From: Dastarcus helophoroides
Lineage: Eukaryota; Arthropoda; Insecta; Coleoptera; Bothrideridae
Assembly: GCA_028583605.1 (NCBI GenBank)
Contig: CM053328.1
Location: 9,192,782 to 9,256,781, forward strand
Direction of reading: 5' to 3'
DNA: 64,000 nt
Shown: piece by piece, positions 1 through 64,000 of the stretch
Layout of the letters: each line of letters opens with the position of its first letter
Position numbering within the stretch: the first letter of the stretch is position 1
Notes under the pieces: model-generated
The model's input: the letters and a program-made list of their open reading frames with translations, nothing else
Told to the model about the DNA's origin: nothing
Database searches by the model: none
Made by a program: the position numbers and the translations under genes

Positions 1-62
1 GTTATCATCTTCAGAGAGATACTCATAACATATTCCAATAATATATAACCAAGGACCAGTCC
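1..62 (+). mobile_element. Hairpin retroposon, 3' remnant cut by the window edge
   Basis: The stretch begins with the hairpin-loop sequence of the family (ATCATCTTCAGAGAGATACT) and ends with its fixed 3' tail (AACCAAGGACCAGTCCGTT). The second arm of the hairpin is missing between them, so this copy is internally deleted as well as cut by the window. The family is described in full at 44,839. Confidence 0.6.
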
Positions 63-99
63 GTTGCATTTAATTAATGATTTTTTTAATTTCTTATCT

Positions 100-1350
100 C
101 CTTTTGTAAAGTGTAAATTCAGAAACTCAAATTCAAAAACTTCGACTTGTTTTAGAAATAATAACATTCATCCTGAAATTTCGTTTATTTTTTATAAATT
201 TCCGTTTTAAACCCAAAACTTTTTCTGAATCATTTTCAAGTTTTTTTTTTTCTTTATTCTTGTAACTTTGAGTTTTTAACCCCGAGACTTTGAATTTATA
301 CTTGAAATTTCGATAAATATTTTTTAAGGATTTTTGAAAACAATCGAAAGTTTAAATTTGAAGTCTCAGAACTCGAAACGTAGAAAATGTTTAACTCTTA
401 CAAAACTCAGTTTTCTTTCACATACTTTTAATATTTTCAGTTTAAATTTGAAATTTTTAATTGTTCAGTTTTTTTAAAGAAATTTCTACTATATCAATTT
501 TTTCCAAGATATTTAAGTTTGTTCGTTAGATTTTTCTATTTCGATTTTTTTCTCGACATTTCGATGTTAACACTTTTACTTAATATAAAATCTATAACAT
601 AATTTGTTTCTTTTAATTCAATCAAAAGGTAATTACAACGATTTGTTTAATCAACTGATGGACTTATCGATTATTTTACTTTTATTGCGATCCCAAGCCA
701 CGATATGATTACAACAAACTGTGATTAAATTAACTCAAATTCAAAAACTCCTATTTAATCAGAATCACTATTTATTTCCTCAATAATGCCATGTCATAAA
801 GAAATTTTTATCCCTTTATCTACTAACATAGGTATCTAGTGAAAATTTCCTATATATTGAGCAAAGCCAAAGTCTATCAAGACCCTTTAATCATACCATA
901 GGTATGAATTACGTAAATAAATCTATCCATATGTATCATAAATATCCTTCATGTGAATATATTTATCAAAATAGCAAGCTTAATTATTGTATTGATTTCA
1001 GTTTAAATAAAATATTCACGTGTTAATAAATTGAGTGCGTCGAGGCAACAAATATTTTTATTACAGCGATATTAAGAGTTTATAAATTCAAGTGTTTAAT
1101 AAGTTCCACAAGGACACAAATTGTAATTAAAATGAGTTCGATTGTTCACGCCTTCATTCAAATTATTACCCTCCTAACGATTTTTAAGGTCAACTATTTG
1201 TATCGAACTAATTAACGCCGAGATTGGCGAAAACACGTTTACCACATTACAAAAGTGATTAATCCCGTCCGTTTACATTCCCTTTTGTCGCTGAAAATGG
1301 TTAGCTGAAAACGTAAACAATACACGTGCGGTTTGACATCCACATGCGAT
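100..1350. other. AT-rich stretch without a recognisable gene
   Basis: The first 500 bases are T-rich and carry poorly preserved copies of the 18-base unit seen in the large arrays. From about 600 the sequence is more complex but has no ORF of note, no RNA gene and no repeat shared with the rest of the window. Confidence 0.4.
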
Positions 1351-1356
1351 AACAAT

Positions 1357-1372
1357 TTGGCGGATGCGCCAG
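1357..1372 (+). promoter_or_regulatory. Variant copy of the TTGGTGGATGCGCCGG motif
   Basis: The sequence is TTGGCGGATGCGCCAG, 14 of 16 bases identical to the other five copies. Its two differences make the core a perfect inverted repeat (TGGCG-gatg-CGCCA), which suggests a dyad-binding protein or a small stem. Function is unknown. Confidence 0.5.
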
Positions 1373-1448
1373 GATCTGTTTTCGCTTCTTTATAACTACT
1401 GAATTTCGTTTAGCTACCCAAATAGGTTTACAAACTCTAGTAGTTTTT

Positions 1449-1653
1449 TGTTTGGTGAAACGGACTGGTCCTTGGTTATCTTCAAAAATTGAAATACAAA
1501 TCTTGTCCCCTGAAACCAAGAAAAATTAAAAAACACAACAAAGGTTGATCTAACGCGTTTCAATAGTCAAGCTATCCTCTATGGAAGCGCGTTAGAGCAA
1601 CCTTTGTTGTGTTTTCTAACCTTCTTGGTTTCAGGGGACAAGATTTGTATTTC
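1449..1653 (-). mobile_element. Hairpin retroposon, full 3' end, flanked by a 17 bp target duplication
   Basis: Read on the minus strand, it starts at GAAATACAAATC, folds back on itself, and ends in the tail ..CCGTTTCACC followed by A residues. Flanking direct repeats are AAACTCTAGTAGTTTTT (1432-1448) and AAACTGTAGTAGTATTC (1654-1670), 14 of 17 identical. Repeats of that length are expected from target-primed reverse transcription, not from a cut-and-paste transposase. Part of the loop is missing. Confidence 0.75.
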
Positions 1654-1676
1654 AAACTGTAGTAGTATTCTATAAA

Positions 1677-2060
1677 TTGAGTTTAAGATCCAAATTTTCT
1701 AATTTCTTCCGGCACTCGGAATTAATTAGGAATTTCCTCCGATTTTCAATAATGCAAGTGGGCTGTATTGGCTTAATAAAACGACACACTTTAAAGTGCA
1801 ATACGAGCGTAATATCCTTCTACATAGTTAATAAAGGAGAGCTATTATCTGGAACGACATTCTCTTGGAAGGAATCGATACTTGCGATTTCGTGTAAGTA
1901 CACCCAGCATATACGTAGTGTCATTGCATCCTTGTGTTCACATAGAGTCAACAGTTTCATATATTTGTCTGAGATACGCGTAAATAGTGGGTCCTCGTGG
2001 TATATCGTGGTACAACAGCTCTGAAGATAGACGACAATTACGAAACTGATCATTACATAT
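1677..2060. other. More complex island with overlapping ORFs, no recognised product
   Basis: A 115-codon frame runs on the plus strand (1677-2024) and a 77-codon frame on the minus strand (1820-2053). Neither resembles a family I know. On the minus strand a pyrimidine tract followed by CAG lies near 2024 (..CGTCTATCTTCAG) and would make an acceptable 3' splice site. It could be an old exon, a decayed element or regulatory DNA. Confidence 0.2.
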
Positions 2061-2639
2061 ATAAATAAAATTTGGCACGATCTGCTACGTGTGTTTTATG
2101 ACTTTCGTGGCCTCTATACCATCACATGTATATTCGCTTATAATTACACAAAATTATGTAAGCATTAGAAAATCATGTTGGAAACATTACCCTTCTTACT
2201 TTTTCACACTTTTTCCTACTAGCAATCATCATTGTAGTATGTTGTATTTATGATTTTTTATTTACTAAATGCCATCAAAGTTAGTGTAGTTGAACGAGTC
2301 TTCTGAAAAATTCAGGCTTTTTTATGCTACAAGAGTATGCAACGTAGGACTAGGTTTCAACTACAATCTTGCTTAGAGATCCTTAAAGAAATAATGTTTT
2401 GCACCACAGAAGTAGTATAAAGTTAAATTCAAACAAAAAGCGAAATAATCTTGTTGTATACAAGGTTGGGTGGCTAAATAAATGACCAAGGAAACCTCAA
2501 TCACGGGGATAGCACAATAGGCCCGGAAAGAGTGGGGCCTAAGTTCTGGCCTAAACTTTAGGCAACCCGACCTCGAATCCCGGAATCAAGAATGTTATTG
2601 TAAGATTTAAAATATATCAAATTTTAACAAATTTTTATC

Positions 2640-3120
2640 TATAAACATGTTCGTAGGTAACTAGAAAGTCGCTCGGGAAAGTCCTGCTGTTATTCACGTT
2701 GTACTGCCGGTTTTGTCCGACATAAATTCAATATAAACTTACGGGTCATCGGTGCAATGATCGACCTAATTTTCTGGTCATACTCGATGGGACGTTTCCG
2801 GACTAGGCACTTGCTTGCAATTGGACTTCTTCGCCATTTTCTCTTCTCGTTAAACACGACACTGGGGGGAAAACGCATTTTTTTTTCGATTCCACCTAAA
2901 TCACGTCACGTCTTATGGAACAATACTTTACAGGATTCGAAGGTTTAATTAGACTGCTCGTCTGGTGTGGGCCCTAACCAGACCTTCGACCTGGCTTTAC
3001 TCTGCAATAAATTACGGGGTAGTTTCGGGATTTATTGAAGTCGAACGGATTTATATCTTTAGGCTGCTGATATAGGTAAAAATATGTTTGTGTCGGGTTC
3101 TATCTGCCGCGAGATATTCC
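2640..3120. other. GC-richer unique island with a 24-base near-palindrome
   Basis: Base composition is clearly more balanced than the flanks. ORFs of about 62 codons exist on both strands (2690-2878 minus, 2757-2948 plus) and show no known motif. Positions 2960-2983 form GTCTGGT-gt-GGGCCC-ta-ACCAGAC, a palindrome broken only at one dinucleotide pair. No coding call is justified. Confidence 0.3.
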
Positions 3121-3127
3121 ACTGTCT

Positions 3128-3172
3128 TAAGGTGGATTCTCATCAAAAAAAATCTGTGTTGTGCATTGTATT
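3128..3172. repeat. Fragment of a dispersed repeat shared with 58,248
   Basis: The sequence starts AAGGTGGATTC and continues to GTGTTGTGCATTGTATTT. A diverged copy (AAGGTGAATCC .. GTGTTGTGCGTTATATTT) is at 58,248-58,292. TTAA stands at 3127-3130, which hints at a piggyBac-type end, but the second copy lacks it and no opposite terminus was found. Confidence 0.3.
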
Positions 3173-3839
3173 TGTCACAAAATGTTATCCACGGTTGTGC
3201 ACTCTGTTTGCATAGTTTAGGATGCGAACAAATGGAATTGCTGGTGTAAGAAACAAAATAACTATTTACACAACAAAATAGTTAAGCTTGCCTGCAAAAT
3301 ATGGTTTTTACATTTAACGACACAACGCATAACAAACTTTTATTGCTGTGAATCCAGCAGTGACATATAAAAATCTCAACATACAATATACTTCCTACTT
3401 GTAAATAACATAGTATTTAATTCATTTCGTAACAGATAACTGAAATAATCAAGCAAAATTTGAGTTAAAGTAGGAAGGTTTGACTCCAAATTTGCGCTTG
3501 TTTCTCGAGATTTGGAATTTGGAATCTAAAAAATTAAAAAATTATATTTTATTTAAAAAAAGCTCTATTCTTCAGAAACCATAATTATGGCTTTTGTGTT
3601 GTACACATTTTCTCCTTGTGCATATAATTTAATGCGAGATTATTTAGATTTATCAACTAAAAGATATCTCCAGTACATTTCATCCAGTCTTGCTGTTACC
3701 CCAAATATTAATCTAAATACCACTGATAACGACAGAAGCACAAATAATTATCTTAATTATGTTTTTGAGTCCTTTAAAACCCAAAGAAAAAAGTGTTGCT
3801 CTTCTAACTGATGAAAAAATTAAAATTTTATATTTAAGC

Positions 3840-5330
3840 CTTAAATTTTCCAGGAAAATGTCGAAAATTTAAAAAATATATACATTTTAGGTAAAAAGAT
3901 CTCTTTCACAAATTTAGATCAATTTTTCAAAACTTTAACTTTTTTGGAATGCTCAAAGACTCGAGTTTAAATTTTTAAGGTCCCATTTTTGTGAAAAGGC
4001 GCAATTTTCAAAAGAAAGTCGAATTTTTTAGAAAAAAATCGTAATTTTAAAAAACATTGTTCTCAAAATTTATGATTTAGTAAAGATGTTGAATATTCAA
4101 GAAAGCTTTTTCTCTAAATCCCCAAAAATATTTTTCGCAACATTTTTAACATTCCGATCTAATTTAAAGGAAAGGGTGAACATTTTCAGAAACATAAAAC
4201 TATTTGAGCTTCAAGGTCGTAACTTGTTGAAAAAGGTAACAATTTAGAAAAATGACAAAATTTGGAAATAAATAAACCATTTTTGAAAAAGTCCAAAAAG
4301 TAAGATTTTGAAAATAAAATTGAAATTAAAAAAAACAAATTTTGACGGTACAGGCAAATTTTTGGGTAAAGACTATTTTAGAAAAAATCAAAATTAAAAA
4401 AAAAGATCAGTTTACCAGGAAAAAGAGAAAACTTGTAGAAATATTACATACTGAATATTGAGACAATCAAGATTTCTTGAAAAAGGCAAACTTTAGGAAA
4501 CCAGTCAAAATTTCTAAATAAATCAGAATCCAAAAGATCGAAATTTTTAGCTAAATGTTCAGAAAAATATCGGATTTAAAAAAAAGAAATTTCCAGGAAA
4601 CTTTGAAATAGGACCAAAAATAATGCAAAGATAATCAAATTTAAAAATAGTCGAAATTTAAAAAAATAGTTAAAACCCCGAGAAAAAGACGAGAGAACTT
4701 TTAAGAAAAATATCCTAAATTTTCAGAAAAAACCTTTAATCCTAATAAAGTCTTGAGATTTTCCAAGAAGTATCAGAATTTATCGAAATTTGGAAAAAAA
4801 AATTTTAAGAAAAAATCGAATATTTATTTTCTCCTCAAGTCAGAGGACGACAGGCCTCAAAGGGCGTCAGAAATTGTCAAATATTGTGATATGCATCAAA
4901 ATTTTAACAAACAAGTTGAAACTTCCAGAAATTTGGATTAAAAACGGTTGAAATTTACAAAGATATATATTTTTTTGGTAATTTTTGTCCTTTCACAAAA
5001 ATTCCAAAAAATATACTTTTTTATCAGAGAATTGACCAGATTTTATTAAAAAAAGGCAAATTTTAATAAACAAGCTGAAATTTTTAGAATTAAAAAAGGT
5101 CGAAATTTTTGGAAAAGTCAAATTTTCGAGAAATGGCGAAATTATAGAAAAAAAACAACGAACTTTTGAATTCAAAATTTTGAAAGTTCATGTTTGATAT
5201 AAGAAGTCGAAATTTTAAAAATAGATGTAAAATTTCAAAAAAAAACGACAAATTTTTGTAAAAAAATTTGAGAAATCTATAGAAATTTCGAAAAAATGTG
5301 TAGAGGAAAAAATGAATTCTGAAAAATTGG
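3840..5330 (-). repeat. Degenerate ~18-base array, A-rich on the + strand
   Basis: Runs of A alternate with short blocks like GTCGAAATTTTT at irregular 16-20 base spacing. This is the complement of the unit that dominates 25.9-27.5 kb. The short frames inside it (for example 4753-4941) are low-complexity lysine/phenylalanine strings and are not genes. Confidence 0.7.
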
Positions 5331-5379
5331 AAAGTCTTCCAATTGAATACATATAAATTTTCAGTTCGCTGCTCTGAAT

Positions 5380-5757
5380 CAGAATAGAGCTAGGGTGGGG
5401 CACTTGCCCCCACCCTGCCCTATTCTAGTTACACCTATATTTTTGAAAGAACTTGCGTAATGGAAGTAGTTAAAAGGGACCAGAGGTCCAAAGTTCTGTG
5501 CGAGTTGCTGTGGCAAATTTGGCAAAGAACAACTCCAAAATTCTCATTAGAGTTTGTTTAAAATTTCCCTCTTTTTATTTCTATTATGTATTTTAATTAG
5601 GTAATTTTTTATAGTACTTTTGTTATTTTGGTATTGTTAATAGAAACTTAATAATTAGTGTTAATCATTTAATCTAGCGTTCATATTTTTCTCAAATGCT
5701 GCCCGCGCAAAATTTTTAAACCTGGGCCCGCTGTAAAAAAAGGTTGCTGATTCCCTG
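5380..5757. mobile_element. hAT-type non-autonomous DNA transposon, 378 bp
   Basis: The right end read inward, CAGGGAATCAGCAACCTTTT followed by a GCGGGCCCAGGTTTAAAAATTTTGCG-like run, has the layout of hAT termini. The left end begins CAGAATAGAGC. Flanking octamers are CTCTGAAT (5372-5379) and CTCTAAAT (5758-5765), 7 of 8 identical and matching the nTCTAGAn-like 8 bp target duplication of hAT elements. Just inside the left end is a GC hairpin, GTGGGGCACTTGCCCCCAC. No transposase is encoded, so it would be mobilised in trans. Confidence 0.7.
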
Positions 5758-5765
5758 CTCTAAAT

Positions 5766-6035
5766 GAAAGTGAAATTTTTTAAATTTAAAATGAAAGCTT
5801 CCAAAAAATTATAAATTCTAATATTTTTTTTTTGAAATTTCTAATTTAATTCTCTTTCTAATTATTTCTCTTTTTACAATTTTTAGTTTTGCGTAAAGTA
5901 TTGACCCCTAGAAAGATCTTAAAAAAGGAATTTAAAATTTGAAGAAAATAGAAATTACGTTAAAAAACCGGAGTTTGTAACAAATCTTTTTAAAGTTAAC
6001 GCTTTTTTTAATTTATATTTTTAACTTATACTTTT
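5766..6035. other. AT-rich stretch, nothing recognised
   Basis: Low-complexity T- and A-runs with no ORF, no RNA gene and no repeat boundary between the hAT-type element and the next hairpin retroposon. Confidence 0.4.
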
Positions 6036-6039
6036 TTTT

Positions 6040-6262
6040 GGAACAACGGACTGCTTCTTGGTTATCTTCAAAAATTGAAATATAAATATTGTCCCCTGAA
6101 AGCTAAAAGAGATTAAAAAACACAACAAAGGTAGCTCTAACGCGTTTCGATAGCCAGTATCTCTCTGAAGATGATAGCTTGGCTATCGAAACGCGTTAGA
6201 GCAACCTTTGTTGTGTTTTTAATCTTTCCTTGATCTCAGGGAAAAAGATTCACATTTCAATT
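6040..6262 (-). mobile_element. Hairpin retroposon, diverged copy
   Basis: Both arms are present: ACGCGTTTCGATAGCC on the left and GGCTATCGAAACGCGT on the right. The 3' tail is at the left end on this strand (GGAACAACGGACTGCTTCTTGG) next to a T-run, the complement of an A tail. No clear target duplication survives, and the 5' end is mutated relative to other copies. Confidence 0.7.
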
Positions 6263-7260
6263 TCTGATCTATAAGAAAAAAAAGTGAACAATTTATATCC
6301 AAGCTAACAATTCCAAAAAAAAAAATGAACATTGATAATTTGTAACTTCCAAAAACAAATGTTGCTAAAATTTAAATTCTCCTAAGAGATTTTTTTTTGC
6401 CTTTAGAGTGGAAATGTTAAAGGAACACAGCAATTTCAAGTTTTTCATCAACATTTTGAATTTTTTTTAAATAAGCCCACAGAATTTTAACTTTTCACTC
6501 CAGGATAGCGATTTATGTAAACTTGGGTAACTTGTAATCTTGTAAAAACTAATTACATCAGAATTACAAAATAATACCATAAATATATTGAATTGTTTAA
6601 TTATTTTCTTCCTCAGGTGTGTAGTTTTCTCTTAAACATGGAGTTTAAAAAGAGCCAACCTTGAATTTAACATAGTGCGAACAAAACGTCCAGATTTCTA
6701 CAGAATACTCAAAAATTTTAATTCTATTCATGCCAAATTAAGTTTTTTCTGAAAATTAAGTATACACTTTATGTTAAAAAAAATAGCAGATTTGACTTTA
6801 AACCTGAAAGTGTTACCTTCTCTCTTTAACTTCGAAATTCGAAGAAATGAAAAATTGGAAATTTAGTCTCTAATTTTACCACGAAGTCAAATTCAGGAAA
6901 AACTAAAATTTACAAAGTAAATATTTTTAAAATTCCATATTTTTTCTCCAAATTTCAATATTTTTTTGAAAATATTCGAGTATTAAAAATTAGTTTTCTA
7001 ATTTTCTCTTAGAGTCGCTATTTTAATATTAATTAAAAGCTTTCATCAGAAGATGTCTTGAAACTTGGAGGTTCCAGTGGTAGTTACAAAATAAAGAAAG
7101 TCATTCTTTTGAGAAAAAAATAGAAATGGCTAAGAAGAATTAAAAAGTTAGACTACAAGCTAAAAATGTTTATCTTTTCTCAAAATGTTGATGTCAAAGT
7201 TAAAATAAAAATTAATGATATTGTAACAAAATCTAGTTATAAAATTTGTATTAGTGATAT
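6263..7260. other. AT-rich stretch, nothing recognised
   Basis: About 1 kb with no ORF above 60 codons, no RNA gene and no repeat shared with other parts of the window apart from scattered 18-base-like units. Confidence 0.4.
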
Positions 7261-7640
7261 TGTAAGGAACTCTCGAGAAACATTTGATAATGGGAAGCGG
7301 TCGTGATAATGAATCATATGGCAGATAAGCGCTACAGAATTTTCCGCAAGCAATAAGCGAGATCCGTCTAGAAAACCGGAAGGGTATATATTCGCGGTCG
7401 TCTTTCCCTCAGTCAGTTAATAAAACAGTGAGAGAGTTGGTTAGTCAGGTTAGTTCCAATAGCGCTCTGGAAGTGTACGCTCCCGAAAGAGCTCTTTTGA
7501 TGAAGCGTGTGCATGTACTGAAAAGCAGTTGACAAATAATAAAAAAAATCAAAATTCAGTGAAGAAGTTCTATTGTATACAGAACCTTTTAAGAAACAAT
7601 ACAATAAATTTAAAGCCTCCGCATCCCTTTATTTTTAAAA
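7261..7640 (+). promoter_or_regulatory. LTR-like promoter: TATA box and TCAGT initiator
   Basis: TATATATT begins at 7385, and an arthropod-type initiator TCAGTT has its A at 7415, placing the TATA box at -30. A second TCAGT overlaps just upstream (A at 7411). The segment begins TGTAAGGAAC at 7261, as many insect LTRs do with TG, and is more GC-rich than its flanks. I could not find a matching CA end, a target duplication or a primer-binding site. A solo LTR of a Gypsy-like element is my best guess; a host promoter is the alternative. The 63-codon minus-strand frame here looks like a shadow. Confidence 0.4.
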
Positions 7641-7807
7641 TAAAGTCACAGAAAGATATTTGGTAAAAAATCTATGTAAAAATTAAATATTTTAATAATG
7701 AAATCAAAATTTTAAAGTAAAATTCAAAATTTTTAAGTCAAAATTCAGTGAAGTAGTTCGATTGTAAACAGAACATTTTAAGAAACAGTAGAATGAGTTT
7801 AAAGCCC
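7549..7807 (+). repeat. Diverged direct duplication, ~70 bp units 189 bp apart
   Basis: Unit 1 (7549-7618) and unit 2 (7738-7807) both run TCAAAATTCAGTGAAG .. AGTTC .. TTTAAGAAACA .. TTTAAAGCC with scattered substitutions. The first unit lies within the transcribed part of the LTR-like promoter segment. Confidence 0.6.
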
Positions 7808-7809
7808 AA

Positions 7810-8720
7810 ATTTCATGTGAAATGTCGAGATAAATGTTCGAGTAGAAAGAAAAAATTCTTCGTAGCCTGAAGCCAAACGACTGGAACTTTCAAAATAAAA
7901 ATTAGGAGTAAATACTCCTATTTTTTATCCTAAAAAATTTTAGGCAGGTGTTTTCCCTATATTTACAGTTTTATTGGGAAAGTTTTTTTTTACAATTTTT
8001 ACAATAAAATTGAAGTTTATATTTATATAAATTAGTCTTTGATTATTTTCTAAGCATTTTGATTATGATGATTCAGAGAATGTATGAGATATCTGGAAGG
8101 AATAACGTATTTATAGAAAAACCCAACAAAATCTTGGGTTGCTGCCAATACAAAACCATCTCTAAAGAATGGCCATGAAAAGCCGACAGTTGATTTACTG
8201 TATATTACTATTCAATTCCATTTCAGTGTGTAATTAGGGAAGATCAACGCCCCAAGAAAATCACCCCCATTTGTAAAAATCGCGTGTTCTTATCTTGTAT
8301 CTCAAAAAGATCGAACAAAACGCGTTTCCATTTTATGGCTTTTAAAGAAATATGTGTATCCAACGATGCTAATAACTTAAGGTCAAGGCTGTACACTGAC
8401 AAATTATGGGTTTGATAGCCCTTAAGCAAAGCTATTGCTTTTACACACATGACAGCGCGGCACGTGTGGAATTGGAATCATTTACTAAAAATTTTCGTAA
8501 AGAGGTTAGTGCACCCGGAAGAAATTTAAGCCCGTGATTAACATAAGTTTATTCACAGCTATTAAATTTTATTAACGATTAAATGCTTTTTAAGCGTTAA
8601 TTAAAAAGCAATTGATATTAAAAATGAATATTAAAGAATTCCACGAAATAAGGGTTGGAAATGTCAACTTTAATTTAGAAATTGGCAATGCCCAGTGGCC
8701 AATTTTTAAAAAGTCTTTAC
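7810..8720. other. Unique AT-rich stretch, no gene recognised
   Basis: The part from 8060 to 8500 is somewhat more complex and holds a 68-codon minus-strand frame (8244-8450) with no recognisable motif. Nothing supports coding. Confidence 0.4.
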
Positions 8721-8740
8721 ATTGTTATTGTTTAAAAATG

Positions 8741-8965
8741 GAAATACAAATTTTTCTCCCTGAAACCATGAAAGTTTAAAAAATACAACAAAGGTTGCTC
8801 TAAAGCATTTGGGCAGCCAGTATCTCTTTCAAGACGATAGCTTGGCTAATCGAAACGCGTTAGAGCAACCCTTGTTATATTTTTTAATATTTCTTGGTTT
8901 CAGAGGACAAGATTTGTATTTCAATTTTTGAAGATAACCAAGAACCGTTCCGTTTCACCAAAATT
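8741..8965 (+). mobile_element. Hairpin retroposon, plus orientation
   Basis: Starts at GAAATACAAAT, carries both arms (AAGGTTGCTCTAA and TTAGAGCAACCC) and ends ..CCGTTTCACCAAAATT. ATTGTTATT occurs just left (8721-8729) and just right (8966-8974), a candidate short remnant of the target duplication. Confidence 0.75.
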
Positions 8966-9198
8966 ATTGTTATTCAAAGATAAAATTCGAAATTTCAAAT
9001 TAAAAATACCCAATTTAAAAAAAAAATAAAATTAAAAATTTTAATTACAAAATGTTTACTTATTTCGTAACATTTTCAGAGAATTAAAATAGTTTCAAAA
9101 TTTTTTTTTGAGATTTAAGAGACAGTTTTATATTGCCCAATTGCTATGTTTTTATCAGTTTTAAAATTGAAATTTGCATTTTTTTCTTTGAAATTTCG

Positions 9199-9249
9199 AG
9201 TAATTAATAGTTTCTAGTAATTAATAATTTCTAGTAATTAATAGTTTCG
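9199..9249 (+). repeat. Three tandem copies of a 17-base unit
   Basis: AGTAATTAATAGTTTCT is repeated three times with two substitutions in total. Confidence 0.85.
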
Positions 9250-10416
9250 ATTTTAGTTCAAATTCTAATAAACAATTAAAAATTTCATGTTTTCTCCTTC
9301 CAAAATTTATCTTAAATTCAATCTAAATTTTAAGAAATAAAATTAAAAATTCCAAGTATAAACCTCAAGTTGCCTTATTACTATTATATCGTTTTTTCTT
9401 ATGGAACAAGAACACTTTAAACAGTATTTCATTATAAAATTATATTGTCACATTTAGACTTCTTTCGTTTCATCAATAATTTAGTAATGTAGGTCGATTC
9501 AAACACAAGCTATGATTTTGTTTTAACCATAAATTAACTTAGCAATAAGTCTGTAGATTTTAAATAATAAAACGTTGCACTCGGCCAATCGAGAGCGATC
9601 GAATTAATATTAAAGTAGAGTAAAATAATGATACGCTTGTGGCTGAATCTCACGATTTCAATTTAAGAAATTTAAATTGAGAAACTTGGCTTTAGCCTTA
9701 AAATATTTATAGAGTTCAACATTTTCTAAAAAAAATCGACGATAAACTTAACGTTTACGAAAAACATATCGGACATTTTTTGAAAATTAGTGTTCAAAGT
9801 TAAAACTTAAATTTAATTTTTGAAATGAGGATTGTAAAAAAGAATTGAGAGATGTAACGAGTGAAATATGAAGAGAAATTCGTTCATTTGAAGTTAATCT
9901 TGTAACGTTGATTTTATTCTCAAATTTTCAACTTTGTTTAATTTAAGAAAATTAATATTTTAAGTCAATATTTTGTAAAGATCCTGGTCCGATAATATCT
10001 AATATTTGTTCAAACTTCGTAGAATATATAATTGTTATACTTATTGTCCATTATTTGCTCTATTATCGGAAAAGGCCAATACCATGATTTGCACCAAAGC
10101 ATAATAGTTGCCTCTTGGATGCCTTCCTTTAAGAGTGTACACTTTTAAATTGTGATTAAGTCCAAAACCTGGCACTCAAAAACGACTCTCAGTCTGTATG
10201 AATGTCTATCATCACGCTACAGGTCGCAATGTTTAACCAGTTTTTGCCCTTGAATATATTTTATGAATTTTGAACTTCCAGAAAAATACCGAAACTGCTT
10301 TATTCCCAAAATATTTATTTTGAAGTCAAAATTTTTAGTGAAAAGTTATTTCGAAAGTGAAAGCCGAAAAGAGATAAAGCTGGAAATTTAAGGATTAGAT
10401 TCTAAACTTGAGGAAC
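9250..10416. other. AT-rich unique sequence, nothing recognised
   Basis: No ORF, RNA gene or shared repeat. The part between 10,060 and 10,220 is slightly more complex but gives no protein-like frame. Confidence 0.4.
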
Positions 10417-10430
10417 AAGAAATTTTTTTT

Positions 10431-10614
10431 GGTCGAACGGACTGGTCCTTGGTAATCTTCAAAAATTGTAAAACAAATCTTGTCCCCTGAAACCAAGAAA
10501 GATTAAAAACACAACTAACGCGTTTCGATAGCTAAGCTGTCATATTCAGAGAGCCTCAGGGTGTTTTTTAGTCATTTTTGTTTTCAGGATACAAGATTTG
10601 TTTTTCAAGTTTTG
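10431..10614 (-). mobile_element. Hairpin retroposon with a decayed second arm
   Basis: The 3' tail is at the left (GGTCGAACGGACTGGTCCTT) next to a T-run. One arm is intact, but most of the other has been lost around 10,545-10,560. Flanks AAGAAATTTTTTTT (10417-10430) and AAGAAATTATTTCT (10615-10628) agree at 12 of 14 positions and may be the target duplication. Confidence 0.65.
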
Positions 10615-10629
10615 AAGAAATTATTTCTA

Positions 10630-12205
10630 GAAAAATTTTCTATTTCGAATCTGAAGTCGAAATCTTACAAAAATAAAGTATTAAAGTGGCATATTTATGA
10701 TAGGATTAAGAAAAGTTAAAGTTTTGGAAACAGTCAAATCTATCGGCTAGGATTTTGACAAAGTTTTGACTTTTTTTCTTAAGATTCGAAATTTTTCATC
10801 TCCATATATCTTCATTTCTAACTGCCCAGTGTGCTCCAAGGGCATAATACAATTATCCTTTGCTAATGGATTAGGACTGACTTATTTTCATGAAAATTCG
10901 ATTATTTTAGCCAATATTTCAGAATTAAGGTAGACATTTTGAGAATTTTTGTACTACACGTATATCTGGAATCTTTTTTTATGTTAACTGGTTTTTTCAT
11001 AATCCCGGATTTGGACTCAAAGATTTTTATTAATTTTTTAATTTCGAGATTTAAGTGAAAATTTCAAGAAAAAAATTTTGCAGAACAAATCAAAATTTTT
11101 AGAAAATGCTCAATTTTTACTTCACAGTGAAAAGTCTTAATCGAAAACTTAATTCATTGTAAAAGAAAATTTATTTAAATTCCTGAAGTATCTTTTTCTA
11201 GTAATGCTGAAGTTATAAGTAACAAGTTAATGTTAAAGTTAAACCTAAAATATTTAAACCCAACAATTAATTTTTTTTTTCATTTATAATTGTAACTAGT
11301 TTATATCCGCAACTTCATCAGGATGAACAAATACCGACGAGATAAAAACATATAATTTTTTGAAGTTACTTATTCGAAAAAGGGGAAATGATCTACCCCA
11401 AAAAACATCTAGACAGCTAAATTTTGCGGCGAAATCTCCAACGAGATGTATTAAGCCACATAGAAATATTCTTTAGCAAAACTTTGCTTTTATCCTCCAT
11501 TTGGGACTCTTCGATTTTCTCTTCAAATTTTGTAGTTTCGCACAAAATTTTGTTAACAAAACAAACGAAATATTCAAGCTTAGTGTCAAAATCTGCGACT
11601 AAAATAAAAATTGTAAAATTGTTGTATATAACATCGACGTTTTGACTATATTCTCAAAATTACAAAAGTTAAACTTAAATTGATATTTTTTTATTTCAAA
11701 TTTTAATTCTAGGGAAAACAGTTAAAATTTTTAGAAAGTTCTAGATTATAAGTCAAAATAAAAACTTGGAAGAAAAACTAAATCAATTTAAAGGAAACGA
11801 TCATCATATCTAGAAGATGTTTTTAAAAAATCACTAAAAAAAAATGATGGAAGTCCAGTGGGCCTTTTTAAAAGTAAACAAAAATCCAGACAAATTTTTG
11901 CAGACAAATTTTTGTCCAAAAATTTTCTTTATAATTACTCGAAAGAGCTGATTGTAAATAATTTCAAGGCTTAAGATCTGAAGCTAAAAATTTGAGACCT
12001 TATTTTGCTTTTTGCTATTTATGTCGTGTTCATTTTGCTTTGAGTTACTGCCTTTTGAAAATGACATAAAAATTAGGCATTTTTTTATACTCTTTCATTT
12101 CTGTGTCTAGTGAACATTTCGGAAAATACTGTTATAATTCTATTATGAATATATTGTATCAAAATTGTTCTGTGGTATAGAAGGACTAATTGTTGAAATT
12201 ATTGA
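10630..12205. other. AT-rich stretch, nothing recognised
   Basis: Degenerate A/T runs. The 73-codon plus-strand frame at 11,424-11,645 has no motif and low complexity, and I do not call it a gene. Confidence 0.4.
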
Positions 12206-12208
12206 ATT

Positions 12209-12224
12209 TTGGTGGATGCGCCGG
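12209..12224 (+). promoter_or_regulatory. Copy of the TTGGTGGATGCGCCGG motif
   Basis: Exact 16-base copy in flanks unrelated to the other copies. It lies about 700 bases before the more complex island at 12.9-13.5 kb. Confidence 0.5.
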
Positions 12225-12666
12225 ATTTTCCATTGAAATTATTGTAATATGTATACCAGTTTTCCCAAATTTTATTAAGTTCAAGAAGTATAATTTTTCC
12301 CTTTGTTAACTTTTTTCTGCGCTTACGTAAACTTACTATAAAATAAATTTTTAAATTACTGTAAACTACTGATAAATTTTTGAATTTATTTTTCTAAAAG
12401 GTTTGCATAAACTGCATTTAGGTGAACAATATATTTCAGTTTTTTCAACAATTTGTTTCCAAAGAGATTACGTGGACTCGAAAAAGGTCAATGAGATGAA
12501 CAGTAATATTTCCACCCAATTAAAAAAGTACATATTATAATTAGCACCAAAAAAATTTTCCAAATTATTAAGGTGTTAAATTAGTTAGATTAAGATCTTG
12601 TCGATTGTTTGAAAGACTGTTATTATACATTTCGAGTCCATATTTTTTATGTAAATAGACTAAAAT

Positions 12667-12693
12667 TATTAATAATAATAATAATAATAATAA
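12667..12693 (+). repeat. (AAT)n microsatellite
   Basis: Eight to nine uninterrupted AAT repeats. Confidence 0.95.
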
Positions 12694-12899
12694 GAAACAA
12701 TCTAATCAAATGATGAACTCATGAAATAAAAAAATTGTGGAATGATTTTTGTAACTTATGTTATTTTTTTTAATTGTGTCTTTTAAAGTTTATTTCCAGA
12801 ATAATTCAGAAGTTTTTTATATGAGGAATGTTTGTTATAAAAAATTATAGAATCTTTTTTAAACAGCAGCCTAAAGAATACCTGTAGCCTTTTTTCTTA

Positions 12900-13480
12900 A
12901 GACACGAAAAAAATTTGAAATTTGTCATTGTAACAATGACTTTAGTTACGATTTTGTCAGAACGAAACCGAAGAACTCGTATCAAGCTCTCACTAGCAAT
13001 AACCATAAAACTCCTCCGATTTTCCGCACGAGAACTCTACCTGTTGATGTGTCTCGGCGATTACAATTTGGACGATTACGCGTCGCTATCCGCAACTACC
13101 CGCTAGAATTAATAGTAACTGGGACGAATGTTCGCAAACCCGACGATGACAACAACGCTAACGGATTTGTTGTAACGCCAAAGACCGATTAAACCGTCGG
13201 TCGTGGGTGATGTGGCCCCGTAAGCTTGATATCAAGGCGACGACTAAAAACATGGGGCTTTCAACTCGCCCAGCCTGCCGCAGATGGCAGCAGCGATGCG
13301 CCGATACTCCCCGACCCGCCACCGGCCCGAAATCTACAGGTGGTGTTTGACCGACTTACTTCATTATTTATAAAAAAAAACAATCCGCACGTAACGTCGG
13401 CGTGTTTGTTTATAATTTTTGGCTCAAATCGTATCGATTTCGATGGCTTTGTGATTAGAGTGATTTAATTGACGACATTT
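12900..13480. other. GC-richer unique island
   Basis: The sequence has near-balanced composition and many CpG dinucleotides. Two plus-strand frames (12,915-13,106, 63 codons; 13,226-13,468, 80 codons) start with ATG but show no family motif, so a coding role is not supported. It contains GATGCGCCG at 13,295-13,303, nine bases of the 16-mer motif. Regulatory DNA or an old exon are both possible. Confidence 0.3.
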
Positions 13481-13774
13481 GTCCCACTTCTGGTATGAAT
13501 AATTTCGTGAAATGTGGACAACTCAGTCAGGTAATCATTAAATCAGTAATGCTGGTCGTGAAATGACACGTTGCTTTTGTGATTGAATTTAAACTTTTTA
13601 TAAAGACTTTAATTGTCTAATTCGGTTTTTCCCAACTTTTTTTAATAAGAGATACTTTCCAATTTCCTGATTTACCACCTATATCCTAAGAAATAATTAG
13701 TAAAATCGACGAAGCATTTTCATGACATGTACGAAAGCTTAAGAAAGAACCCTCCAATGCATTAAATGATGATA

Positions 13775-14640
13775 CCAAATTGGAAAATAATGAATGAGTT
13801 TCAAAAAAATCCACATCCTTCAAGTCGATAAGTAGCTGCAGCACTGAACGTTAGTCATTTCTCGATTATTAGTGTACTGAAAGAAAATAAGCTGCATCCT
13901 TATAATCTGACACCATGTAAAGAGCTCAGTGAGTACGATTTTAATAGAAGAACTCACTTTTGTGACCAAATGATGCAACGATTAGATAATAATGTCTTCG
14001 AAATAGAAAACATATTGTTTTCTGATGGGTCCACTTTTATTCTTCACGGACATGTAAATCGTCAAAACTGACGCTATTGGGCTAGGGAAAATTCCCAGTG
14101 GGTGAGAGAATGGCATACACAGAACCCTGAAAAAGTTGATGTTTGGGCAGGGATTATTGGAAATCATATCATTGGTCCAATTTTCATTGATGAAAATTTA
14201 AATGGAGATAATTGTTAAGCATTGATCCCAAACAACATTGTACCAGCTTTGATAAATGTATATCCAGCTGAAGAAAATCCACACTTTTCAGCTAATGTAA
14301 TATGGTTCAAGCAAAATGGAGCACCACCACGCCACCAGGTCAATGGCCGGCAATATCTCAATTTTACATTTTCAAATCAGTGGATAATTAGACAAGGTAC
14401 GGTATAATGCCCACCACGATCACCAAACCTGACGCCTCTGGACATTTTTTATGGGGTTATGTGAAAGGTACAGTTTATAAAACCAAACCCCGCAACGTAG
14501 CTGACTTACTAGCAAGAATAACGCTTGCGATTGCGTCGGTGACACCAGAGGTGTTGATTAATGTCAAGAGACATTTTTATTCAGTATTAGGATGCTGTCA
14601 AGTTGTTGGAGGTGCCCATTTTGAACATATTCTACATTAG
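13775..14640 (+). pseudogene. Tc1/mariner-superfamily transposase pseudogene (DD41D-like)
   Basis: An old copy of a cut-and-paste DNA transposase. The readable protein runs from an N-terminal helix-turn-helix remnant (VAAALNVSHFSIISVLKENK) through the first catalytic block (ILFSDGSTF), DVWAGIIGNHIIGPIF, the second block (WFKQNGAPPR) and the third (PPRSPNLTPLD, then FLWGYVKGTVY) to GGAHFEHIL before the stop at 14,640. The spacing between second and third catalytic positions is 41 residues, as in the DD41D group of IS630/Tc1/mariner elements. It is dead: stop codons near 13,839, 14,068, 14,216 and 14,405, a one-base frameshift near 14,440 inside LDFFLWGY, and the second catalytic Asp replaced by Asn. 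No terminal inverted repeats were found. Confidence 0.85.
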
Positions 14641-15345
14641 GTATGGTTTATTTTTTATTTTATTAAAGCAAATATTAGATTTATATTTTGTTATTGAAAA
14701 TAGATTTTTTTTACTCCTAATTTTTGAAGAATATATAACAACCATGACATTTTTGATTAGAAAATAAAAAGACCTTTCAAATAAGATAAAACAAGCTCCT
14801 ACTTTCGGTTTAAAAATTTAGGGATTGCAACTGTCATTCGAAAAGGAATTAATTTTTTACGGTGAAGGATTACGTTTTATAAACTAAAATTCACATGTCT
14901 CGAGATTTTTTCATAAATTCGAGATACGAAAAGGTAAGTTTCCATTACATTCCGATGCAGTATTTTACCCGAATTTCTTTCTTGTAATTTTAAACTTATT
15001 TCCCTTTTTGCTTCTTGAATAAACTAACATGGCTTACGAATCATTGCTCCTCACACAAAAATGACAGAATATAAATTCAAGCTCTCCCGGTGATATATTA
15101 TGCCAGTATTAAAAATTTATGCCAAGCTCAACTCATTACAAAATCGATAATCCGGCATGAAACTGGAACTTTAGACGTATACTCATGTAGAAAGCTAAGC
15201 AACTTATTTCGGAATTATGCCTCTTTTAGATCATTTTTTTTCTCACCATCTATGCTGCCGAATTATCTTTTAAAGTTATTCGGCAAATTACATTTTTTAT
15301 AACAACAGATATCATCTCCCACAATATCCAGACATCTGGATATAA
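14641..15345. other. Unique AT-rich stretch, nothing recognised
   Basis: Contains a 70-codon plus-strand frame (15,090-15,302) without motif and a small perfect hairpin, ATATCCAGA-ca-TCTGGATAT, at 15,324-15,343. Confidence 0.35.
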
Positions 15346-15349
15346 ATAA

Positions 15350-15545
15350 TTTATAATTTGTCATATCACATAAACAATAGAATATTTATAGTTTATCTAA
15401 AATAGTATTGTGAATAAAGTAGTAAAATATGAGGATTTCTAGCGGTACCGTTCTTGCGTAATCGAAATGTGAATACCGAATTTTGATGCTTTATGCCGCA
15501 AGTTAAGGAAACTTCTTGAAGTAATAGCAGCATAGATATGAGATT
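15350..15545 (+). repeat. Dispersed repeat, copy related to 54,420
   Basis: Shares TTTCTAGCGGTACCGTT (here GATTTCTAGCGGTACCGTTC), ATGCTT and CTTGAAGTAATAGCA with 54,490-54,602 in the same order and spacing. No coding content is recognised. It ends just before the fold-back element. Confidence 0.6.
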
Positions 15546-15617
15546 AGATTAGATATGATATGGATCGGACACTCATCACAATGACCTTAGAAATCTAGTG
15601 TGATAAATCCCGATATA

Positions 15618-16993
15618 CAGGTGGACCATAAGTAATGGTACATAGAGCAAGAGTAAATTTTTCGTATAAAAATAAAGTGATTTAGCCACATTTACCTTAT
15701 GCCAAAAGTTGATAGTAACAGAGGTATAAGGTGTCAAAGTTGAAAAAAAAATTGTGATTTTTTCGCATAACTGATGAACACATTTTACTAAAGACAAGCA
15801 ATTTGGCATAGAGGGGTTCCTTTGGTCAAGAAATTCTAATTTGCTAACAGATTGCCAGTAACTCATAGGGGGCGCCACCTCCGTTACCTTGTATTATTCT
15901 AAAGCATCTTAACTTCTTTGTGCCTTTATGTACACTTATTTTAAGTAGATATTTTTGCTAACCTACATTTTGTACGTAAAAAAGGTATACTTTCTAAATG
16001 TTGATACAATAAACCGTTTTCAAGATATTTACTTTCAAAATTTGCAGTATGTTTATTTTAAGTTATGTAAATGTGAATTTTTCGCAGTAGCTTTCAAAAT
16101 AAAAGTAATAAAACTGACTCTAATATAGTTCATATCAAATATTGCTCCACTGACATTATTATTACTATTATTTTAAATTTCTAAAGCAAATTTAAATAAA
16201 ATACCAAAACAAAATTTATTTTCAAAAATAAGTTTGTGAGAAATGACTTTTTTCATGTAAAGGGATTGTAAACAATTAAAAATCTGGGTGTCTTTTATTG
16301 AAATTCATCTTTAAATATGTGCTTTGACCACACAGATTATTAAAATTTTCTTGTGGGACTCGGACATCATATCTCACATCTCTACGTTAGAAAATAAATA
16401 ACGTCTTAATTTTTTGGATTTTCTTTATTGAGATTTTCAACATTTAGGTAAAAATATTATCAGCAAAGTAATATTTGACATAAATAACTTTCAAAGCTGT
16501 CTTATGATTACTTTTTTTTTCAAGCCTACTTCGAAAATTTAATATCTTTGCAATTTAAAACCAAGGCACGTCAAGCTATAAAGGCAAATATCTTGGAAAC
16601 GGTTGCTCCAAACTTTTAAAAACTACACCTTTTTTACGTAAAAAATATGGGAAAATAAAATAACCCATTTAAAATTTATATACGTGGATGCACAAAAAAG
16701 TTATGACGATTTAGAATTATGCAGGATAGCCCAGGTAGCGCCCCCTATCAGTTATTGGTAATATGTTAGCAAATTAGAGTTTGTGGACCTAAGAAACCCC
16801 CTTGTTCCAAATTTTGTACCAATATTAGAACTCATTCCATAGTTATACGGAAAAATCAAATTTTTTTTTCAACTTTGACACTCTGTATCTCTGTTAATAT
16901 CAACTTTTGGTATAAGGTAAATGTAGCTAAATCACATTATTTTTATTCAAAGAATCCACCATTGCTCTATTTACCATTATTTATGGTCCAGCC
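15618..16993. mobile_element. TA-flanked fold-back transposon, 1,376 bp, copy 1
   Basis: The element begins CAGGTGGACCATAAGTAAT and ends with the complement, GGTCCAGCC. The two halves are inverted copies of each other over almost the entire length (about 650 bp arms). TA stands on both sides (15,616-15,617 and 16,994-16,995), as with Tc1/mariner-type insertions. It encodes no transposase. Each arm holds a perfect AGGGGGCGCY core (15,867-15,876; complement at 16,737-16,746) like that bound by CTCF. Its transcript would fold into a very long double strand. The 100-codon minus frame at 15,576-15,878 lies over the end and is not a gene. Confidence 0.8.
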
Positions 16994-17034
16994 TATATAT
17001 TGTTTCTTAATTCCCAAGATTTTGTAAGAGCCTA

Positions 17035-17796
17035 GGATTTTCCTAGTGGAAATTTTACTTAACTCTGCAAGTGTAACTTGTTCCTATTCCAGATGAAGTA
17101 GTCCTCTGTAAAACAGTGCTTGGCATGTGCAAAGAAGTGTTCTGCTGTTTCCTTGGCTTCGTTGCACAAGCGGCAATCTCTGACTGCTTTGCATATCTTT
17201 TTGAGATGGGATCTTAGCGGGCAGTATTCTGTACGAAGCCCTGTTATTAATCTTAACTCCGGTTTGCTGAAGTCGAGTCTTCGTTCTGGTGTGCGAATAT
17301 GTGATGAACTTTTTCGCATGGTGTTGTCCTGAAATTAATTTCCAGTGGGATTATTTTTGTTTCTTTTCCCATTTTGGACTTCATTTCTTATGTGACATTT
17401 TGCTACATCAAAGTAAGGTTCGACTCCAAGAAATGAAAATGTTGCATCTTCTCTTACTAGGTAATCAGCAATCTCATTTCCTTTAATGCATATGTGTGCT
17501 GGCACCCACATTAAGATTACCTTGTTGTGGGCAGCCAACTGTTTAAGTAGTTGTAGACAGTCCCACACTATTATGGATTCCACAGTAAAGCTACTCAGAG
17601 CTTTAAGAGCCGCTTGAAGGTGTGAACAGATATAGATCCTTGCTCCTCCTAAGTCCTTCGATAGGGATTCCCGACTGCATAGTTCTACGGCATGTACTTC
17701 TGCCTGGAAGATTATGTGGGTTTGACCTAAGGCTTTTGTTAGCCTACAACTTGGGGCATACACACCAACCCTAATTTCTGCTGTTTTTGGTCCATC
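17035..17796 (-). pseudogene. LINE 3' part: RNase H domain and C-terminal Cys/His region
   Basis: The C-terminal part of a non-LTR retrotransposon polyprotein. On the minus strand it resumes at the first catalytic Asp of RNase H (DGPKTAEIRVGVYAP), continues with FQAEVHAVELC (catalytic Glu), SHLQAALKAL, WVPAHICIKGNEIADYL (last Asp), and after a frameshift near 17,330 with RKSSSHIRTPERRLDFSKPELRLITG and the zinc-type CRLCNEAKETAEHFFAHAKHC, stopping near 17,059. In SHLQAAL the usual catalytic Asp of SDSQAAL is His, and the frameshift also kills it. RNase H-bearing LINEs of the I/LOA type fit best. The preceding part lies at 19,547-20,085, across an inserted LTR. Confidence 0.85.
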
Positions 17797-19546
17797 TGTT
17801 ACGGTTTAAATTTCCGTTAGAAATAGGGCTTGTGGCTAGGCCACCAAACATACATTGGTTGGTTTTATAAGTGCTGGCATATCTTCTGTCAGTCTTGGTG
17901 TGGGAGAAATCGGCCATCTTTTCTCTGGTCGTTCGCTTGGGTGTCATCCTTCTCAAGGTGAGGTTACAGCATTTTCCAAGTGCATCTTGGTTGTTTTTCC
18001 TGTAAGGGATTTACTGTAACCCATCTTCGGATCGTCTGGGGCTATTGTATTTTGTAGTGTTATTGTGTGTGAACTAAAACCTCAGATGGTTCCGGTATTT
18101 CGGGAATAAGCAGGAAGGTGCTTCCCAAGCACGCGGCAGAGTCGACTAATAACCAAGGTATGAGCATGTGCCCCTCAACCCTCGGTATTTGAAAGGGTAA
18201 ATCCTATTTTTCTTCATCCTTATAGGCTCTTTTTCGGTTGGGATCCTTGTCGGATTCATTTTTAAATCCTGGTCATCAGAAACTTTGGATCCATCTCTGA
18301 TCGGCCAATCAGGACCTGAAAAGGGACACGGGGAGTTTCAAAGGAGTGGCCATCGTCTCGTGGAAACCTCCAAGTGTGGGCTTCGAGGACTTCGGTGAAG
18401 GGAGTTCGTGTAAATCGACTCAGTAGCTGCACGAAATACCAGCATCCTTTTCGACCTGGGACCCTTCACGACGATCACTTAAGTACCCCATCTTTATATT
18501 TTTATTTGGGGATTGTCCCAACCATGTCAATTATTTGGAGTGAACCTAAAGTATAATTCAGTTTGAAATTTTACCTACAGCCCCTTTTCATTTGTTTACG
18601 TAGCTTGTTCTGGTGGGCTTGGGTCCAGCCAGTGTCAATTTTGTTCCAGTTGTCTCATTAATTGTTTTTGAATTCAAAGCCTTAAATTTAGATAGCCTAT
18701 TTAATTTTCCCCGGCTCTAATTAGTGCTAAAACGAGACAGGAACCTCAAATTTGTACTCATTAACCGAGAATGTTAAGATATGAAATATGTATTAAAGGT
18801 AACGTTTACCAACTTTTGTAAACAGCTGTACGGAACAAAGTGCGCACTTTCTTTCAATAAATAGTGTCAGTACTCTAAGACCAGAATAAGAAAGTTGTGA
18901 AAGATACACGTACCTTGAGTGCGTACATTATCAATTGTAAAATACCGTGCAGTACATTAGAGCTTATTCTGCCTTTGAAATATTTTGTTTTATTGCTTCT
19001 AAGAATTATTTTCCTGTCTGTCTAAATTGTAAGGGTAGAACATAGACAGCAACACTCTCAATAAGGTAGGTCACAGAGAGAGTGGCAACGAGAACGGGAA
19101 CTACGCCATCTAGGAGTGAATTGTCCAGCTTCCGTGATTGAGTATCTTTTGGTGAATTTTTCGACGTCTCCGATTGGTATATTGCGTGATTCAAAATCAC
19201 CTGGCGCCCCCTTTTTGGTATTCTTTAGCCGTCGTGCCGCGCAATTACCAAACTTAATTCTATTTAAGCGGAATCTGGGACTTAGAAATATTTTCACTCC
19301 TGAGTTCCGGACTTGTCACTTTTTGGGAAGTTTTCCACTCAATAGATTTTCACATCGACCCAAACGAGGGGTCCTCACAGGGGTGTACGACTCCCAGCCT
19401 GTAACAAGAAGAGGCTCTTGCTCTTTCCCCAACGCTAGCCGGCGATAGTGAAGGACTTTTTTTTTAGTCTGATAGTGGCACTTAGGAGAATTATAAATTA
19501 TAAATACTTAGCCACGACTCCTTCACTGGGGAAAAACCCCGTAACA
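17797..19546. mobile_element. Solo-LTR-like insertion, 1,750 bp, inside the LINE
   Basis: The segment starts TGTTACGG and ends CCGTAACA, a perfect 8-base inverted repeat with the TG..CA ends of LTRs. It is flanked by identical CATC on both sides (17,793-17,796 and 19,547-19,550), a 4-base target duplication. Removing it and one CATC restores the LINE reading frame exactly across the junction. I see no second internal copy of the ends, so it looks like a solo LTR rather than a full element. AATAAA occurs at 18,857 and an AGGGGGCGCC core, on the minus strand, at 19,203-19,212. Frames inside (110 codons at 19,116-19,448 among others) show no known domain. Gypsy or Bel/Pao origin is possible; I cannot decide the transcribed strand. 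Confidence 0.8.
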
Positions 19547-20085
19547 CATCCGAGTACCAGATAAGTGATCCTTGCGGTAGTTTAAGTTTTTGATCCATCC
19601 CACTAATATGACGATCACTTATGACCACTTCAAATGAGTGTTCAAACTCTAACCTGGTTTGTATTGTATCAAACGGTATTGTATCAACCGGTTTTATCGT
19701 TGCCAATGACACAAATTCTTTAAGAATACTCATGTGTCCGATAAAATCTCCTTCCTTCAGATCTACTGCCTGAACAAGTCTTAAAGCCCCCAGAATTGTC
19801 TCCTTTTTTACCTGAGATGTAAAGGGGGGAAATTCTGCATAACTCTCAGAGCTACAGTTAAATAGGTTTTCATTGCTCCTGTAATTCCAAGACATGCTAA
19901 ATGTTGTAGTTTTACAAGTTTATCTTGTGCTGTCTTTTCTTTTGCTTTTGGCCACCATACTCACGAGGCGTAACCATTGGTCTAATAACCATCAGGTAAT
20001 ACCAGTAGATCATTTTGGGGTTCAGTCCCCAGGTTTTTCTAAAGAGTCTACAAAAAGCTTTAACCAAACCTTTCTAATATCTGGA
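19547..20085 (-). pseudogene. LINE middle part: end of reverse transcriptase to start of RNase H
   Basis: Upstream part of the LINE continued at 17,796. On the minus strand, with frameshifts, it reads VKAFCRLFRKTWGLNPKM, IYWYYLMVIRPMVT, WWPKAKEKTAQDKL, LQHLACLGITGAMKT, VALRVMQNFPPLHL, then GALRLVQAVDLKEGDF, GHMSILKEF, FEHSFEVVISDR and LPQGSLIWYSD. This is the familiar connection between reverse transcriptase and RNase H in I/Jockey-type LINEs. The protein breaks off at the first catalytic Asp of RNase H, where the LTR-like element has inserted. At least two frameshifts (near 19,820 and 19,965) and a stop make it inactive. The minus-strand frame 19,491-19,895 covers only part of it and runs into the inserted element. 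Nothing LINE-like is legible above about 20,085, so the copy is 5'-truncated or decayed. Confidence 0.8.
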
Positions 20086-20580
20086 CGTAACAAATTAGTC
20101 AAAAAAATCACGTTTGTTCGAAAACGCGCAAATGAATTTTAATAAAATTGATCCCACTTCAAAGCATGTCACTATTTCTAGTAACCAATACCAGCCTGAT
20201 TCATTACATGTAAAATTTGATACTCTCTTAGGGATTGAATTTAAAAAATCCTTTCGCAGTGGATGCCTACGTCGTATAAGGAACCTTGTCCCAAATTTCA
20301 TGTTTTGAGGTTTAACATTTTCAGTGATTTAGTGATAAGTGTAAGGCAAGCAAAATATTTCAGAATTATGCCATATTTATGTCGTTTCCCTAGTGAGGCG
20401 TAGAGATATGATAAGGGGGGTCTAGGCGGACATCTTAAGAGAAAAAATTCATTTGAAGTGTTAAATCCACTCGTTAATTCATTCGATCGTTGTTCAAGTT
20501 TTGACAATCTAAATTTGTAGCGCCCCTTGTCCCCCGCTACTAAAATTATATTTTCCTCAACCATACGACACAACTAAGAA
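20086..20580. other. Unassigned, moderately complex stretch
   Basis: Several 64-91 codon frames exist on both strands (for example 20,298-20,573 minus), none with a recognisable motif. It could be further decayed LINE sequence or unique DNA. Confidence 0.25.
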
Positions 20581-20597
20581 TAGAAAATGTTGTTTTT

Positions 20598-20836
20598 TTT
20601 TTTGGTGGAACAGACTCGTCCTTGATTATCTTCAAAAATTGAAATACAAATCTTGTCCCCTGAAACCAAGAAAGATTAAAAAACACAGCAAACGTTGTTC
20701 TAATGTGTTTCGATAACCAAGCTGTGATCTTGCATTATCTCTGAAGATGATAGCTTAACTATCGAAACACGCTAGAGCAACATTTGTTGTGTTTTTTAAT
20801 CTTTTTTGGTTTCAGGGGACAAGATTTGTGTTTCAG
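20598..20836 (-). mobile_element. Hairpin retroposon with a 17 bp target duplication
   Basis: The tail complement TTTGGTGGAACAGACTCGTC is at the left and the 5' start CTGAAACACAAATCTTGTCC at the right on the minus strand. Flanks TAGAAAATGTTGTTTTT (20,581-20,597) and TAGAAAATGTCTTTTTT (20,837-20,853) differ at two of 17 positions. Both hairpin arms are present. Confidence 0.8.
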
Positions 20837-20853
20837 TAGAAAATGTCTTTTTT

Positions 20854-21029
20854 TAAATTTCCCTTTTTGAAAACTTCGTCTATCGTGAAATTTTTGACTT
20901 TCTTTGAAAATTCCTGTTTTTAGAAAATTTCGCCTTTCTTTGTTTCAAATTACTCACCTTTTTTTTGGAAATTTTGACTTTCGGTTTTTGGCATTCATTT
21001 TAAAAAATTTGAATTTTTTTGCAAATTCT
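20854..21029 (+). repeat. ~18-base array, T-rich, short block
   Basis: T-runs alternating with AAAATTTCGNCTTT-like units, separated from the following larger array by the hairpin retroposon at 21,030. Confidence 0.6.
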
Positions 21030-21263
21030 AACAAATCTTGTCCCCTGAAACCAAGAAAAATTAAAAAAACACAACAAATTTTGCTGTAACGCGTTTCGAT
21101 AGCCAAGATATCATCTTCAGAGAGATACTGAAGATGATAGCTTGACTATCGAAACGCGTTAGAGCAACATTTGTTGCGTTTTTTAATCTTTCTTGGTTTC
21201 AGGGGACAAAATTTGTATTTTAATTTTTGACGATAATCAAGGACCAATCCGTTACACCAAAAT
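21030..21263 (+). mobile_element. Hairpin retroposon, near-complete hairpin
   Basis: Begins ACAAATCTTGTCCCC, shows both arms joined by the loop CATCTTCAGAGAGATACTG, and ends ..CCGTTACACCAAAA. It is inserted in the 18-base array, whose low complexity hides any target duplication. Confidence 0.8.
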
Positions 21264-24260
21264 TTTTAAAAATCTTTAAATTTTTAGAAAATTCGTATTT
21301 TTTCGAAAGTGACGAATTTTTGTAAAGCTCATTTTTCTCACATTTGTCCCAAAACTTTGACTTCTTTAGAAATTTCGATTTCTTTAGATGTTTCAATTTT
21401 TTTTTAAACTTCGACCTCTTTTGAAGTTTATATTTTTTCGCAAACTTCAACGTGTTTTGTAAAGTTGCACTTTTTTGAAAATTACCAAAAGTTTTTAAAT
21501 TCTCACTCTTTTATTCAAATTTTCACTATCTTTTATATTTTTTTAAAATTTCAAATATATTTCAAAACTACTATTTGCCATTTAACATGTTTTTAAATTG
21601 CGATTTTCTCGAAAATTTCGATTCTTTTTGAAGCTTGCGATTGTTTTAGTCTCCACATTATTCCCAAACGTCGATATTTTACAACTCCGGATTGTTTTGT
21701 ACGTCACTTTATAAAAAAATTTAATTTTTTAGGAATCCCAAGCTGTTTTCAAAGTTGTGACTTTTTAAAAATTTTGACTTTGTAAATCTTTGTATTTTTT
21801 AAATTTGTTTTTTTTTGGAAAATAGAATGCTAGTGATCATTTTGAAAGTTTCTCTAATCAAAAAATGTTTTCCTTTCTTACAATTCTTAGAAAAACCTTG
21901 ACTATTTCAAAATTTTAACTTAATTTTTAAATAAGACCCAGTTTTCAAAATTTCCTACTTTTTTTTGAAAATTTCGATATTTTTCCAATCTGGATATTTT
22001 TTCAAACTTCAAAATGTCGATGTTTTTCAAAAATTCTTCTGTTTTTCAAAATTTTAATTTTTTTTTAAAATATTCAATTTTCTGAAAATATTGTTTTAAA
22101 AAAACGATTTTTTTCCAAACTTCGCAGTTATTTTAAATATTTGATAATTTCTTTAAAAATTTTAAATTTTTGTGAAAATCTTTACTTTTTTTGAAATTAC
22201 AACTTATTTTTTTAAATTATAACCAGTTTCCAAAAATTCCTACTTTTCTTGAAATTTTCGATGTTTGTCGAATCTAAATATTTTTTTCAAAATTCCGTCA
22301 TTTTTAAAATTTTCGACTTTTCCTTTCGCCCTATTTTAAAATTTTATGACTTTTTTGAAAATTTTAAATTGTTTGCAATTTTCGACCTTTTTAAGGTTCG
22401 ATTGCTTTTCCAAAATTCATTTTGTGAAAAATTTATCTTCTTTTGTAGCTTTTTACTACCATTTTCATCTGTTTTTCAAAATTAAAATTTCTTTTCAAAA
22501 ATTTAGAATTTTCGGAATTTTTTTTTAAATTAGTTCGATTTTGTTTGAAAATGTTTGAATTGTTTTAAATGTTGAATATTTTTTTTTAATTTTAAACTTT
22601 TGAAAATTTTTATTTCTGATAATTAGAGAGACTCCAAAAGTTTGCTAAATTCGATATTTTTTTAAATTTCGCCTTTTTTGTAAATTTCGACTCTTTAAGG
22701 TTTGACGAATTTTTTTTTTCAAAATTAGTTTATTTAATTATTTAAACTTTTAGACTATTTTCGACGCTTTTAAAAATTTTTCCTATAGCAAAATTTTGAT
22801 TGCTTTATAAGTTAACATTTTTCAAAAATTTTTACTATTTTTAAGACATTTCGATATTCTTTGGTTATTTCGACCTTATAAAATTTAGATTCTCTCATTT
22901 TTTCCAAAATCTAATCCTTTAGTCATTTCGATTGTCTCAAATTGTTGATATTTTTTTGAACATTTTAACCTTTTAAAAATTTTGACTTATGAAAATTAGC
23001 GAGCCTCCAAAAAATTCGATATTTTTTTTTAATTTCGCGTTTTCTGCAGATTTCGATCTTTTTAAAGTTTGGTTACTTTTTTAAAATTCGTTTTGTCAAA
23101 ATTTTATCTTTTTTGAGCTTTTTAGCATTTTCGTCTGTTTTTCAAAATTACATTTTTTTTTCAAAAATTTACAATTTTCAAAAAATTTTCTTTTTTAAAA
23201 AGTGTATGATTTTGTTTCGAAATGTTTGAATTGTTTCAAATGTTTGATATTTTTTTGAAAAATTTAAACTTTTAAAAATTTTGACTTCTAGAAATTAGCG
23301 AGACTCCCAAAAATTTCGATATTTTTTTCAATGTCGCCCTTTTTATAAATTTTGAGTTTTTTAAGTTTTGGTTGCTTTTTGAAAATTCGTTTTGTCAAAA
23401 TATTATCTTTTTTGAGCTTTTTACCATTGTGTTTCATAATTTTTTTGGATTTTGTTTAAAATGCTTGAATTGTTTAAATTTTCAAAATTTGATATTTTTT
23501 TAAATTTCGCCTTCTCTGTAGATTTCCACTTTTTAAGGTTTGACTAGGTTTTTTCAAAGTTGATTTTTTCAATTTGTTTTTAACTTTTTATACTATTATC
23601 AACTTTTTTAAAAATTTTCCTGAAAGCGAAATTTTCACTGTTTTAAAATGTTTCGTCTTTCATAAGTTAAAATTTTTTCGAAAATGTTTACTACATTTTA
23701 GATATTTCGATATTTTTTGGTTATTTCGACCTTTCAAAATTTAGTTTTTCTTATTTTTTTCTAAAATATAATCCTTTCATAATTTCGACATTTTTCAAAA
23801 TTTCAATTTTTCCAACATTTTAGATTTTTTTTTAATTTTGATAATGAAATTTTCGACCTTTTTAGAAGTTTTGAAATTTGTTCGTCAAATTTTTTGTAAA
23901 TGTTAACTTTTTCTTTAAAATTCTGACAGTTTGAAATTTCCCACATTTTTGGAAAATGTTAAATTCCTTGAAAGCAATTTTCATTTAAATTTCCACTTCT
24001 GTTCAAAACTTCGATTTCTTTCGAAATTTCAAACTTTTGGAAAATGTCAACTTTCTTTTTTAAATCTTTAATCTTTTTTGTGAAGGTTTACTACTTTTAC
24101 TAAAAAAATCTACTTTTTTGTAATTGTCAAGAGTTTTTGAAAATCTACTTTACTTTTTGAAAAATTTTGGTCATTTTTTATAATGTCAGCATTTTTATTT
24201 TACGATTAATATTTACGATTACCGTATTTTTCAAAATTTCAAGTTTTTTGCACTTTTTCA
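21264..24260 (+). repeat. ~18-base array, T-rich on the + strand, with ~300-360 bp higher-order units
   Basis: The unit is roughly TTTTTGAAAATTTCGAC with heavy divergence. A longer unit, marked by GAGACTCC or GAGCCTCC followed by TTCGATATTTTTTT and TTTCGCC, recurs at about 22,628, 22,992 and 23,290 and more weakly near 23,490. All frames inside (for example 22,249-22,485) are Phe/Lys-rich and not genes. Confidence 0.7.
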
Positions 24261-24279
24261 ATTTGTTTTTTAAACGGCT

Positions 24280-24475
24280 TCGGCCATGCATCGCTGAAAT
24301 CCATCGCATAAGCAGCGTGGCGTTGTCAACTCAGAAAATCTACAGTAAAACTGTTGGAAATGTGTATTATTGTATCCACGCGTACAATCTATGCTAAGAA
24401 CCGAGTAGTTGTGGAAGTCTGGCGCTGTACTCAGTGCAAAAATAGTTAACTGCAATTATTACCAGTGAACTACCT
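24280..24475 (+). repeat. Dispersed repeat, copy related to 54,640
   Basis: ATCGCATAAGCAG, then TATTATTGTATC followed by ACGCG, then CAATCTATGCTAAGAACCGAG, match 54,650-54,920 in order. The 54 kb copy has about 150 bases of A-rich array inserted between the parts. Confidence 0.6.
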
Positions 24476-24479
24476 TAAG

Positions 24480-25520
24480 CAGCAAAAATAGATGACCCGA
24501 AATGAATTAAGCAGCAAAACTAGATGACCCAGGAGTCCTTTTTTCTTCTTTCACGCAGACGAGGTCACCGGTATTATTAGCTAGTATACGAAATGACAAG
24601 AATTCTTAGTTAAATTTCCACTGACTCGATTTCTAAAGAAAAGGATTATTCCCAAAATGGTGTCAACTTAAAGAAATCGATATATGTTCTGATTTAAACC
24701 AAAACAACACAATATTGAGTCTTTAACTAATTTAAATGTTAGGAAGGACATTGAAACTGTTGTTTGTTAAATCCACTCAGCAAATTGTAGAGTTATACTC
24801 AGATTTGCGAGGGATGATTGCTTGTGCTAACAACCCCGGCGGAATAATTGCGAACAGAGGGCTTAACGTTGTTATCTAAGTCGATTAAATTATTACCAGA
24901 CACGAACGTAATTTTTCAGACTAATTGCACAAAGAGGTTCCCTTTGCGTCGACCTTCACACAGCAGGCTTTGAATACGAGGCAAAACAGGCGGACAAACC
25001 CAGTCGCCCGTGGAAAAGTTTGAGGACGACAAAAATCCAAGAGCAGCTCTCAACTCTCAACTTCGATAGAAAAAGTTTTTAATCAAAATGCCTTTAAAAT
25101 ATTTCCGCTATTGATTTCTCAAAAGCGTGCGAAGTTATTTAGCTTGGATGAGCCACATTGATAAAACATCATCTGGCCTACACGTGGATATCATTCATCT
25201 GGCGAATTCCTCGAAATAATTAAAACCTCACCGCGTCTTGGCTCGATACCAGTCGGAGCTTCTCGGATATTAAATTCAAATTCAATTTAACCACATTGCG
25301 CCAAATTTAAAGAATTTTGCATAAATTATGGTTTGAGCTAGTCTCTGTTTGAGCTAGACGACCTAAATTGATTAATTTTGACGACCGAAGACATGAATGG
25401 CTGCAACGACATGATTTTAATTAATTGTAAGACGCTATCTAAGTTCTAAGTAAATAATATTTAAAAACCAATTACGCAACAATGAAAATAAAACAGCGGA
25501 AACATTGTTAAATTTTTCGG
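24480..25520. other. Unique island, no gene recognised
   Basis: About 1 kb of complex, moderately AT-rich sequence (GC-richest at 24,930-25,030 and 25,190-25,260). No frame longer than 60 codons and no RNA gene. GCAGCAAAANTAGATGACCC occurs twice at 24,480-24,530, a 28-base direct repeat step. The 16-mer motif follows immediately. Confidence 0.35.
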
Positions 25521-25523
25521 AAG

Positions 25524-25539
25524 TTGGTGGATGCGCCGG
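25524..25539 (+). promoter_or_regulatory. Copy of the TTGGTGGATGCGCCGG motif
   Basis: Exact 16-base copy. An AACAATG .. CATTGTT inverted repeat lies just upstream (about 25,480-25,510) and a TATCGATA pair about 65 bases downstream. Confidence 0.5.
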
Positions 25540-25602
25540 GTATTTAATGTTCACTAATCAATAATTTCTACCATTGATAGTATCTATAGATTTTTGCAAT
25601 AA

Positions 25603-25619
25603 TATCGATAGTATCGATA
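25603..25619 (+). promoter_or_regulatory. Pair of TATCGATA (DRE/BEAF-type) sites
   Basis: Two perfect TATCGATA octamers start at 25,603 and 25,612. In Drosophila this octamer is bound by DREF and its CGATA half by BEAF-32, at promoters and domain boundaries. Function here is inferred from the motif only. Confidence 0.5.
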
Positions 25620-25639
25620 TTTTCAGATAATAATTTTAT

Positions 25640-25935
25640 TAAATAAAATGAACCTACCAATCTAACCTGCCGTTGCTATCTAGGTTCCAACGATCGCCCA
25701 CAGTGGGGAGATAGCTGCCCCAATTCACGATACCTCGAGAACCTATGCAAATTTTCCAGTACGTATAACCCGCAATAAATTTTCTCATTGGTCGATTTAT
25801 TCTATTTTTATGGAAAATGTAACATAAACTTAACCATGTAATATAATTGAGGAAAACAACTTTGTTTTTAAATAACTAACTGATATGTCACCCTAACTCA
25901 TTCAGTATTTTACAGCCATTGCTTTATTCAATTTG
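25640..25935. other. Unique sequence between regulatory motifs and array
   Basis: Complex sequence up to about 25,900 with no ORF above 60 codons and no RNA gene. Confidence 0.35.
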
Positions 25936-25939
25936 TTTA

Positions 25940-27485
25940 AATAAATCGATTTTTTAAATATAGCTTTTTTAAAAATGTATGCCTTTTTAAATTAAGTACT
26001 TTTCAAAATTTCGACGTTTAAAATTTCTTCTTTTAAAATTTTGCCTCTTTTGAAACTTTCGACTTTTTCCAAAATTTCAACTTTTTTCAAAAATTTACCC
26101 ACTTCACTTTATCGAAAATTTCGTTTTTCTTCACTGATATTCAACGTATCGAAGAGTTCACCTTTTCGAAAAATTTGACTTTTTAAACATTTCAATTTCT
26201 TTAATTTAAAATTTCTAAAATTTCAGTTTCTCTGGAAAAATCAAAATGTCGAGTTTCTTAGTGAATTTTGCTATAGTTTCGATTTTATTTGCAAATTTTG
26301 AATTTTTTATCAAAATGTCGACTTTTTCAAAACTTTCACTTAAAAAATTTTTTTCATACAATTTTTAACTACCCAAAATATCAACTTTTTTTAAAATTTT
26401 ACTTTTTAAAAAATTTTTTTTTTCCCTTTCAATAATTCTAGCTTTTCTTGGAAAGTTTGTCGCCGAAGATTTGTTAAAATGGCAATTTTTTTGAAAAATT
26501 GTATTTTTTCAAAATCTCGACTTCTTTTTAAAACTTGAGGTTTTAGGACTTTTGACCTTCTAAATTTCGACTTTTTTTAATCTCTCTCTTTAAAAACAGA
26601 TGTTTTTTTTTTAATTTTGGCTTTTAAAAATGTAGATATTAACTTCGAAAATTTTGACACCTTTTGAAAACCTTGACTTTTTAAAATGTTGACATTTTTT
26701 CCAAATTTCCACTTTATTTTTCAAATTTTTAACTTTTTTAAAGGTTTTTTAAAAATTTCTTCCTTTAACAAAATTCTTGAATTTTTTGAAAATGTCGACT
26801 TTTAACAGTATCTTTTCAAAATGTTAACACAAATCTTCAAAAGTTTGATTTTTTAAATCCTAATTTCTTAAGAACAATTTTAATTTTTTCAAAATTTCGT
26901 CATTTTTCAAAATTTTGGTTTTTAAAAATTTTCACTTTTTTTAAAATTTCGCCTTCATCTAAAAATAACCATTTTTTTTATCAACTCCTATGGAAATTTT
27001 GGATCTTTTTGCAAAATTTTCGTTTTGCATCTTAAAGTTTTTGATTTATTTCCAAAATTTGAATTTTTTTCAAAATGTCGATATTTTTCAACATGTTAGG
27101 CCTTTTTGAAAATCATACCTCTTTTTGAAAACCTCGACAGTTTTTTTAAATTGATTTTCTTTATAAGATTTGTGACTTTTTAACCTTTTTCTCAAAGTTT
27201 TAATCAAGAAAAATTTTAAAATTTTTGAAAATTTTGACCTTTTTTTGGAATTTAGGCTTTCCCAAAATTTGGGTGTTTAGGAGATTGCACTGAAAATTCT
27301 TCATTTTTTTTAAATCTCGACCTTTCTACATGTATTCGAATATTTTTTAAATTTCAGACCATTTTTTAAAATTTAAACTTTTTTGAAAATTTTACCATTT
27401 TTTTAAATATTGGCTTTTTTTAGTAATATTTATCTTTTTTTTGGAACTTTTAAGTTTCTCTAAAAGCTTCCGACATTTGTCAAAA
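25940..27485 (+). repeat. ~18-base array, T-rich polarity
   Basis: The clearest stretch of the unit: AAAATTTCGAC-like blocks at 26,004, 26,021, 26,037, 26,055, 26,074 and 26,092 give spacings of 16-19 bases. CG occurs mostly inside the TTTCGA core. Confidence 0.75.
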
Positions 27486-27489
27486 TTTT

Positions 27490-28470
27490 GAACTTTTTGA
27501 AAATTTTTGACTGTGTGGAGAATTTCCACTTTCTTTTAAAAAACCACGCAATTTAAAAAAATCTAAATTTTTGAAAAACCAAAAACCAGAAGAATTTTCA
27601 ACATTTTGAAAAATAAATGAATTTGTAAAGAATGTTGCAACATTTAGTAAAGACAAATTTTCCAAAAAAAAAAAGGTAAAATTTCAAAATATAAGAAATT
27701 TAAAAAAAAATGTTTTAAAAATGTCGAAATATTTATAAAAAGTTAAAATTTTCAAATGGTCACTCGAAATTATGAAGAAAATTCGTATAAATTTAAAAAA
27801 TCAAAATATTGAAAATGGTGAAAAAATTTTTAAAAAGCGATTTTCGAAATAAGTCAAAATTTTCAAAGAAATGAAAAACTGAATAAATCAAGGAATTTTT
27901 AAAAATATTCGAAATAAAAAAAATGTTTTAAAAAATATTTTGAAAACAAGTTTCAAATTTTCGAAGAGGTCAAAAAGGGGTCGAAATTTTTAAAAGACAA
28001 TTTCAAAAAGAAATTAAAATTTTGGAAAAAAGTGTCAAAAATTGTAAAACATTTCGAAATTTTGATATAAACTTTTCAAAAAAATGGTAGGACGTTTCAA
28101 AAAAAGTCGAAGCAAAGTTTGAAAAAAATCGATATTTGCCACTAACGTTGACATTTGTTTTAATGTTTAATCAAAAAAATGGAATGTTGAAAAATCTGGA
28201 TTTTTAAGGAAATTCGAAACTTTGAAAAAATTTGGAATTGAAATAAACAATCGCAAATTTGAAAAAATGTCAAAAATATCAAGGAAGTTGAGATTTTCAA
28301 AAAAAAAGGGTCGAAATGTTCGAAATGATTGAACCTTTCAAAAATCAAAGTTGACATTTTAAAAAAGTAAAAATTTTGAAAATCATCGAAATTTGAGGAA
28401 AAGTCAAAAATCTTCAAAAAGAGCAAATTTTGGAAAGAGTCCTAATTCTCAAAGAAAATCGTAAAATATT
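27490..28470 (-). repeat. ~18-base array, inverted (A-rich) block
   Basis: Polarity flips abruptly near 27,490: the + strand now reads AAAAAGTCGAAATTTTC-like units for about 1 kb before flipping back near 28,480. An inversion or oppositely oriented insertions would explain it. Confidence 0.7.
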
Positions 28471-28489
28471 TCAGCCTTTTATGAAACTC

Positions 28490-29880
28490 GACATTTTCAA
28501 AAAATTTAAAGCTTTAAAACTGAAACTAAATAGTTGCAATTTTTGAAGTTTAACAAAAAAATGAAGTTTTAAATAAAAGCAGAAACTAAATATTGTTACG
28601 TGCGTTATCGGTTCAAAATGATACACGTGATAGATTATACCCACTTTATTACTGAATTGCGTTACAATATTTTCCTCGAAATTCATCTTTTTCTTAAAAC
28701 TTTGATTTTTTGTTCGAGTTTCGTTTTTTTTATAAACGACTATTCTCAAAATTGTACTTTCTCTTAAAATTTGACTTTCTTAGAAAAAATTTGATCTTGT
28801 TCTTCATTTGGTAGTCGAAACTTGGACTGCTTTTCCAAGATTTCTTTTTTTTTTCAAGTTTCTTAGCATCGAATCTTTTTGAAGCTTTTGATTTTTTCAA
28901 ATTTGACTTTTCAGAAATTTTGCCTGGTTTTTTAAAAGTTGCCTTTTCCTCGATATTTTAATTTTTATCTCAAAATGCGGTACTTAACTTTTCTGGAAAT
29001 TTAGACTTTTTCTCTTAAAATTGGTTTTTTCGAAATTTCGATTTTATTCTTAAAAATCTACTTTCTGGACTTTTTTTAATTATCTTTTCTGTCAAAATTC
29101 TGTCACTTTTTTTTTAATTTCGTTTTTTTTTTAATTTACTCCGCTAATTTCACATGTATCTTAAAATTCCCCTTATTTAAATTATTTCACGAAATTTCAA
29201 TATTTATTCCAAATGTGAGGTTTTAGTTCCTAAATATGTCGATTTTTTTCTCGAATTTTTTCTTAAAATTTCGTTTTCTCAAAATTCGTCTGTTTTCTCG
29301 ACTTGTTATCAAAAATGTTGAGAAAAATATGTCTGGGGAATTTTGAGAAAAGCATTCAATTCTTTACTAAAATTTAAACATTATGTTAAAGTCGGAGTAA
29401 TGAAATAAAAATTGCAACTTTTTTCACAACATCTTTAGATTTTGGCTTTATTCGAATTTTCAACAGTTTTTTATTCTTTTTAGGAAAGGTTGAGTTTTTA
29501 TTTTAAATTTGTTTTCAAAAATAAGCGACTTTCCCAAATTAGATATTTTTTTCGAAATTCGTAGTTTTCGAAATTAAGATTTATAAAAATTCAACTTGTT
29601 TGTCTCCAAATTGAACTTTTTAATAAAAATTTTAAATTATCTTTTAAACATTTCGAGTTTTCTTGATATTTTAACAATATTTTTCAAAAATTATTATTTT
29701 TCTTTTTGAAATCCATTTTTTCGGTTTTGTCTGTTTTTTTAATAAAAATTTCCTAATATTTCATATTTCCCATACATTAAAATACGATACTTTCGGAAAT
29801 TTGTACTCGTAATTTTCTCAAAATGTTTAGTTTTTTCAAAACTCCGCATTTTTCCAAAATTGGATGGATATTTCAATAAA
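28490..29880 (+). repeat. ~18-base array, T-rich polarity restored
   Basis: Same unit as before 27,485 but more degenerate. About 28,580-28,670 is more complex and may be a small insertion. Confidence 0.6.
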
Positions 29881-30003
29881 ATAAGCCAGATTGCAATTGC
29901 AAAGTTCACGTAGATGAGGCAAACCTTGTCTTACGGGTTGCATCGCAACATCCATTGATACGAATGTCCTGGGCGTGACTTTACTTTCATCTAGTTCGAC
30001 AAA

Positions 30004-30133
30004 TGATCAATTAAATGTTCTGTAATTAAACAGTTAAACGTGCTTAAAATCGAAAATATATACAACCGCGGTTGTACATATTTTCAATTTTAAGCACATT
30101 TAACTGTTTAATTACAGAACATTTAATTGGTCA
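30004..30133. repeat. 130-base near-perfect palindrome centred on ACAACCGCGGTTGT
   Basis: The arms of about 60 bases each (left ATCAATTAAATGTTCTGTAA, right TTACAGAACATTTAATTGGT) are complementary with only a few mismatches and almost no spacer; the centre at about 30,062-30,075 is an exact palindrome. It encodes nothing. A palindromic MITE or a hairpin RNA are both possible. The 73-codon minus frame at 30,182-30,403 is separate and unrecognised. Confidence 0.8.
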
Positions 30134-30600
30134 TTTCAATAAAGATATAAATATACTGAAACTTTCAACAACTTGGGAAATTTAAGTTTCAACAAAATGA
30201 TCAATTTTTTCCCCTTCGCATCCCCTTCGAAGTGACGATTGGTGGACGGTAAACGGTGACAGTAGTTCGAAATTTCTTACGTCCCCCTGCGAGAATTTTA
30301 TAAAGCGATTCGACCGTAAGGGATAGAAAATGGCATTTGAATTCTTTTTTTGCAAACATTTTAGAAACCTTCGAGAAAAAGATTTCTTGTGAATTTTCGA
30401 CAATTAGCGAAATTGTTTTAATAAATGAAATTTTAATTTAAATTTGTTTTCTTTTACTGGAAATTTTTATCATTAAAGTTTTTGGAATCTTCGAGTGTGA
30501 TAATTTCAGACTTAAACCTCCACTTTAAAATAGAAGTTCTCAAGATTTATCACGAAACATTAAACATTTTTATTAAAAGATGAACGGTGCTTGTTAAGAA
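30134..30600. other. Unique AT-rich stretch, nothing recognised
   Basis: A slightly GC-richer block around 30,210-30,330 gives a 73-codon minus-strand frame without motif. No RNA gene seen. Confidence 0.35.
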
Positions 30601-30601
30601 C

Positions 30602-30679
30602 TATCGATACTGTGGAGCATTATTATCGATAGTTTCCGATAGTCAAAACCATCGATATTATCGATAGTTCCTATCGATA
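30602..30679. promoter_or_regulatory. Cluster of four TATCGATA sites
   Basis: Perfect octamers start at 30,602, 30,624, 30,659 and 30,672, with a near match (CATCGATA) at 30,650. Such clustering is what DREF- and BEAF-32-bound elements look like in flies. The 16-mer motif follows 45 bases later, then a GC-richer unique island, so a promoter or boundary element is plausible. Confidence 0.6.
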
Positions 30680-30724
30680 TTTAGTTACCACAGCGGGTAT
30701 TTTTAAAGCCGCCCGATGTGCAAA

Positions 30725-30740
30725 TTGGTGGATGCGCCGG
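30725..30740 (+). promoter_or_regulatory. Copy of the TTGGTGGATGCGCCGG motif
   Basis: Exact 16-base copy between the TATCGATA cluster and the unique island. Confidence 0.5.
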
Positions 30741-30744
30741 GTCG

Positions 30745-31260
30745 AGTATTCGGCATAAATATAGTATTAATTGTTCTTAGATTCTCGATTTTCCTCCACG
30801 CCATTCGTGATGTTTTATTAAGAATAAAACGCGATCGCCAGCTGCGACGGAAACGAATTACCGGGTGGTTAAAAAGGCCGACAATAAAATAACTTCTCTT
30901 CTTTTATTCATTTACCCGCACAAGAATTAAGCTAATTGCCGGCAAAGAAAGCCGAAATCGTATTTCAGTGCTCTGTTGGGGATCGAATGAAGTCCCCAAT
31001 CGCCTGAGAAGATTTATTTTATTCGGCGACTATAATTCCTCGTGAGTTTTACCATCTAAGCTTTCCGAGCCGGCAAGAGGTGTAAAAATGCAGCTCGGCT
31101 TCACGTATTACGCCCGACCCACGCACACACTCTGATTCCCGGAATGGCGTTATCCCACTTTCCACGTCAAATGTAACAAATCTGGAAATTATGGAAGGCT
31201 GAACAATCTCAGCACTACGTGTTGCTGCTTTAACGAAGTGTTGCGATAAACCTTAGTTGG
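30745..31260. other. GC-richer unique island
   Basis: Balanced composition, no frame above 60 codons, no recognised RNA. Its position after a TATCGATA cluster and the 16-mer motif suggests regulatory or 5' non-coding sequence, but no TATA-initiator pair could be identified. Confidence 0.35.
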
Positions 31261-32820
31261 TTCAAGGGCGCCTTTTTACATTTTTCTCCAGAAGACGTTT
31301 TTCCGCATAATGTTTGATGACATGAGTCAACAAAATTGAACTTTTGTCATGTCACATGGATTTCTTTTGTATTTTTTAAGAGTTAGTTGTTATCATTTAA
31401 AATAAGCAGTTTTGAAATTTTTATCAGCCACGACATTTGTCAAATGTTTGAAAAATGATAGATCTCCAGAAATATACACTGGGAACTTATAATTTTTGTT
31501 TTTCTAGATTATTTAGCTTTTAGGTCCTTCTTGATCGAGCAGTAGTAGTCAGTCAACACACTTTGAGTTTAATCTGCCCTGATAAAGTTTCTTCATCATT
31601 GCAGGTCCGCATGAAACTTTTATCAGTTCTTATTACCAGAGCCACCTAATTCGTAGGAATAAAGTCAAGATATGTATCTAAAAAATGAATCTTGATCCCC
31701 AAATTGCAACCCAAAGTTTTATACTCCAATAAAAGTTTTTTCACCAAATATTTTTAGATGTAACTCTTGTAACCAAAAATGTTCCAATTAAATTTTTGAA
31801 GCATCTTCATGCTGATTTTTTCAAAACATTTAATTTTTCTTTAAACAACGAGCCTTTTAGTAATTTTCTTAATTTGAGGATCTGCTACTACGACTACTTT
31901 ACTCATTCTGGGGAATTTTTCTTTAAAACATAAACTTTTATTTTTATTGGGACCCTTCCCCTCTAGAAAATTTGTTTGCTAAGCCTAACTTCATATGAAG
32001 TGGTGGCAGAAATATACCAGAGAGTTTTACAGGTGCAAATTCTTTACAGTATTCTATTTACAAATTAAAGATCTAGGTGTAGGACAAACTTTTTCCTAGA
32101 TTGTGATTTTTTCGATCCCTGGTGTCCCATTCACATAAAAAATACCCAAATTTTAATGATAAAAAAGACTTCAAATGAAGAATTAATATGACCATGGTAT
32201 TATATTTTATTTCTGATAAAAATTTTTTAAGAGGTAAATAATTTATGGACCTAAATAAAAACGAACAGTATTTGGAAAGACTACATTTCCAAAAATAAAT
32301 GTTACCTTGTCACAAGAAAACTGGGGGTGATGGAAAAAAATAAGTACTGTTTCATGATGGGGGTAGGTAGTCCAAACACAATTACCTACCAGAATTCGTG
32401 TGACAAAATCAGTGTTGACCAGGGTTATTTCTGTCAACTCCAAAATAATTATTGGCAGACAATTTAAAGCAATTCTGAATAAACTGTTGTTTAACGTGAT
32501 TCTGTGACTATGGCCGAATTCCGTGTAAATGTAAATTAATAAATCGGGACTTCGGCTAATTATGTTTTAAAATAGATGTTACTCATAGCGGCCTGTCAAA
32601 TAAATTGGCTTGGGAGTTAGTAACGTAATTAGGTAATTTGTTATTCATTACTCTCTATCTCGTTCGAGTCATATATTGCCACAAACGAGTTTGATAATGG
32701 CAGTTCAACCCTTAGCTTATCAATATGTGAATATTTTAGTACAAAATCAAGGACACAATATACTAAGGAAATTAACCTTGCTTGGAAAACTTACTTACTT
32801 GACTAAGCAAAAACATTACA
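31261..32820. other. Unique AT-rich sequence, no gene recognised
   Basis: Contains a 13-base inverted repeat around 31,579-31,626 (CTGATAAAGTTTC .. GAAACTTTTATCAG) and a 66-codon minus-strand frame at 32,243-32,443 without known motif. Nothing else stands out. Confidence 0.35.
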
Positions 32821-34625
32821 CTTCAACTTTTTAAAGTGGAAATTTTGAAAAATTATATTAAAATTTCTAGAAAATGAAGTGTAAATTTCGAGTTTTAATT
32901 TAAAATTTTAGAAAAAAATAATTAAAAAGTGTTTATCTAAATTCAGAACCTTGAGATGGTAAGTAATTTCGAGGAAAATCTCGAAATTTCATAATTATGA
33001 TTGAAACTATAATTTATAAGGAAAAATTGTCATCTTAGCTAAGAAATGTAGTGGTAACCTGGATTTTGGAAAAAAGTTGAAGCTTTTTAAAAAGCTTAGA
33101 AATTTTTGGTAGAAACTAAAAATATTGTCAAAAAATTTGTTGATGTTGAAGTTTGACAAAAATTTCTTTAAAAAATATTCCCATTGATGTTTTCTTAAAA
33201 TTTCAGTTTTTTATCGATAGTTCTACTAATACGTAGAAACTGAGATTTTTCTCTAAACATTAAAGCAACTTTTACATTTATCAAAATTTCATATTTAAAA
33301 TGTTGATTTTTTTCGAAATACTTTATGCATATTTTGAAGTTGTTCCAATTTGGGTTTTTTTTTGACATTTCCACTTTTCTTTGAGAATCCTTGTACCGAA
33401 TTTGTTAATTTTGACTCGAATCTCGACATTTTTTCTCAACTCAACTCAATTTCTACTTTCTTTTTTAAATTTTGACTTTCCTGGAAAAACTACTTATTTC
33501 CTTCGAATATTTCGATCTTTTCTCTAAAACATTAACTAACCTAAAATATCAAAGTCAAAGCGTCTACAGAAGTCGAAATGTCGAGTTTAAAGTTAATTTA
33601 GAGTTTCCACCAAGAGTTCCACTAAAGTTCCGGTTTGGACTAACTTCGGCAAAAAAACTTAATTCAGGCGCAGGGCCGAAATTTAAAATTAAAATTCTAC
33701 ATTCGTAAGTTAAAAAAAAACTGTTAGAACGAATTATACCTAAAAATGAGAGCTAAGAAGAAAGAGTTAGGTATTAAACTGAAAGCTATCACAAAAATCC
33801 AAACTGAAAATTTAATTCAAATCCAATCCAGAAAAAAAAGGTTGTTAAAAAGGTTGCTACTTAGATTCTATAAAAGATCGAATTTTTAAAATACCAAATG
33901 AAAGTTGTTAAAAAATTCTACATTTCAAGGTCAAATCAAAATTTTATTTTAAAAAAAATCGTAATTTATACAGCAAAACAAAATTCTTAAAATTTTGAGT
34001 TTTTGCTCCAATTTTCGATTTTAATCTAGTGAAGAACTCGATTTTTTTGGAAGCTCTAACATTTAAACTTGACACTTCTTTTTCAGCTTAAATACTTAAT
34101 TTTTAGTAAGGAGGGATTTAAAAAATTCAATGAGATTAAATTTAAAATTTTGATTTATTAGATTACAAAATTTTGATATTTTTACTTTCGAAATTACCAT
34201 TTTAATTTTAGAGCTTTATTCTGCATTTTGAAAAAAAAATTGTATTGAAAAGACTGAATATCTACCTATAATTATGAAAATAACATTCAAGTTTTGATTT
34301 AAAATATTAGAATAATTCGAGACCTTGACAAAAAGTGTGAAATTAACAAAAAGTTTAAACATTTTAATATGATATTTGTCAAATGTTTCATCAGATGTCA
34401 TGAGGTGACGTTTTGGACATTTTAAATATCTTGTTGTTTTCAAAAGTAAACAATTTTATTTATTTAAATAATAATTTAAATTTCGCACCAGCCGAATACG
34501 GTAAGCTTAAATAAAAGTTTTGGAAAGATCAAATTTAAAATTTTTGATAACATTTTGTCAAATATTTGTTTAGAAATTTGTAGAAGGGTGAAATTTTTAG
34601 ATTAAAGATTAAAATCAACCTTTCG
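32821..34625. other. AT-rich stretch with weak array units and a fold-back fragment
   Basis: Degenerate A/T runs of both polarities. Positions 34,396-34,414 (TGTCATGAGGTGACGTTTT) are identical over 19 bases to the fold-back element arm at 39,643-39,661, and similarity continues weakly to about 34,445, so a decayed copy of that element lies here. Frames at 33,472-33,708 and 34,216-34,443 are not convincing genes. Confidence 0.4.
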
Positions 34626-34632
34626 AGATATA

Positions 34633-36007
34633 CACGGAGGACCATAAGTAATAGTACACAGAGCAAGAGTAGATTTTTCGTATAAAAATAACGTGACTTA
34701 GCCACATTTATCTTTTACCAAAAGTTGATATTAACGGAGATACAGGGTCAAAGTTGAAAAAAAAAATGGTGATTTTTTCGCATAGCTGATGAACACATTT
34801 CACTATAGACAAGAAATTTGGCATAGAAGGGTTTTTTTGGTCAAGAAATTCTAATTTGCTGACAGATTGCCAGTAACTCATAGGGGACGCCACCTGTGCT
34901 ACCTTGTATTATTCTAAAGCATCATAATTTTTTTGTGCCTTTATGTATACTTATTTAAATAGATATTTTTATTTACCTACATTTCTTACGTAAAAAAGGT
35001 ATACCTTCTAAATGTTGATACAAGCAACCGTTTTCAAGATATTTGCCTTCAAAGTTTGCAGTACGTTTGTTTTAAGTTATGTAAATGTGAAATGTTTCGC
35101 TAGTAGGTTTCAAAATTAAAGTAATAAAACTGACTCTAAAATAGTTTATATCAAATATTACTTTACTGACATTATTAGTACACATATTTTTTAAATTTTT
35201 AAAGTAAATTTACATAAAATACCGAAACAAAATTTATTGTCAAAATTAAGTATGTGGGAAATTACTTTTTTCATGTAAAGGGATTGTAAACAATTAAAAA
35301 TCTGGCTGTTTTTTATTGAAATTCATCTCCAAATATCTGCTTTGACCACCCAGACTATTAAAATTTTTTTGTGCGGAGTTGGACATCATATCTCACATTT
35401 CTATGTTAGAAAATAAATTTCGTCTTAATTTTTTGGATTTTCTTCATTGAGATTTTTAAAATTTAGGTAATAATATTATCAGCAAAGTAATATTTGACAT
35501 AAATAACTTTCAAAGCTGTCTTGTGATTACTTTTTTTAAGCCTACTTCGAAAATTTAATATCTTTGTAATTAAGAACCAAGGCACGTCAAAATTTAAAGG
35601 TAAATATCTTGGAAACGGTTGCTCTTATCAACTTTTAGAAAGTACGCCTTTTTTACCTTAAAAATATGGGAAATAAAATAACCCATTTAAAATGAATATA
35701 CGTGAATGCACAAAAAAGTTATGATGATTTAGAATTATGCAGGATAGCGCAGGTAGCGCTATCAGCTAATATATAGGTTAACAAATTAGAGTTTGTCAAC
35801 TTAAGAAACCCCCTTGTGCCAAAGTTGGTGCCTATATTACAATTCATTCCATAGTTATACGAAAAAATCGAAATTTTTTTTCAACTTTGACACCCTGTAT
35901 CTCTGTTAATATCAACCTTTGGTATAAGGTAAATGTAGCTAAATTACATTATTTTTATTCGAAAAATCCACCATTGCTCTGTGTACCATTACTTACGGTC
36001 CACCCTG
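34633..36007. mobile_element. TA-flanked fold-back transposon, 1,375 bp, copy 2
   Basis: Colinear with the copy at 15,618 over its whole length. Left end CACGGAGGACCATAAGTAAT after TA (34,631-34,632), right end GGTCCACCCTG. The right-hand flanking TA has changed to CA. The AGGGGGCGCY cores of copy 1 are mutated here (AGGGGACGCC on the left, deleted on the right). Internal frames are by-products of the inverted repeats. Confidence 0.8.
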
Positions 36008-36220
36008 CATACTTTCCCAAAAAATTATTTTTTTCCAACTTATGCTTTTTTTTTCAAAGTTTTGGACAAAAACTCGAAAATTAAAAAACCGAAGCCTCGA
36101 GTTTAAACTCATAATTAAAAAAAAAGTTAAGGATGCTGAAGAAAATGTATGTGAAAAAATTTCAAAAGTTTCGTTTTAATGCGAAAATATTGACTGTTAC
36201 AAATTGAATATCTACTCTAT
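36008..36220. other. AT-rich spacer
   Basis: No feature between the fold-back element and the palindrome at 36,222. Confidence 0.4.
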
Positions 36221-36221
36221 C

Positions 36222-36241
36222 TACCCTACCGCGGTAGGGTA
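36222..36241. repeat. Perfect 20-base palindrome
   Basis: TACCCTACCGCGGTAGGGTA, exact over all 20 bases, centred on CCGCGG like the large palindrome at 30,068. Confidence 0.9.
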
Positions 36242-36339
36242 AGAGTACTTTTTTTATGTAAAAAGATCTCGACTAAAAGATTTTAGGTTTAAAATATCAA
36301 AAAAATTGAAAATAATAAAATTAGGAATAATTTTACTTA

Positions 36340-36351
36340 CCCCCCCCCCCC
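36340..36351 (+). repeat. C12 homopolymer
   Basis: Twelve consecutive C in an otherwise AT-rich setting; length polymorphism or sequencing error would be expected here. Confidence 0.9.
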
Positions 36352-36379
36352 TAGTTTAACCCGTCACTGATCCACACTG

Positions 36380-36660
36380 AATAAAATTTTACAGCTTATT
36401 TTATAGAGCTTCAAAATCTAAATAGGTGTGCCAAATTTGAGATATTTATCATTTCGAAAAATCAACAAAAAAAAACATCGTTTCATTTTACCTTTGACAC
36501 CCTGTATCTCGAAAACGAAGCTTTTGCCGATATATGTTTGTATAAAAAGTTTTACTTATTTTTGGACAAATCTGTTATTAAAATTTTTCAACCGAATTTG
36601 GGGTCCTCTGTATAAAATTAGCGAGATAAACGTGACAGTTTCAAAATAAGCTCGAATTAT
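36380..36660. mobile_element. Possible remnant related to the fold-back family
   Basis: CTTTGACACCCTGTATCTC at 36,492-36,510 matches the inner part of the fold-back arms (CTTTGACACCCTGTATCTCT at 35,885). The remainder is not alignable by eye. A 73-codon plus frame (36,428-36,649) has no motif. Confidence 0.3.
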
Positions 36661-36825
36661 ATAAAACCTGTTATTCCCGAAGAATAATTGACTTTTTGAG
36701 TTTAGGAGGAAATTTTAAAAGTAAGTAATTGAATGAAAATTCCAAAAAAAAGAAAAGTCTAAATTTGGTGAAAAAAATTCAAAATTTTAAAAAAGTAACA
36801 AACAAATGGAGAAACTGGTTAAATT

Positions 36826-36914
36826 TAGATCCTGTCAGACCGGCATACTAGATACCCAACTCGATACGTCCTGAGAAAAATCGTGCTTTCTCAGGACGTA
36901 TCTGACAAGATCTA
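36826..36914. ncRNA. Two-tier hairpin with a perfect 16 bp inner stem
   Basis: Inner stem GATACGTCCTGAGAAA (36,863-36,878), 8-base loop, TTTCTCAGGACGTATC (36,887-36,902). Outer stem TAGATCCTGTCA (36,826-36,837) with TGACAAGATCTA (36,903-36,914), 11 of 12 paired. The asymmetric 25-base bulge on the 5' side makes a classical microRNA precursor unlikely. A tiny MITE or a structured RNA are both possible; expression is unknown. Confidence 0.4.
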
Positions 36915-37184
36915 CGTCTAATCAGTCTTTCCCAGATTCCAAAATAATTAAGACCCTTAAAAACAGAGAAAGATTTGACAAATTTATTTTAGAAATTTTA
37001 GGTTTTTTTCATAATTTATCAATTTTCTCGCAAATTTCTTTTTTTTATGTTGAGTTTTGTTATTATTTGCTAGCGTACACTTTCAACTCTTATTTAAAAC
37101 CACGCAAAATTTCCAAAAAAAAAAACCCAAATTTCTCAAAAATATGCATTTAAAAATACCTTTCGTAATTTAATAAAAGAGTCA

Positions 37185-37464
37185 ACATTTTATAAATAAA
37201 GCTTTAGAAAAAAGAATCAAAATATAGCTTCTAACTAATAGAAGATTCATTTAGTAAACTTGCTATGCTTCATGGCTGTTATCTGGTAACTGTTTTAGAA
37301 AATTCACAATTATTAGTGATTATGTTATAAAAATAAGTAGACATTTTAAAAACCAAACTTTAGAAAAAAATTAAAATAGAGCTTCAAAATCAGAGATTAA
37401 TTTAGTAAAATGTTGTGCTTCATAGCTCTTATCTGGTAGCCTTCCGGGAAATTACACTTATTAG
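37185..37464 (+). repeat. Diverged tandem duplication, period ~156
   Basis: Units 37,185-37,315 and 37,341-37,464 share ACATTTTA, CTTTAGAAAAAA, ATTTAGTAAA, GCTTCATGGCT/GCTTCATAGCT, TTATCTGGTA and TTATTAG in order. Confidence 0.7.
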
Positions 37465-37810
37465 GATTGGAGTTATATTGATTTTTTTTCTCTTTTTAAC
37501 TCTTTATATCTCATTATAAGTATTACTTTTTTGTTTGTCCAAAAAATTGCCATAAAATTTAATATTTATTTGAAAAATATTTGAAATGGCATCTAAACTT
37601 AAAAAACGTTTAACGCAGTAAAAAAGTATCCAACAGTTATGCCCAAGAAATTGAAGTACGTTCTAAAGAAGGTCTCATTAAAATTTATGTCATCTCGAAT
37701 TATTTCCAGACAAAGAGACCTATGTATGTTTGAAATAATTTGGAAATGGCTAAATCGAAAATTGTAAAAATAATTACATTAGTTCCTTTATCATGTTAAT
37801 AACCACATGA
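37465..37810. other. AT-rich spacer, nothing recognised
   Basis: No ORF, RNA gene or shared repeat. Confidence 0.4.
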
Positions 37811-37815
37811 ACTTT

Positions 37816-38039
37816 TTTTGGTGGAACGGACTAGTTCTTGGTTATCTTCAAAATTAAAATACAAATCTTGTGAAACCAAGAAAGATTATAAAACACAACA
37901 AAGGTTGCTCTAACATGCTTCAATAGATGTCATCTTCAGGGAAATACTGAAGATGATAGCTTGGCTATCGAAACATGCGTTAGAGCAAGCGTGTTTTTTA
38001 GTCTTTCTTAGTTTCAGGGGACAATATCTGCATTTAAAT
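37816..38039 (-). mobile_element. Hairpin retroposon
   Basis: Tail complement GGTGGAACGGACTAGTTCTT at the left next to a T-run; both arms present but with small deletions. Flanks ACCACATGAAC and ACAACATGATC (9 of 11 identical) may be a worn target duplication. Confidence 0.7.
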
Positions 38040-38106
38040 TTTACAACATGATCGAAGAAAACTGTTATTTTTGGATCAAACATCAATTTTATTAAAATAC
38101 ATCCTA

Positions 38107-38218
38107 AAAAATTTAATTACAAATTTTGTGCCCTGAAACCAAGAAAGATTAAAAAACACAACAAAGGTTGCTCTAACGCGTTTGGATAGCCAAGCTATCA
38201 TCTTCATAGAGATACCAA
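38107..38218 (+). mobile_element. Hairpin retroposon, 5' half (split copy)
   Basis: Carries the 5' arm from TACAAATTTTGTGCCC to the loop (CATCTTCATAGAGATACC), where it is interrupted. The 3' half resumes at 38,459. The outer flanks AAAATACATCCTA (38,094-38,106) and AAAATACATCGTA (38,603-38,615) differ at one of 13 bases and bracket both halves, proving they are one insertion. Confidence 0.8.
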
Positions 38219-38458
38219 ATTATTAAACTGTTACACCAGACTAATGTTTTTATAAATATGTTGAAACTTGTTTCTCTGATATAAAAAAAATGAGCAAGTG
38301 ACTACGACTGGATGAATTTAAAACCGTATTTTACACAAATAAGTGACTAAAATCGAATAAGGAATTAATTTAAGCACACAATGTAAAAATCAAAATTGTG
38401 TGCATTTTGGTGGATGCGCCGGAATTCGTCAGTTCTTTCCTTGATACCTTGTTTTCTG
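38219..38458 (+). mobile_element. ~240 bp segment inserted in the hairpin retroposon, carries the 16-mer motif
   Basis: The sequence from TTATTAAACTG to TTGTTTTCTGT interrupts the loop of a hairpin retroposon and is duplicated at 40,108-40,340. It contains an 8 bp perfect stem GCACACAA .. TTGTGTGC directly before TTGGTGGATGCGCCGG (38,407-38,422). It has no inverted terminal repeats or clear target duplication that I can see and no reading frame. It is called mobile because it entered another element and exists twice. Confidence 0.6.
38407..38422 (+). promoter_or_regulatory. Copy of the TTGGTGGATGCGCCGG motif
   Basis: Exact 16-base copy within the inserted segment, followed by AATTCGTCA. Confidence 0.5.
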
Positions 38459-38602
38459 TTAGTAACTCTCTGAAGATAATAGCTTGGATATCGAAACGCG
38501 TTAGAGCAACTTTTCTTGTGTTTTGTAATATCTCTTGGTTTCAGGGGACAAGATTTGTATTTTAAATTTTGAAGATAACCAAGTACCAGGCCGTTCCACA
38601 AA
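38459..38602 (+). mobile_element. Hairpin retroposon, 3' half (split copy)
   Basis: Resumes with CTCTCTGAAGATAATAGC, carries the 3' arm (ATCGAAACGCGTTAGAGCAA) and the tail ..AGGCCGTTCCAC followed by A7. See the 5' half at 38,107. Confidence 0.8.
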
Positions 38603-38619
38603 AAAATACATCGTATTCA

Positions 38620-39320
38620 AATCCAAAAGTTGAACTAATCTCTTGGAAGTGAAGAGAGTTTTTTTTGCATTCCATGTAAAAAATCTAATAATGAAGATGT
38701 CCGATCATTCAACAAATCATTAGATCAAGTATCAAAGAAGGTATGCTAGATACACTAGACATAGTAGAAATTAAGAGGTATACATATAAAAACTTTAATT
38801 TTGAGGTGACTTGAAAGACTGTAACTCAAAGAAAAATAGTCATTGAGAAATATGTTGAAAATCAAATTAAAAGTTCAAGTTGTTTTATATCTTGACCATA
38901 AAATTCTTTAGACTTAGCAGTTTTCCGCTAATCGTAAGGAAACCATGGCTCAATTTTTTTCCAAGATTTTGCTTTTGTTTAAAAAGACCCACATACTTCA
39001 ATAATTTTTTCAATGATTCCATAAATCTCTTTTAGATAACCTAATTATTTTTAATTCGACTGGTGTATAAACTTTCTACAATAATTTTTCACTGAGTTAC
39101 CATCGTTTAAAACAAAAATTTTCTTTTTAATAACTTGTTAAATGGTGATCATACAGAAAATACAAGTACGGTTTTGAAAACTGCAAAACATTCTCTACAA
39201 GTCCTGATTCTTGGCTTCTGATGAAAAATATTTTTTAGGATGAGAAAGTTGATATAAAAAAGGTAAGAAACTACGTAATTAGGTTTAGTCTTCATGGTGA
39301 ACTCTTATTGACCAGGAAAT
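38620..39320. other. AT-rich unique sequence, nothing recognised
   Basis: No ORF above 60 codons, no RNA gene, no shared repeat. Confidence 0.4.
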
Positions 39321-39322
39321 AT

Positions 39323-39787
39323 TATGTTTATTAATTTTATTTAACATTTCTTCGGTCCAGTTTGGAGATATTTAAATTTTTATTGTTTGTTGACAATATT
39401 CTAAACAGTTTTTGAAATATGACTACGTGATATTTAAATTTATTTAAAACGTCACCTCAATGACAGTTGACAGAATAAGAGAGCGAAACATCGATGTCCA
39501 GTGCTACAACCTTTTTTTATGTATTTTTTATATTTTCATAATTTATCAAAAACACGAAATTTTTTTCATATCTAATTTTGGTCTTTTATTTTTTATTTTT
39601 CCTATTCCATGTATAATAAACTAACCTCTTGATTTTGTCAACTGTCATGAGGTGACGTTTTAAATAAATTTAAATATCACGTAGTCATATTTCAAAAACT
39701 GTTAAGAATATTGTCAACAAACAATAAAAATTTAAATATTTCCAAACTGGGCCGAAGAAATATTAAATAAAATTAACTAAACATATA
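39323..39787. mobile_element. Fold-back element, ~465 bp
   Basis: Inverted arms of about 150 bases: 39,323-39,473 (through TTCGGTCCAGTTTGGAGATA to GTCACCTCAATGACAGTTGA) and 39,634-39,787 (TCAACTGTCATGAGGTGAC to CCAAACTGGGCCGAAGAAA), separated by a 160-base T-rich centre. No coding content. A decayed piece of the same family is at 34,396. Confidence 0.75.
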
Positions 39788-39789
39788 CA

Positions 39790-40100
39790 GTAATTAGGCT
39801 TTGCATACCTTTGCAAAATTAGGAAAATTAAATTAATTTAATTAATTATATTGAGAATATTCATTGTTACTTTTGAACTTCAAAGGATCCCAAATAAACA
39901 CTGAAAATTTCAAAGCGCTTCGATTTTTGCTTTCATTGTGCTTGGAATGATTGAATTTGTTGTTTTTACTAAAAATCAATTTTAGGATTTTCCACTTTTT
40001 GTTAATATTAATTTTTTTATGTTGAAAATGTTTTTAAGCAATAATCCATATTTTCTTTGTTAAACGAAGTTAATTTTTTTAATAAAAGGCGAATTAAATG
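39790..40100. other. AT-rich spacer
   Basis: No recognised feature. Confidence 0.4.
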
Positions 40101-40107
40101 AGTAAAG

Positions 40108-40340
40108 TTATTAAATTTTGACACCAGGCTAATGTTTTCATAAATATGTTAAAATTTGTTTCAGAAAAAAAAGTAACAAATCACTTCATCTGGATGAATT
40201 TCAAACCGTCTTTTACACGAAGAAAGTACTAAAGTCGAACCAAGAATTAATGTAAGCAAACAGTGTAAAAATCAAAATTGTGTGCATTTTGGTGGATGCG
40301 CCGGAATTACTCACTTCGTTCCTTGATACATCGTTTTCTG
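40108..40340 (+). repeat. Second copy of the motif-bearing ~240 bp segment
   Basis: Colinear with 38,219-38,458 (roughly 80 percent identical by eye). The stretch from AGTGTAAAAATCAAAATTGT through the 16-mer motif is the best preserved part; in it the upstream arm of the stem is mutated (GCAAACAG) while the motif is unchanged. Confidence 0.75.
40289..40304 (+). promoter_or_regulatory. Copy of the TTGGTGGATGCGCCGG motif
   Basis: Exact 16-base copy, 150 bases before the unique island at 40.44 kb. Confidence 0.5.
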
Positions 40341-40439
40341 GCGAGCGTCTTTTATATGATTAGTTTATCCTACACAGACACCAAATATATTTTCTGTCCC
40401 AGTTATGCTTCCTAATTAACCAACTTATTAACGAATTGG

Positions 40440-41000
40440 GGAATGTGAAGTATATTTTTAAGTTTCAATCAAATATCATTCGTAGACTCAAAATTGAAAG
40501 TCCCAAGCGTACTGTATATAAATGAATTCAGAAAATTGCTCCCTTCAGGAACAATATCATATTCAAAAGGGCCGATCAAATTACCAACTTCAATAAAACA
40601 AATTGTACATATTCCGCTGATACGTATCTCGAGAGGCAAATTTGAATATCCCACGTACTGTTCGAGCACTTCATTATCGTAGTGGATACAAAAGCGTTTG
40701 TCCTGGGGGCTCCTCTCAGGATAAAAACGAAAACGCGTCTGTGAAAGGAAACATTCACATGGCTCGTAAAATATAAGCGAGCTCAAAGCTACGTGTCGAT
40801 AACGACTCCCCCATCTAATGGCGAATGCGGGAAACTGAAACAGGAAGCCAAACGGCAGGAAACCCGCTTATCGGCGAATCGATATTTCCAACTTGCCAGC
40901 GGCGTAACAAAGTTTCCCCGGTTTTAACTATTGGGGATTCTGAAGCGCTTTCCTTAATTATTAAGGACTTGGTATTTGCATATGAGCAACTGATATCAAT
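40440..41000 (-). other. GC-richer unique island with a possible exon
   Basis: A minus-strand frame of 105 codons spans 40,469-40,786 but has no normal ATG at its upstream end. Within it, TTTCCTTTCACAG ending at 40,739 is a good 3' splice site, and a GTAATTT at 40,584 could be a donor, giving a 154-base candidate exon (40,585-40,738). The predicted peptide (FYPERSPQDKRFCIHYDN ..) matches no family I recognise. The part from 40,790 to 41,000 is equally complex and has a 60-codon plus frame. A regulatory island is as likely as an exon. Confidence 0.25.
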
Positions 41001-41640
41001 ATTTTGAACTATGGCAGAAATATTTAATATTTTTTCCTACTACTTATGATTTTGAGAGGAAATCAAATTTAACCGAAATTTGAGAAAAAAATTTATTTAA
41101 AGTCGTTTGAACATAAAAATACAAAAAGAGAGTAAAAACAACTGAGGTTTAGGTTAGGAAATTTGAGAAGAGCATCGAAATTTTGTACAAAGTATTTAGA
41201 ATCAAAAGAAAGTGTTAGAATTTTTAAACTAAAAATACCGCAATTTTAACGATAAAGTCAAAGTTTAGAAAATGCCTGGAATTTTAGTTAAAGACTAAAA
41301 TGACTTGTCTACTTATCCAAATTTAATTGTTATTTCGAAAAAAGCAAAGTTTAAAAAAAAATAAAATTTAAAAAATCCAACCTTCCAAAGACTTATATTT
41401 ACAGGAAAATTACCAAAAAAATGTTAGAAAAAGTCGAAATTATTAAAAAGTGAATTTTTAAAAAGTCGACGGGTGGTTGAAAAAAAAATTATACGTACTG
41501 TCTTAAAGAGAGTAAATTATTTTTGTTGAGAAGTTTAGTGACTGCAAGTAAAAATATTGTTGGAAATCTAAGGAATACTCAACAGTTTATCTTCGTAAAA
41601 TAACAATTCTTCAAATATCCCAGAATATAAACCTTTAAGT
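41001..41640. other. AT-rich stretch, nothing recognised
   Basis: Degenerate A-rich runs, no ORF or RNA gene. Confidence 0.4.
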
Positions 41641-41734
41641 CGTAAAGATGGAAGAGATCTTACACTTGAACTTCATCGGATATAAATTTATTGATGTAAT
41701 AACTGGGTCCAATGACTCGGTTCTTTGGCAAAAT

Positions 41735-41960
41735 TTAAATGATAATAGACAGTTCTCCGGTAGCTTGGGGTGCAGATATAACGAGAAAGCAGTTCAGAGA
41801 TTGCAGGGCCTGGCACAATCTGATCCATCGATCTCCGACCTCACTTAAGCGCGAGATTTCATCCTCATATTTACATAGGCGTGCTCTTTTTATCAACATT
41901 TGATCCTCAGCTTTACGAAATATGGATTTTATTTTATTAGAAAAGTCCAAAGATGCGAAA
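41735..41960 (-). pseudogene. Protein-like minus-strand frame, unknown; possible exon or gene remnant
   Basis: Minus-strand codons from about 41,960 to 41,780 read EFFASLDFSNKIKSIFRKAE, then DQMLIKRARLCKYEDEISRL and SEVGDRWIRLCQALQSLN. Charged heptad-like spacing suggests an alpha-helical, perhaps coiled-coil protein, unlike the low-complexity frames elsewhere. I do not recognise the family. A stop lies just upstream (..TV*LEFF) and the frame ends at 41,735 after a less convincing tail, so it is either a single exon or a retrocopy fragment. The overlapping plus-strand 66-codon frame (41,648-41,848) is probably its shadow. Confidence 0.3.
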
Positions 41961-42099
41961 AACTCAAGTCAAACCGTCCACAGGCCAACAATTTGCCCAA
42001 CTTTACATAATTCATTCAAATAATTATGAGATACGGTTAGATCGATTGGTCAGACACCAAAAAATGTAAAATAGATACAACTATTTTGATCTTAAAAAT

Positions 42100-44821
42100 T
42101 GATTTTTATGCGGCGAATTAATACTCACAAATTTAATAGAAAGAAAGAGACCTTTACAAAAGAGTCAAAATTTTCAAAATTAAAATGAACTTTTTAAAAG
42201 AAATCAAATTTCTGGAAAAAAGTCTAAATTTTCAAAAAAATAACATTTAAGTCATAATTTCAAAAAGTAGACCTAAAACTGAAATTTTGAAACAGTGAAA
42301 CTTTTGAAGAAAGCTCGAAATTTTCAAATATAGTCGAAATATTTGAAAAAAGTGCAAATTTCGAAAAGAAGTCCAAATTTCAACCTAAGTCCAAATTTTT
42401 AATAAAAGACGAACTTTTGCAAAAAAACTATAAAATTTTACAAGAAAAGCCAAAATTTAAAAAAAAAACTTAAAAGAACAGTCAAAACATTGATAAAAAG
42501 TTAACATTTTGAAAAAATATCAATCAAGATTTTCAATAGAAAGTGAAAATTTCTAAAAAAACAACGTTAGAATGTTTGAAAAAGATGAAATATTTAAATA
42601 AAAAATCAAAATTTTCGCAAAAAGTCGAAATCCTGAAACAACTTCTATTAATATATTTTTGAAAATTTAATTTTATAATAAAAATTTCAATACTGTTACA
42701 AGTATTCTAATTTTTGACTGCGAACTCAAAATTTTGTGCCACTTTTTTTTGAAATCTAGATTTTAATTTCTAAAATTCGAGTTTTCTCTAGATGCCTAAG
42801 ACTCTAAAAACACTTTGAAAGTTCAGATTTAATTTTAAAAATCTACCTTGTTCTTAACATTTTTATAGTGAGAAGAATATTTTGAACAAAAACAACTTCG
42901 GACCTTTTGAAATTCTGAAGAAAAATCGGAATTCCGATGTTTTTTTTAATATTGACTCGAATAATAGTGTTTTTGACAAATAGATGGCGCTGTGGTCAAT
43001 GTTAGTGATTAAATTCTAACCTTAAAATTGCGTTTCAACTTCTCTGTAAGTAATTTAAATTTACTACTTTATCTCATTTATTTGAAATTTTGCCAACATA
43101 TATTATTTGACAAACATTTTTTGTTACAATTTCAGGATTTCGACCAAGTTTTCAAAAATATATTCTAAATTTTAACTCACAATTTTAATTTTTGTCACCT
43201 TAAAATCCGGTTTCCTGGATTTCGATGTTTATCTGAACATTTTGACTTTATTCTCGATGCTTCGATTCAGAGAAAAATTCAAATTCCTGCTTTAAATTTG
43301 AATCAGAAAAAAGACCAAAACTGGGAAAAGATCTGAATTTTTTAATAACTTCCAAAGTTTTTTGATATTTTGGCTTTTTCTTCTCAATTTTTCAATTCTC
43401 ATTTATAAAAATTTCACTTAAAAAAATTTATAAAAATGAACTCGAAATATCTAGATTTTTCTAAAAAAATGTCTAGGTTTTGAAAAAGTCCAATATTTTA
43501 AAATAATGCATAAATTTCAAAATTTGTTTTAAAAACTTCCAAACATCTTTTGAACTATATTTCTTGGAATATTTTTTGAAAGAAACTGCTGCACGATTTT
43601 GAAAAAATCTGAAGTTAAAAAAAGTCGAGAATAGGAGAATTATTTTTTTTAAAAGTCAAATTTTTCCCAAATAAAGATTGAAAAATAAACCAAAATTATT
43701 TGAAATGTAAAAATTTTTAAAATAGTCAAAATGTTGGAGAATTAAAATTTTGGTAAAAGTCAAAATTTTCAACAGTTGAATTTTTCTAAAAATATTAATA
43801 ATTTGAAATAGGAAAAATTTTAAAAGTAGTCAAATATATGGGAAATGTATGAAAATTTGAAAAAAGTGGCGAGATTCTGAAAAACAATACCTAATTTTGA
43901 AAAAAGTTGAAATTTAAAATTTAAACTGGAAATGTCCATGTTAAAGTTGACTTTTACAAAAAATATAAAACTTATAAACCCAAACTGAAAATTTAGAAAA
44001 AAGGCGGAAATTTGTAATAAACTTGAAATTTATTGAAAAAATCTCCAATCATGAACTTGAAAAAATTCAAGTTAAAGTATAGTTTAAAAAAAAGTACACA
44101 TTTTGAGAAAAACAGGAAATTAACCGCAATGATTCAAGTTTTAAAGTAGCATTTCGAAAATCTGTCCACACTTCCAATTTAAAGTCGAAACGAAATTTGA
44201 AATAATGGAAGAAAATGATATTTTCGAAAAAGTCGAAATGTTAGAAAATAAGACGGGATTTTCAAGAAAAGTCGAAATTAAAAAGACAGCCAAAAAACCA
44301 AATCAAAATTTTCTAAATAAAGTTTAAAATTCTGAAATAAGGATGAAATTTTTCAAAAAAATAAGGTTAAAATTTTGAATAAAAGTTTTGAAGTTGACGT
44401 TCTCAACAAAAAAATGAAATTTTAAAAAATATCGTTAATTTGAATAATGTAAAAATTTTCATGGAAAGTAAAATTTCCCACATAAAGTTAACATTTTCAA
44501 AAATAATCAAAAATCTAAAAAAAAAAATTTTACACGTTGAAGAAATCGACATTTAAAAAAGTTCAAACATTTGAAGTAATAGGGAATTTGCAAAGTTTGT
44601 AATTTTTAAAAGAGCTGAAATTTGGAAAATAGTACAAAAAGATTTGAAAAATAGTCAACATTTTGAAAAATTTTGAAATCTAAAAAAAAACTGATTAACT
44701 TTTGGCAGAATGTTTAAATAAAAAACCCTCATGTCGAAGAAAATCCATAATTATCAAAAATTTTCAAAAATTGCAAAAAGTTTTAAAAAACCAAAATTGT
44801 CAGAAATATTAAATTTTGGAG
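42100..44821 (-). repeat. ~18-base array, A-rich polarity, first part
   Basis: A-runs alternating with GTCGAAATTTT-like blocks, with a mixed, less repetitive interval at about 42,650-43,400. All frames here are low-complexity by-products. Confidence 0.65.
42982..42991 (+). promoter_or_regulatory. AGATGGCGCT core, CTCF-like
   Basis: ATAGATGGCGCTGTGGTC stands out of the array and matches the AGRKGGCGCY core of CTCF sites. Single short site, function inferred only. Confidence 0.3.
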
Positions 44822-44838
44822 AGTTAAAATTTCAAAAA

Positions 44839-45057
44839 TTGAATTACAAATCTTGTCCCATGCATCCAAGAAAGATTAAAAAACACAACAAAGATTACTC
44901 TAACTCTCTGAAGATGATAGCTTGGCTATCGAAACGCGTTAGAGCAACCTTTGTTGTGTTTTTTAATCTTTCCTGGTTTTAGGAGACAAGATTTGCACTT
45001 CAATTTTTGAATAAAACCAAAAACTAGTCCTTGCCACCAAAAAAAAAACAAAAAAAA
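44839..45057 (+). mobile_element. Hairpin retroposon with A-tail and 17 bp target duplication (best example)
   Basis: Starts near TTGAATTACAAATCTTGTCC; the two arms pair over ACACAACAAAG .. CTTTGTTGTGT and beyond; then the tail and about 25 bases of almost pure A. Target duplication AGTTAAAATTTCAAAAA (44,822-44,838) and AGTTGAAATTTTGAAAA (45,058-45,074) agree at 13-14 of 17 positions. In complete copies the element is about 230 bases: 100-base 5' arm, short loop (CAGAGAGATACTG), 100-base 3' arm, 35-base single-stranded tail GAAGATAACCAAGGACCAGT.. ending CCACC, then A's. No protein and no good pol III A/B box pair is present. It must be copied in trans by a LINE. Confidence 0.85.
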
Positions 45058-45074
45058 AGTTGAAATTTTGAAAA

Positions 45075-48000
45075 TTTTCAAAAAAAAATTGCGAAATTTT
45101 CAATGAAGTCAAAATTTTAAAATGACAATTTTCAGAAAAATTTTAAAAATAACCAACCATTTCAAAAATTTTGAAATCAAAAGAAATTGCGATTTAATAA
45201 AAAATCGTAATTTTCAAAAGAGGTTAACTGCTGAAAAGTTCGAAATTTTCAAAAAAAAAATCTAGTGGACAAAAAGTCGAAATTTTGAAAAATTGATGAC
45301 TAAAATATAGTTTTAAAGAATAACCCAAATATTTGAAAAGAGTTGTAACTTAAAAAACCGGTCAAAATTTTCAATTTCTTTAAATTTCGAAAAAAACAGT
45401 GAAATTCTGAGAATTACAGTCAAAATTTTGGAAAAATTTCAGCTTACAAAAAATTTAACATTCTCAAAAAAAGGAAGAATTTTTAGATAGCGGAAATTTT
45501 GACAAAATAACGCAATCATAAAGTTTCCAAAATTTTCAAAAAAGCCTAATATTTGAAAATATTTGAAAGTTTGAAAATCGAAATTTTAAAAAAATTAAAA
45601 GTTTGAATTTAGTCTAAATTTTGAAAAGTCAAATTTAAAAGATAGTCGAAAATTTTTAAGAAAATTTAAATTTAGAAGAAAGTAAATTTTTCAAGAAAAC
45701 TGAAATAACACAAAAGATAAAATTTCGGAAGGTCTAAATATGGAAAAAAATCAAAATTTTCAGTCTTTAAAAATTTGAAAATGTGAAAAAGGCCAAATTC
45801 AGAAGTCAAAATTTTCAAAAAAATCTCAAAGGGTGGTCCAAATTTTAAAGTATCAAAATTTTGGAAAAAATAAAATTTACAAATAAAACAATGAAAAACT
45901 GAAGACAAGGTGAAATTTTCAAATAATTTCATATGTCGAAAAAAAGTGAAATTCCTGAAAGAGTTCTAAAATTTCAAATAGTCTGAATTTTGGAAAAAGT
46001 TAAGCTTACAAAAAACTTGATATTTTCAAAAAAAAGTAAAAATGCTTAAATATTTTTACTGCTTGAACAGCGGAAACTGAAATCATAAAAAAAATCAAGA
46101 TTTTCAAGAAAGCCTAACTTTTGAAATATAAATCGAAACTTTGAAAAGTCGAAATTTTCAAAAGAAGTTGAAATTCACAGAAAGATAAAATTTCGAAATA
46201 AGTTCTAAATTCGGAAACAGCTGAAATCTTTCAAATTTCCAAAATTATCGAAATTTTCAAAACAAGTTAAATTTAAAAAAAAAGTTTTTAAAAAATGTCG
46301 AAATTGTTACAAGATCGGAATTTTCAGAAAAGGCCAAATTTTCCAAAACACTGGAAACTTAAAAAAAGTGGAATTTAAATACCAAAAGTGAAAATTAACG
46401 AAATGGAATAATTCAAAAATAACCAAATTGTCAAAATTAGAATTTCAAACAAAAATCAGTCAAAATGTCAGTTTTAAAAAAGGGAAAATTTTAAAAAGTC
46501 TACATTTTGGAAGAAGTTCTGCTTACAAAAAACTTGACATTTCCGAAAAATAAATTATAGATATAAATATAAATATTCAGAGAGCGGAAAGGGGATTTTC
46601 AATAAGGCCTAATTCTTTTAAGAAATTGAAATTTCGAAAAGTCGAAATTAAAAAAAAAATTTTTGAACTTAGTCTAAATTTTGAGGTCACATTTTAAAAC
46701 GAGAGAAAAATATTTGAAATTTTAAAAAAGATATTTTTTTTTAAAAACATACATTCAAAAATTTCGATAAAAAGTCTAAATTTAAAAAAGCTGAAATTTC
46801 CAGAAATGTCAAAATTTTCAAAAAATGTTATATTTTTGGAAACTTGACCTTTTCAAAATAAAGTTGAAATTAAAACCAAATTTTAAAAAGGTCAGAGTTT
46901 TCAAGAAGGACGAAATATTTTAAAACATTTGAAACTTTTAAAAAAGTTAATTTAAAAAAAAGAGTCGCGAAAAATATAATGGAAATTTTGAAAAAGGACT
47001 AAATATTTTAAATATAATATATATAATAGTGTAAATTAAAAATAAATTGAATAATTCAAAAGGGATCATAATTTTTAAAAACGGAAAATTCCTAGTAGTC
47101 AAAATTTTAGAAAATTTAAAAAACTTAACATTTTAGAAAAAAAAATTGGTAAAATTTAAATAGCGGAAATTTTGATAAATTAACGAAATCAAAAAAATAA
47201 CCCAGATTTTCAAAATAGCTTAATATTTGAAAAAAATCGAAATTTGAAACGGCGAAGTTTTTAAAAAAGTAAAAAGTTGGATTTTTAAAAATTTGAACTT
47301 TTCAAAAAAAAATGAAGAAATTGAAATCTAATTTTTAAAAGGTTGGAATTTTCAATATAGACGAAATTTTCACAAACATTCGAAACTTTTAAAAAAGTGG
47401 AGTTTAAAAGAAAAGTGGAGACTTACAAAACATCGAAATTTGGAAAAAAGCCAGAATATTTTAGAAAGGTGGAAATTAAGAAAGTTGAAACAATTCAAAA
47501 GGAATTAAAACTTTCAGAATTTCGAGAAAAAGTCTCCAAAAGTTTAAAAAGCCAACATTTTGAAAAAGGTAATAATATAAATATCTGAATATTTTTTAAA
47601 TCAGAATTTTTAGGAAAATCGATCTTTTAAGAGTTGAAACTGTTTCAAAATATATTTTTTAAAAGCGCCAGAGCTGTTTAAAAAAGTTGTAATTTTGGCA
47701 ATAAGTTGAAACTAGTCAAAATTTTCAGTAAAGCCTAAAATCTATTTTGGTAGTCAATTTTCTAAATAGCTGTTTGGGTTGAAGTTTTTAAAATAATTCT
47801 AATTCTACAAAAAAAAAACTCGAACTCGAAAATTTTGAAAACGGTCGAAATATTAAAAAAATATTAAAAATTGAAAAAAGGACACGATTCTCAAAAAAAC
47901 AAAATCTTCATAAAAAGTGGAAATAAAAATATCTAAATTTTCAAATCTGACGAAAAAATTGATTCCTTAAAAAAATTGAAACTTAGGAAAATGATTTTTT

Positions 48001-48140
48001 AAATCAAAATTTTCCAAAAACTCAAATTTTTTAAAAAGTAGCCATTTTTTAAATTAAAAAATTGAGAGGAAATGGAAATAACAATTTTCGAAATAAATAG
48101 AATTTTCAAAGAAATGTTTTTTTTGATTTTAAAGTAGAAG
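45075..48140 (-). repeat. ~18-base array, A-rich polarity, with ~510-580 bp higher-order units
   Basis: The block AAACTTGACATTTTC (or AAATTTAACATTCTC) followed after 30-50 bases by AGCGGAAA recurs at about 45,455, 46,016, 46,530 and 47,108. Spacing is thus 561, 514 and 578 bases. Frames inside are not genes. Confidence 0.65.
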
Positions 48141-48268
48141 AAAAGATTCATAAATAATCTCTATTTATAATAACTACTTTAGAATAAACATTCAAATCCT
48201 ATGCCTAACCTAAACGCTAGTTGCTGTAAATGCTCTATCGAGAATCGGTTTCTCAAAATTTAGACAGA

Positions 48269-48567
48269 GTGAAAATTTTAAGGATAAAAAAATTAGTAAT
48301 TCAAGACATGTCAGAAAAAAAAGGAATATCTTTCGAGAAACTTTAACTTCTCAACCTCAAATTATTTAATATTTGAATAAGCAAATGTGTTGGAAATTAA
48401 AGTTAATTACACAAAGTGAAAATTTTAAGGAAAATAAAAATTAGTAATCCAAGACATGTTAAAAAAAAAAAGGAATATCCTTCGAGAAACTTTAACTTCT
48501 CAGCCTCAAATTATTTAATTTTTGAATAAGCAAAAGAAATGTGTTGGGAACTAAAGTGAATTACACA
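48269..48567 (+). repeat. Recent tandem duplication, 147-base period
   Basis: Units 48,269-48,415 and 48,416-48,567 are about 90 percent identical, including long shared blocks such as CGAGAAACTTTAACTTCTCA. Confidence 0.9.
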
Positions 48568-48569
48568 TC

Positions 48570-49560
48570 AACGAAACAAAAGTGCATCAAAGCGACCGAG
48601 TGGGTAATTCGATTACATCACGCGACAACATAACAAATTTTTCACTATTTGATCGAAACAAGTAAGAATAGTACGACCTATTTAAGCTTATGAGTTAGGC
48701 AAAGTCGACTAAAAATCGATGAAATGGGAGACAAGGAAACAGACAAGCGATGTAAATAATGAACGTCGTGCTTAGTTTTCGCCATTATATCAAATCTTGG
48801 GGTCGGCCCTAGTGACCTCTGGCCGTGGGCCATGGCCTACTCCACTCTACATATAGTCGGAAAGGTTTGGCAACTTTCACGGTGGTATCACCTTAATACG
48901 CCCCAATTTGATATACGAATGAAACGGCGATATGACGGTGCGTGGAAAGCGCGAAAAACAAATTACTATGTCGATGGGATTGTTGCTTATTGATTTCTGG
49001 AAACAGAAAGAAATATTTGTTTACTTGCCAAATCCAACACTGGTTTGAGTTTGATCAGGGCGAAAGCAAAACAGCTGAATATGTAACGGCCTCGAATGCG
49101 TACGGGGTTCATTTGGAAAATTAGTCGAAAGAGAAGCTTAAATATGGAAATATATTTCGATAAAGACCATCAAAAGAGACATTATAAGGGCTGGTATGTC
49201 AGTGACCCTCGAAACATGGTCACTAGATAAACTCAAAGGAGCTACACTTTTATTTTTTATTTAAGTACCATTTTCAACATTAATTTAATGGTTAATTCGG
49301 ATAAGAATATTTTAAATGAGTTGAATAACACCTTTACGCCATCTAGAGGGAGTGTCGAGGTTATTTCAGCATTTTAAATAGACGTCGACAAGAAATAATA
49401 AAGTACTCCATAATTCACGAGTAAATAAGGGTAGTCGAAGAAAATCTTAAAACTAAGGGCAGGTGTGCTAAAGAAAGATAAACCATGATAGTTCTGGAGA
49501 TATAAAAGTTTACAGGGACTGTCAAGTTGAAAACTTCCAAAAAACGAGTTCTGAAATCCC
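48570..49560. other. GC-richer unique island, no gene recognised
   Basis: Balanced composition especially at 48,790-48,960 (GGTCGGCCCTAGTGACCTCT, then TGGCCGTGGGCCATGGCC). A 60-codon plus frame (48,942-49,124) and minus frames near 49,374-49,606 carry no motif. Regulatory or old coding DNA are both possible. Confidence 0.35.
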
Positions 49561-49573
49561 AAGTAAAGTTACG

Positions 49574-49968
49574 GGTTGAAATACAAATCTTATCCCCTGA
49601 AACCAAGAAAGATTAAAAAACACAACAAAGGTTGCTCTAACGCGCTTCGATAGCTAAGCTATCATCTTCAGAGAGATATTGAAATGCAGAATTTGTCCCC
49701 TGAAACCAAGAAAGATTAAAAAACACAACTTCAGAGAGAAACTGTTTCTCTCTGAAGATGACACGCGTTAGAGCAACCTTTGTTGGGTTTTATAATCTTT
49801 CTTGGTTTCAGGGTACAAATTCTGTATTTCAATTTTTGAAGATAACCAAGGACCAGCCCATTCCATCAAATTCAGAGAGATACTTTTAATCTTTCTTGGT
49901 TTCAGGGGACAAGATTTGTATTTCAATTTTTGAAAATAACCAGGACCAGTCCGTTCGGTTCAAAAAAA
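49574..49968 (+). mobile_element. Composite of three partial hairpin retroposons
   Basis: A 5' half (49,574-49,677) is followed by a shortened hairpin (49,680-49,867, its central loop reduced to CAGAGAGAAACTGTTTCTCTCTG) and then a third 3' half (about 49,868-49,962) ending in A10. The outer flanks both contain AAAGTTACG (49,565-49,573 and 49,969-49,977), so the whole composite may have moved as one unit or formed by recombination between copies. Confidence 0.75.
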
Positions 49969-50189
49969 AAAGTTACGAAACGATTTAAATTTTGAGGCCT
50001 TGTTTACATATGTTATAGGTTCGTGCTTATTAACGCGAATAAATATTTTTAAAAAATAGACAATTTATGTTAAACAGAAAAAAGCTTGTACGATGCAGTG
50101 GTACAGTCAGAGGGAGTCCTTGAGAGTTCAAGCCCCCTCGCCCTTTTCTGCTGAGCCTATTTGACATGAAAGAGTTCAAAGTAAAAATG

Positions 50190-53100
50190 AACTATAGACG
50201 AAATATTAAAAAATCAGACATTGTATATTTTACGTTAAAGTTTCAAAAAGAACTTAAAAATTCTCAAAAAAAATTTGAAATTACTCAAAAAATGTTCTAA
50301 ATATTTAATAGTTTTTCAAAATTTTTAATTTTTCAAATTTTTGAACTAATTTTTAATTTTTTCTGCTAAATCGAAAAATTCCACTTTGAAATCGAAATAT
50401 CAAAAGTTTTAGATTGAATTTTCGGCATCAGGGACATTTATGAGGTTTAACCAAACACATCCTATTTATTGGTGATATTTTTGTTTTTAGAAATTTAAAC
50501 TTTTTTGAAAATCTTGATTCCTGTTGAAAATTTCTATTTTTCTAATCTTTTATATTCCTCTTGAATTTTTAAATTTTTTGGAAAACTTTATTTGAAAATT
50601 TCAAAATTCACGTTCCCATTAAAAATGACCTCCCTTTTTTAATTTTAGTTTGACATTTCAACTTTGAAATTTTGATTTACTATTTATAAATCCGACGTAA
50701 ATTCAACTTTTGAAAAAATATCAATGATTGATGATTCTTTTAAATTTGAAATTTTAGAAATTTTTGGCTTTTAAAATTATTTATTTACTTAAAATTTCAG
50801 GGTTTTTTTAAAATTTCGAATTTTATTTAAAATTTTTACATTTTTAAACAATTCGAATTTAAAATTCTTACTTATTCTGAAAATGTCAACTTTTGACAAT
50901 TTATTTCATTTCTTTTTTCTAAATTGTGTCGTTTTTCAAAATTTCGAGTTTTTCTGAAAATTGTTTTTTTGATTTTTTTAAATTCTGTATTTATTGAAAA
51001 TTAGGCCTTTATTTCTTAAAAATCTTGACATAAAATTTCGACTTTTTTCAATATTTGGACTTTTTTTACTTTCCATTTTAAGACTGTCTTTTTTTTTAAT
51101 TCGACTTTTTGAACATTTCTACTTATTTTAATTACCTCGCGAAGTTTATTCTCGAAATATCAAGCAAAATTTACTTTCATTCAAAGAAAAATCGATGCAA
51201 TTTCGACTTGTTTGATACGTTGGATTTTTGTAAATTTTCACTTTTTTCAAGTTTTCGATCTTTCACCAAAATATGCATTTTTTTTTAATTTCAACCTTTT
51301 ATATTTAAAATTTTGACTTATTTTTCAAGCAGACATTTTTAAAATACAATGCTTCATGACAATTTTGACCCTTTTTAAAATTTTGCCCCTTCTTAAAATT
51401 TCAACCTTTTTAAAAAATTTCTGTTTTCTATTTTTATTTAATATTTTGACCTTTTTCCATATTACAAATTTAAAATTTTTACCCATTTTGAAAACTAGGG
51501 CTTTCCGAATTTCTTAAAAATCTTGACATAAAATTTCAATTTTTTCTCAATATTTCGACTTTTTTACTTTCCATTTTAACACTTTGTCTTTTTTTTAGTT
51601 TTACCTTTTGAACATTTCTAGCCTTTTTAATTACTTCGCAAAGTCTATTCTCGAAATATCATGTAAAATTTACTTTTATTTTTTTTTGATTTTTTTGACT
51701 TGTTTGATAAATTGGATTTTTGTAAATTTTCACATTTTTCAAATTTTCGAGCTTTCTCCAAAATTTCCACTTTTCTTTTAATTTAAACCTTTTATATTCA
51801 AAATTGTAGACGTTTTTAGAATATAATGATCCTTGAAAATTATGACGCTTTTTAAAATTTTGTCCCATTTTAAGATTTTAATCTTTTTAAAAAATGTCTG
51901 TTTTCTACTTTTATTGAATATTTTGACCTTTTTCAATATTACAAATTTAAAATTTTTACCTATTTTGAAAATTGGGTCTTTTCCAAATTTCTTAAAAATC
52001 TTGACATAAAATTTCGATTTTTTATCAATATTTCGACTTTTTTACCTTCAATTTTAGAGCTCCACTTTTTTGAAAATTTCTACCCTTTTTAATTATTTCG
52101 CGAAGTTTATTCTCGAGGTATCATGTAAAATTTACTTTTATTTAAAAAAAAATCGATGCCATTTTAACTTGCTCGATACGTAGGATTTTTTTAAATTTTC
52201 CCTTTTTTTCTAATTTTTGATCTTTCTTCAAAATTTTCATTTTTTTTAAATTTCAACCTTTTAAAATCAGATTTTTGATTTATTTCCAAAGCAATCCTTT
52301 CTTAGAAAATCTTGACCCTTTTTATAATTTCGACTTTTTTAAAAAATTTCTATTTTCCATTTTTATTTAAAATTTTGATCTTTTTCAATATATTTAATAT
52401 TTAAAATTTTACCTTATTTGAAAATGCCAACTCTCAGCAAATGCACCTATTTTCTAAATATTGCCATTTTTCCAAATTCTGACTTTTTTTGAAAATTTTT
52501 GGTTTTGTTTTGAAAATTCGAATTTTTTTATTTATTATTATTATTTTATTTATTTTTTTTCATTAAAAATGTAGACTTTTCCAATTGCTTAAAATTATTT
52601 ACATAAAATATCGACATTTTTTCTATATTTAGATTTTATTCGTTAATTCAATTATTGTGAAATAGATAATTTTCAATTCAAAAACTTGGTTTTTTTTGGA
52701 AATTAAATTTAGACTATTTTTTTTTGATTATTTCTCGAAGTTTAATTTTATTTAAAACAAAATTGACAAAATTTTGAGTTACTTGTACAGGTTGGATTTT
52801 TCAAAATGTTATCTTTTTTGAAATTTTCGACCTTTTCCCAAAATTTCCATTTTTTTTTATATCATCAAAATTTCGACTAATTCTCGAAGTTTTGCATAAA
52901 ATAAACCTCTTTCCGAATTTCGACCTTTTTTTTTAAATTTAAACCTCTTCTGAAAGTTTATATATGTACTTTTCTAAAATTTCGGCTTTTTCAAAATTTT
53001 CGATGTTTTTTCACAACTTTTACCTTTCCTCAAAACATCAAATGGTTGTAAATTCGACACTTTAAAAAATTCGTCTTTTTCCAAAATTTTCGATTTTTTT

Positions 53101-53330
53101 TAAGAATTTAACCTTTTAAATTCCGCATTTTTAAAATTTTGACCGAATTGTATAAAACAGATTCGGAAAGATTTTGACTTTTTTGAAAAATTTCGAGAAT
53201 TGTGACAAAATTTTAATCTTTCCTCAACATTTTGACTTATTTTTCAAAACGTTGATTTCTTCTGCAAATCCCATTATGTTGAAATCCTTTTTTTTACCAT
53301 CAACCTTGACTGCTTAGTATTACAAATTTT
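50190..53330 (+). repeat. ~18-base array, T-rich, with ~480-500 bp higher-order units
   Basis: TTTCTTAAAAATCTTGACAT followed by AAAATTTCG recurs at about 51,012, 51,511 and 51,988. Each is followed by TTTTTTACTTTCCATTTTA-like and CGCGAAGTTTATTCTCGA-like blocks in the same order. Confidence 0.7.
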
Positions 53331-53347
53331 TTCGAAATTCTTTTTTG

Positions 53348-53395
53348 CATTTCAATTTTTGAAGAAAACCAAGGACCAGTCCGTTCCATCAAAAT
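53348..53395 (+). mobile_element. Hairpin retroposon, 3' tail only
   Basis: Only the last 48 bases of the element remain (TTTCAATTTTTGAAG .. CCGTTCCATCAAAA). A severely 5'-truncated insertion, as LINE machinery commonly makes. Confidence 0.75.
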
Positions 53396-53399
53396 TGTG

Positions 53400-54415
53400 G
53401 CATCCAAATTCTATTTCAAAATTTAAATATTAAGTTCAAGAAGGTTTTCAATTCAAATGTTTTCCAATATTTTTCTTATATTTCGATTTAAACTCGAAAT
53501 TTCAACCATTATCTCGAGTTTTTAATTTTTTATCTAAATTATTTTTTAAAAAAATCATTTTCTTTTGAAATTTCTAACAATTTTTTTTAGGTCTAGTATA
53601 AGTATGGTACAGATATAGTATAGGTAATTTCAGTTTTCCCTTTTTTCTAAAATTTCAGTTATAAACTTGGAAGTTAACGGAAAAATAATGCAAATGTCTT
53701 TTCTTTTTTAACTTTTTCTTTCTTTTCTCAAAATTTTGAGTATAAACTTTTAATTTTTTTACTTCTTTTTCTTTAAAGTATCTTTGGAAACTCAAATTTT
53801 CACTTTTACTGTAACTATTTACTTTATATTCTAAATTTCGATCTAACTTTTGAGATTTCCATGCTTTTCTAGAGATAAAATCTTTTAAAAACACTAAAAA
53901 TTTTGCATAACTTCTATTGCTTTGCTACAAATTTCGAGTTGTTTTTTTATAATTTCCCAATGTTTTTTCATCATTCCAGTAACACTTTTAGTTTTAATTT
54001 TATTACTAAAATTTCGAACATAAACGTCGTATTTTTTATTAAAATACGATTTCCTCCAAAAAAAAAATGTTTCTGAAAATTTCAATATTTAATTTCACAT
54101 GAAAAATTACAAAGCAGCAATTTCCTGGGTGCACTACTGATACCACGTGTCCCATATTCTTTAGAAAATAAATACGAAAATTACCTTTAAATTGTTGTAA
54201 TTAATTTAAAAATTAATGTATTCTGTTAAGGTAATTCAGTTGCTTTTCTATAGATTTTCTCTAAATTGCTGTCAGGTATTTATAACACTGCTGCCCATAC
54301 ACCTACAAAATTAAAAGACCTGTGGCAATACCAAAGTCGAGATATTCAATGTCAAACTTACTATATTTAACGTGTAAGGAAAGGCGCGAAGAGATTTTAA
54401 TTTATTGTATCCCTA
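53400..54415. other. AT-rich stretch, nothing recognised
   Basis: Low-complexity minus-strand frames of 60-79 codons (53,655-53,894; 53,894-54,085) are Lys/Phe-rich and not convincing. No RNA gene. Confidence 0.4.
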
Positions 54416-54419
54416 CCTT

Positions 54420-54950
54420 TCTATAAATTTTGATAAAAAAGTAATATATTATCTACAGTAATATCGTTAATAAAATGGTAAAACATGAAGACTTCTAGCG
54501 GTACCGTTTTTTGCATAATAGAAGTATGACATCACATCTCACGGAATTTCGATGCTTCATTCCGTACATTCGAGAAACATCTTGAAGTAATAGCAACATA
54601 GCAGTTTCACTACTCCTTCTAGATACCTTGGACCGCTTTGGTGAAAATCCTATCGCATAAGCAGTGCAACTTATCAAGCATGTTAAAAGTTCATCGACTT
54701 TTTTTAAATAAAAACAAAATAGACATAAAACTTCGAAAACAAATTTAGAGAAATAGTCAAAACGGGTCGATATTTAGAAAAAAGTGGAACTTTTCAAAAG
54801 AAGTGGACCCTTTCAAAAAAAGGTAAAGATTTCGCAACGAAAATTTACTGCAAAGCAGCTTGGGGACTTGTATTATTGTATCTACGCGGACAGTCTATGC
54901 TCAAAATCGAGTATTAGTGACAGTTTGGACCTTACGACTCACTCAAGATT
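54420..54950 (+). repeat. Dispersed repeat, longest copy
   Basis: The first part (to about 54,610) matches 15,350-15,545; the last parts (54,640-54,690 and 54,850-54,930) match 24,280-24,475. About 150 bases of A-rich 18-base units lie between the latter two. The family therefore spans at least 400 bases; its class is unknown. Confidence 0.55.
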
Positions 54951-55320
54951 TACGTTTTAAAACTTTTTCCTACAATTAGTGCCGTTAAAATACCGTAACT
55001 ATTTAAATAAATGTTTTGAAATCTGATAATATAAGATTTGCATTTCAATTTTTTAATAGTATTCTTGTTCCTAACTGTAATTTATTTGACGTTGTGGCTA
55101 TTACTCAAAAAATAGGTAAGATCAAGTCAGGCTTGTACTAATTACTAGAGTAAACAGTCAATAGACCAAACTAAATCATTTTTACTAATGTTTATGTTTG
55201 AAATTTTATCCAAATTTTCTTGTGTTCTAATTGAAAAATAAAAAAAATATCTCTTTTTAAATAGACACTTTTTTCTACAATCAACCGCAATATTTATGGA
55301 ATTGGTTACTGTGTTGGTGT
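54951..55320. other. AT-rich stretch, one possible retroposon scrap
   Basis: AAGATTTGCATTTCAATTTTT at 55,027-55,050 resembles the 3' arm/tail border of the hairpin retroposons. Nothing else recognised. Confidence 0.35.
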
Positions 55321-55324
55321 CTTA

Positions 55325-55527
55325 GGGTGCGTTTAGATTAGACACTTTATTCCATATATTTCTCTCTGACATAAGCGTCAACTGTCTGAGAGAAGCGATC
55401 CGAGACTTATTTAGACAGCTGAGACGGGATAGCTTCTCTCAGGAGAGTTGACACTTATGTCAGAGAGAAAATATACTTTATATCAGAAACAAATGCCCAG
55501 AATAAAGTGTCTAATGTAAACGCACCG
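55325..55527. mobile_element. PIF/Harbinger-type MITE, 203 bp
   Basis: Terminal inverted repeats GGGTGCGTTTAGATTAGACA and its complement at the right (TGTCTAATGTAAACGCACCG) match at 18-19 of 20 positions. TTA flanks both sides (55,322-55,324; 55,528-55,530), the usual 3-base target of Harbinger transposases. Sub-terminal repeats (CTCTGACATAAG .. CTTATGTCAGAG) extend the fold. No coding capacity. Confidence 0.85.
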
Positions 55528-55530
55528 TTA

Positions 55531-56050
55531 GGTAAAAAGCATTCAATTCGCAATAAGTCAATGACTAAAACAGTTCATGGGATTGCCTCGGATTGCGTTA
55601 AAATGTTCGATTCCAGCCGCAACTACTGTGTTGCATGCAATTTAATAAACCTCTGCTAACTCCGAAAATATTCATCTAAATGAAATAATATAAAAGACAA
55701 ATTTATCCTTCGGCTAAATCAAGTTTTTTATTTATTAAAAATTAATACCATTTTGGTCAAAAATCCTTGTAATGCAAGCACCTATTTTTCCATAAAATAT
55801 ATTTTTTCATAACAAGTATTACTATATCGAAAAAGCCTGCAATTTTCCGTTAATCTATCACTCAATATTTATTGATCTTAATAAAATCCAAACTTTATAT
55901 TTAAAAACGTAGATCAGAGAGGGATCGATAATTTCTTACACATTTTGAGCTGTCTTTAAGACCATTGGACTGAAAACTATTTAAAAAAATCTCTCCAGAC
56001 TGCTGTCAAAAAAGAAAACTCCTTAAATGTAGTTAAAATTCGTATGCTTG
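55531..56050. other. Unique AT-rich stretch
   Basis: No ORF, RNA gene or shared repeat recognised. Confidence 0.4.
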
Positions 56051-56055
56051 TGAAC

Positions 56056-56130
56056 GGTCGGGTGGCTCAGTGGTTAAGACGGCAGTTTGATAGGTCTCAT
56101 AACTTACGGGTTTAAATCTCGCTGTCGTCG
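56056..56130 (+). tRNA. tRNA-like sequence (pseudo-tRNA or SINE head)
   Basis: TGGCTCAGTGG at 56,063 is a textbook A box and GGGTTTAAATCTC at 56,108 a near-B box, 35 bases apart, about tRNA spacing. CTCATAA at 56,096 resembles a methionine (CAT) anticodon loop, but the anticodon stem is off by one and the acceptor and D stems pair poorly. A decayed tRNA or the tRNA-derived head of a SINE is more likely than a working tRNA. Confidence 0.4.
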
Positions 56131-56213
56131 AGGCGTTTTTTAAATCCATTACACATCTTACTCATAACTACATAGCACTGTTAACAGCAGAGAGTATCGC
56201 TTGTTCAAATTTA

Positions 56214-56490
56214 CGTGATGGTAACACGAAATCATAAATTTTCCCCCCATCCAAAATCGTCCAACGCGCCTAGAGAAGTTTTCATTTCAAAAATCGATAC
56301 ACGATAAAACAAATTGAAAAAAAAAAGAAAAAATAATAAAGAAGGTAATAAATGGGATCAAGTGACATCGGCTAGTCTCTAAATAAAAAATTACAGAAAA
56401 AATCCAAATGCAAACGGAACTTAATAAAATTGATAAAAACTGTAGAATACGTTAGTAATGCATGATGGTCACGCGTGATGGTAACACGAA
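56214..56490 (+). repeat. Identical 17-mers 260 bases apart
   Basis: CGTGATGGTAACACGAA occurs at 56,214-56,230 and 56,474-56,490. Sequence beyond the 17-mers is not similar, so this could be a target duplication around an inserted 243-base segment or a short gene-conversion tract. Confidence 0.5.
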
Positions 56491-56996
56491 GTTTACCCCT
56501 ATGCACGCATTACATGATGCGCAAGTTACATAATTGCGCAACTTGCATCATTACGCAACCCGCAATTCACGCATTTATCAGAACGCGTGAGCGCTACATG
56601 GTGTGTGTGGCACAAGCTGAAACAGCCTGTTACAGCCAGTGCTCGGAAATTCACAACGGTGCCCATTTTGATGATGTAATTCATCACTTATATTCAATAT
56701 ATTTAGTTACTTTTCTGTGTTCGAGATGTTCGGATTATAGTGACCGAGAAGGGCGTGAGGGCGGTCGACTTTCTTCTTCATTAATTAATGTGCTAGGTAC
56801 CGCTTTTATACGAGAGAGTACAGCCCTTGATGTGCGGAATACCTTCTCAATAAAGGGGGTAGGCACTTTTAAGAGGCATGTATATACAACGTTTTCTTTT
56901 GTGGAAGTTTGTCGCCTGATGGCTTTAAAAAAACTGCATACACCTGATCTCCTTTTCTACCATCGCTTCACTCATCGAATACCAACGCGCGCGTAA
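56475..56996 (+). CDS. 173-codon ORF of unknown nature, probably not a host gene
   Basis: The longest open frame in the window. It starts at an ATG inside the second GTGATGGTAACACGAA repeat and ends at 56,996. The predicted protein is rich in His, Cys, Arg and Thr, has no signal peptide or clear membrane segment, and matches no family I know. Its N-terminal quarter is encoded by repetitive sequence (GCAAGTT .. AACTTGC inverted repeat at 56,520-56,545; several GCGCAA/ACGCAA repeats), which argues against an authentic start. Base composition is nearer balance than the flanks. A decayed transposable element, an LTR or a lineage-specific gene are possible. A hairpin retroposon follows 135 bases downstream. 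Confidence 0.2.
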   Translation: MMVTRSLPLCTHYMMRKLHNCATCIITQPAIHAFIRTRERYMVCVAQAETACYSQCSEIHNGAHFDDVIHHLYSIYLVTFLCSRCSDYSDREGREGGRLSSSLINVLGTAFIRESTALDVRNTFSIKGVGTFKRHVYTTFSFVEVCRLMALKKLHTPDLLFYHRFTHRIPTRA

Positions 56997-57132
56997 ACAA
57001 TGTTCTTAGTGCCATGAGATGTACTGCCAAGTTTTGCATTTTTGTATTTGCAATATTTCTTTATTTTTTCTTCGACAATCTTTATTATTTGTCTAATATT
57101 AAATTTTCTAATAATAGAACAAATACTATTTT

Positions 57133-57300
57133 TGGTGGAACGGACTGGTCCTTGGTTATCTTTAAAAATTGAAATACAGAACTTGTCCCCCCAGGATCTT
57201 TGAAGATGACAGTTTGGCTGTCGAAACGCGTTCGAGCAACTTTTGTTGTGTTTTTTAATCTTTCCTGGTTTCAGGGGACAAGTCCTGTATTTCAATTTTT
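57133..57300 (-). mobile_element. Hairpin retroposon with exact 17 bp target duplication
   Basis: Flanked by AGAACAAATACTATTTT on both sides (57,116-57,132 and 57,301-57,317), identical at all 17 positions, the youngest-looking insertion here. On the minus strand it starts AAAAATTGAAATACAGGACT and ends ..CAGTCCGTTCCACCA. One arm has lost about 60 bases, so the hairpin is shortened, yet it was mobile with intact ends. Confidence 0.9.
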
Positions 57301-57309
57301 AGAACAAAT

Positions 57310-58240
57310 ACTATTTTATGACAAAAGCTTACTTTTGAGTAAATATATAAAGAAAAATTTCTGTTAAGAGGCACAAAATAAAAGACGTAAAGCAAAACCC
57401 TAAAAAGAATTAAAACTCCTTATTTTGAATTGCACCCTAATTTTATGACGCCCATATGCGCACTCAAAATTTCTTATTACAAATCAATCCCATGATTCGA
57501 CTTCGATTTAACGCTTACTATTTTGCTTTTAGCTCCGGAAAAGTAATTGAACAAGTTGGTTTTTTGTCCAATAAAATGATAAAGTAAACCGAATTCGCGC
57601 CGTTAAAGATACATCATCACGTAGAATTCCGTCCGGATAAATGACTTCCATGATTAAAAGCAGATTTTTCAGGGAGAGTAATAAATTTAACGTCGTGTTT
57701 TCAATGTCCACCCTTCATGAGCGTACACAGTTCGAATGAAGCGCAATTTTTACGTAGAAATCAATCACTTCAGTTGAAATGAACTCGTGAATTTAACACC
57801 TACGCTTTGCCTCCACTTTCGTAGGAAAAATCTATTTTCGAGAATATATCAAGATGATAGATGATTTTTAACCGTCTAGGACTTAACTAATTCAGGAGCT
57901 AACACGTTCTATTTTCTAATGGGTGCCTCTTTCTCAAGCCACTGCATTGGGATCTCACTTATTTAGTTGAAAAATTACGAAGTTTTCTTTAACAGTTCTG
58001 CTTCGAACATTTCAATTAAATTTATGTGAAATTTAGAATTTCTACATTTTTTTTTTCAAATTCTTTAGATTATTTTGCTTAGCTTTGAAGCCAAAAAAAA
58101 AACAAAATTTTAAGACAAATAATTAATTTTACAAATTTTAAATTAATGAATTAAAAATTTCTTCAATTAATTATTTTTGTGCAATAATTTTTCACTTTAT
58201 TGAAGAAAGATCTGCCGCAATAAACGTAGAAAAAACGTTT
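57310..58240. other. Unique sequence with a GC-richer part at 57.5-57.9 kb
   Basis: A 60-codon minus frame (57,529-57,711) has no motif. No RNA gene or repeat recognised. Confidence 0.35.
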
Positions 58241-58247
58241 TAGAATG

Positions 58248-58540
58248 TAAGGTGAATCCATAACAATAAAAATTTGTGTTGTGCGTTATATTTTGAATTG
58301 AAAACAATATTTTTCAGGCCATGTCAAGTATTTTATCACGTAGATAGCTGCTTTGTGAGCTGCACCACCGAATCTAGTGGTGTGCTCGAAAATACTTTTA
58401 ATCGAATTCAAACATCTTTGGCTTTTCTCGAAGGTTCACTATTTTTTTTTAATACTGCCTTTATTAAAAATTTAATAATTTATAATTTACAAAGTAAATT
58501 ATTGAACAATTCGATTTTTATTGAAATATAAACTCATTAA
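58248..58540. repeat. Repeat fragment shared with 3,128 plus a GC hairpin
   Basis: 58,248-58,292 matches 3,128-3,172. At 58,357-58,388 GAGCTGCACCAC .. GTGGTGTGCTC forms an 11-base stem with one mismatch. The 85-codon plus frame (58,274-58,531) covers both and has no motif. Confidence 0.35.
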
Positions 58541-58549
58541 AAATTTATC

Positions 58550-61500
58550 TTAAAATTGGCGACTTTTAAAAATTTCGACTTTTTTGAAAATTTCGATATT
58601 TTAAAATATCCAGTTTATTCAAAATTTCGACCTTTTCACGAAATTTTCACTTATCTTTGAAAACTTTGACTCCAAAATTAGGAAATGTTTCACGAAATTT
58701 TGACTTGATTTTGAAAATTTCGACTTTATGAATTTTTGAAAATTTGACATTTCGCAAAGTTATCCGAAACGTATTTTCCCCCAAATTTAACTCTAGGTTT
58801 TTTCAAATATTTTTTTGGTAAAAATTTTTTTTTTGGAAATTTAAAATTTTTGGTAAAATTTAGGCCCTATTTTCAAATATTTTTTTTATATACTTTTACT
58901 ATCTTAAATTTTTGAATTTTTCTAAATTTTTTCCAAATATAGGCTCTCTTTGAACAGTTTGGAAATTTATACTTTTTTTAAATTTCGCCTTTTTAAATTT
59001 TGACATTTTAAAATATCTAGTTTTTCCAAAATTTCAGGCTTGTCTCGAAATTTGCACTAATTCTTGAAGTTCCTTTTCGACTTTTTCTCAAAATTTTTAC
59101 ATAATTTTCCAAATTTCGACTTTTTTCGCAATTATTTTTTGAAAATTCGGCATTTCTCGAAATTCTCCGAAAGGCTTTTTCTCGAAGTTTAGCTTCTTGA
59201 TGTTTCTGAAAAAAAATATGAGCTTTTTTGAACATTTTAGCTCACTTTCAAAATCCTGATGTTTATTTTTAGTATTTTGACTTTATCTCAAAATTTTGAA
59301 TTTCTTTTCGAAAATTTCGATTTTTTTCCAAATGTTTACCTTTTTTTTGAAACGTTAACCTTTCATTAAAATTTTTACTTACTTTTGAAAATTGCGACAA
59401 CTAAATTTCGTCCTTTTCTCGAAATGTTGACTTAATTTTGAAAATTTCGATAGTTTTCGAAACTGCCTTTTTTTAAATTTTAACATTACGTATTTCCTCC
59501 GAAAAGTTTTGTTCAAAGTTTGGCTCTCGGAATTTCCTAAAAAAATTACATCCTTTCAAATATTTTTCTGTTAAAGCTTTCCTTATTGGAAATTTCAATT
59601 CTTTTGCAATTTGCAGCCTCTTCAAATTCTTGAATTTTTTTATAATATTTCGGCTTTATCTCGAAGTTTTTAATTTCTTAGAAAGTTTCGATTTTTCAAA
59701 TTTTCAGACTTTTTTTTAATTTTTAATAATTTGTTTTCGAAATTTTACTTATCTTTGAAAATTTCGATCAGCAAATTTCAACTTTTTCTCCAAGTTTTGA
59801 TTTAATTTTGAAAATTTCGGATGGTTTTCGAAACTGACTTTTAAAATTTTGACATTACATATGTCCTCTGAAAAGTTTTGTTCAAAATTTTGCTCTCGGA
59901 ATTTCCTTAAAGAAATGTACATACTTTCAAATATTTTTCTGTTAAAAACTTTCCTTTTTGGAAACTTTTACTCACATGCAAATTTCAGCCTCTTCAAAAT
60001 CTTGAACATTTTATAATATTTCGACTTTCTCGTCGAAGTTTTGAATTTTTTTAGAAAATTTCGATTTTTCAAATGTTCACCTTTTTTTTGAAAATGTTGA
60101 CCGTTTACTAAAATTTTCATTTATCTTTGAAAATTTCGACTACCAAATTTTGACTTTTTCTTCCAAAAGTTGACTTAATTTTGAAAATTTCGATAGTTTT
60201 CGAAACTGACTTTTTTAAAAAATTGACATTTTTCGAAGTCCTCCGAAAATTTCGTTCAAAGCTTAGGCTCTCGGAATTTCCTAAGAAAATTTACATTCTT
60301 TCAATATATTTTTCTGTTAAAAACTTTCCTTTTTGGAAATTTCAACTCCTTTTAAAATTTCAGCCTCTTGAATTTTTTATATTTTGGCTTTTCCTCGAAG
60401 TTTTGAATTTTTTTAAAAAATATCGATTTTTCAAAACTTTCAACTTTTTTTGAAAATGATGACCTTTTATTAAAATTTTCTCTTATCTTTGAAAATGTCG
60501 AGAACCAAATTTTGATCTTTTCTCCAAATGTTGACTTTTTTAAAAATTTGACATTACATATGTCCTCCGAAAAATTTTGTTCAAAGTTTTGCTCTCGGAA
60601 TTTCCTAAAAAAAACTTAGATCGTTTCAAATATTTTTCTGTTAAAACTTTCCTTTTTGAAAATTTCAACTCTTAAAAATTGCAACCTCTTCAAAATCTTG
60701 AATTTTTTATATTTCGACTTTGTTTTAAAGTTTTGAGTTATTTTAGAAAAATGTTAGCCTGTTTTCGAAATTTTACTTATCTTTGAAAAATTACACTCCC
60801 AAATTTCGATTTTCTCGTCGACTTACTTTTAAAATGTTCAATTTTTTTCGAAATTATGAATTTTTTGAAAATTCTTCGGAAGGTTTTTTTCTAAAAGTAG
60901 CTTTGATTTTTCTGAACAAAATTTAATTTTTTCAAATAATTTTTTGTTATATATTTTTCTTTTCGGAAATTTTAACGTTTTTGAAAAGTTGAACCTCTTC
61001 ATATTTATGAATTTTTCTTAATATGTTGTCTTTATCTCGAAATTTTAATTTTTTTGAAAATTTTATGTTTCCGAAATTTCAAACTTTTTTGAAATCTTGA
61101 CCTTTTCTCGAAATTTTCACTTATCCTTAAAAATTTCGACCTCCAAATTTCGACCTTTTCTTAAAATTCTGACTAAATTTAAAAATTTCTTCTTTTTTAG
61201 AAATGATGACTTTTTGGAAATTCGTCATTGGTCGAAGTTCTTCAAAAAGTTTGACACTTTGTTCTAAAAAAAAATTACATTATTTTTTATTAAAAGTTTT
61301 CCCTTTCGAAAATTCCAATTTTATTAAAAATTTTAGCTCCTTTTCAAAATTTTAAGCTTTTTTAAAATAATTTGACTTTTTCAATTTTTTTTGGAAAATT
61401 TCATTTTTTTCACATTTTCTACTTTTTTTTAATATTGATCGTTTATTAAAATTTTTGCTTATCTTTGAAAATTTCGACCAGGAAATTTCGACTTTTTCTC

Positions 61501-62240
61501 GAAATTTTGACTTAATTTTGAGAATTCGATAGGTTTGTTCAAAGTTTGGTTCTCGTAATTTTCTAAAAAAGTTTATATCCTTTTAAATATTTTTCTGTCA
61601 ACAACTTTTCTTTTTGGAAATTTCAACTCTTTTGAAAATTGCAGCCTCTTCAAAATTTCGAAGTTTTGAATTTTTTTTTAAAATTTCGGTTTTTTAAATT
61701 TTTAACTTTTTTTTGAAAATATTGACCGTTTATTAAAATTTTCATTTATCTTTGAAATTTTCGACCAGCAAATTTTAACTTTTTCTCGAAATGTTAAAAT
61801 AATTAAAAATTTGACATTACATATGTCCTTCGAAAAGTTTTGTTTAAAGTTTGGCTCTTGGAATTTCCTAAAAAAATGTACATTCTTTCAAATATGTCTC
61901 TGTTAACACTTTGCTTTTTGAAAATTTCAACTCTCTTGAAATTTGCAGCCTATTCAAACAAAAAAAATCTTCAATTTTCTATAATATTTCGACTTTATCT
62001 CGAAGTATTGAACTTTTTTTAGAAAATTTCGATTTTTTAAATTTTCAACTTTTTTTTGAAAATTTTAGCCTGTTTTCGAAATTTTCCTTTTCTCTGAAAA
62101 TTTCAACTCCTAAATTTCGACTTTTTCTCATCGACTTATTTTTGAAATTATGACTTTTTTGAAAATTCTCTGGAAGGTTTTTTTCTCAAAGTGGCTCTGA
62201 TCTTTCTGAAAAGAATTTAATTGTTTCAAATATTTTTTTA
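58550..62240 (+). repeat. ~18-base array with clear ~290-375 bp higher-order units
   Basis: A marker, TCCTCCGAAAAGTTTTGTTC followed by AAAGTTTGGCTCTCGGAATTTCC, recurs well preserved at about 59,494, 59,860, 60,233, 60,555 and 61,825. A second type (AATTCTCCGAAGG/GGAAGG .. TTTTTCT .. GATTTTTCTGAA) sits at about 59,160, 60,875 and 62,165, with intermediate copies at 61,236 and 61,535. Unit spacing is 290-375 bases. Short frames inside are Phe-rich and not genes. Confidence 0.8.
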
Positions 62241-62245
62241 TTATA

Positions 62246-62500
62246 CAGGGTTAGTACTATTTTACGTCTCACCATTGGGATCTCCTCAACTATCATAGAT
62301 AGAGAGTCGATTAAATTATAAAAAAAGTTGTCTAATCTTATTTGTAATATTTTTGTAAAAATAGGTTTGAAATTATCTTACTGAATTCTTCAAATATTTT
62401 GAAAAAAAACTGAAAATTGCCAATTTTTACTTTTTGAAATATCTCATTTCTTTATAAAGGTAATTTTACGAAATTTGATATCTTAACTTTTTTTTAAAAG
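62246..62500. mobile_element. Probable insertion interrupting the array
   Basis: The array rhythm stops at TATACAGGGTTAGTACTATT and resumes near 62,500. The start resembles the TACAGGGTG ends of the fold-back elements, but no opposite end or duplication was found. Confidence 0.4.
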
Positions 62501-64000
62501 TTTGGCCTCCTAACTTTTTGACTTTTTTTAATATATAGTCGTTAGCTCGAAGTTTTCAAATTTTTTGGAAATTATATATTTTCCTCAAGTTTTAAGCTTT
62601 TTTTTGAAAATCTTGACCTTTTCTCGAAGTTTTCACATATCCTTGAAAATGTTTACTTCCAAATTTCATCTTTTCCTCAAAATGTTGACAAAATTAAAAA
62701 ATTTCTACCTTTTTAGAAAGTATGACTTTTTGGAAATTTAACATTGCTTGAAGTTTTCCAAAGGCTTTGACTCTGACTTTTCTGAAAAAAAAATGTACAT
62801 TTTTGAAAATCTTTTTCTATTTGAAATTTTCCTTTTTGGACATTTCAACTTTTTTAGAAACGTTAGCTCCTTTTGAAAATTTTAAACTTTTTAAAAATAA
62901 TTTGACTTTAAATTTTTTTTGAAAATTTTGGTTTCCTTCAAATTTCGGTTTTATTCAAATTTTCAACTTTTATGAAAATCGGTCCTTTTTAGAAACTCTT
63001 CCTATTGAAAATTAATTTTCTGTTAAACTTTGATTTGAAATTTCAACTTTCTTGTAAATCTGCCTTAAAATTCAATTAATTTGTTTATTTAAATTATTTT
63101 TAAAAATTCGAATTTTTTCAAGATATCGACTTGTGAAACCATTAATTCACTTAAAATTTTTGTCTTTTCTGTTGTAAACTTTTTGCAAAAACTTCGATTT
63201 TCGATTTTTATTGAACATTTTACCTTTTTTGAAGATTTCGATTTTTTTAATATTTCGACTTATTTTGAAAAATTTAATTCTTTACCAATTTGTCTTTCTT
63301 CAATATTTTGACTTATTTCATAAATTTCCACTTTTTTAGGAACATTCTGATTTTTTAAAAACTATAATTTTTTATTTTGACTTCATCAAAAATTTGGATA
63401 TTTTTGAAAATTCCAAATTTTTGAAAATGTGGACACAAAATGCTGACTTTTTTTAAAATTTCAATTATTTTTAAAAATGTTGACTTTTTTTTCAAATTCG
63501 AACTTTTTGAAGGACCTTTTTTTGTTAAATTGAATATTTCTTAAAATTTTCACTTTTTTGAAAATGTCGACCACTTCTCAAAATTTTGAATGACAAAGTT
63601 TTCGGCGTGTTAAAAATTTTGAATTTTTTATTGAAATTTTGAAAAATATTCAACTTTTTTGTAAAAAATTTAAATTTTTTAAAAAGATGGAACTCCTCAA
63701 AATGTTTACTTTTTTGATTATTTCGTTCTTTTTTCAAAATTTTCACCTTTTTTAAAAATGTTGACCTTTTATCAAGATTTTGATTCTTTCTTAAAATTTG
63801 TACCTTCTAAAGATGATTTTTTTGAAAAATTTAGAGATTGAAACGTTTGTCTTTTTTGAACATTTCGAATTTTTGAAATCTGTTCACTTATTTTGAATAT
63901 TTCAAATTTTTACCTTAATTTCGTGAATTTCAATTCTTTCACAATTTGACTTCTTTCAAAATTTTGACTTATTTGCTAAATTTAAACTTTCCAAGAATTT
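62500..64000 (+). repeat. ~18-base array, continues to the window edge
   Basis: Same unit and T-rich polarity; one more higher-order marker near 62,750 (GAAGTTTTCCAAAGGCTTTG), then increasingly irregular. Runs out of the window. Confidence 0.65.

Follow-up and report, generated by a model that had tools for sequence, protein, structure and literature searches.

The 64,000-nt stretch of Dastarcus helophoroides DNA analysed here (the window) contains copies of a short repeat family that are very probably insertion products of Penelope-like retrotransposition, formed by two-ended target-primed reverse transcription with the machinery of a Penelope-like element (PLE). The repeats spread via RNA, though probably by a route that differs from that proposed in a sequence-only reading of the window, where they were taken for retroposed copies of a short hairpin RNA. 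Each hairpin was most likely formed during insertion, its template being an RNA of about 142 nt that was not a hairpin and that resembles the 5′ end of a PLE.

All thirteen places listed in that reading carry the family sequence (Table 1). The site given as 49574 consists of two copies, the inner one sitting in the centre of the outer one, and the copy described as tail only is just that. The tail motif, at no more than one mismatch, has nine matches in the window against 0.64 expected. The edge-cut copy was omitted from the direct-repeat test, and the arms of 38101..38599 and 49576..49956 were paired by hand. Flanking direct repeats had been reported for five copies; one of these is exact, the others are shorter or mismatched, and that at 44831 is weak.

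Table 1. Family copies in the window; RNA positions are those of the proposed template.
Feature	Position	Strand	Arms	Direct repeat
Edge-cut copy	1..68	+	antisense piece 3-22 = RNA 1-20; tail 45-68	
Two-arm copy	1454..1655	-	tail end 1454, RNA 13-139; second arm RNA 27-104	ACTACTACAGTT / ACTACTAGAGTT
Two-arm copy	6045..6267	-	tail arm RNA 24-134; second arm 1-111	none found with score of at least 8
Two-arm copy	8722..8959	+	tail arm RNA 1-139; second arm 24-121	ATTGTTATT
Two-arm copy	10431..10618	-	tail arm RNA 5-139; second arm 57-114	12, 1 mismatch
Two-arm copy	20604..20835	-	tail arm RNA 12-139; second arm 6-103	near ACATTTTCTA
Two-arm copy	21031..21258	+	tail arm RNA 9-139; second arm 1-97	weak match, confined to AT-rich sequence
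Two-arm copy	37820..38058	-	tail arm RNA 27-139; second arm 9-124	none found with score of at least 8
Two full arms, 246 nt of other DNA between	38101..38599	+	RNA 1-115, 1-138	AAAATACATC
Two-arm copy	44831..45038	+	short second arm RNA 39-112; full tail arm 2-139	weak match, in AT-rich sequence
Outer copy	49576..49956	+	second arm RNA 2-104; tail arm 62-135	AAAGTTACG
Inner nested copy	49678..49865	+	second arm RNA 54-105; tail arm 32-137	exact, 12 bp, TTCAGAGAGATA, derived from outer copy's centre
Tail-only fragment	53344..53388	+	RNA 93-137; no second arm	
Uncertain 24-nt match, chance possible	55033..55056	+	RNA 89-112	
Two-arm copy	57134..57300	-	second arm RNA 6-109; short tail arm 83-139	exact, 18 bp, AAAATAGTATTTGTTCTA

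A search of the 539-Mb genome for the exact 30-nt tail gives 2,769 occurrences (reversed control, 0), and the tail pattern has 0 matches in viral contigs. From 67 raw arm pairs, removal of three duplicate or chance pairings and one window-edge copy left 63 two-arm copies, which were classed by script as 56 one-tailed, 3 two-tailed and 4 tail-less; the 56 include a copy at locus L021 (1488-1662) that by eye has tails at both sides. The earlier claim that one end is always the tail therefore describes most copies but not all. The 56 one-tailed copies were used in the direct-repeat, arm-variant and junction tests. They comprise 33 query-selected and 23 unselected copies, and lopsidedness of the arms can be read only from the 23, because the query was itself lopsided and biased the selected set. 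Three unselected pairs at locus L036 (8668, 9024 and 9389) belong to a tandem duplication and so do not count as independent. Of the unselected pairs, the only one with two tails and one of the two without a tail sit in this stretch and may be rearrangements; the tail-less pair has a junction identical to that of its neighbour.

The two ends of the copies are unlike, as had been noted. The outer end on the tail side falls at RNA 133–139 in 54 of the 56 one-tailed copies, and that on the other side at RNA 103–113 in 41, at 114–124 in 11 and elsewhere in 4. These two end points are about 33 nt apart, an interval that corresponds to the PLE “tail”. The ends at 114–124 reflect an alignment that overran into flanking DNA, a partial tail or, in L021, a real tail. 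One-tailed pairs exceed the number expected from a random choice of start site (23 of 26 unselected pairs versus 13.2, P 1.4e-4; the query-selected set in this test, with L021 moved, has 32 one-tailed, 3 two-tailed and 2 tail-less pairs), and the excess persists without the copies in the duplicated stretch of L036 (P about 1e-5).

Direct repeats with a score of at least 9 flank 38 of the 56 copies, versus 5.7% of shuffled flank pairs, and are mostly 9–18 bp long; 18 copies have none at score 9. A's do follow the tail, as reported, but the run is short: among the 38 repeat-flanked copies the median is 1 A between tail and repeat, and 2.5 (range 0–11) directly after the tail match. A long, variable poly(A) tail of the L1 type is not seen in these 38 copies, nor are fixed short duplications with like ends, named earlier as the mark of a MITE, seen across the two-arm copies tested. 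The traits that are found, a tail of 30–40 nt on one side of inverted pLTR-like arms (56 one-tailed pairs) and a target site duplication (the same 38 copies), are those of PLEs (EN+). The variable direct repeats and unlike ends bear out target-primed reverse transcription, rather than MITE transposition, as the mode of insertion.

The centre at which the arms meet is of 55 distinct types among the 56 copies, a common type being found only in L013 and L041. The two arms of a copy nevertheless agree at 208 of 248 variable cells (84%), versus an average of 54% for shuffled arm partners, and none of 2000 shuffles was as high as observed. Arm extents differ by more than 20 nt in 12 of the 23 unselected copies, and in 31 of the 33 of the set biased to lopsidedness. 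Pairing, first described as spanning about 100 bases, is variable in extent: about 27 positions pair in the copy at 57134, and none in L048, which has a direct repeat and in which one arm is full while the other is reduced to its tail. Because centres differ from copy to copy and yet the arms of each copy share variants, the hairpin appears to have been made at insertion from a template that was not a hairpin. A clonal hairpin RNA would be expected to give a shared centre, and such a template is thus not supported by the differing junctions; the unequal arms, the unpaired L048 and the copy-specific variants common to both arms also argue against it.

The putative template RNA begins with (A)GTATCTC, which would be the transcription start, and has a hammerhead-like core that overlaps an ATG, followed by the first 43 codons of a frame. 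The core (CTGAAGA..GAAA) has the ATG at stem II, with a predicted cut 27 nt into the frame. Core and stems are present and one stem II pair covaries: over 68 arms, pair 19–29 is T-A in 27, C-G in 30, T-G in 7 and other in 4. Rfam hammerhead models gave no match at E up to 10 here, but neither did they in a control PLE, so the result carries no information either way. The open frame of 43 codons is equalled in 5.8% of shuffles. Templates cut by the hammerhead were considered and rejected, there being no pile-up of arms at the predicted cut (RNA 41/42), although an arm does end at RNA 37–42 in 4 of 56 copies. A spliced RNA behind the shortened arms, prompted by TTTCTTGGTTTCAG in arm 2, was also rejected because the junctions scatter.

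PMC11167929 describes PAc, the Poseidon of Anolis carolinensis (Penelope/Poseidon PLE), as having a hammerhead whose stem II contains the ATG and a cut 26 nt after the ATG, two adjacent internal start sites for reverse transcription with the tail as the stretch between them, and cutting and extension of both target strands in vitro. The beetle family is similar in its hammerhead-like core, ATG at stem II, predicted cut (27 nt versus 26) and two neighbouring end points separated by the tail. It differs in its end points, about 95 and 128 nt into the frame, against 111–118 nt into the ORF for the commonest start in PAc, and in having the first 43 codons only instead of a full ORF. In Pen2a_Av and relatives (bdelloid PLEs), as described in PMC3846280, there are inverted and direct pLTRs, one of the inverted ones sometimes with a 31-bp tail, target site duplications of 8–10 bp, and first ORF codons inside the pLTR. 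Inverted arms, one-sided tail, target duplications and an ORF start within the repeat are thus common to both, but Pen2a_Av has few copies with long ORFs, whereas copies of the hairpin family are short and very numerous, and their centres are mostly lopsided.

A PLE family of the same genome, unlike the hairpin family in sequence (termed Pen-A; L047, L008, L007 and L031), displays the same anatomy: head-to-head arms, one end tailed and one tail-less, a hammerhead-like CTGAAGA..GAAAC and direct repeats. L007 and L031 hold one-tailed insertions whose direct repeats are exact, at 13 and 11 bp. Unlike the hairpin family, Pen-A carries reverse transcriptase (PF00078, E 3.5e-11) and GIY-YIG-like coding parts (motif YIGETGRS). 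The Pfam GIY-YIG model gave no match to the PLE fragments of L008 and L047; of 1,070 candidates for a GIY-YIG profile, 150 were scored and 91 of these matched. A diverged nuclease fragment with a PLE-like look is present in L034, without a link to the hairpin family.

In the proposed mechanism, a PLE enzyme with GIY-YIG nuclease and reverse transcriptase would cut the target strands about 9–18 bp apart, and both cut ends would prime reverse transcription on one RNA species. One strand would be primed at an outer site just past CCACCAAA, about 128 nt into the frame, so that the tail is kept, and the other at an inner site, a U5 run about 95 nt into the frame, so that it is not. Each cDNA would then extend toward the RNA 5′ end, halting there or before, and the two would be joined at a copy-specific place, giving two inverted arms set head to head, a tail on one of them and direct repeats outside. 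The family also hints at coupled use of the two start sites. The likelihood is about even that PLE insertion in general is two-ended with this fixed division of labour on the same RNA species, a simple insertion being born as a one-tailed inverted pair, and that the genome holds tens of thousands of these as a SINE-like family, perhaps without a surviving ORF-bearing parent. In human L1 twin priming, both strands are likewise RNA-primed, the 5′ part is inverted and direct repeats are formed, but most copies are not inverted and the second priming site varies; in the hairpin family this site is nearly fixed.

The hairpin, as a probable by-product of insertion, bears on the open questions of how Penelope-type elements integrate and what makes inverted copies with a tail on one side only so frequent among them. 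PMC3846280 ascribes the inverted repeats of bdelloid PLEs to self-priming and calls for further experiments, and in PMC11167929 the steps after two-strand extension in vitro are left for validation. A short, very abundant family offers many independent insertions in which ends, centres and target duplications can be read, and can separate self-priming, which predicts equal arms, from two-ended priming, which predicts unequal ones. Snap-back self-priming of cDNA or antisense RNA could account for the tight-centred head-to-head palindromes in L022 and L008, but the frequency of unequal arms makes it quite unlikely, and alone it leaves the start of the second arm at the inner site unexplained. 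The sequence-only proposal in its strongest form, a palindromic source RNA inserted by target-primed reverse transcription, with the centres of the unstable perfect palindromes later cut and rejoined or with skips of the reverse transcriptase in the stem, also predicts fixed outer ends and direct repeats. Revision after insertion could yield differing, lopsided centres, and 6 of the 23 unselected copies are nearly symmetrical, as expected of such a template, and L022 2064-2313 is a full palindrome. This explanation is unlikely, since the master would have to keep its arms alike throughout subfamily change and extra events would be required for two-tailed and tail-less copies, and L048 and the control PLE of the same shape stand against it.

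PLE-type repeats like these can pass for MITEs or SINEs. Inverted-repeat MITEs, possibly spread later by reverse transcription as in primate retro-DNAs, would explain inverted arms of about 100 nt and the few copies with both ends alike. This origin is highly improbable and is rejected because of the variable direct repeats and the ends, which are unlike in 56 of 63 pairs (script count); the centres also differ. The primate retro-DNAs, DNA-transposon sequences with retroposon marks, are described in PMC11195612 as having L1-type poly(A) tails and no terminal inverted repeats.

SINEs and LINE 3′ tails are short and abundant, with direct repeats and A at the 3′ end. The hairpin family differs in its short A-run, inverted arm and PLE-like start, and in the window no tRNA (bacterial settings) and no Rfam family at gathering score was found; SINE A and B boxes were looked for by eye. 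Under lax Rfam settings the top matches are to microRNA-precursor models, which long hairpins attract, and they score far below the gathering thresholds. The LINE or SINE origin in the sequence-only reading is not supported by the features compared, namely tRNA and Rfam matches in the window and the anatomy of the copies: the ends, one-sided tail, hammerhead-like start and head-to-head arms match PLEs (PMC11167929 and PMC3846280) and Pen-A.

A variant of PLE-driven insertion, not exclusive of it, is that a SINE-like non-autonomous family with its own promoter is moved in trans by PLE proteins, again by two-ended insertion. This is a real possibility, if somewhat doubtful. Copy number is high, and no PLE ORF continuing from this start was found among 150 scored of 76,042 candidates; the longest open frames among these are 202 and 200 aa. 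In addition, one array (L043) has tandem 182-bp units in which a TATATAA precedes the inferred RNA start by 33 nt. The TATA spacer is known from that array only, however, and a PLE-like coding start (ATG and open frame) is retained. Candidate parents were rejected: the 202-aa frame, at C7:40649650, is an ordinary insertion, and the interval between same-strand tails 3.7 kb apart (C1:1771821-1775600) has further short copies instead of a full PLE. Among the matches listed, the flanks downstream of tails correspond to neighbouring copies, local duplications, AT-rich sequence and another PLE only.

The sequence-only reading listed 13 places for the hairpin family in the window, and family sequence is present at all 13. 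Read toward the tail, a typical copy consists of an antisense arm from AAAAATTGAAATACA, a centre, a sense arm, the tail GAAGATAACCAAGGACCAGTCCGTTCCACC and then a few A residues. Positions on the RNA are numbered on the sense strand, with GTATCTC as the start (1) and CCACC as the end (139). Across the whole genome (50 contigs, 538.9 Mb) there are 1,371 + 1,398 exact occurrences of the 30-nt tail and 0 of its reversed control. Twenty unselected 10-kb stretches at round coordinates display 18 match clusters (E-value up to 0.05, some weak), and thus a rough genome total of some 5 × 10^4 hairpin-family places.

Head-to-head pairing of arms covered the window, these 20 stretches and 29 further loci. 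The lopsided window copy at 57133 (here 57134) served as query for the latter; 30 loci were retrieved, of which L001, the window copy itself, was excluded. Two window pairs whose arms lie far apart were matched manually. Three duplicate pairings and the copy truncated at the window edge were taken out of the 67 raw pairs, which left 63. Classification by script gave 56 one-tailed, 3 two-tailed and 4 tail-less pairs; with L021, which is two-tailed by eye, the classes become 55/4/4. The tail arm ends at RNA positions 133–139 in 54 of the 56 script-classed one-tailed pairs. On the tail-less side the outer end is at positions 103–113 in 41 pairs, at 114–124 in 11 and elsewhere in 4.

Direct repeats were scored as the best ungapped flank-to-flank match (+1/−2). 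A score of at least 9 is found in 38 of the 56 one-tailed pairs (shuffled flank pairs, 5.7%), and of at least 12 in 16 (shuffled, 0.3%). The lengths are mostly 9–18 bp, 12 being the commonest; a single value of 31 bp represents AT-rich low-complexity sequence. The copy at 49678 is nested in the centre of another copy, and 12 bp of the host copy are duplicated exactly. In the 38 copies with a direct repeat, the median number of A residues before the repeat is 1, and directly behind the tail match it is 2.5 (range 0–11). Where direct repeats fix the borders, most inner sites map to RNA positions 104–110 and most outer sites to within a few nt beyond CCACC. Thus there are two sites about 33 nt apart.

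The centres differ from copy to copy. Arm ends and gap combine in 55 different ways among the 56 copies, only L013 2330 and L041 8710 sharing a combination, and all 56 junction strings are distinct. Some copies, such as 57134, join a full antisense arm to a short sense arm; in others, such as 44831, the opposite is found. The RNA 5′ end (position ≤12) is reached by one or both arms in 16/23 unselected and 31/33 selected copies, and the arms are near-symmetrical in 6/23 unselected copies. L048, the only case with zero arm overlap, consists of the full antisense arm and tail alone, and has a direct repeat. The distinct combinations, the unequal arms and L048 argue against the short hairpin RNA proposed earlier as template, and the hairpin itself is probably not what passes from copy to copy. 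The arms of a copy nevertheless share variants. At 12 variable sites they agree in 208 of 248 cells; shuffled partners agree in 54% on average, and none of 2,000 shuffles reaches the observed value. The two arm consensus sequences are unlike at 2 of 115 compared positions (19 and 29), ascribed to the selected copies being mostly one subfamily. Later revision of palindromes is a possible source of the differing centres. From the differing junctions together with the shared arm variants we infer that, at each insertion, the same RNA species served as template for both arms, copied separately.

If each strand chose its start at random, 13.2 of the 26 unselected pairs would be expected to be one-tailed; 23 are observed (P = 1.4e-4). 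The figure is provisional, since detection of tail-less copies may be incomplete. A tandem duplication in L036 holds two of the three unselected exceptions, namely the sole two-tailed pair and one of the two tail-less ones. Once these two are left out P is 6.5e-6, and with the third L036 pair also dropped 1.2e-5. The one-tailed excess suggests that the two sites serve the two strands in a coordinated manner.

The RNA reads GTATCTCTCTGAAG-ATG-ATAGCTTGGCTATCGAAACGCGTT-AGAG and onward, with a frame open for 43 codons; 5.8% of same-letter shuffles are as open. The passages on Poseidon of Anolis carolinensis (PAc), a Penelope-like element (PLE), in PMC11167929 describe an open reading frame that begins at hammerhead stem II, a hammerhead cut 26 nt past the ATG, reverse transcription that starts internally on the RNA at two neighbouring sites that delimit the PLE tail, and target DNA of which both strands are cut and extended. 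In the hairpin family most arms retain a hammerhead-like core (CTGAAGA and GAAA), the stems are able to form, and the predicted cut is 27 nt past the ATG. Counted from the start of the frame, the two end points of the copies fall at about 95 and 128 nt. The pair 19–29 is T-A in 27, T-G in 7, C-G in 30 and other in 4 of 68 arms, a covariation that may represent one event. The Rfam hammerhead gave no match in one hairpin-family monomer, and none in a control PLE either.

Pen-A, a second PLE family of this genome, serves as a control. L047 encodes a reverse transcriptase (PF00078, E-value = 3.5e-11) with relatives, among the matches listed, in chimaera, lamprey, insects, flatworms and others; one match carries PF01541. 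L047 also encodes a protein with YIGETGRS, followed by a hammerhead-like stretch, CTGAAGAAGCCCCCTACGATGGTGGACGAAACGTC. The Pfam GIY-YIG model gave no match to the L047 and L008 fragments; elsewhere in the genome it gave 91 matches among 150 scored of 1,070 first-look candidates. L007 and L031 contain short Pen-A copies that likewise have head-to-head arms and a tail on one side only; their direct repeats (13 bp and 11 bp) are exact. Inverted pLTRs with a tail on one side and TSDs are already described in passages of PMC3846280. In L027 (1616–1796) Pen-A sequence lies between two inverted hairpin-family tails.

Positions of PLE-related and hairpin-family features outside the window
Feature	Locus and positions	Strand
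Pen-A (RT and GIY-YIG-like coding parts)	L047 4714-8127; L008 2190-3178; L007 2598-3177; L031 1943-2626	
Tandem 182-bp monomers, TATATAA 33 nt upstream of inferred RNA start	L043 5683-6317	minus
Tandemly duplicated stretch, several hairpin-family copies, two sharing one junction	L036 8668-9732	

Continuation of the hairpin-family open reading frame past codon 43 was not found among the 150 scored of 76,042 first-look candidates. The copies may thus derive from a PLE messenger as its dead 5′ ends, the parent being missed or lost, or they may form a non-autonomous family that depends on other PLEs for its movement. The longest open frames in this set are 202 and 200 aa; the 202-aa frame was rejected as a PLE open reading frame, its sequence being an ordinary insertion. 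The tandem units with TATATAA at L043 hint at a promoter, and the array is a possible source locus. Among the titles and abstracts listed in searches of open-licence papers, none concerned a SINE-like PLE family or coupled start sites in genomes.

Other repeats are present in the window. A fragment on the minus strand at 17335–17805 has an RNase H domain (PF00075, E-value = 3.4e-6) and is presumably LINE-like. Pieces of an open frame at 13832–14637 resemble what we take to be a mariner-type transposase. Large inverted repeats at 15622–16990 and 34629–36011 have arms of ~100–260 nt (70–87%), and their translated ends are alike by eye. Near-perfect inverted repeats are found at 30001–30136 (68-nt arms without spacer, 94%) and 39331–39776 (129-nt arms 188 nt apart, 97%). 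At 38216–38461, 246 nt of other DNA separate the arms of one hairpin-family copy, and part of it resembles, by eye, the sequence near 1359.
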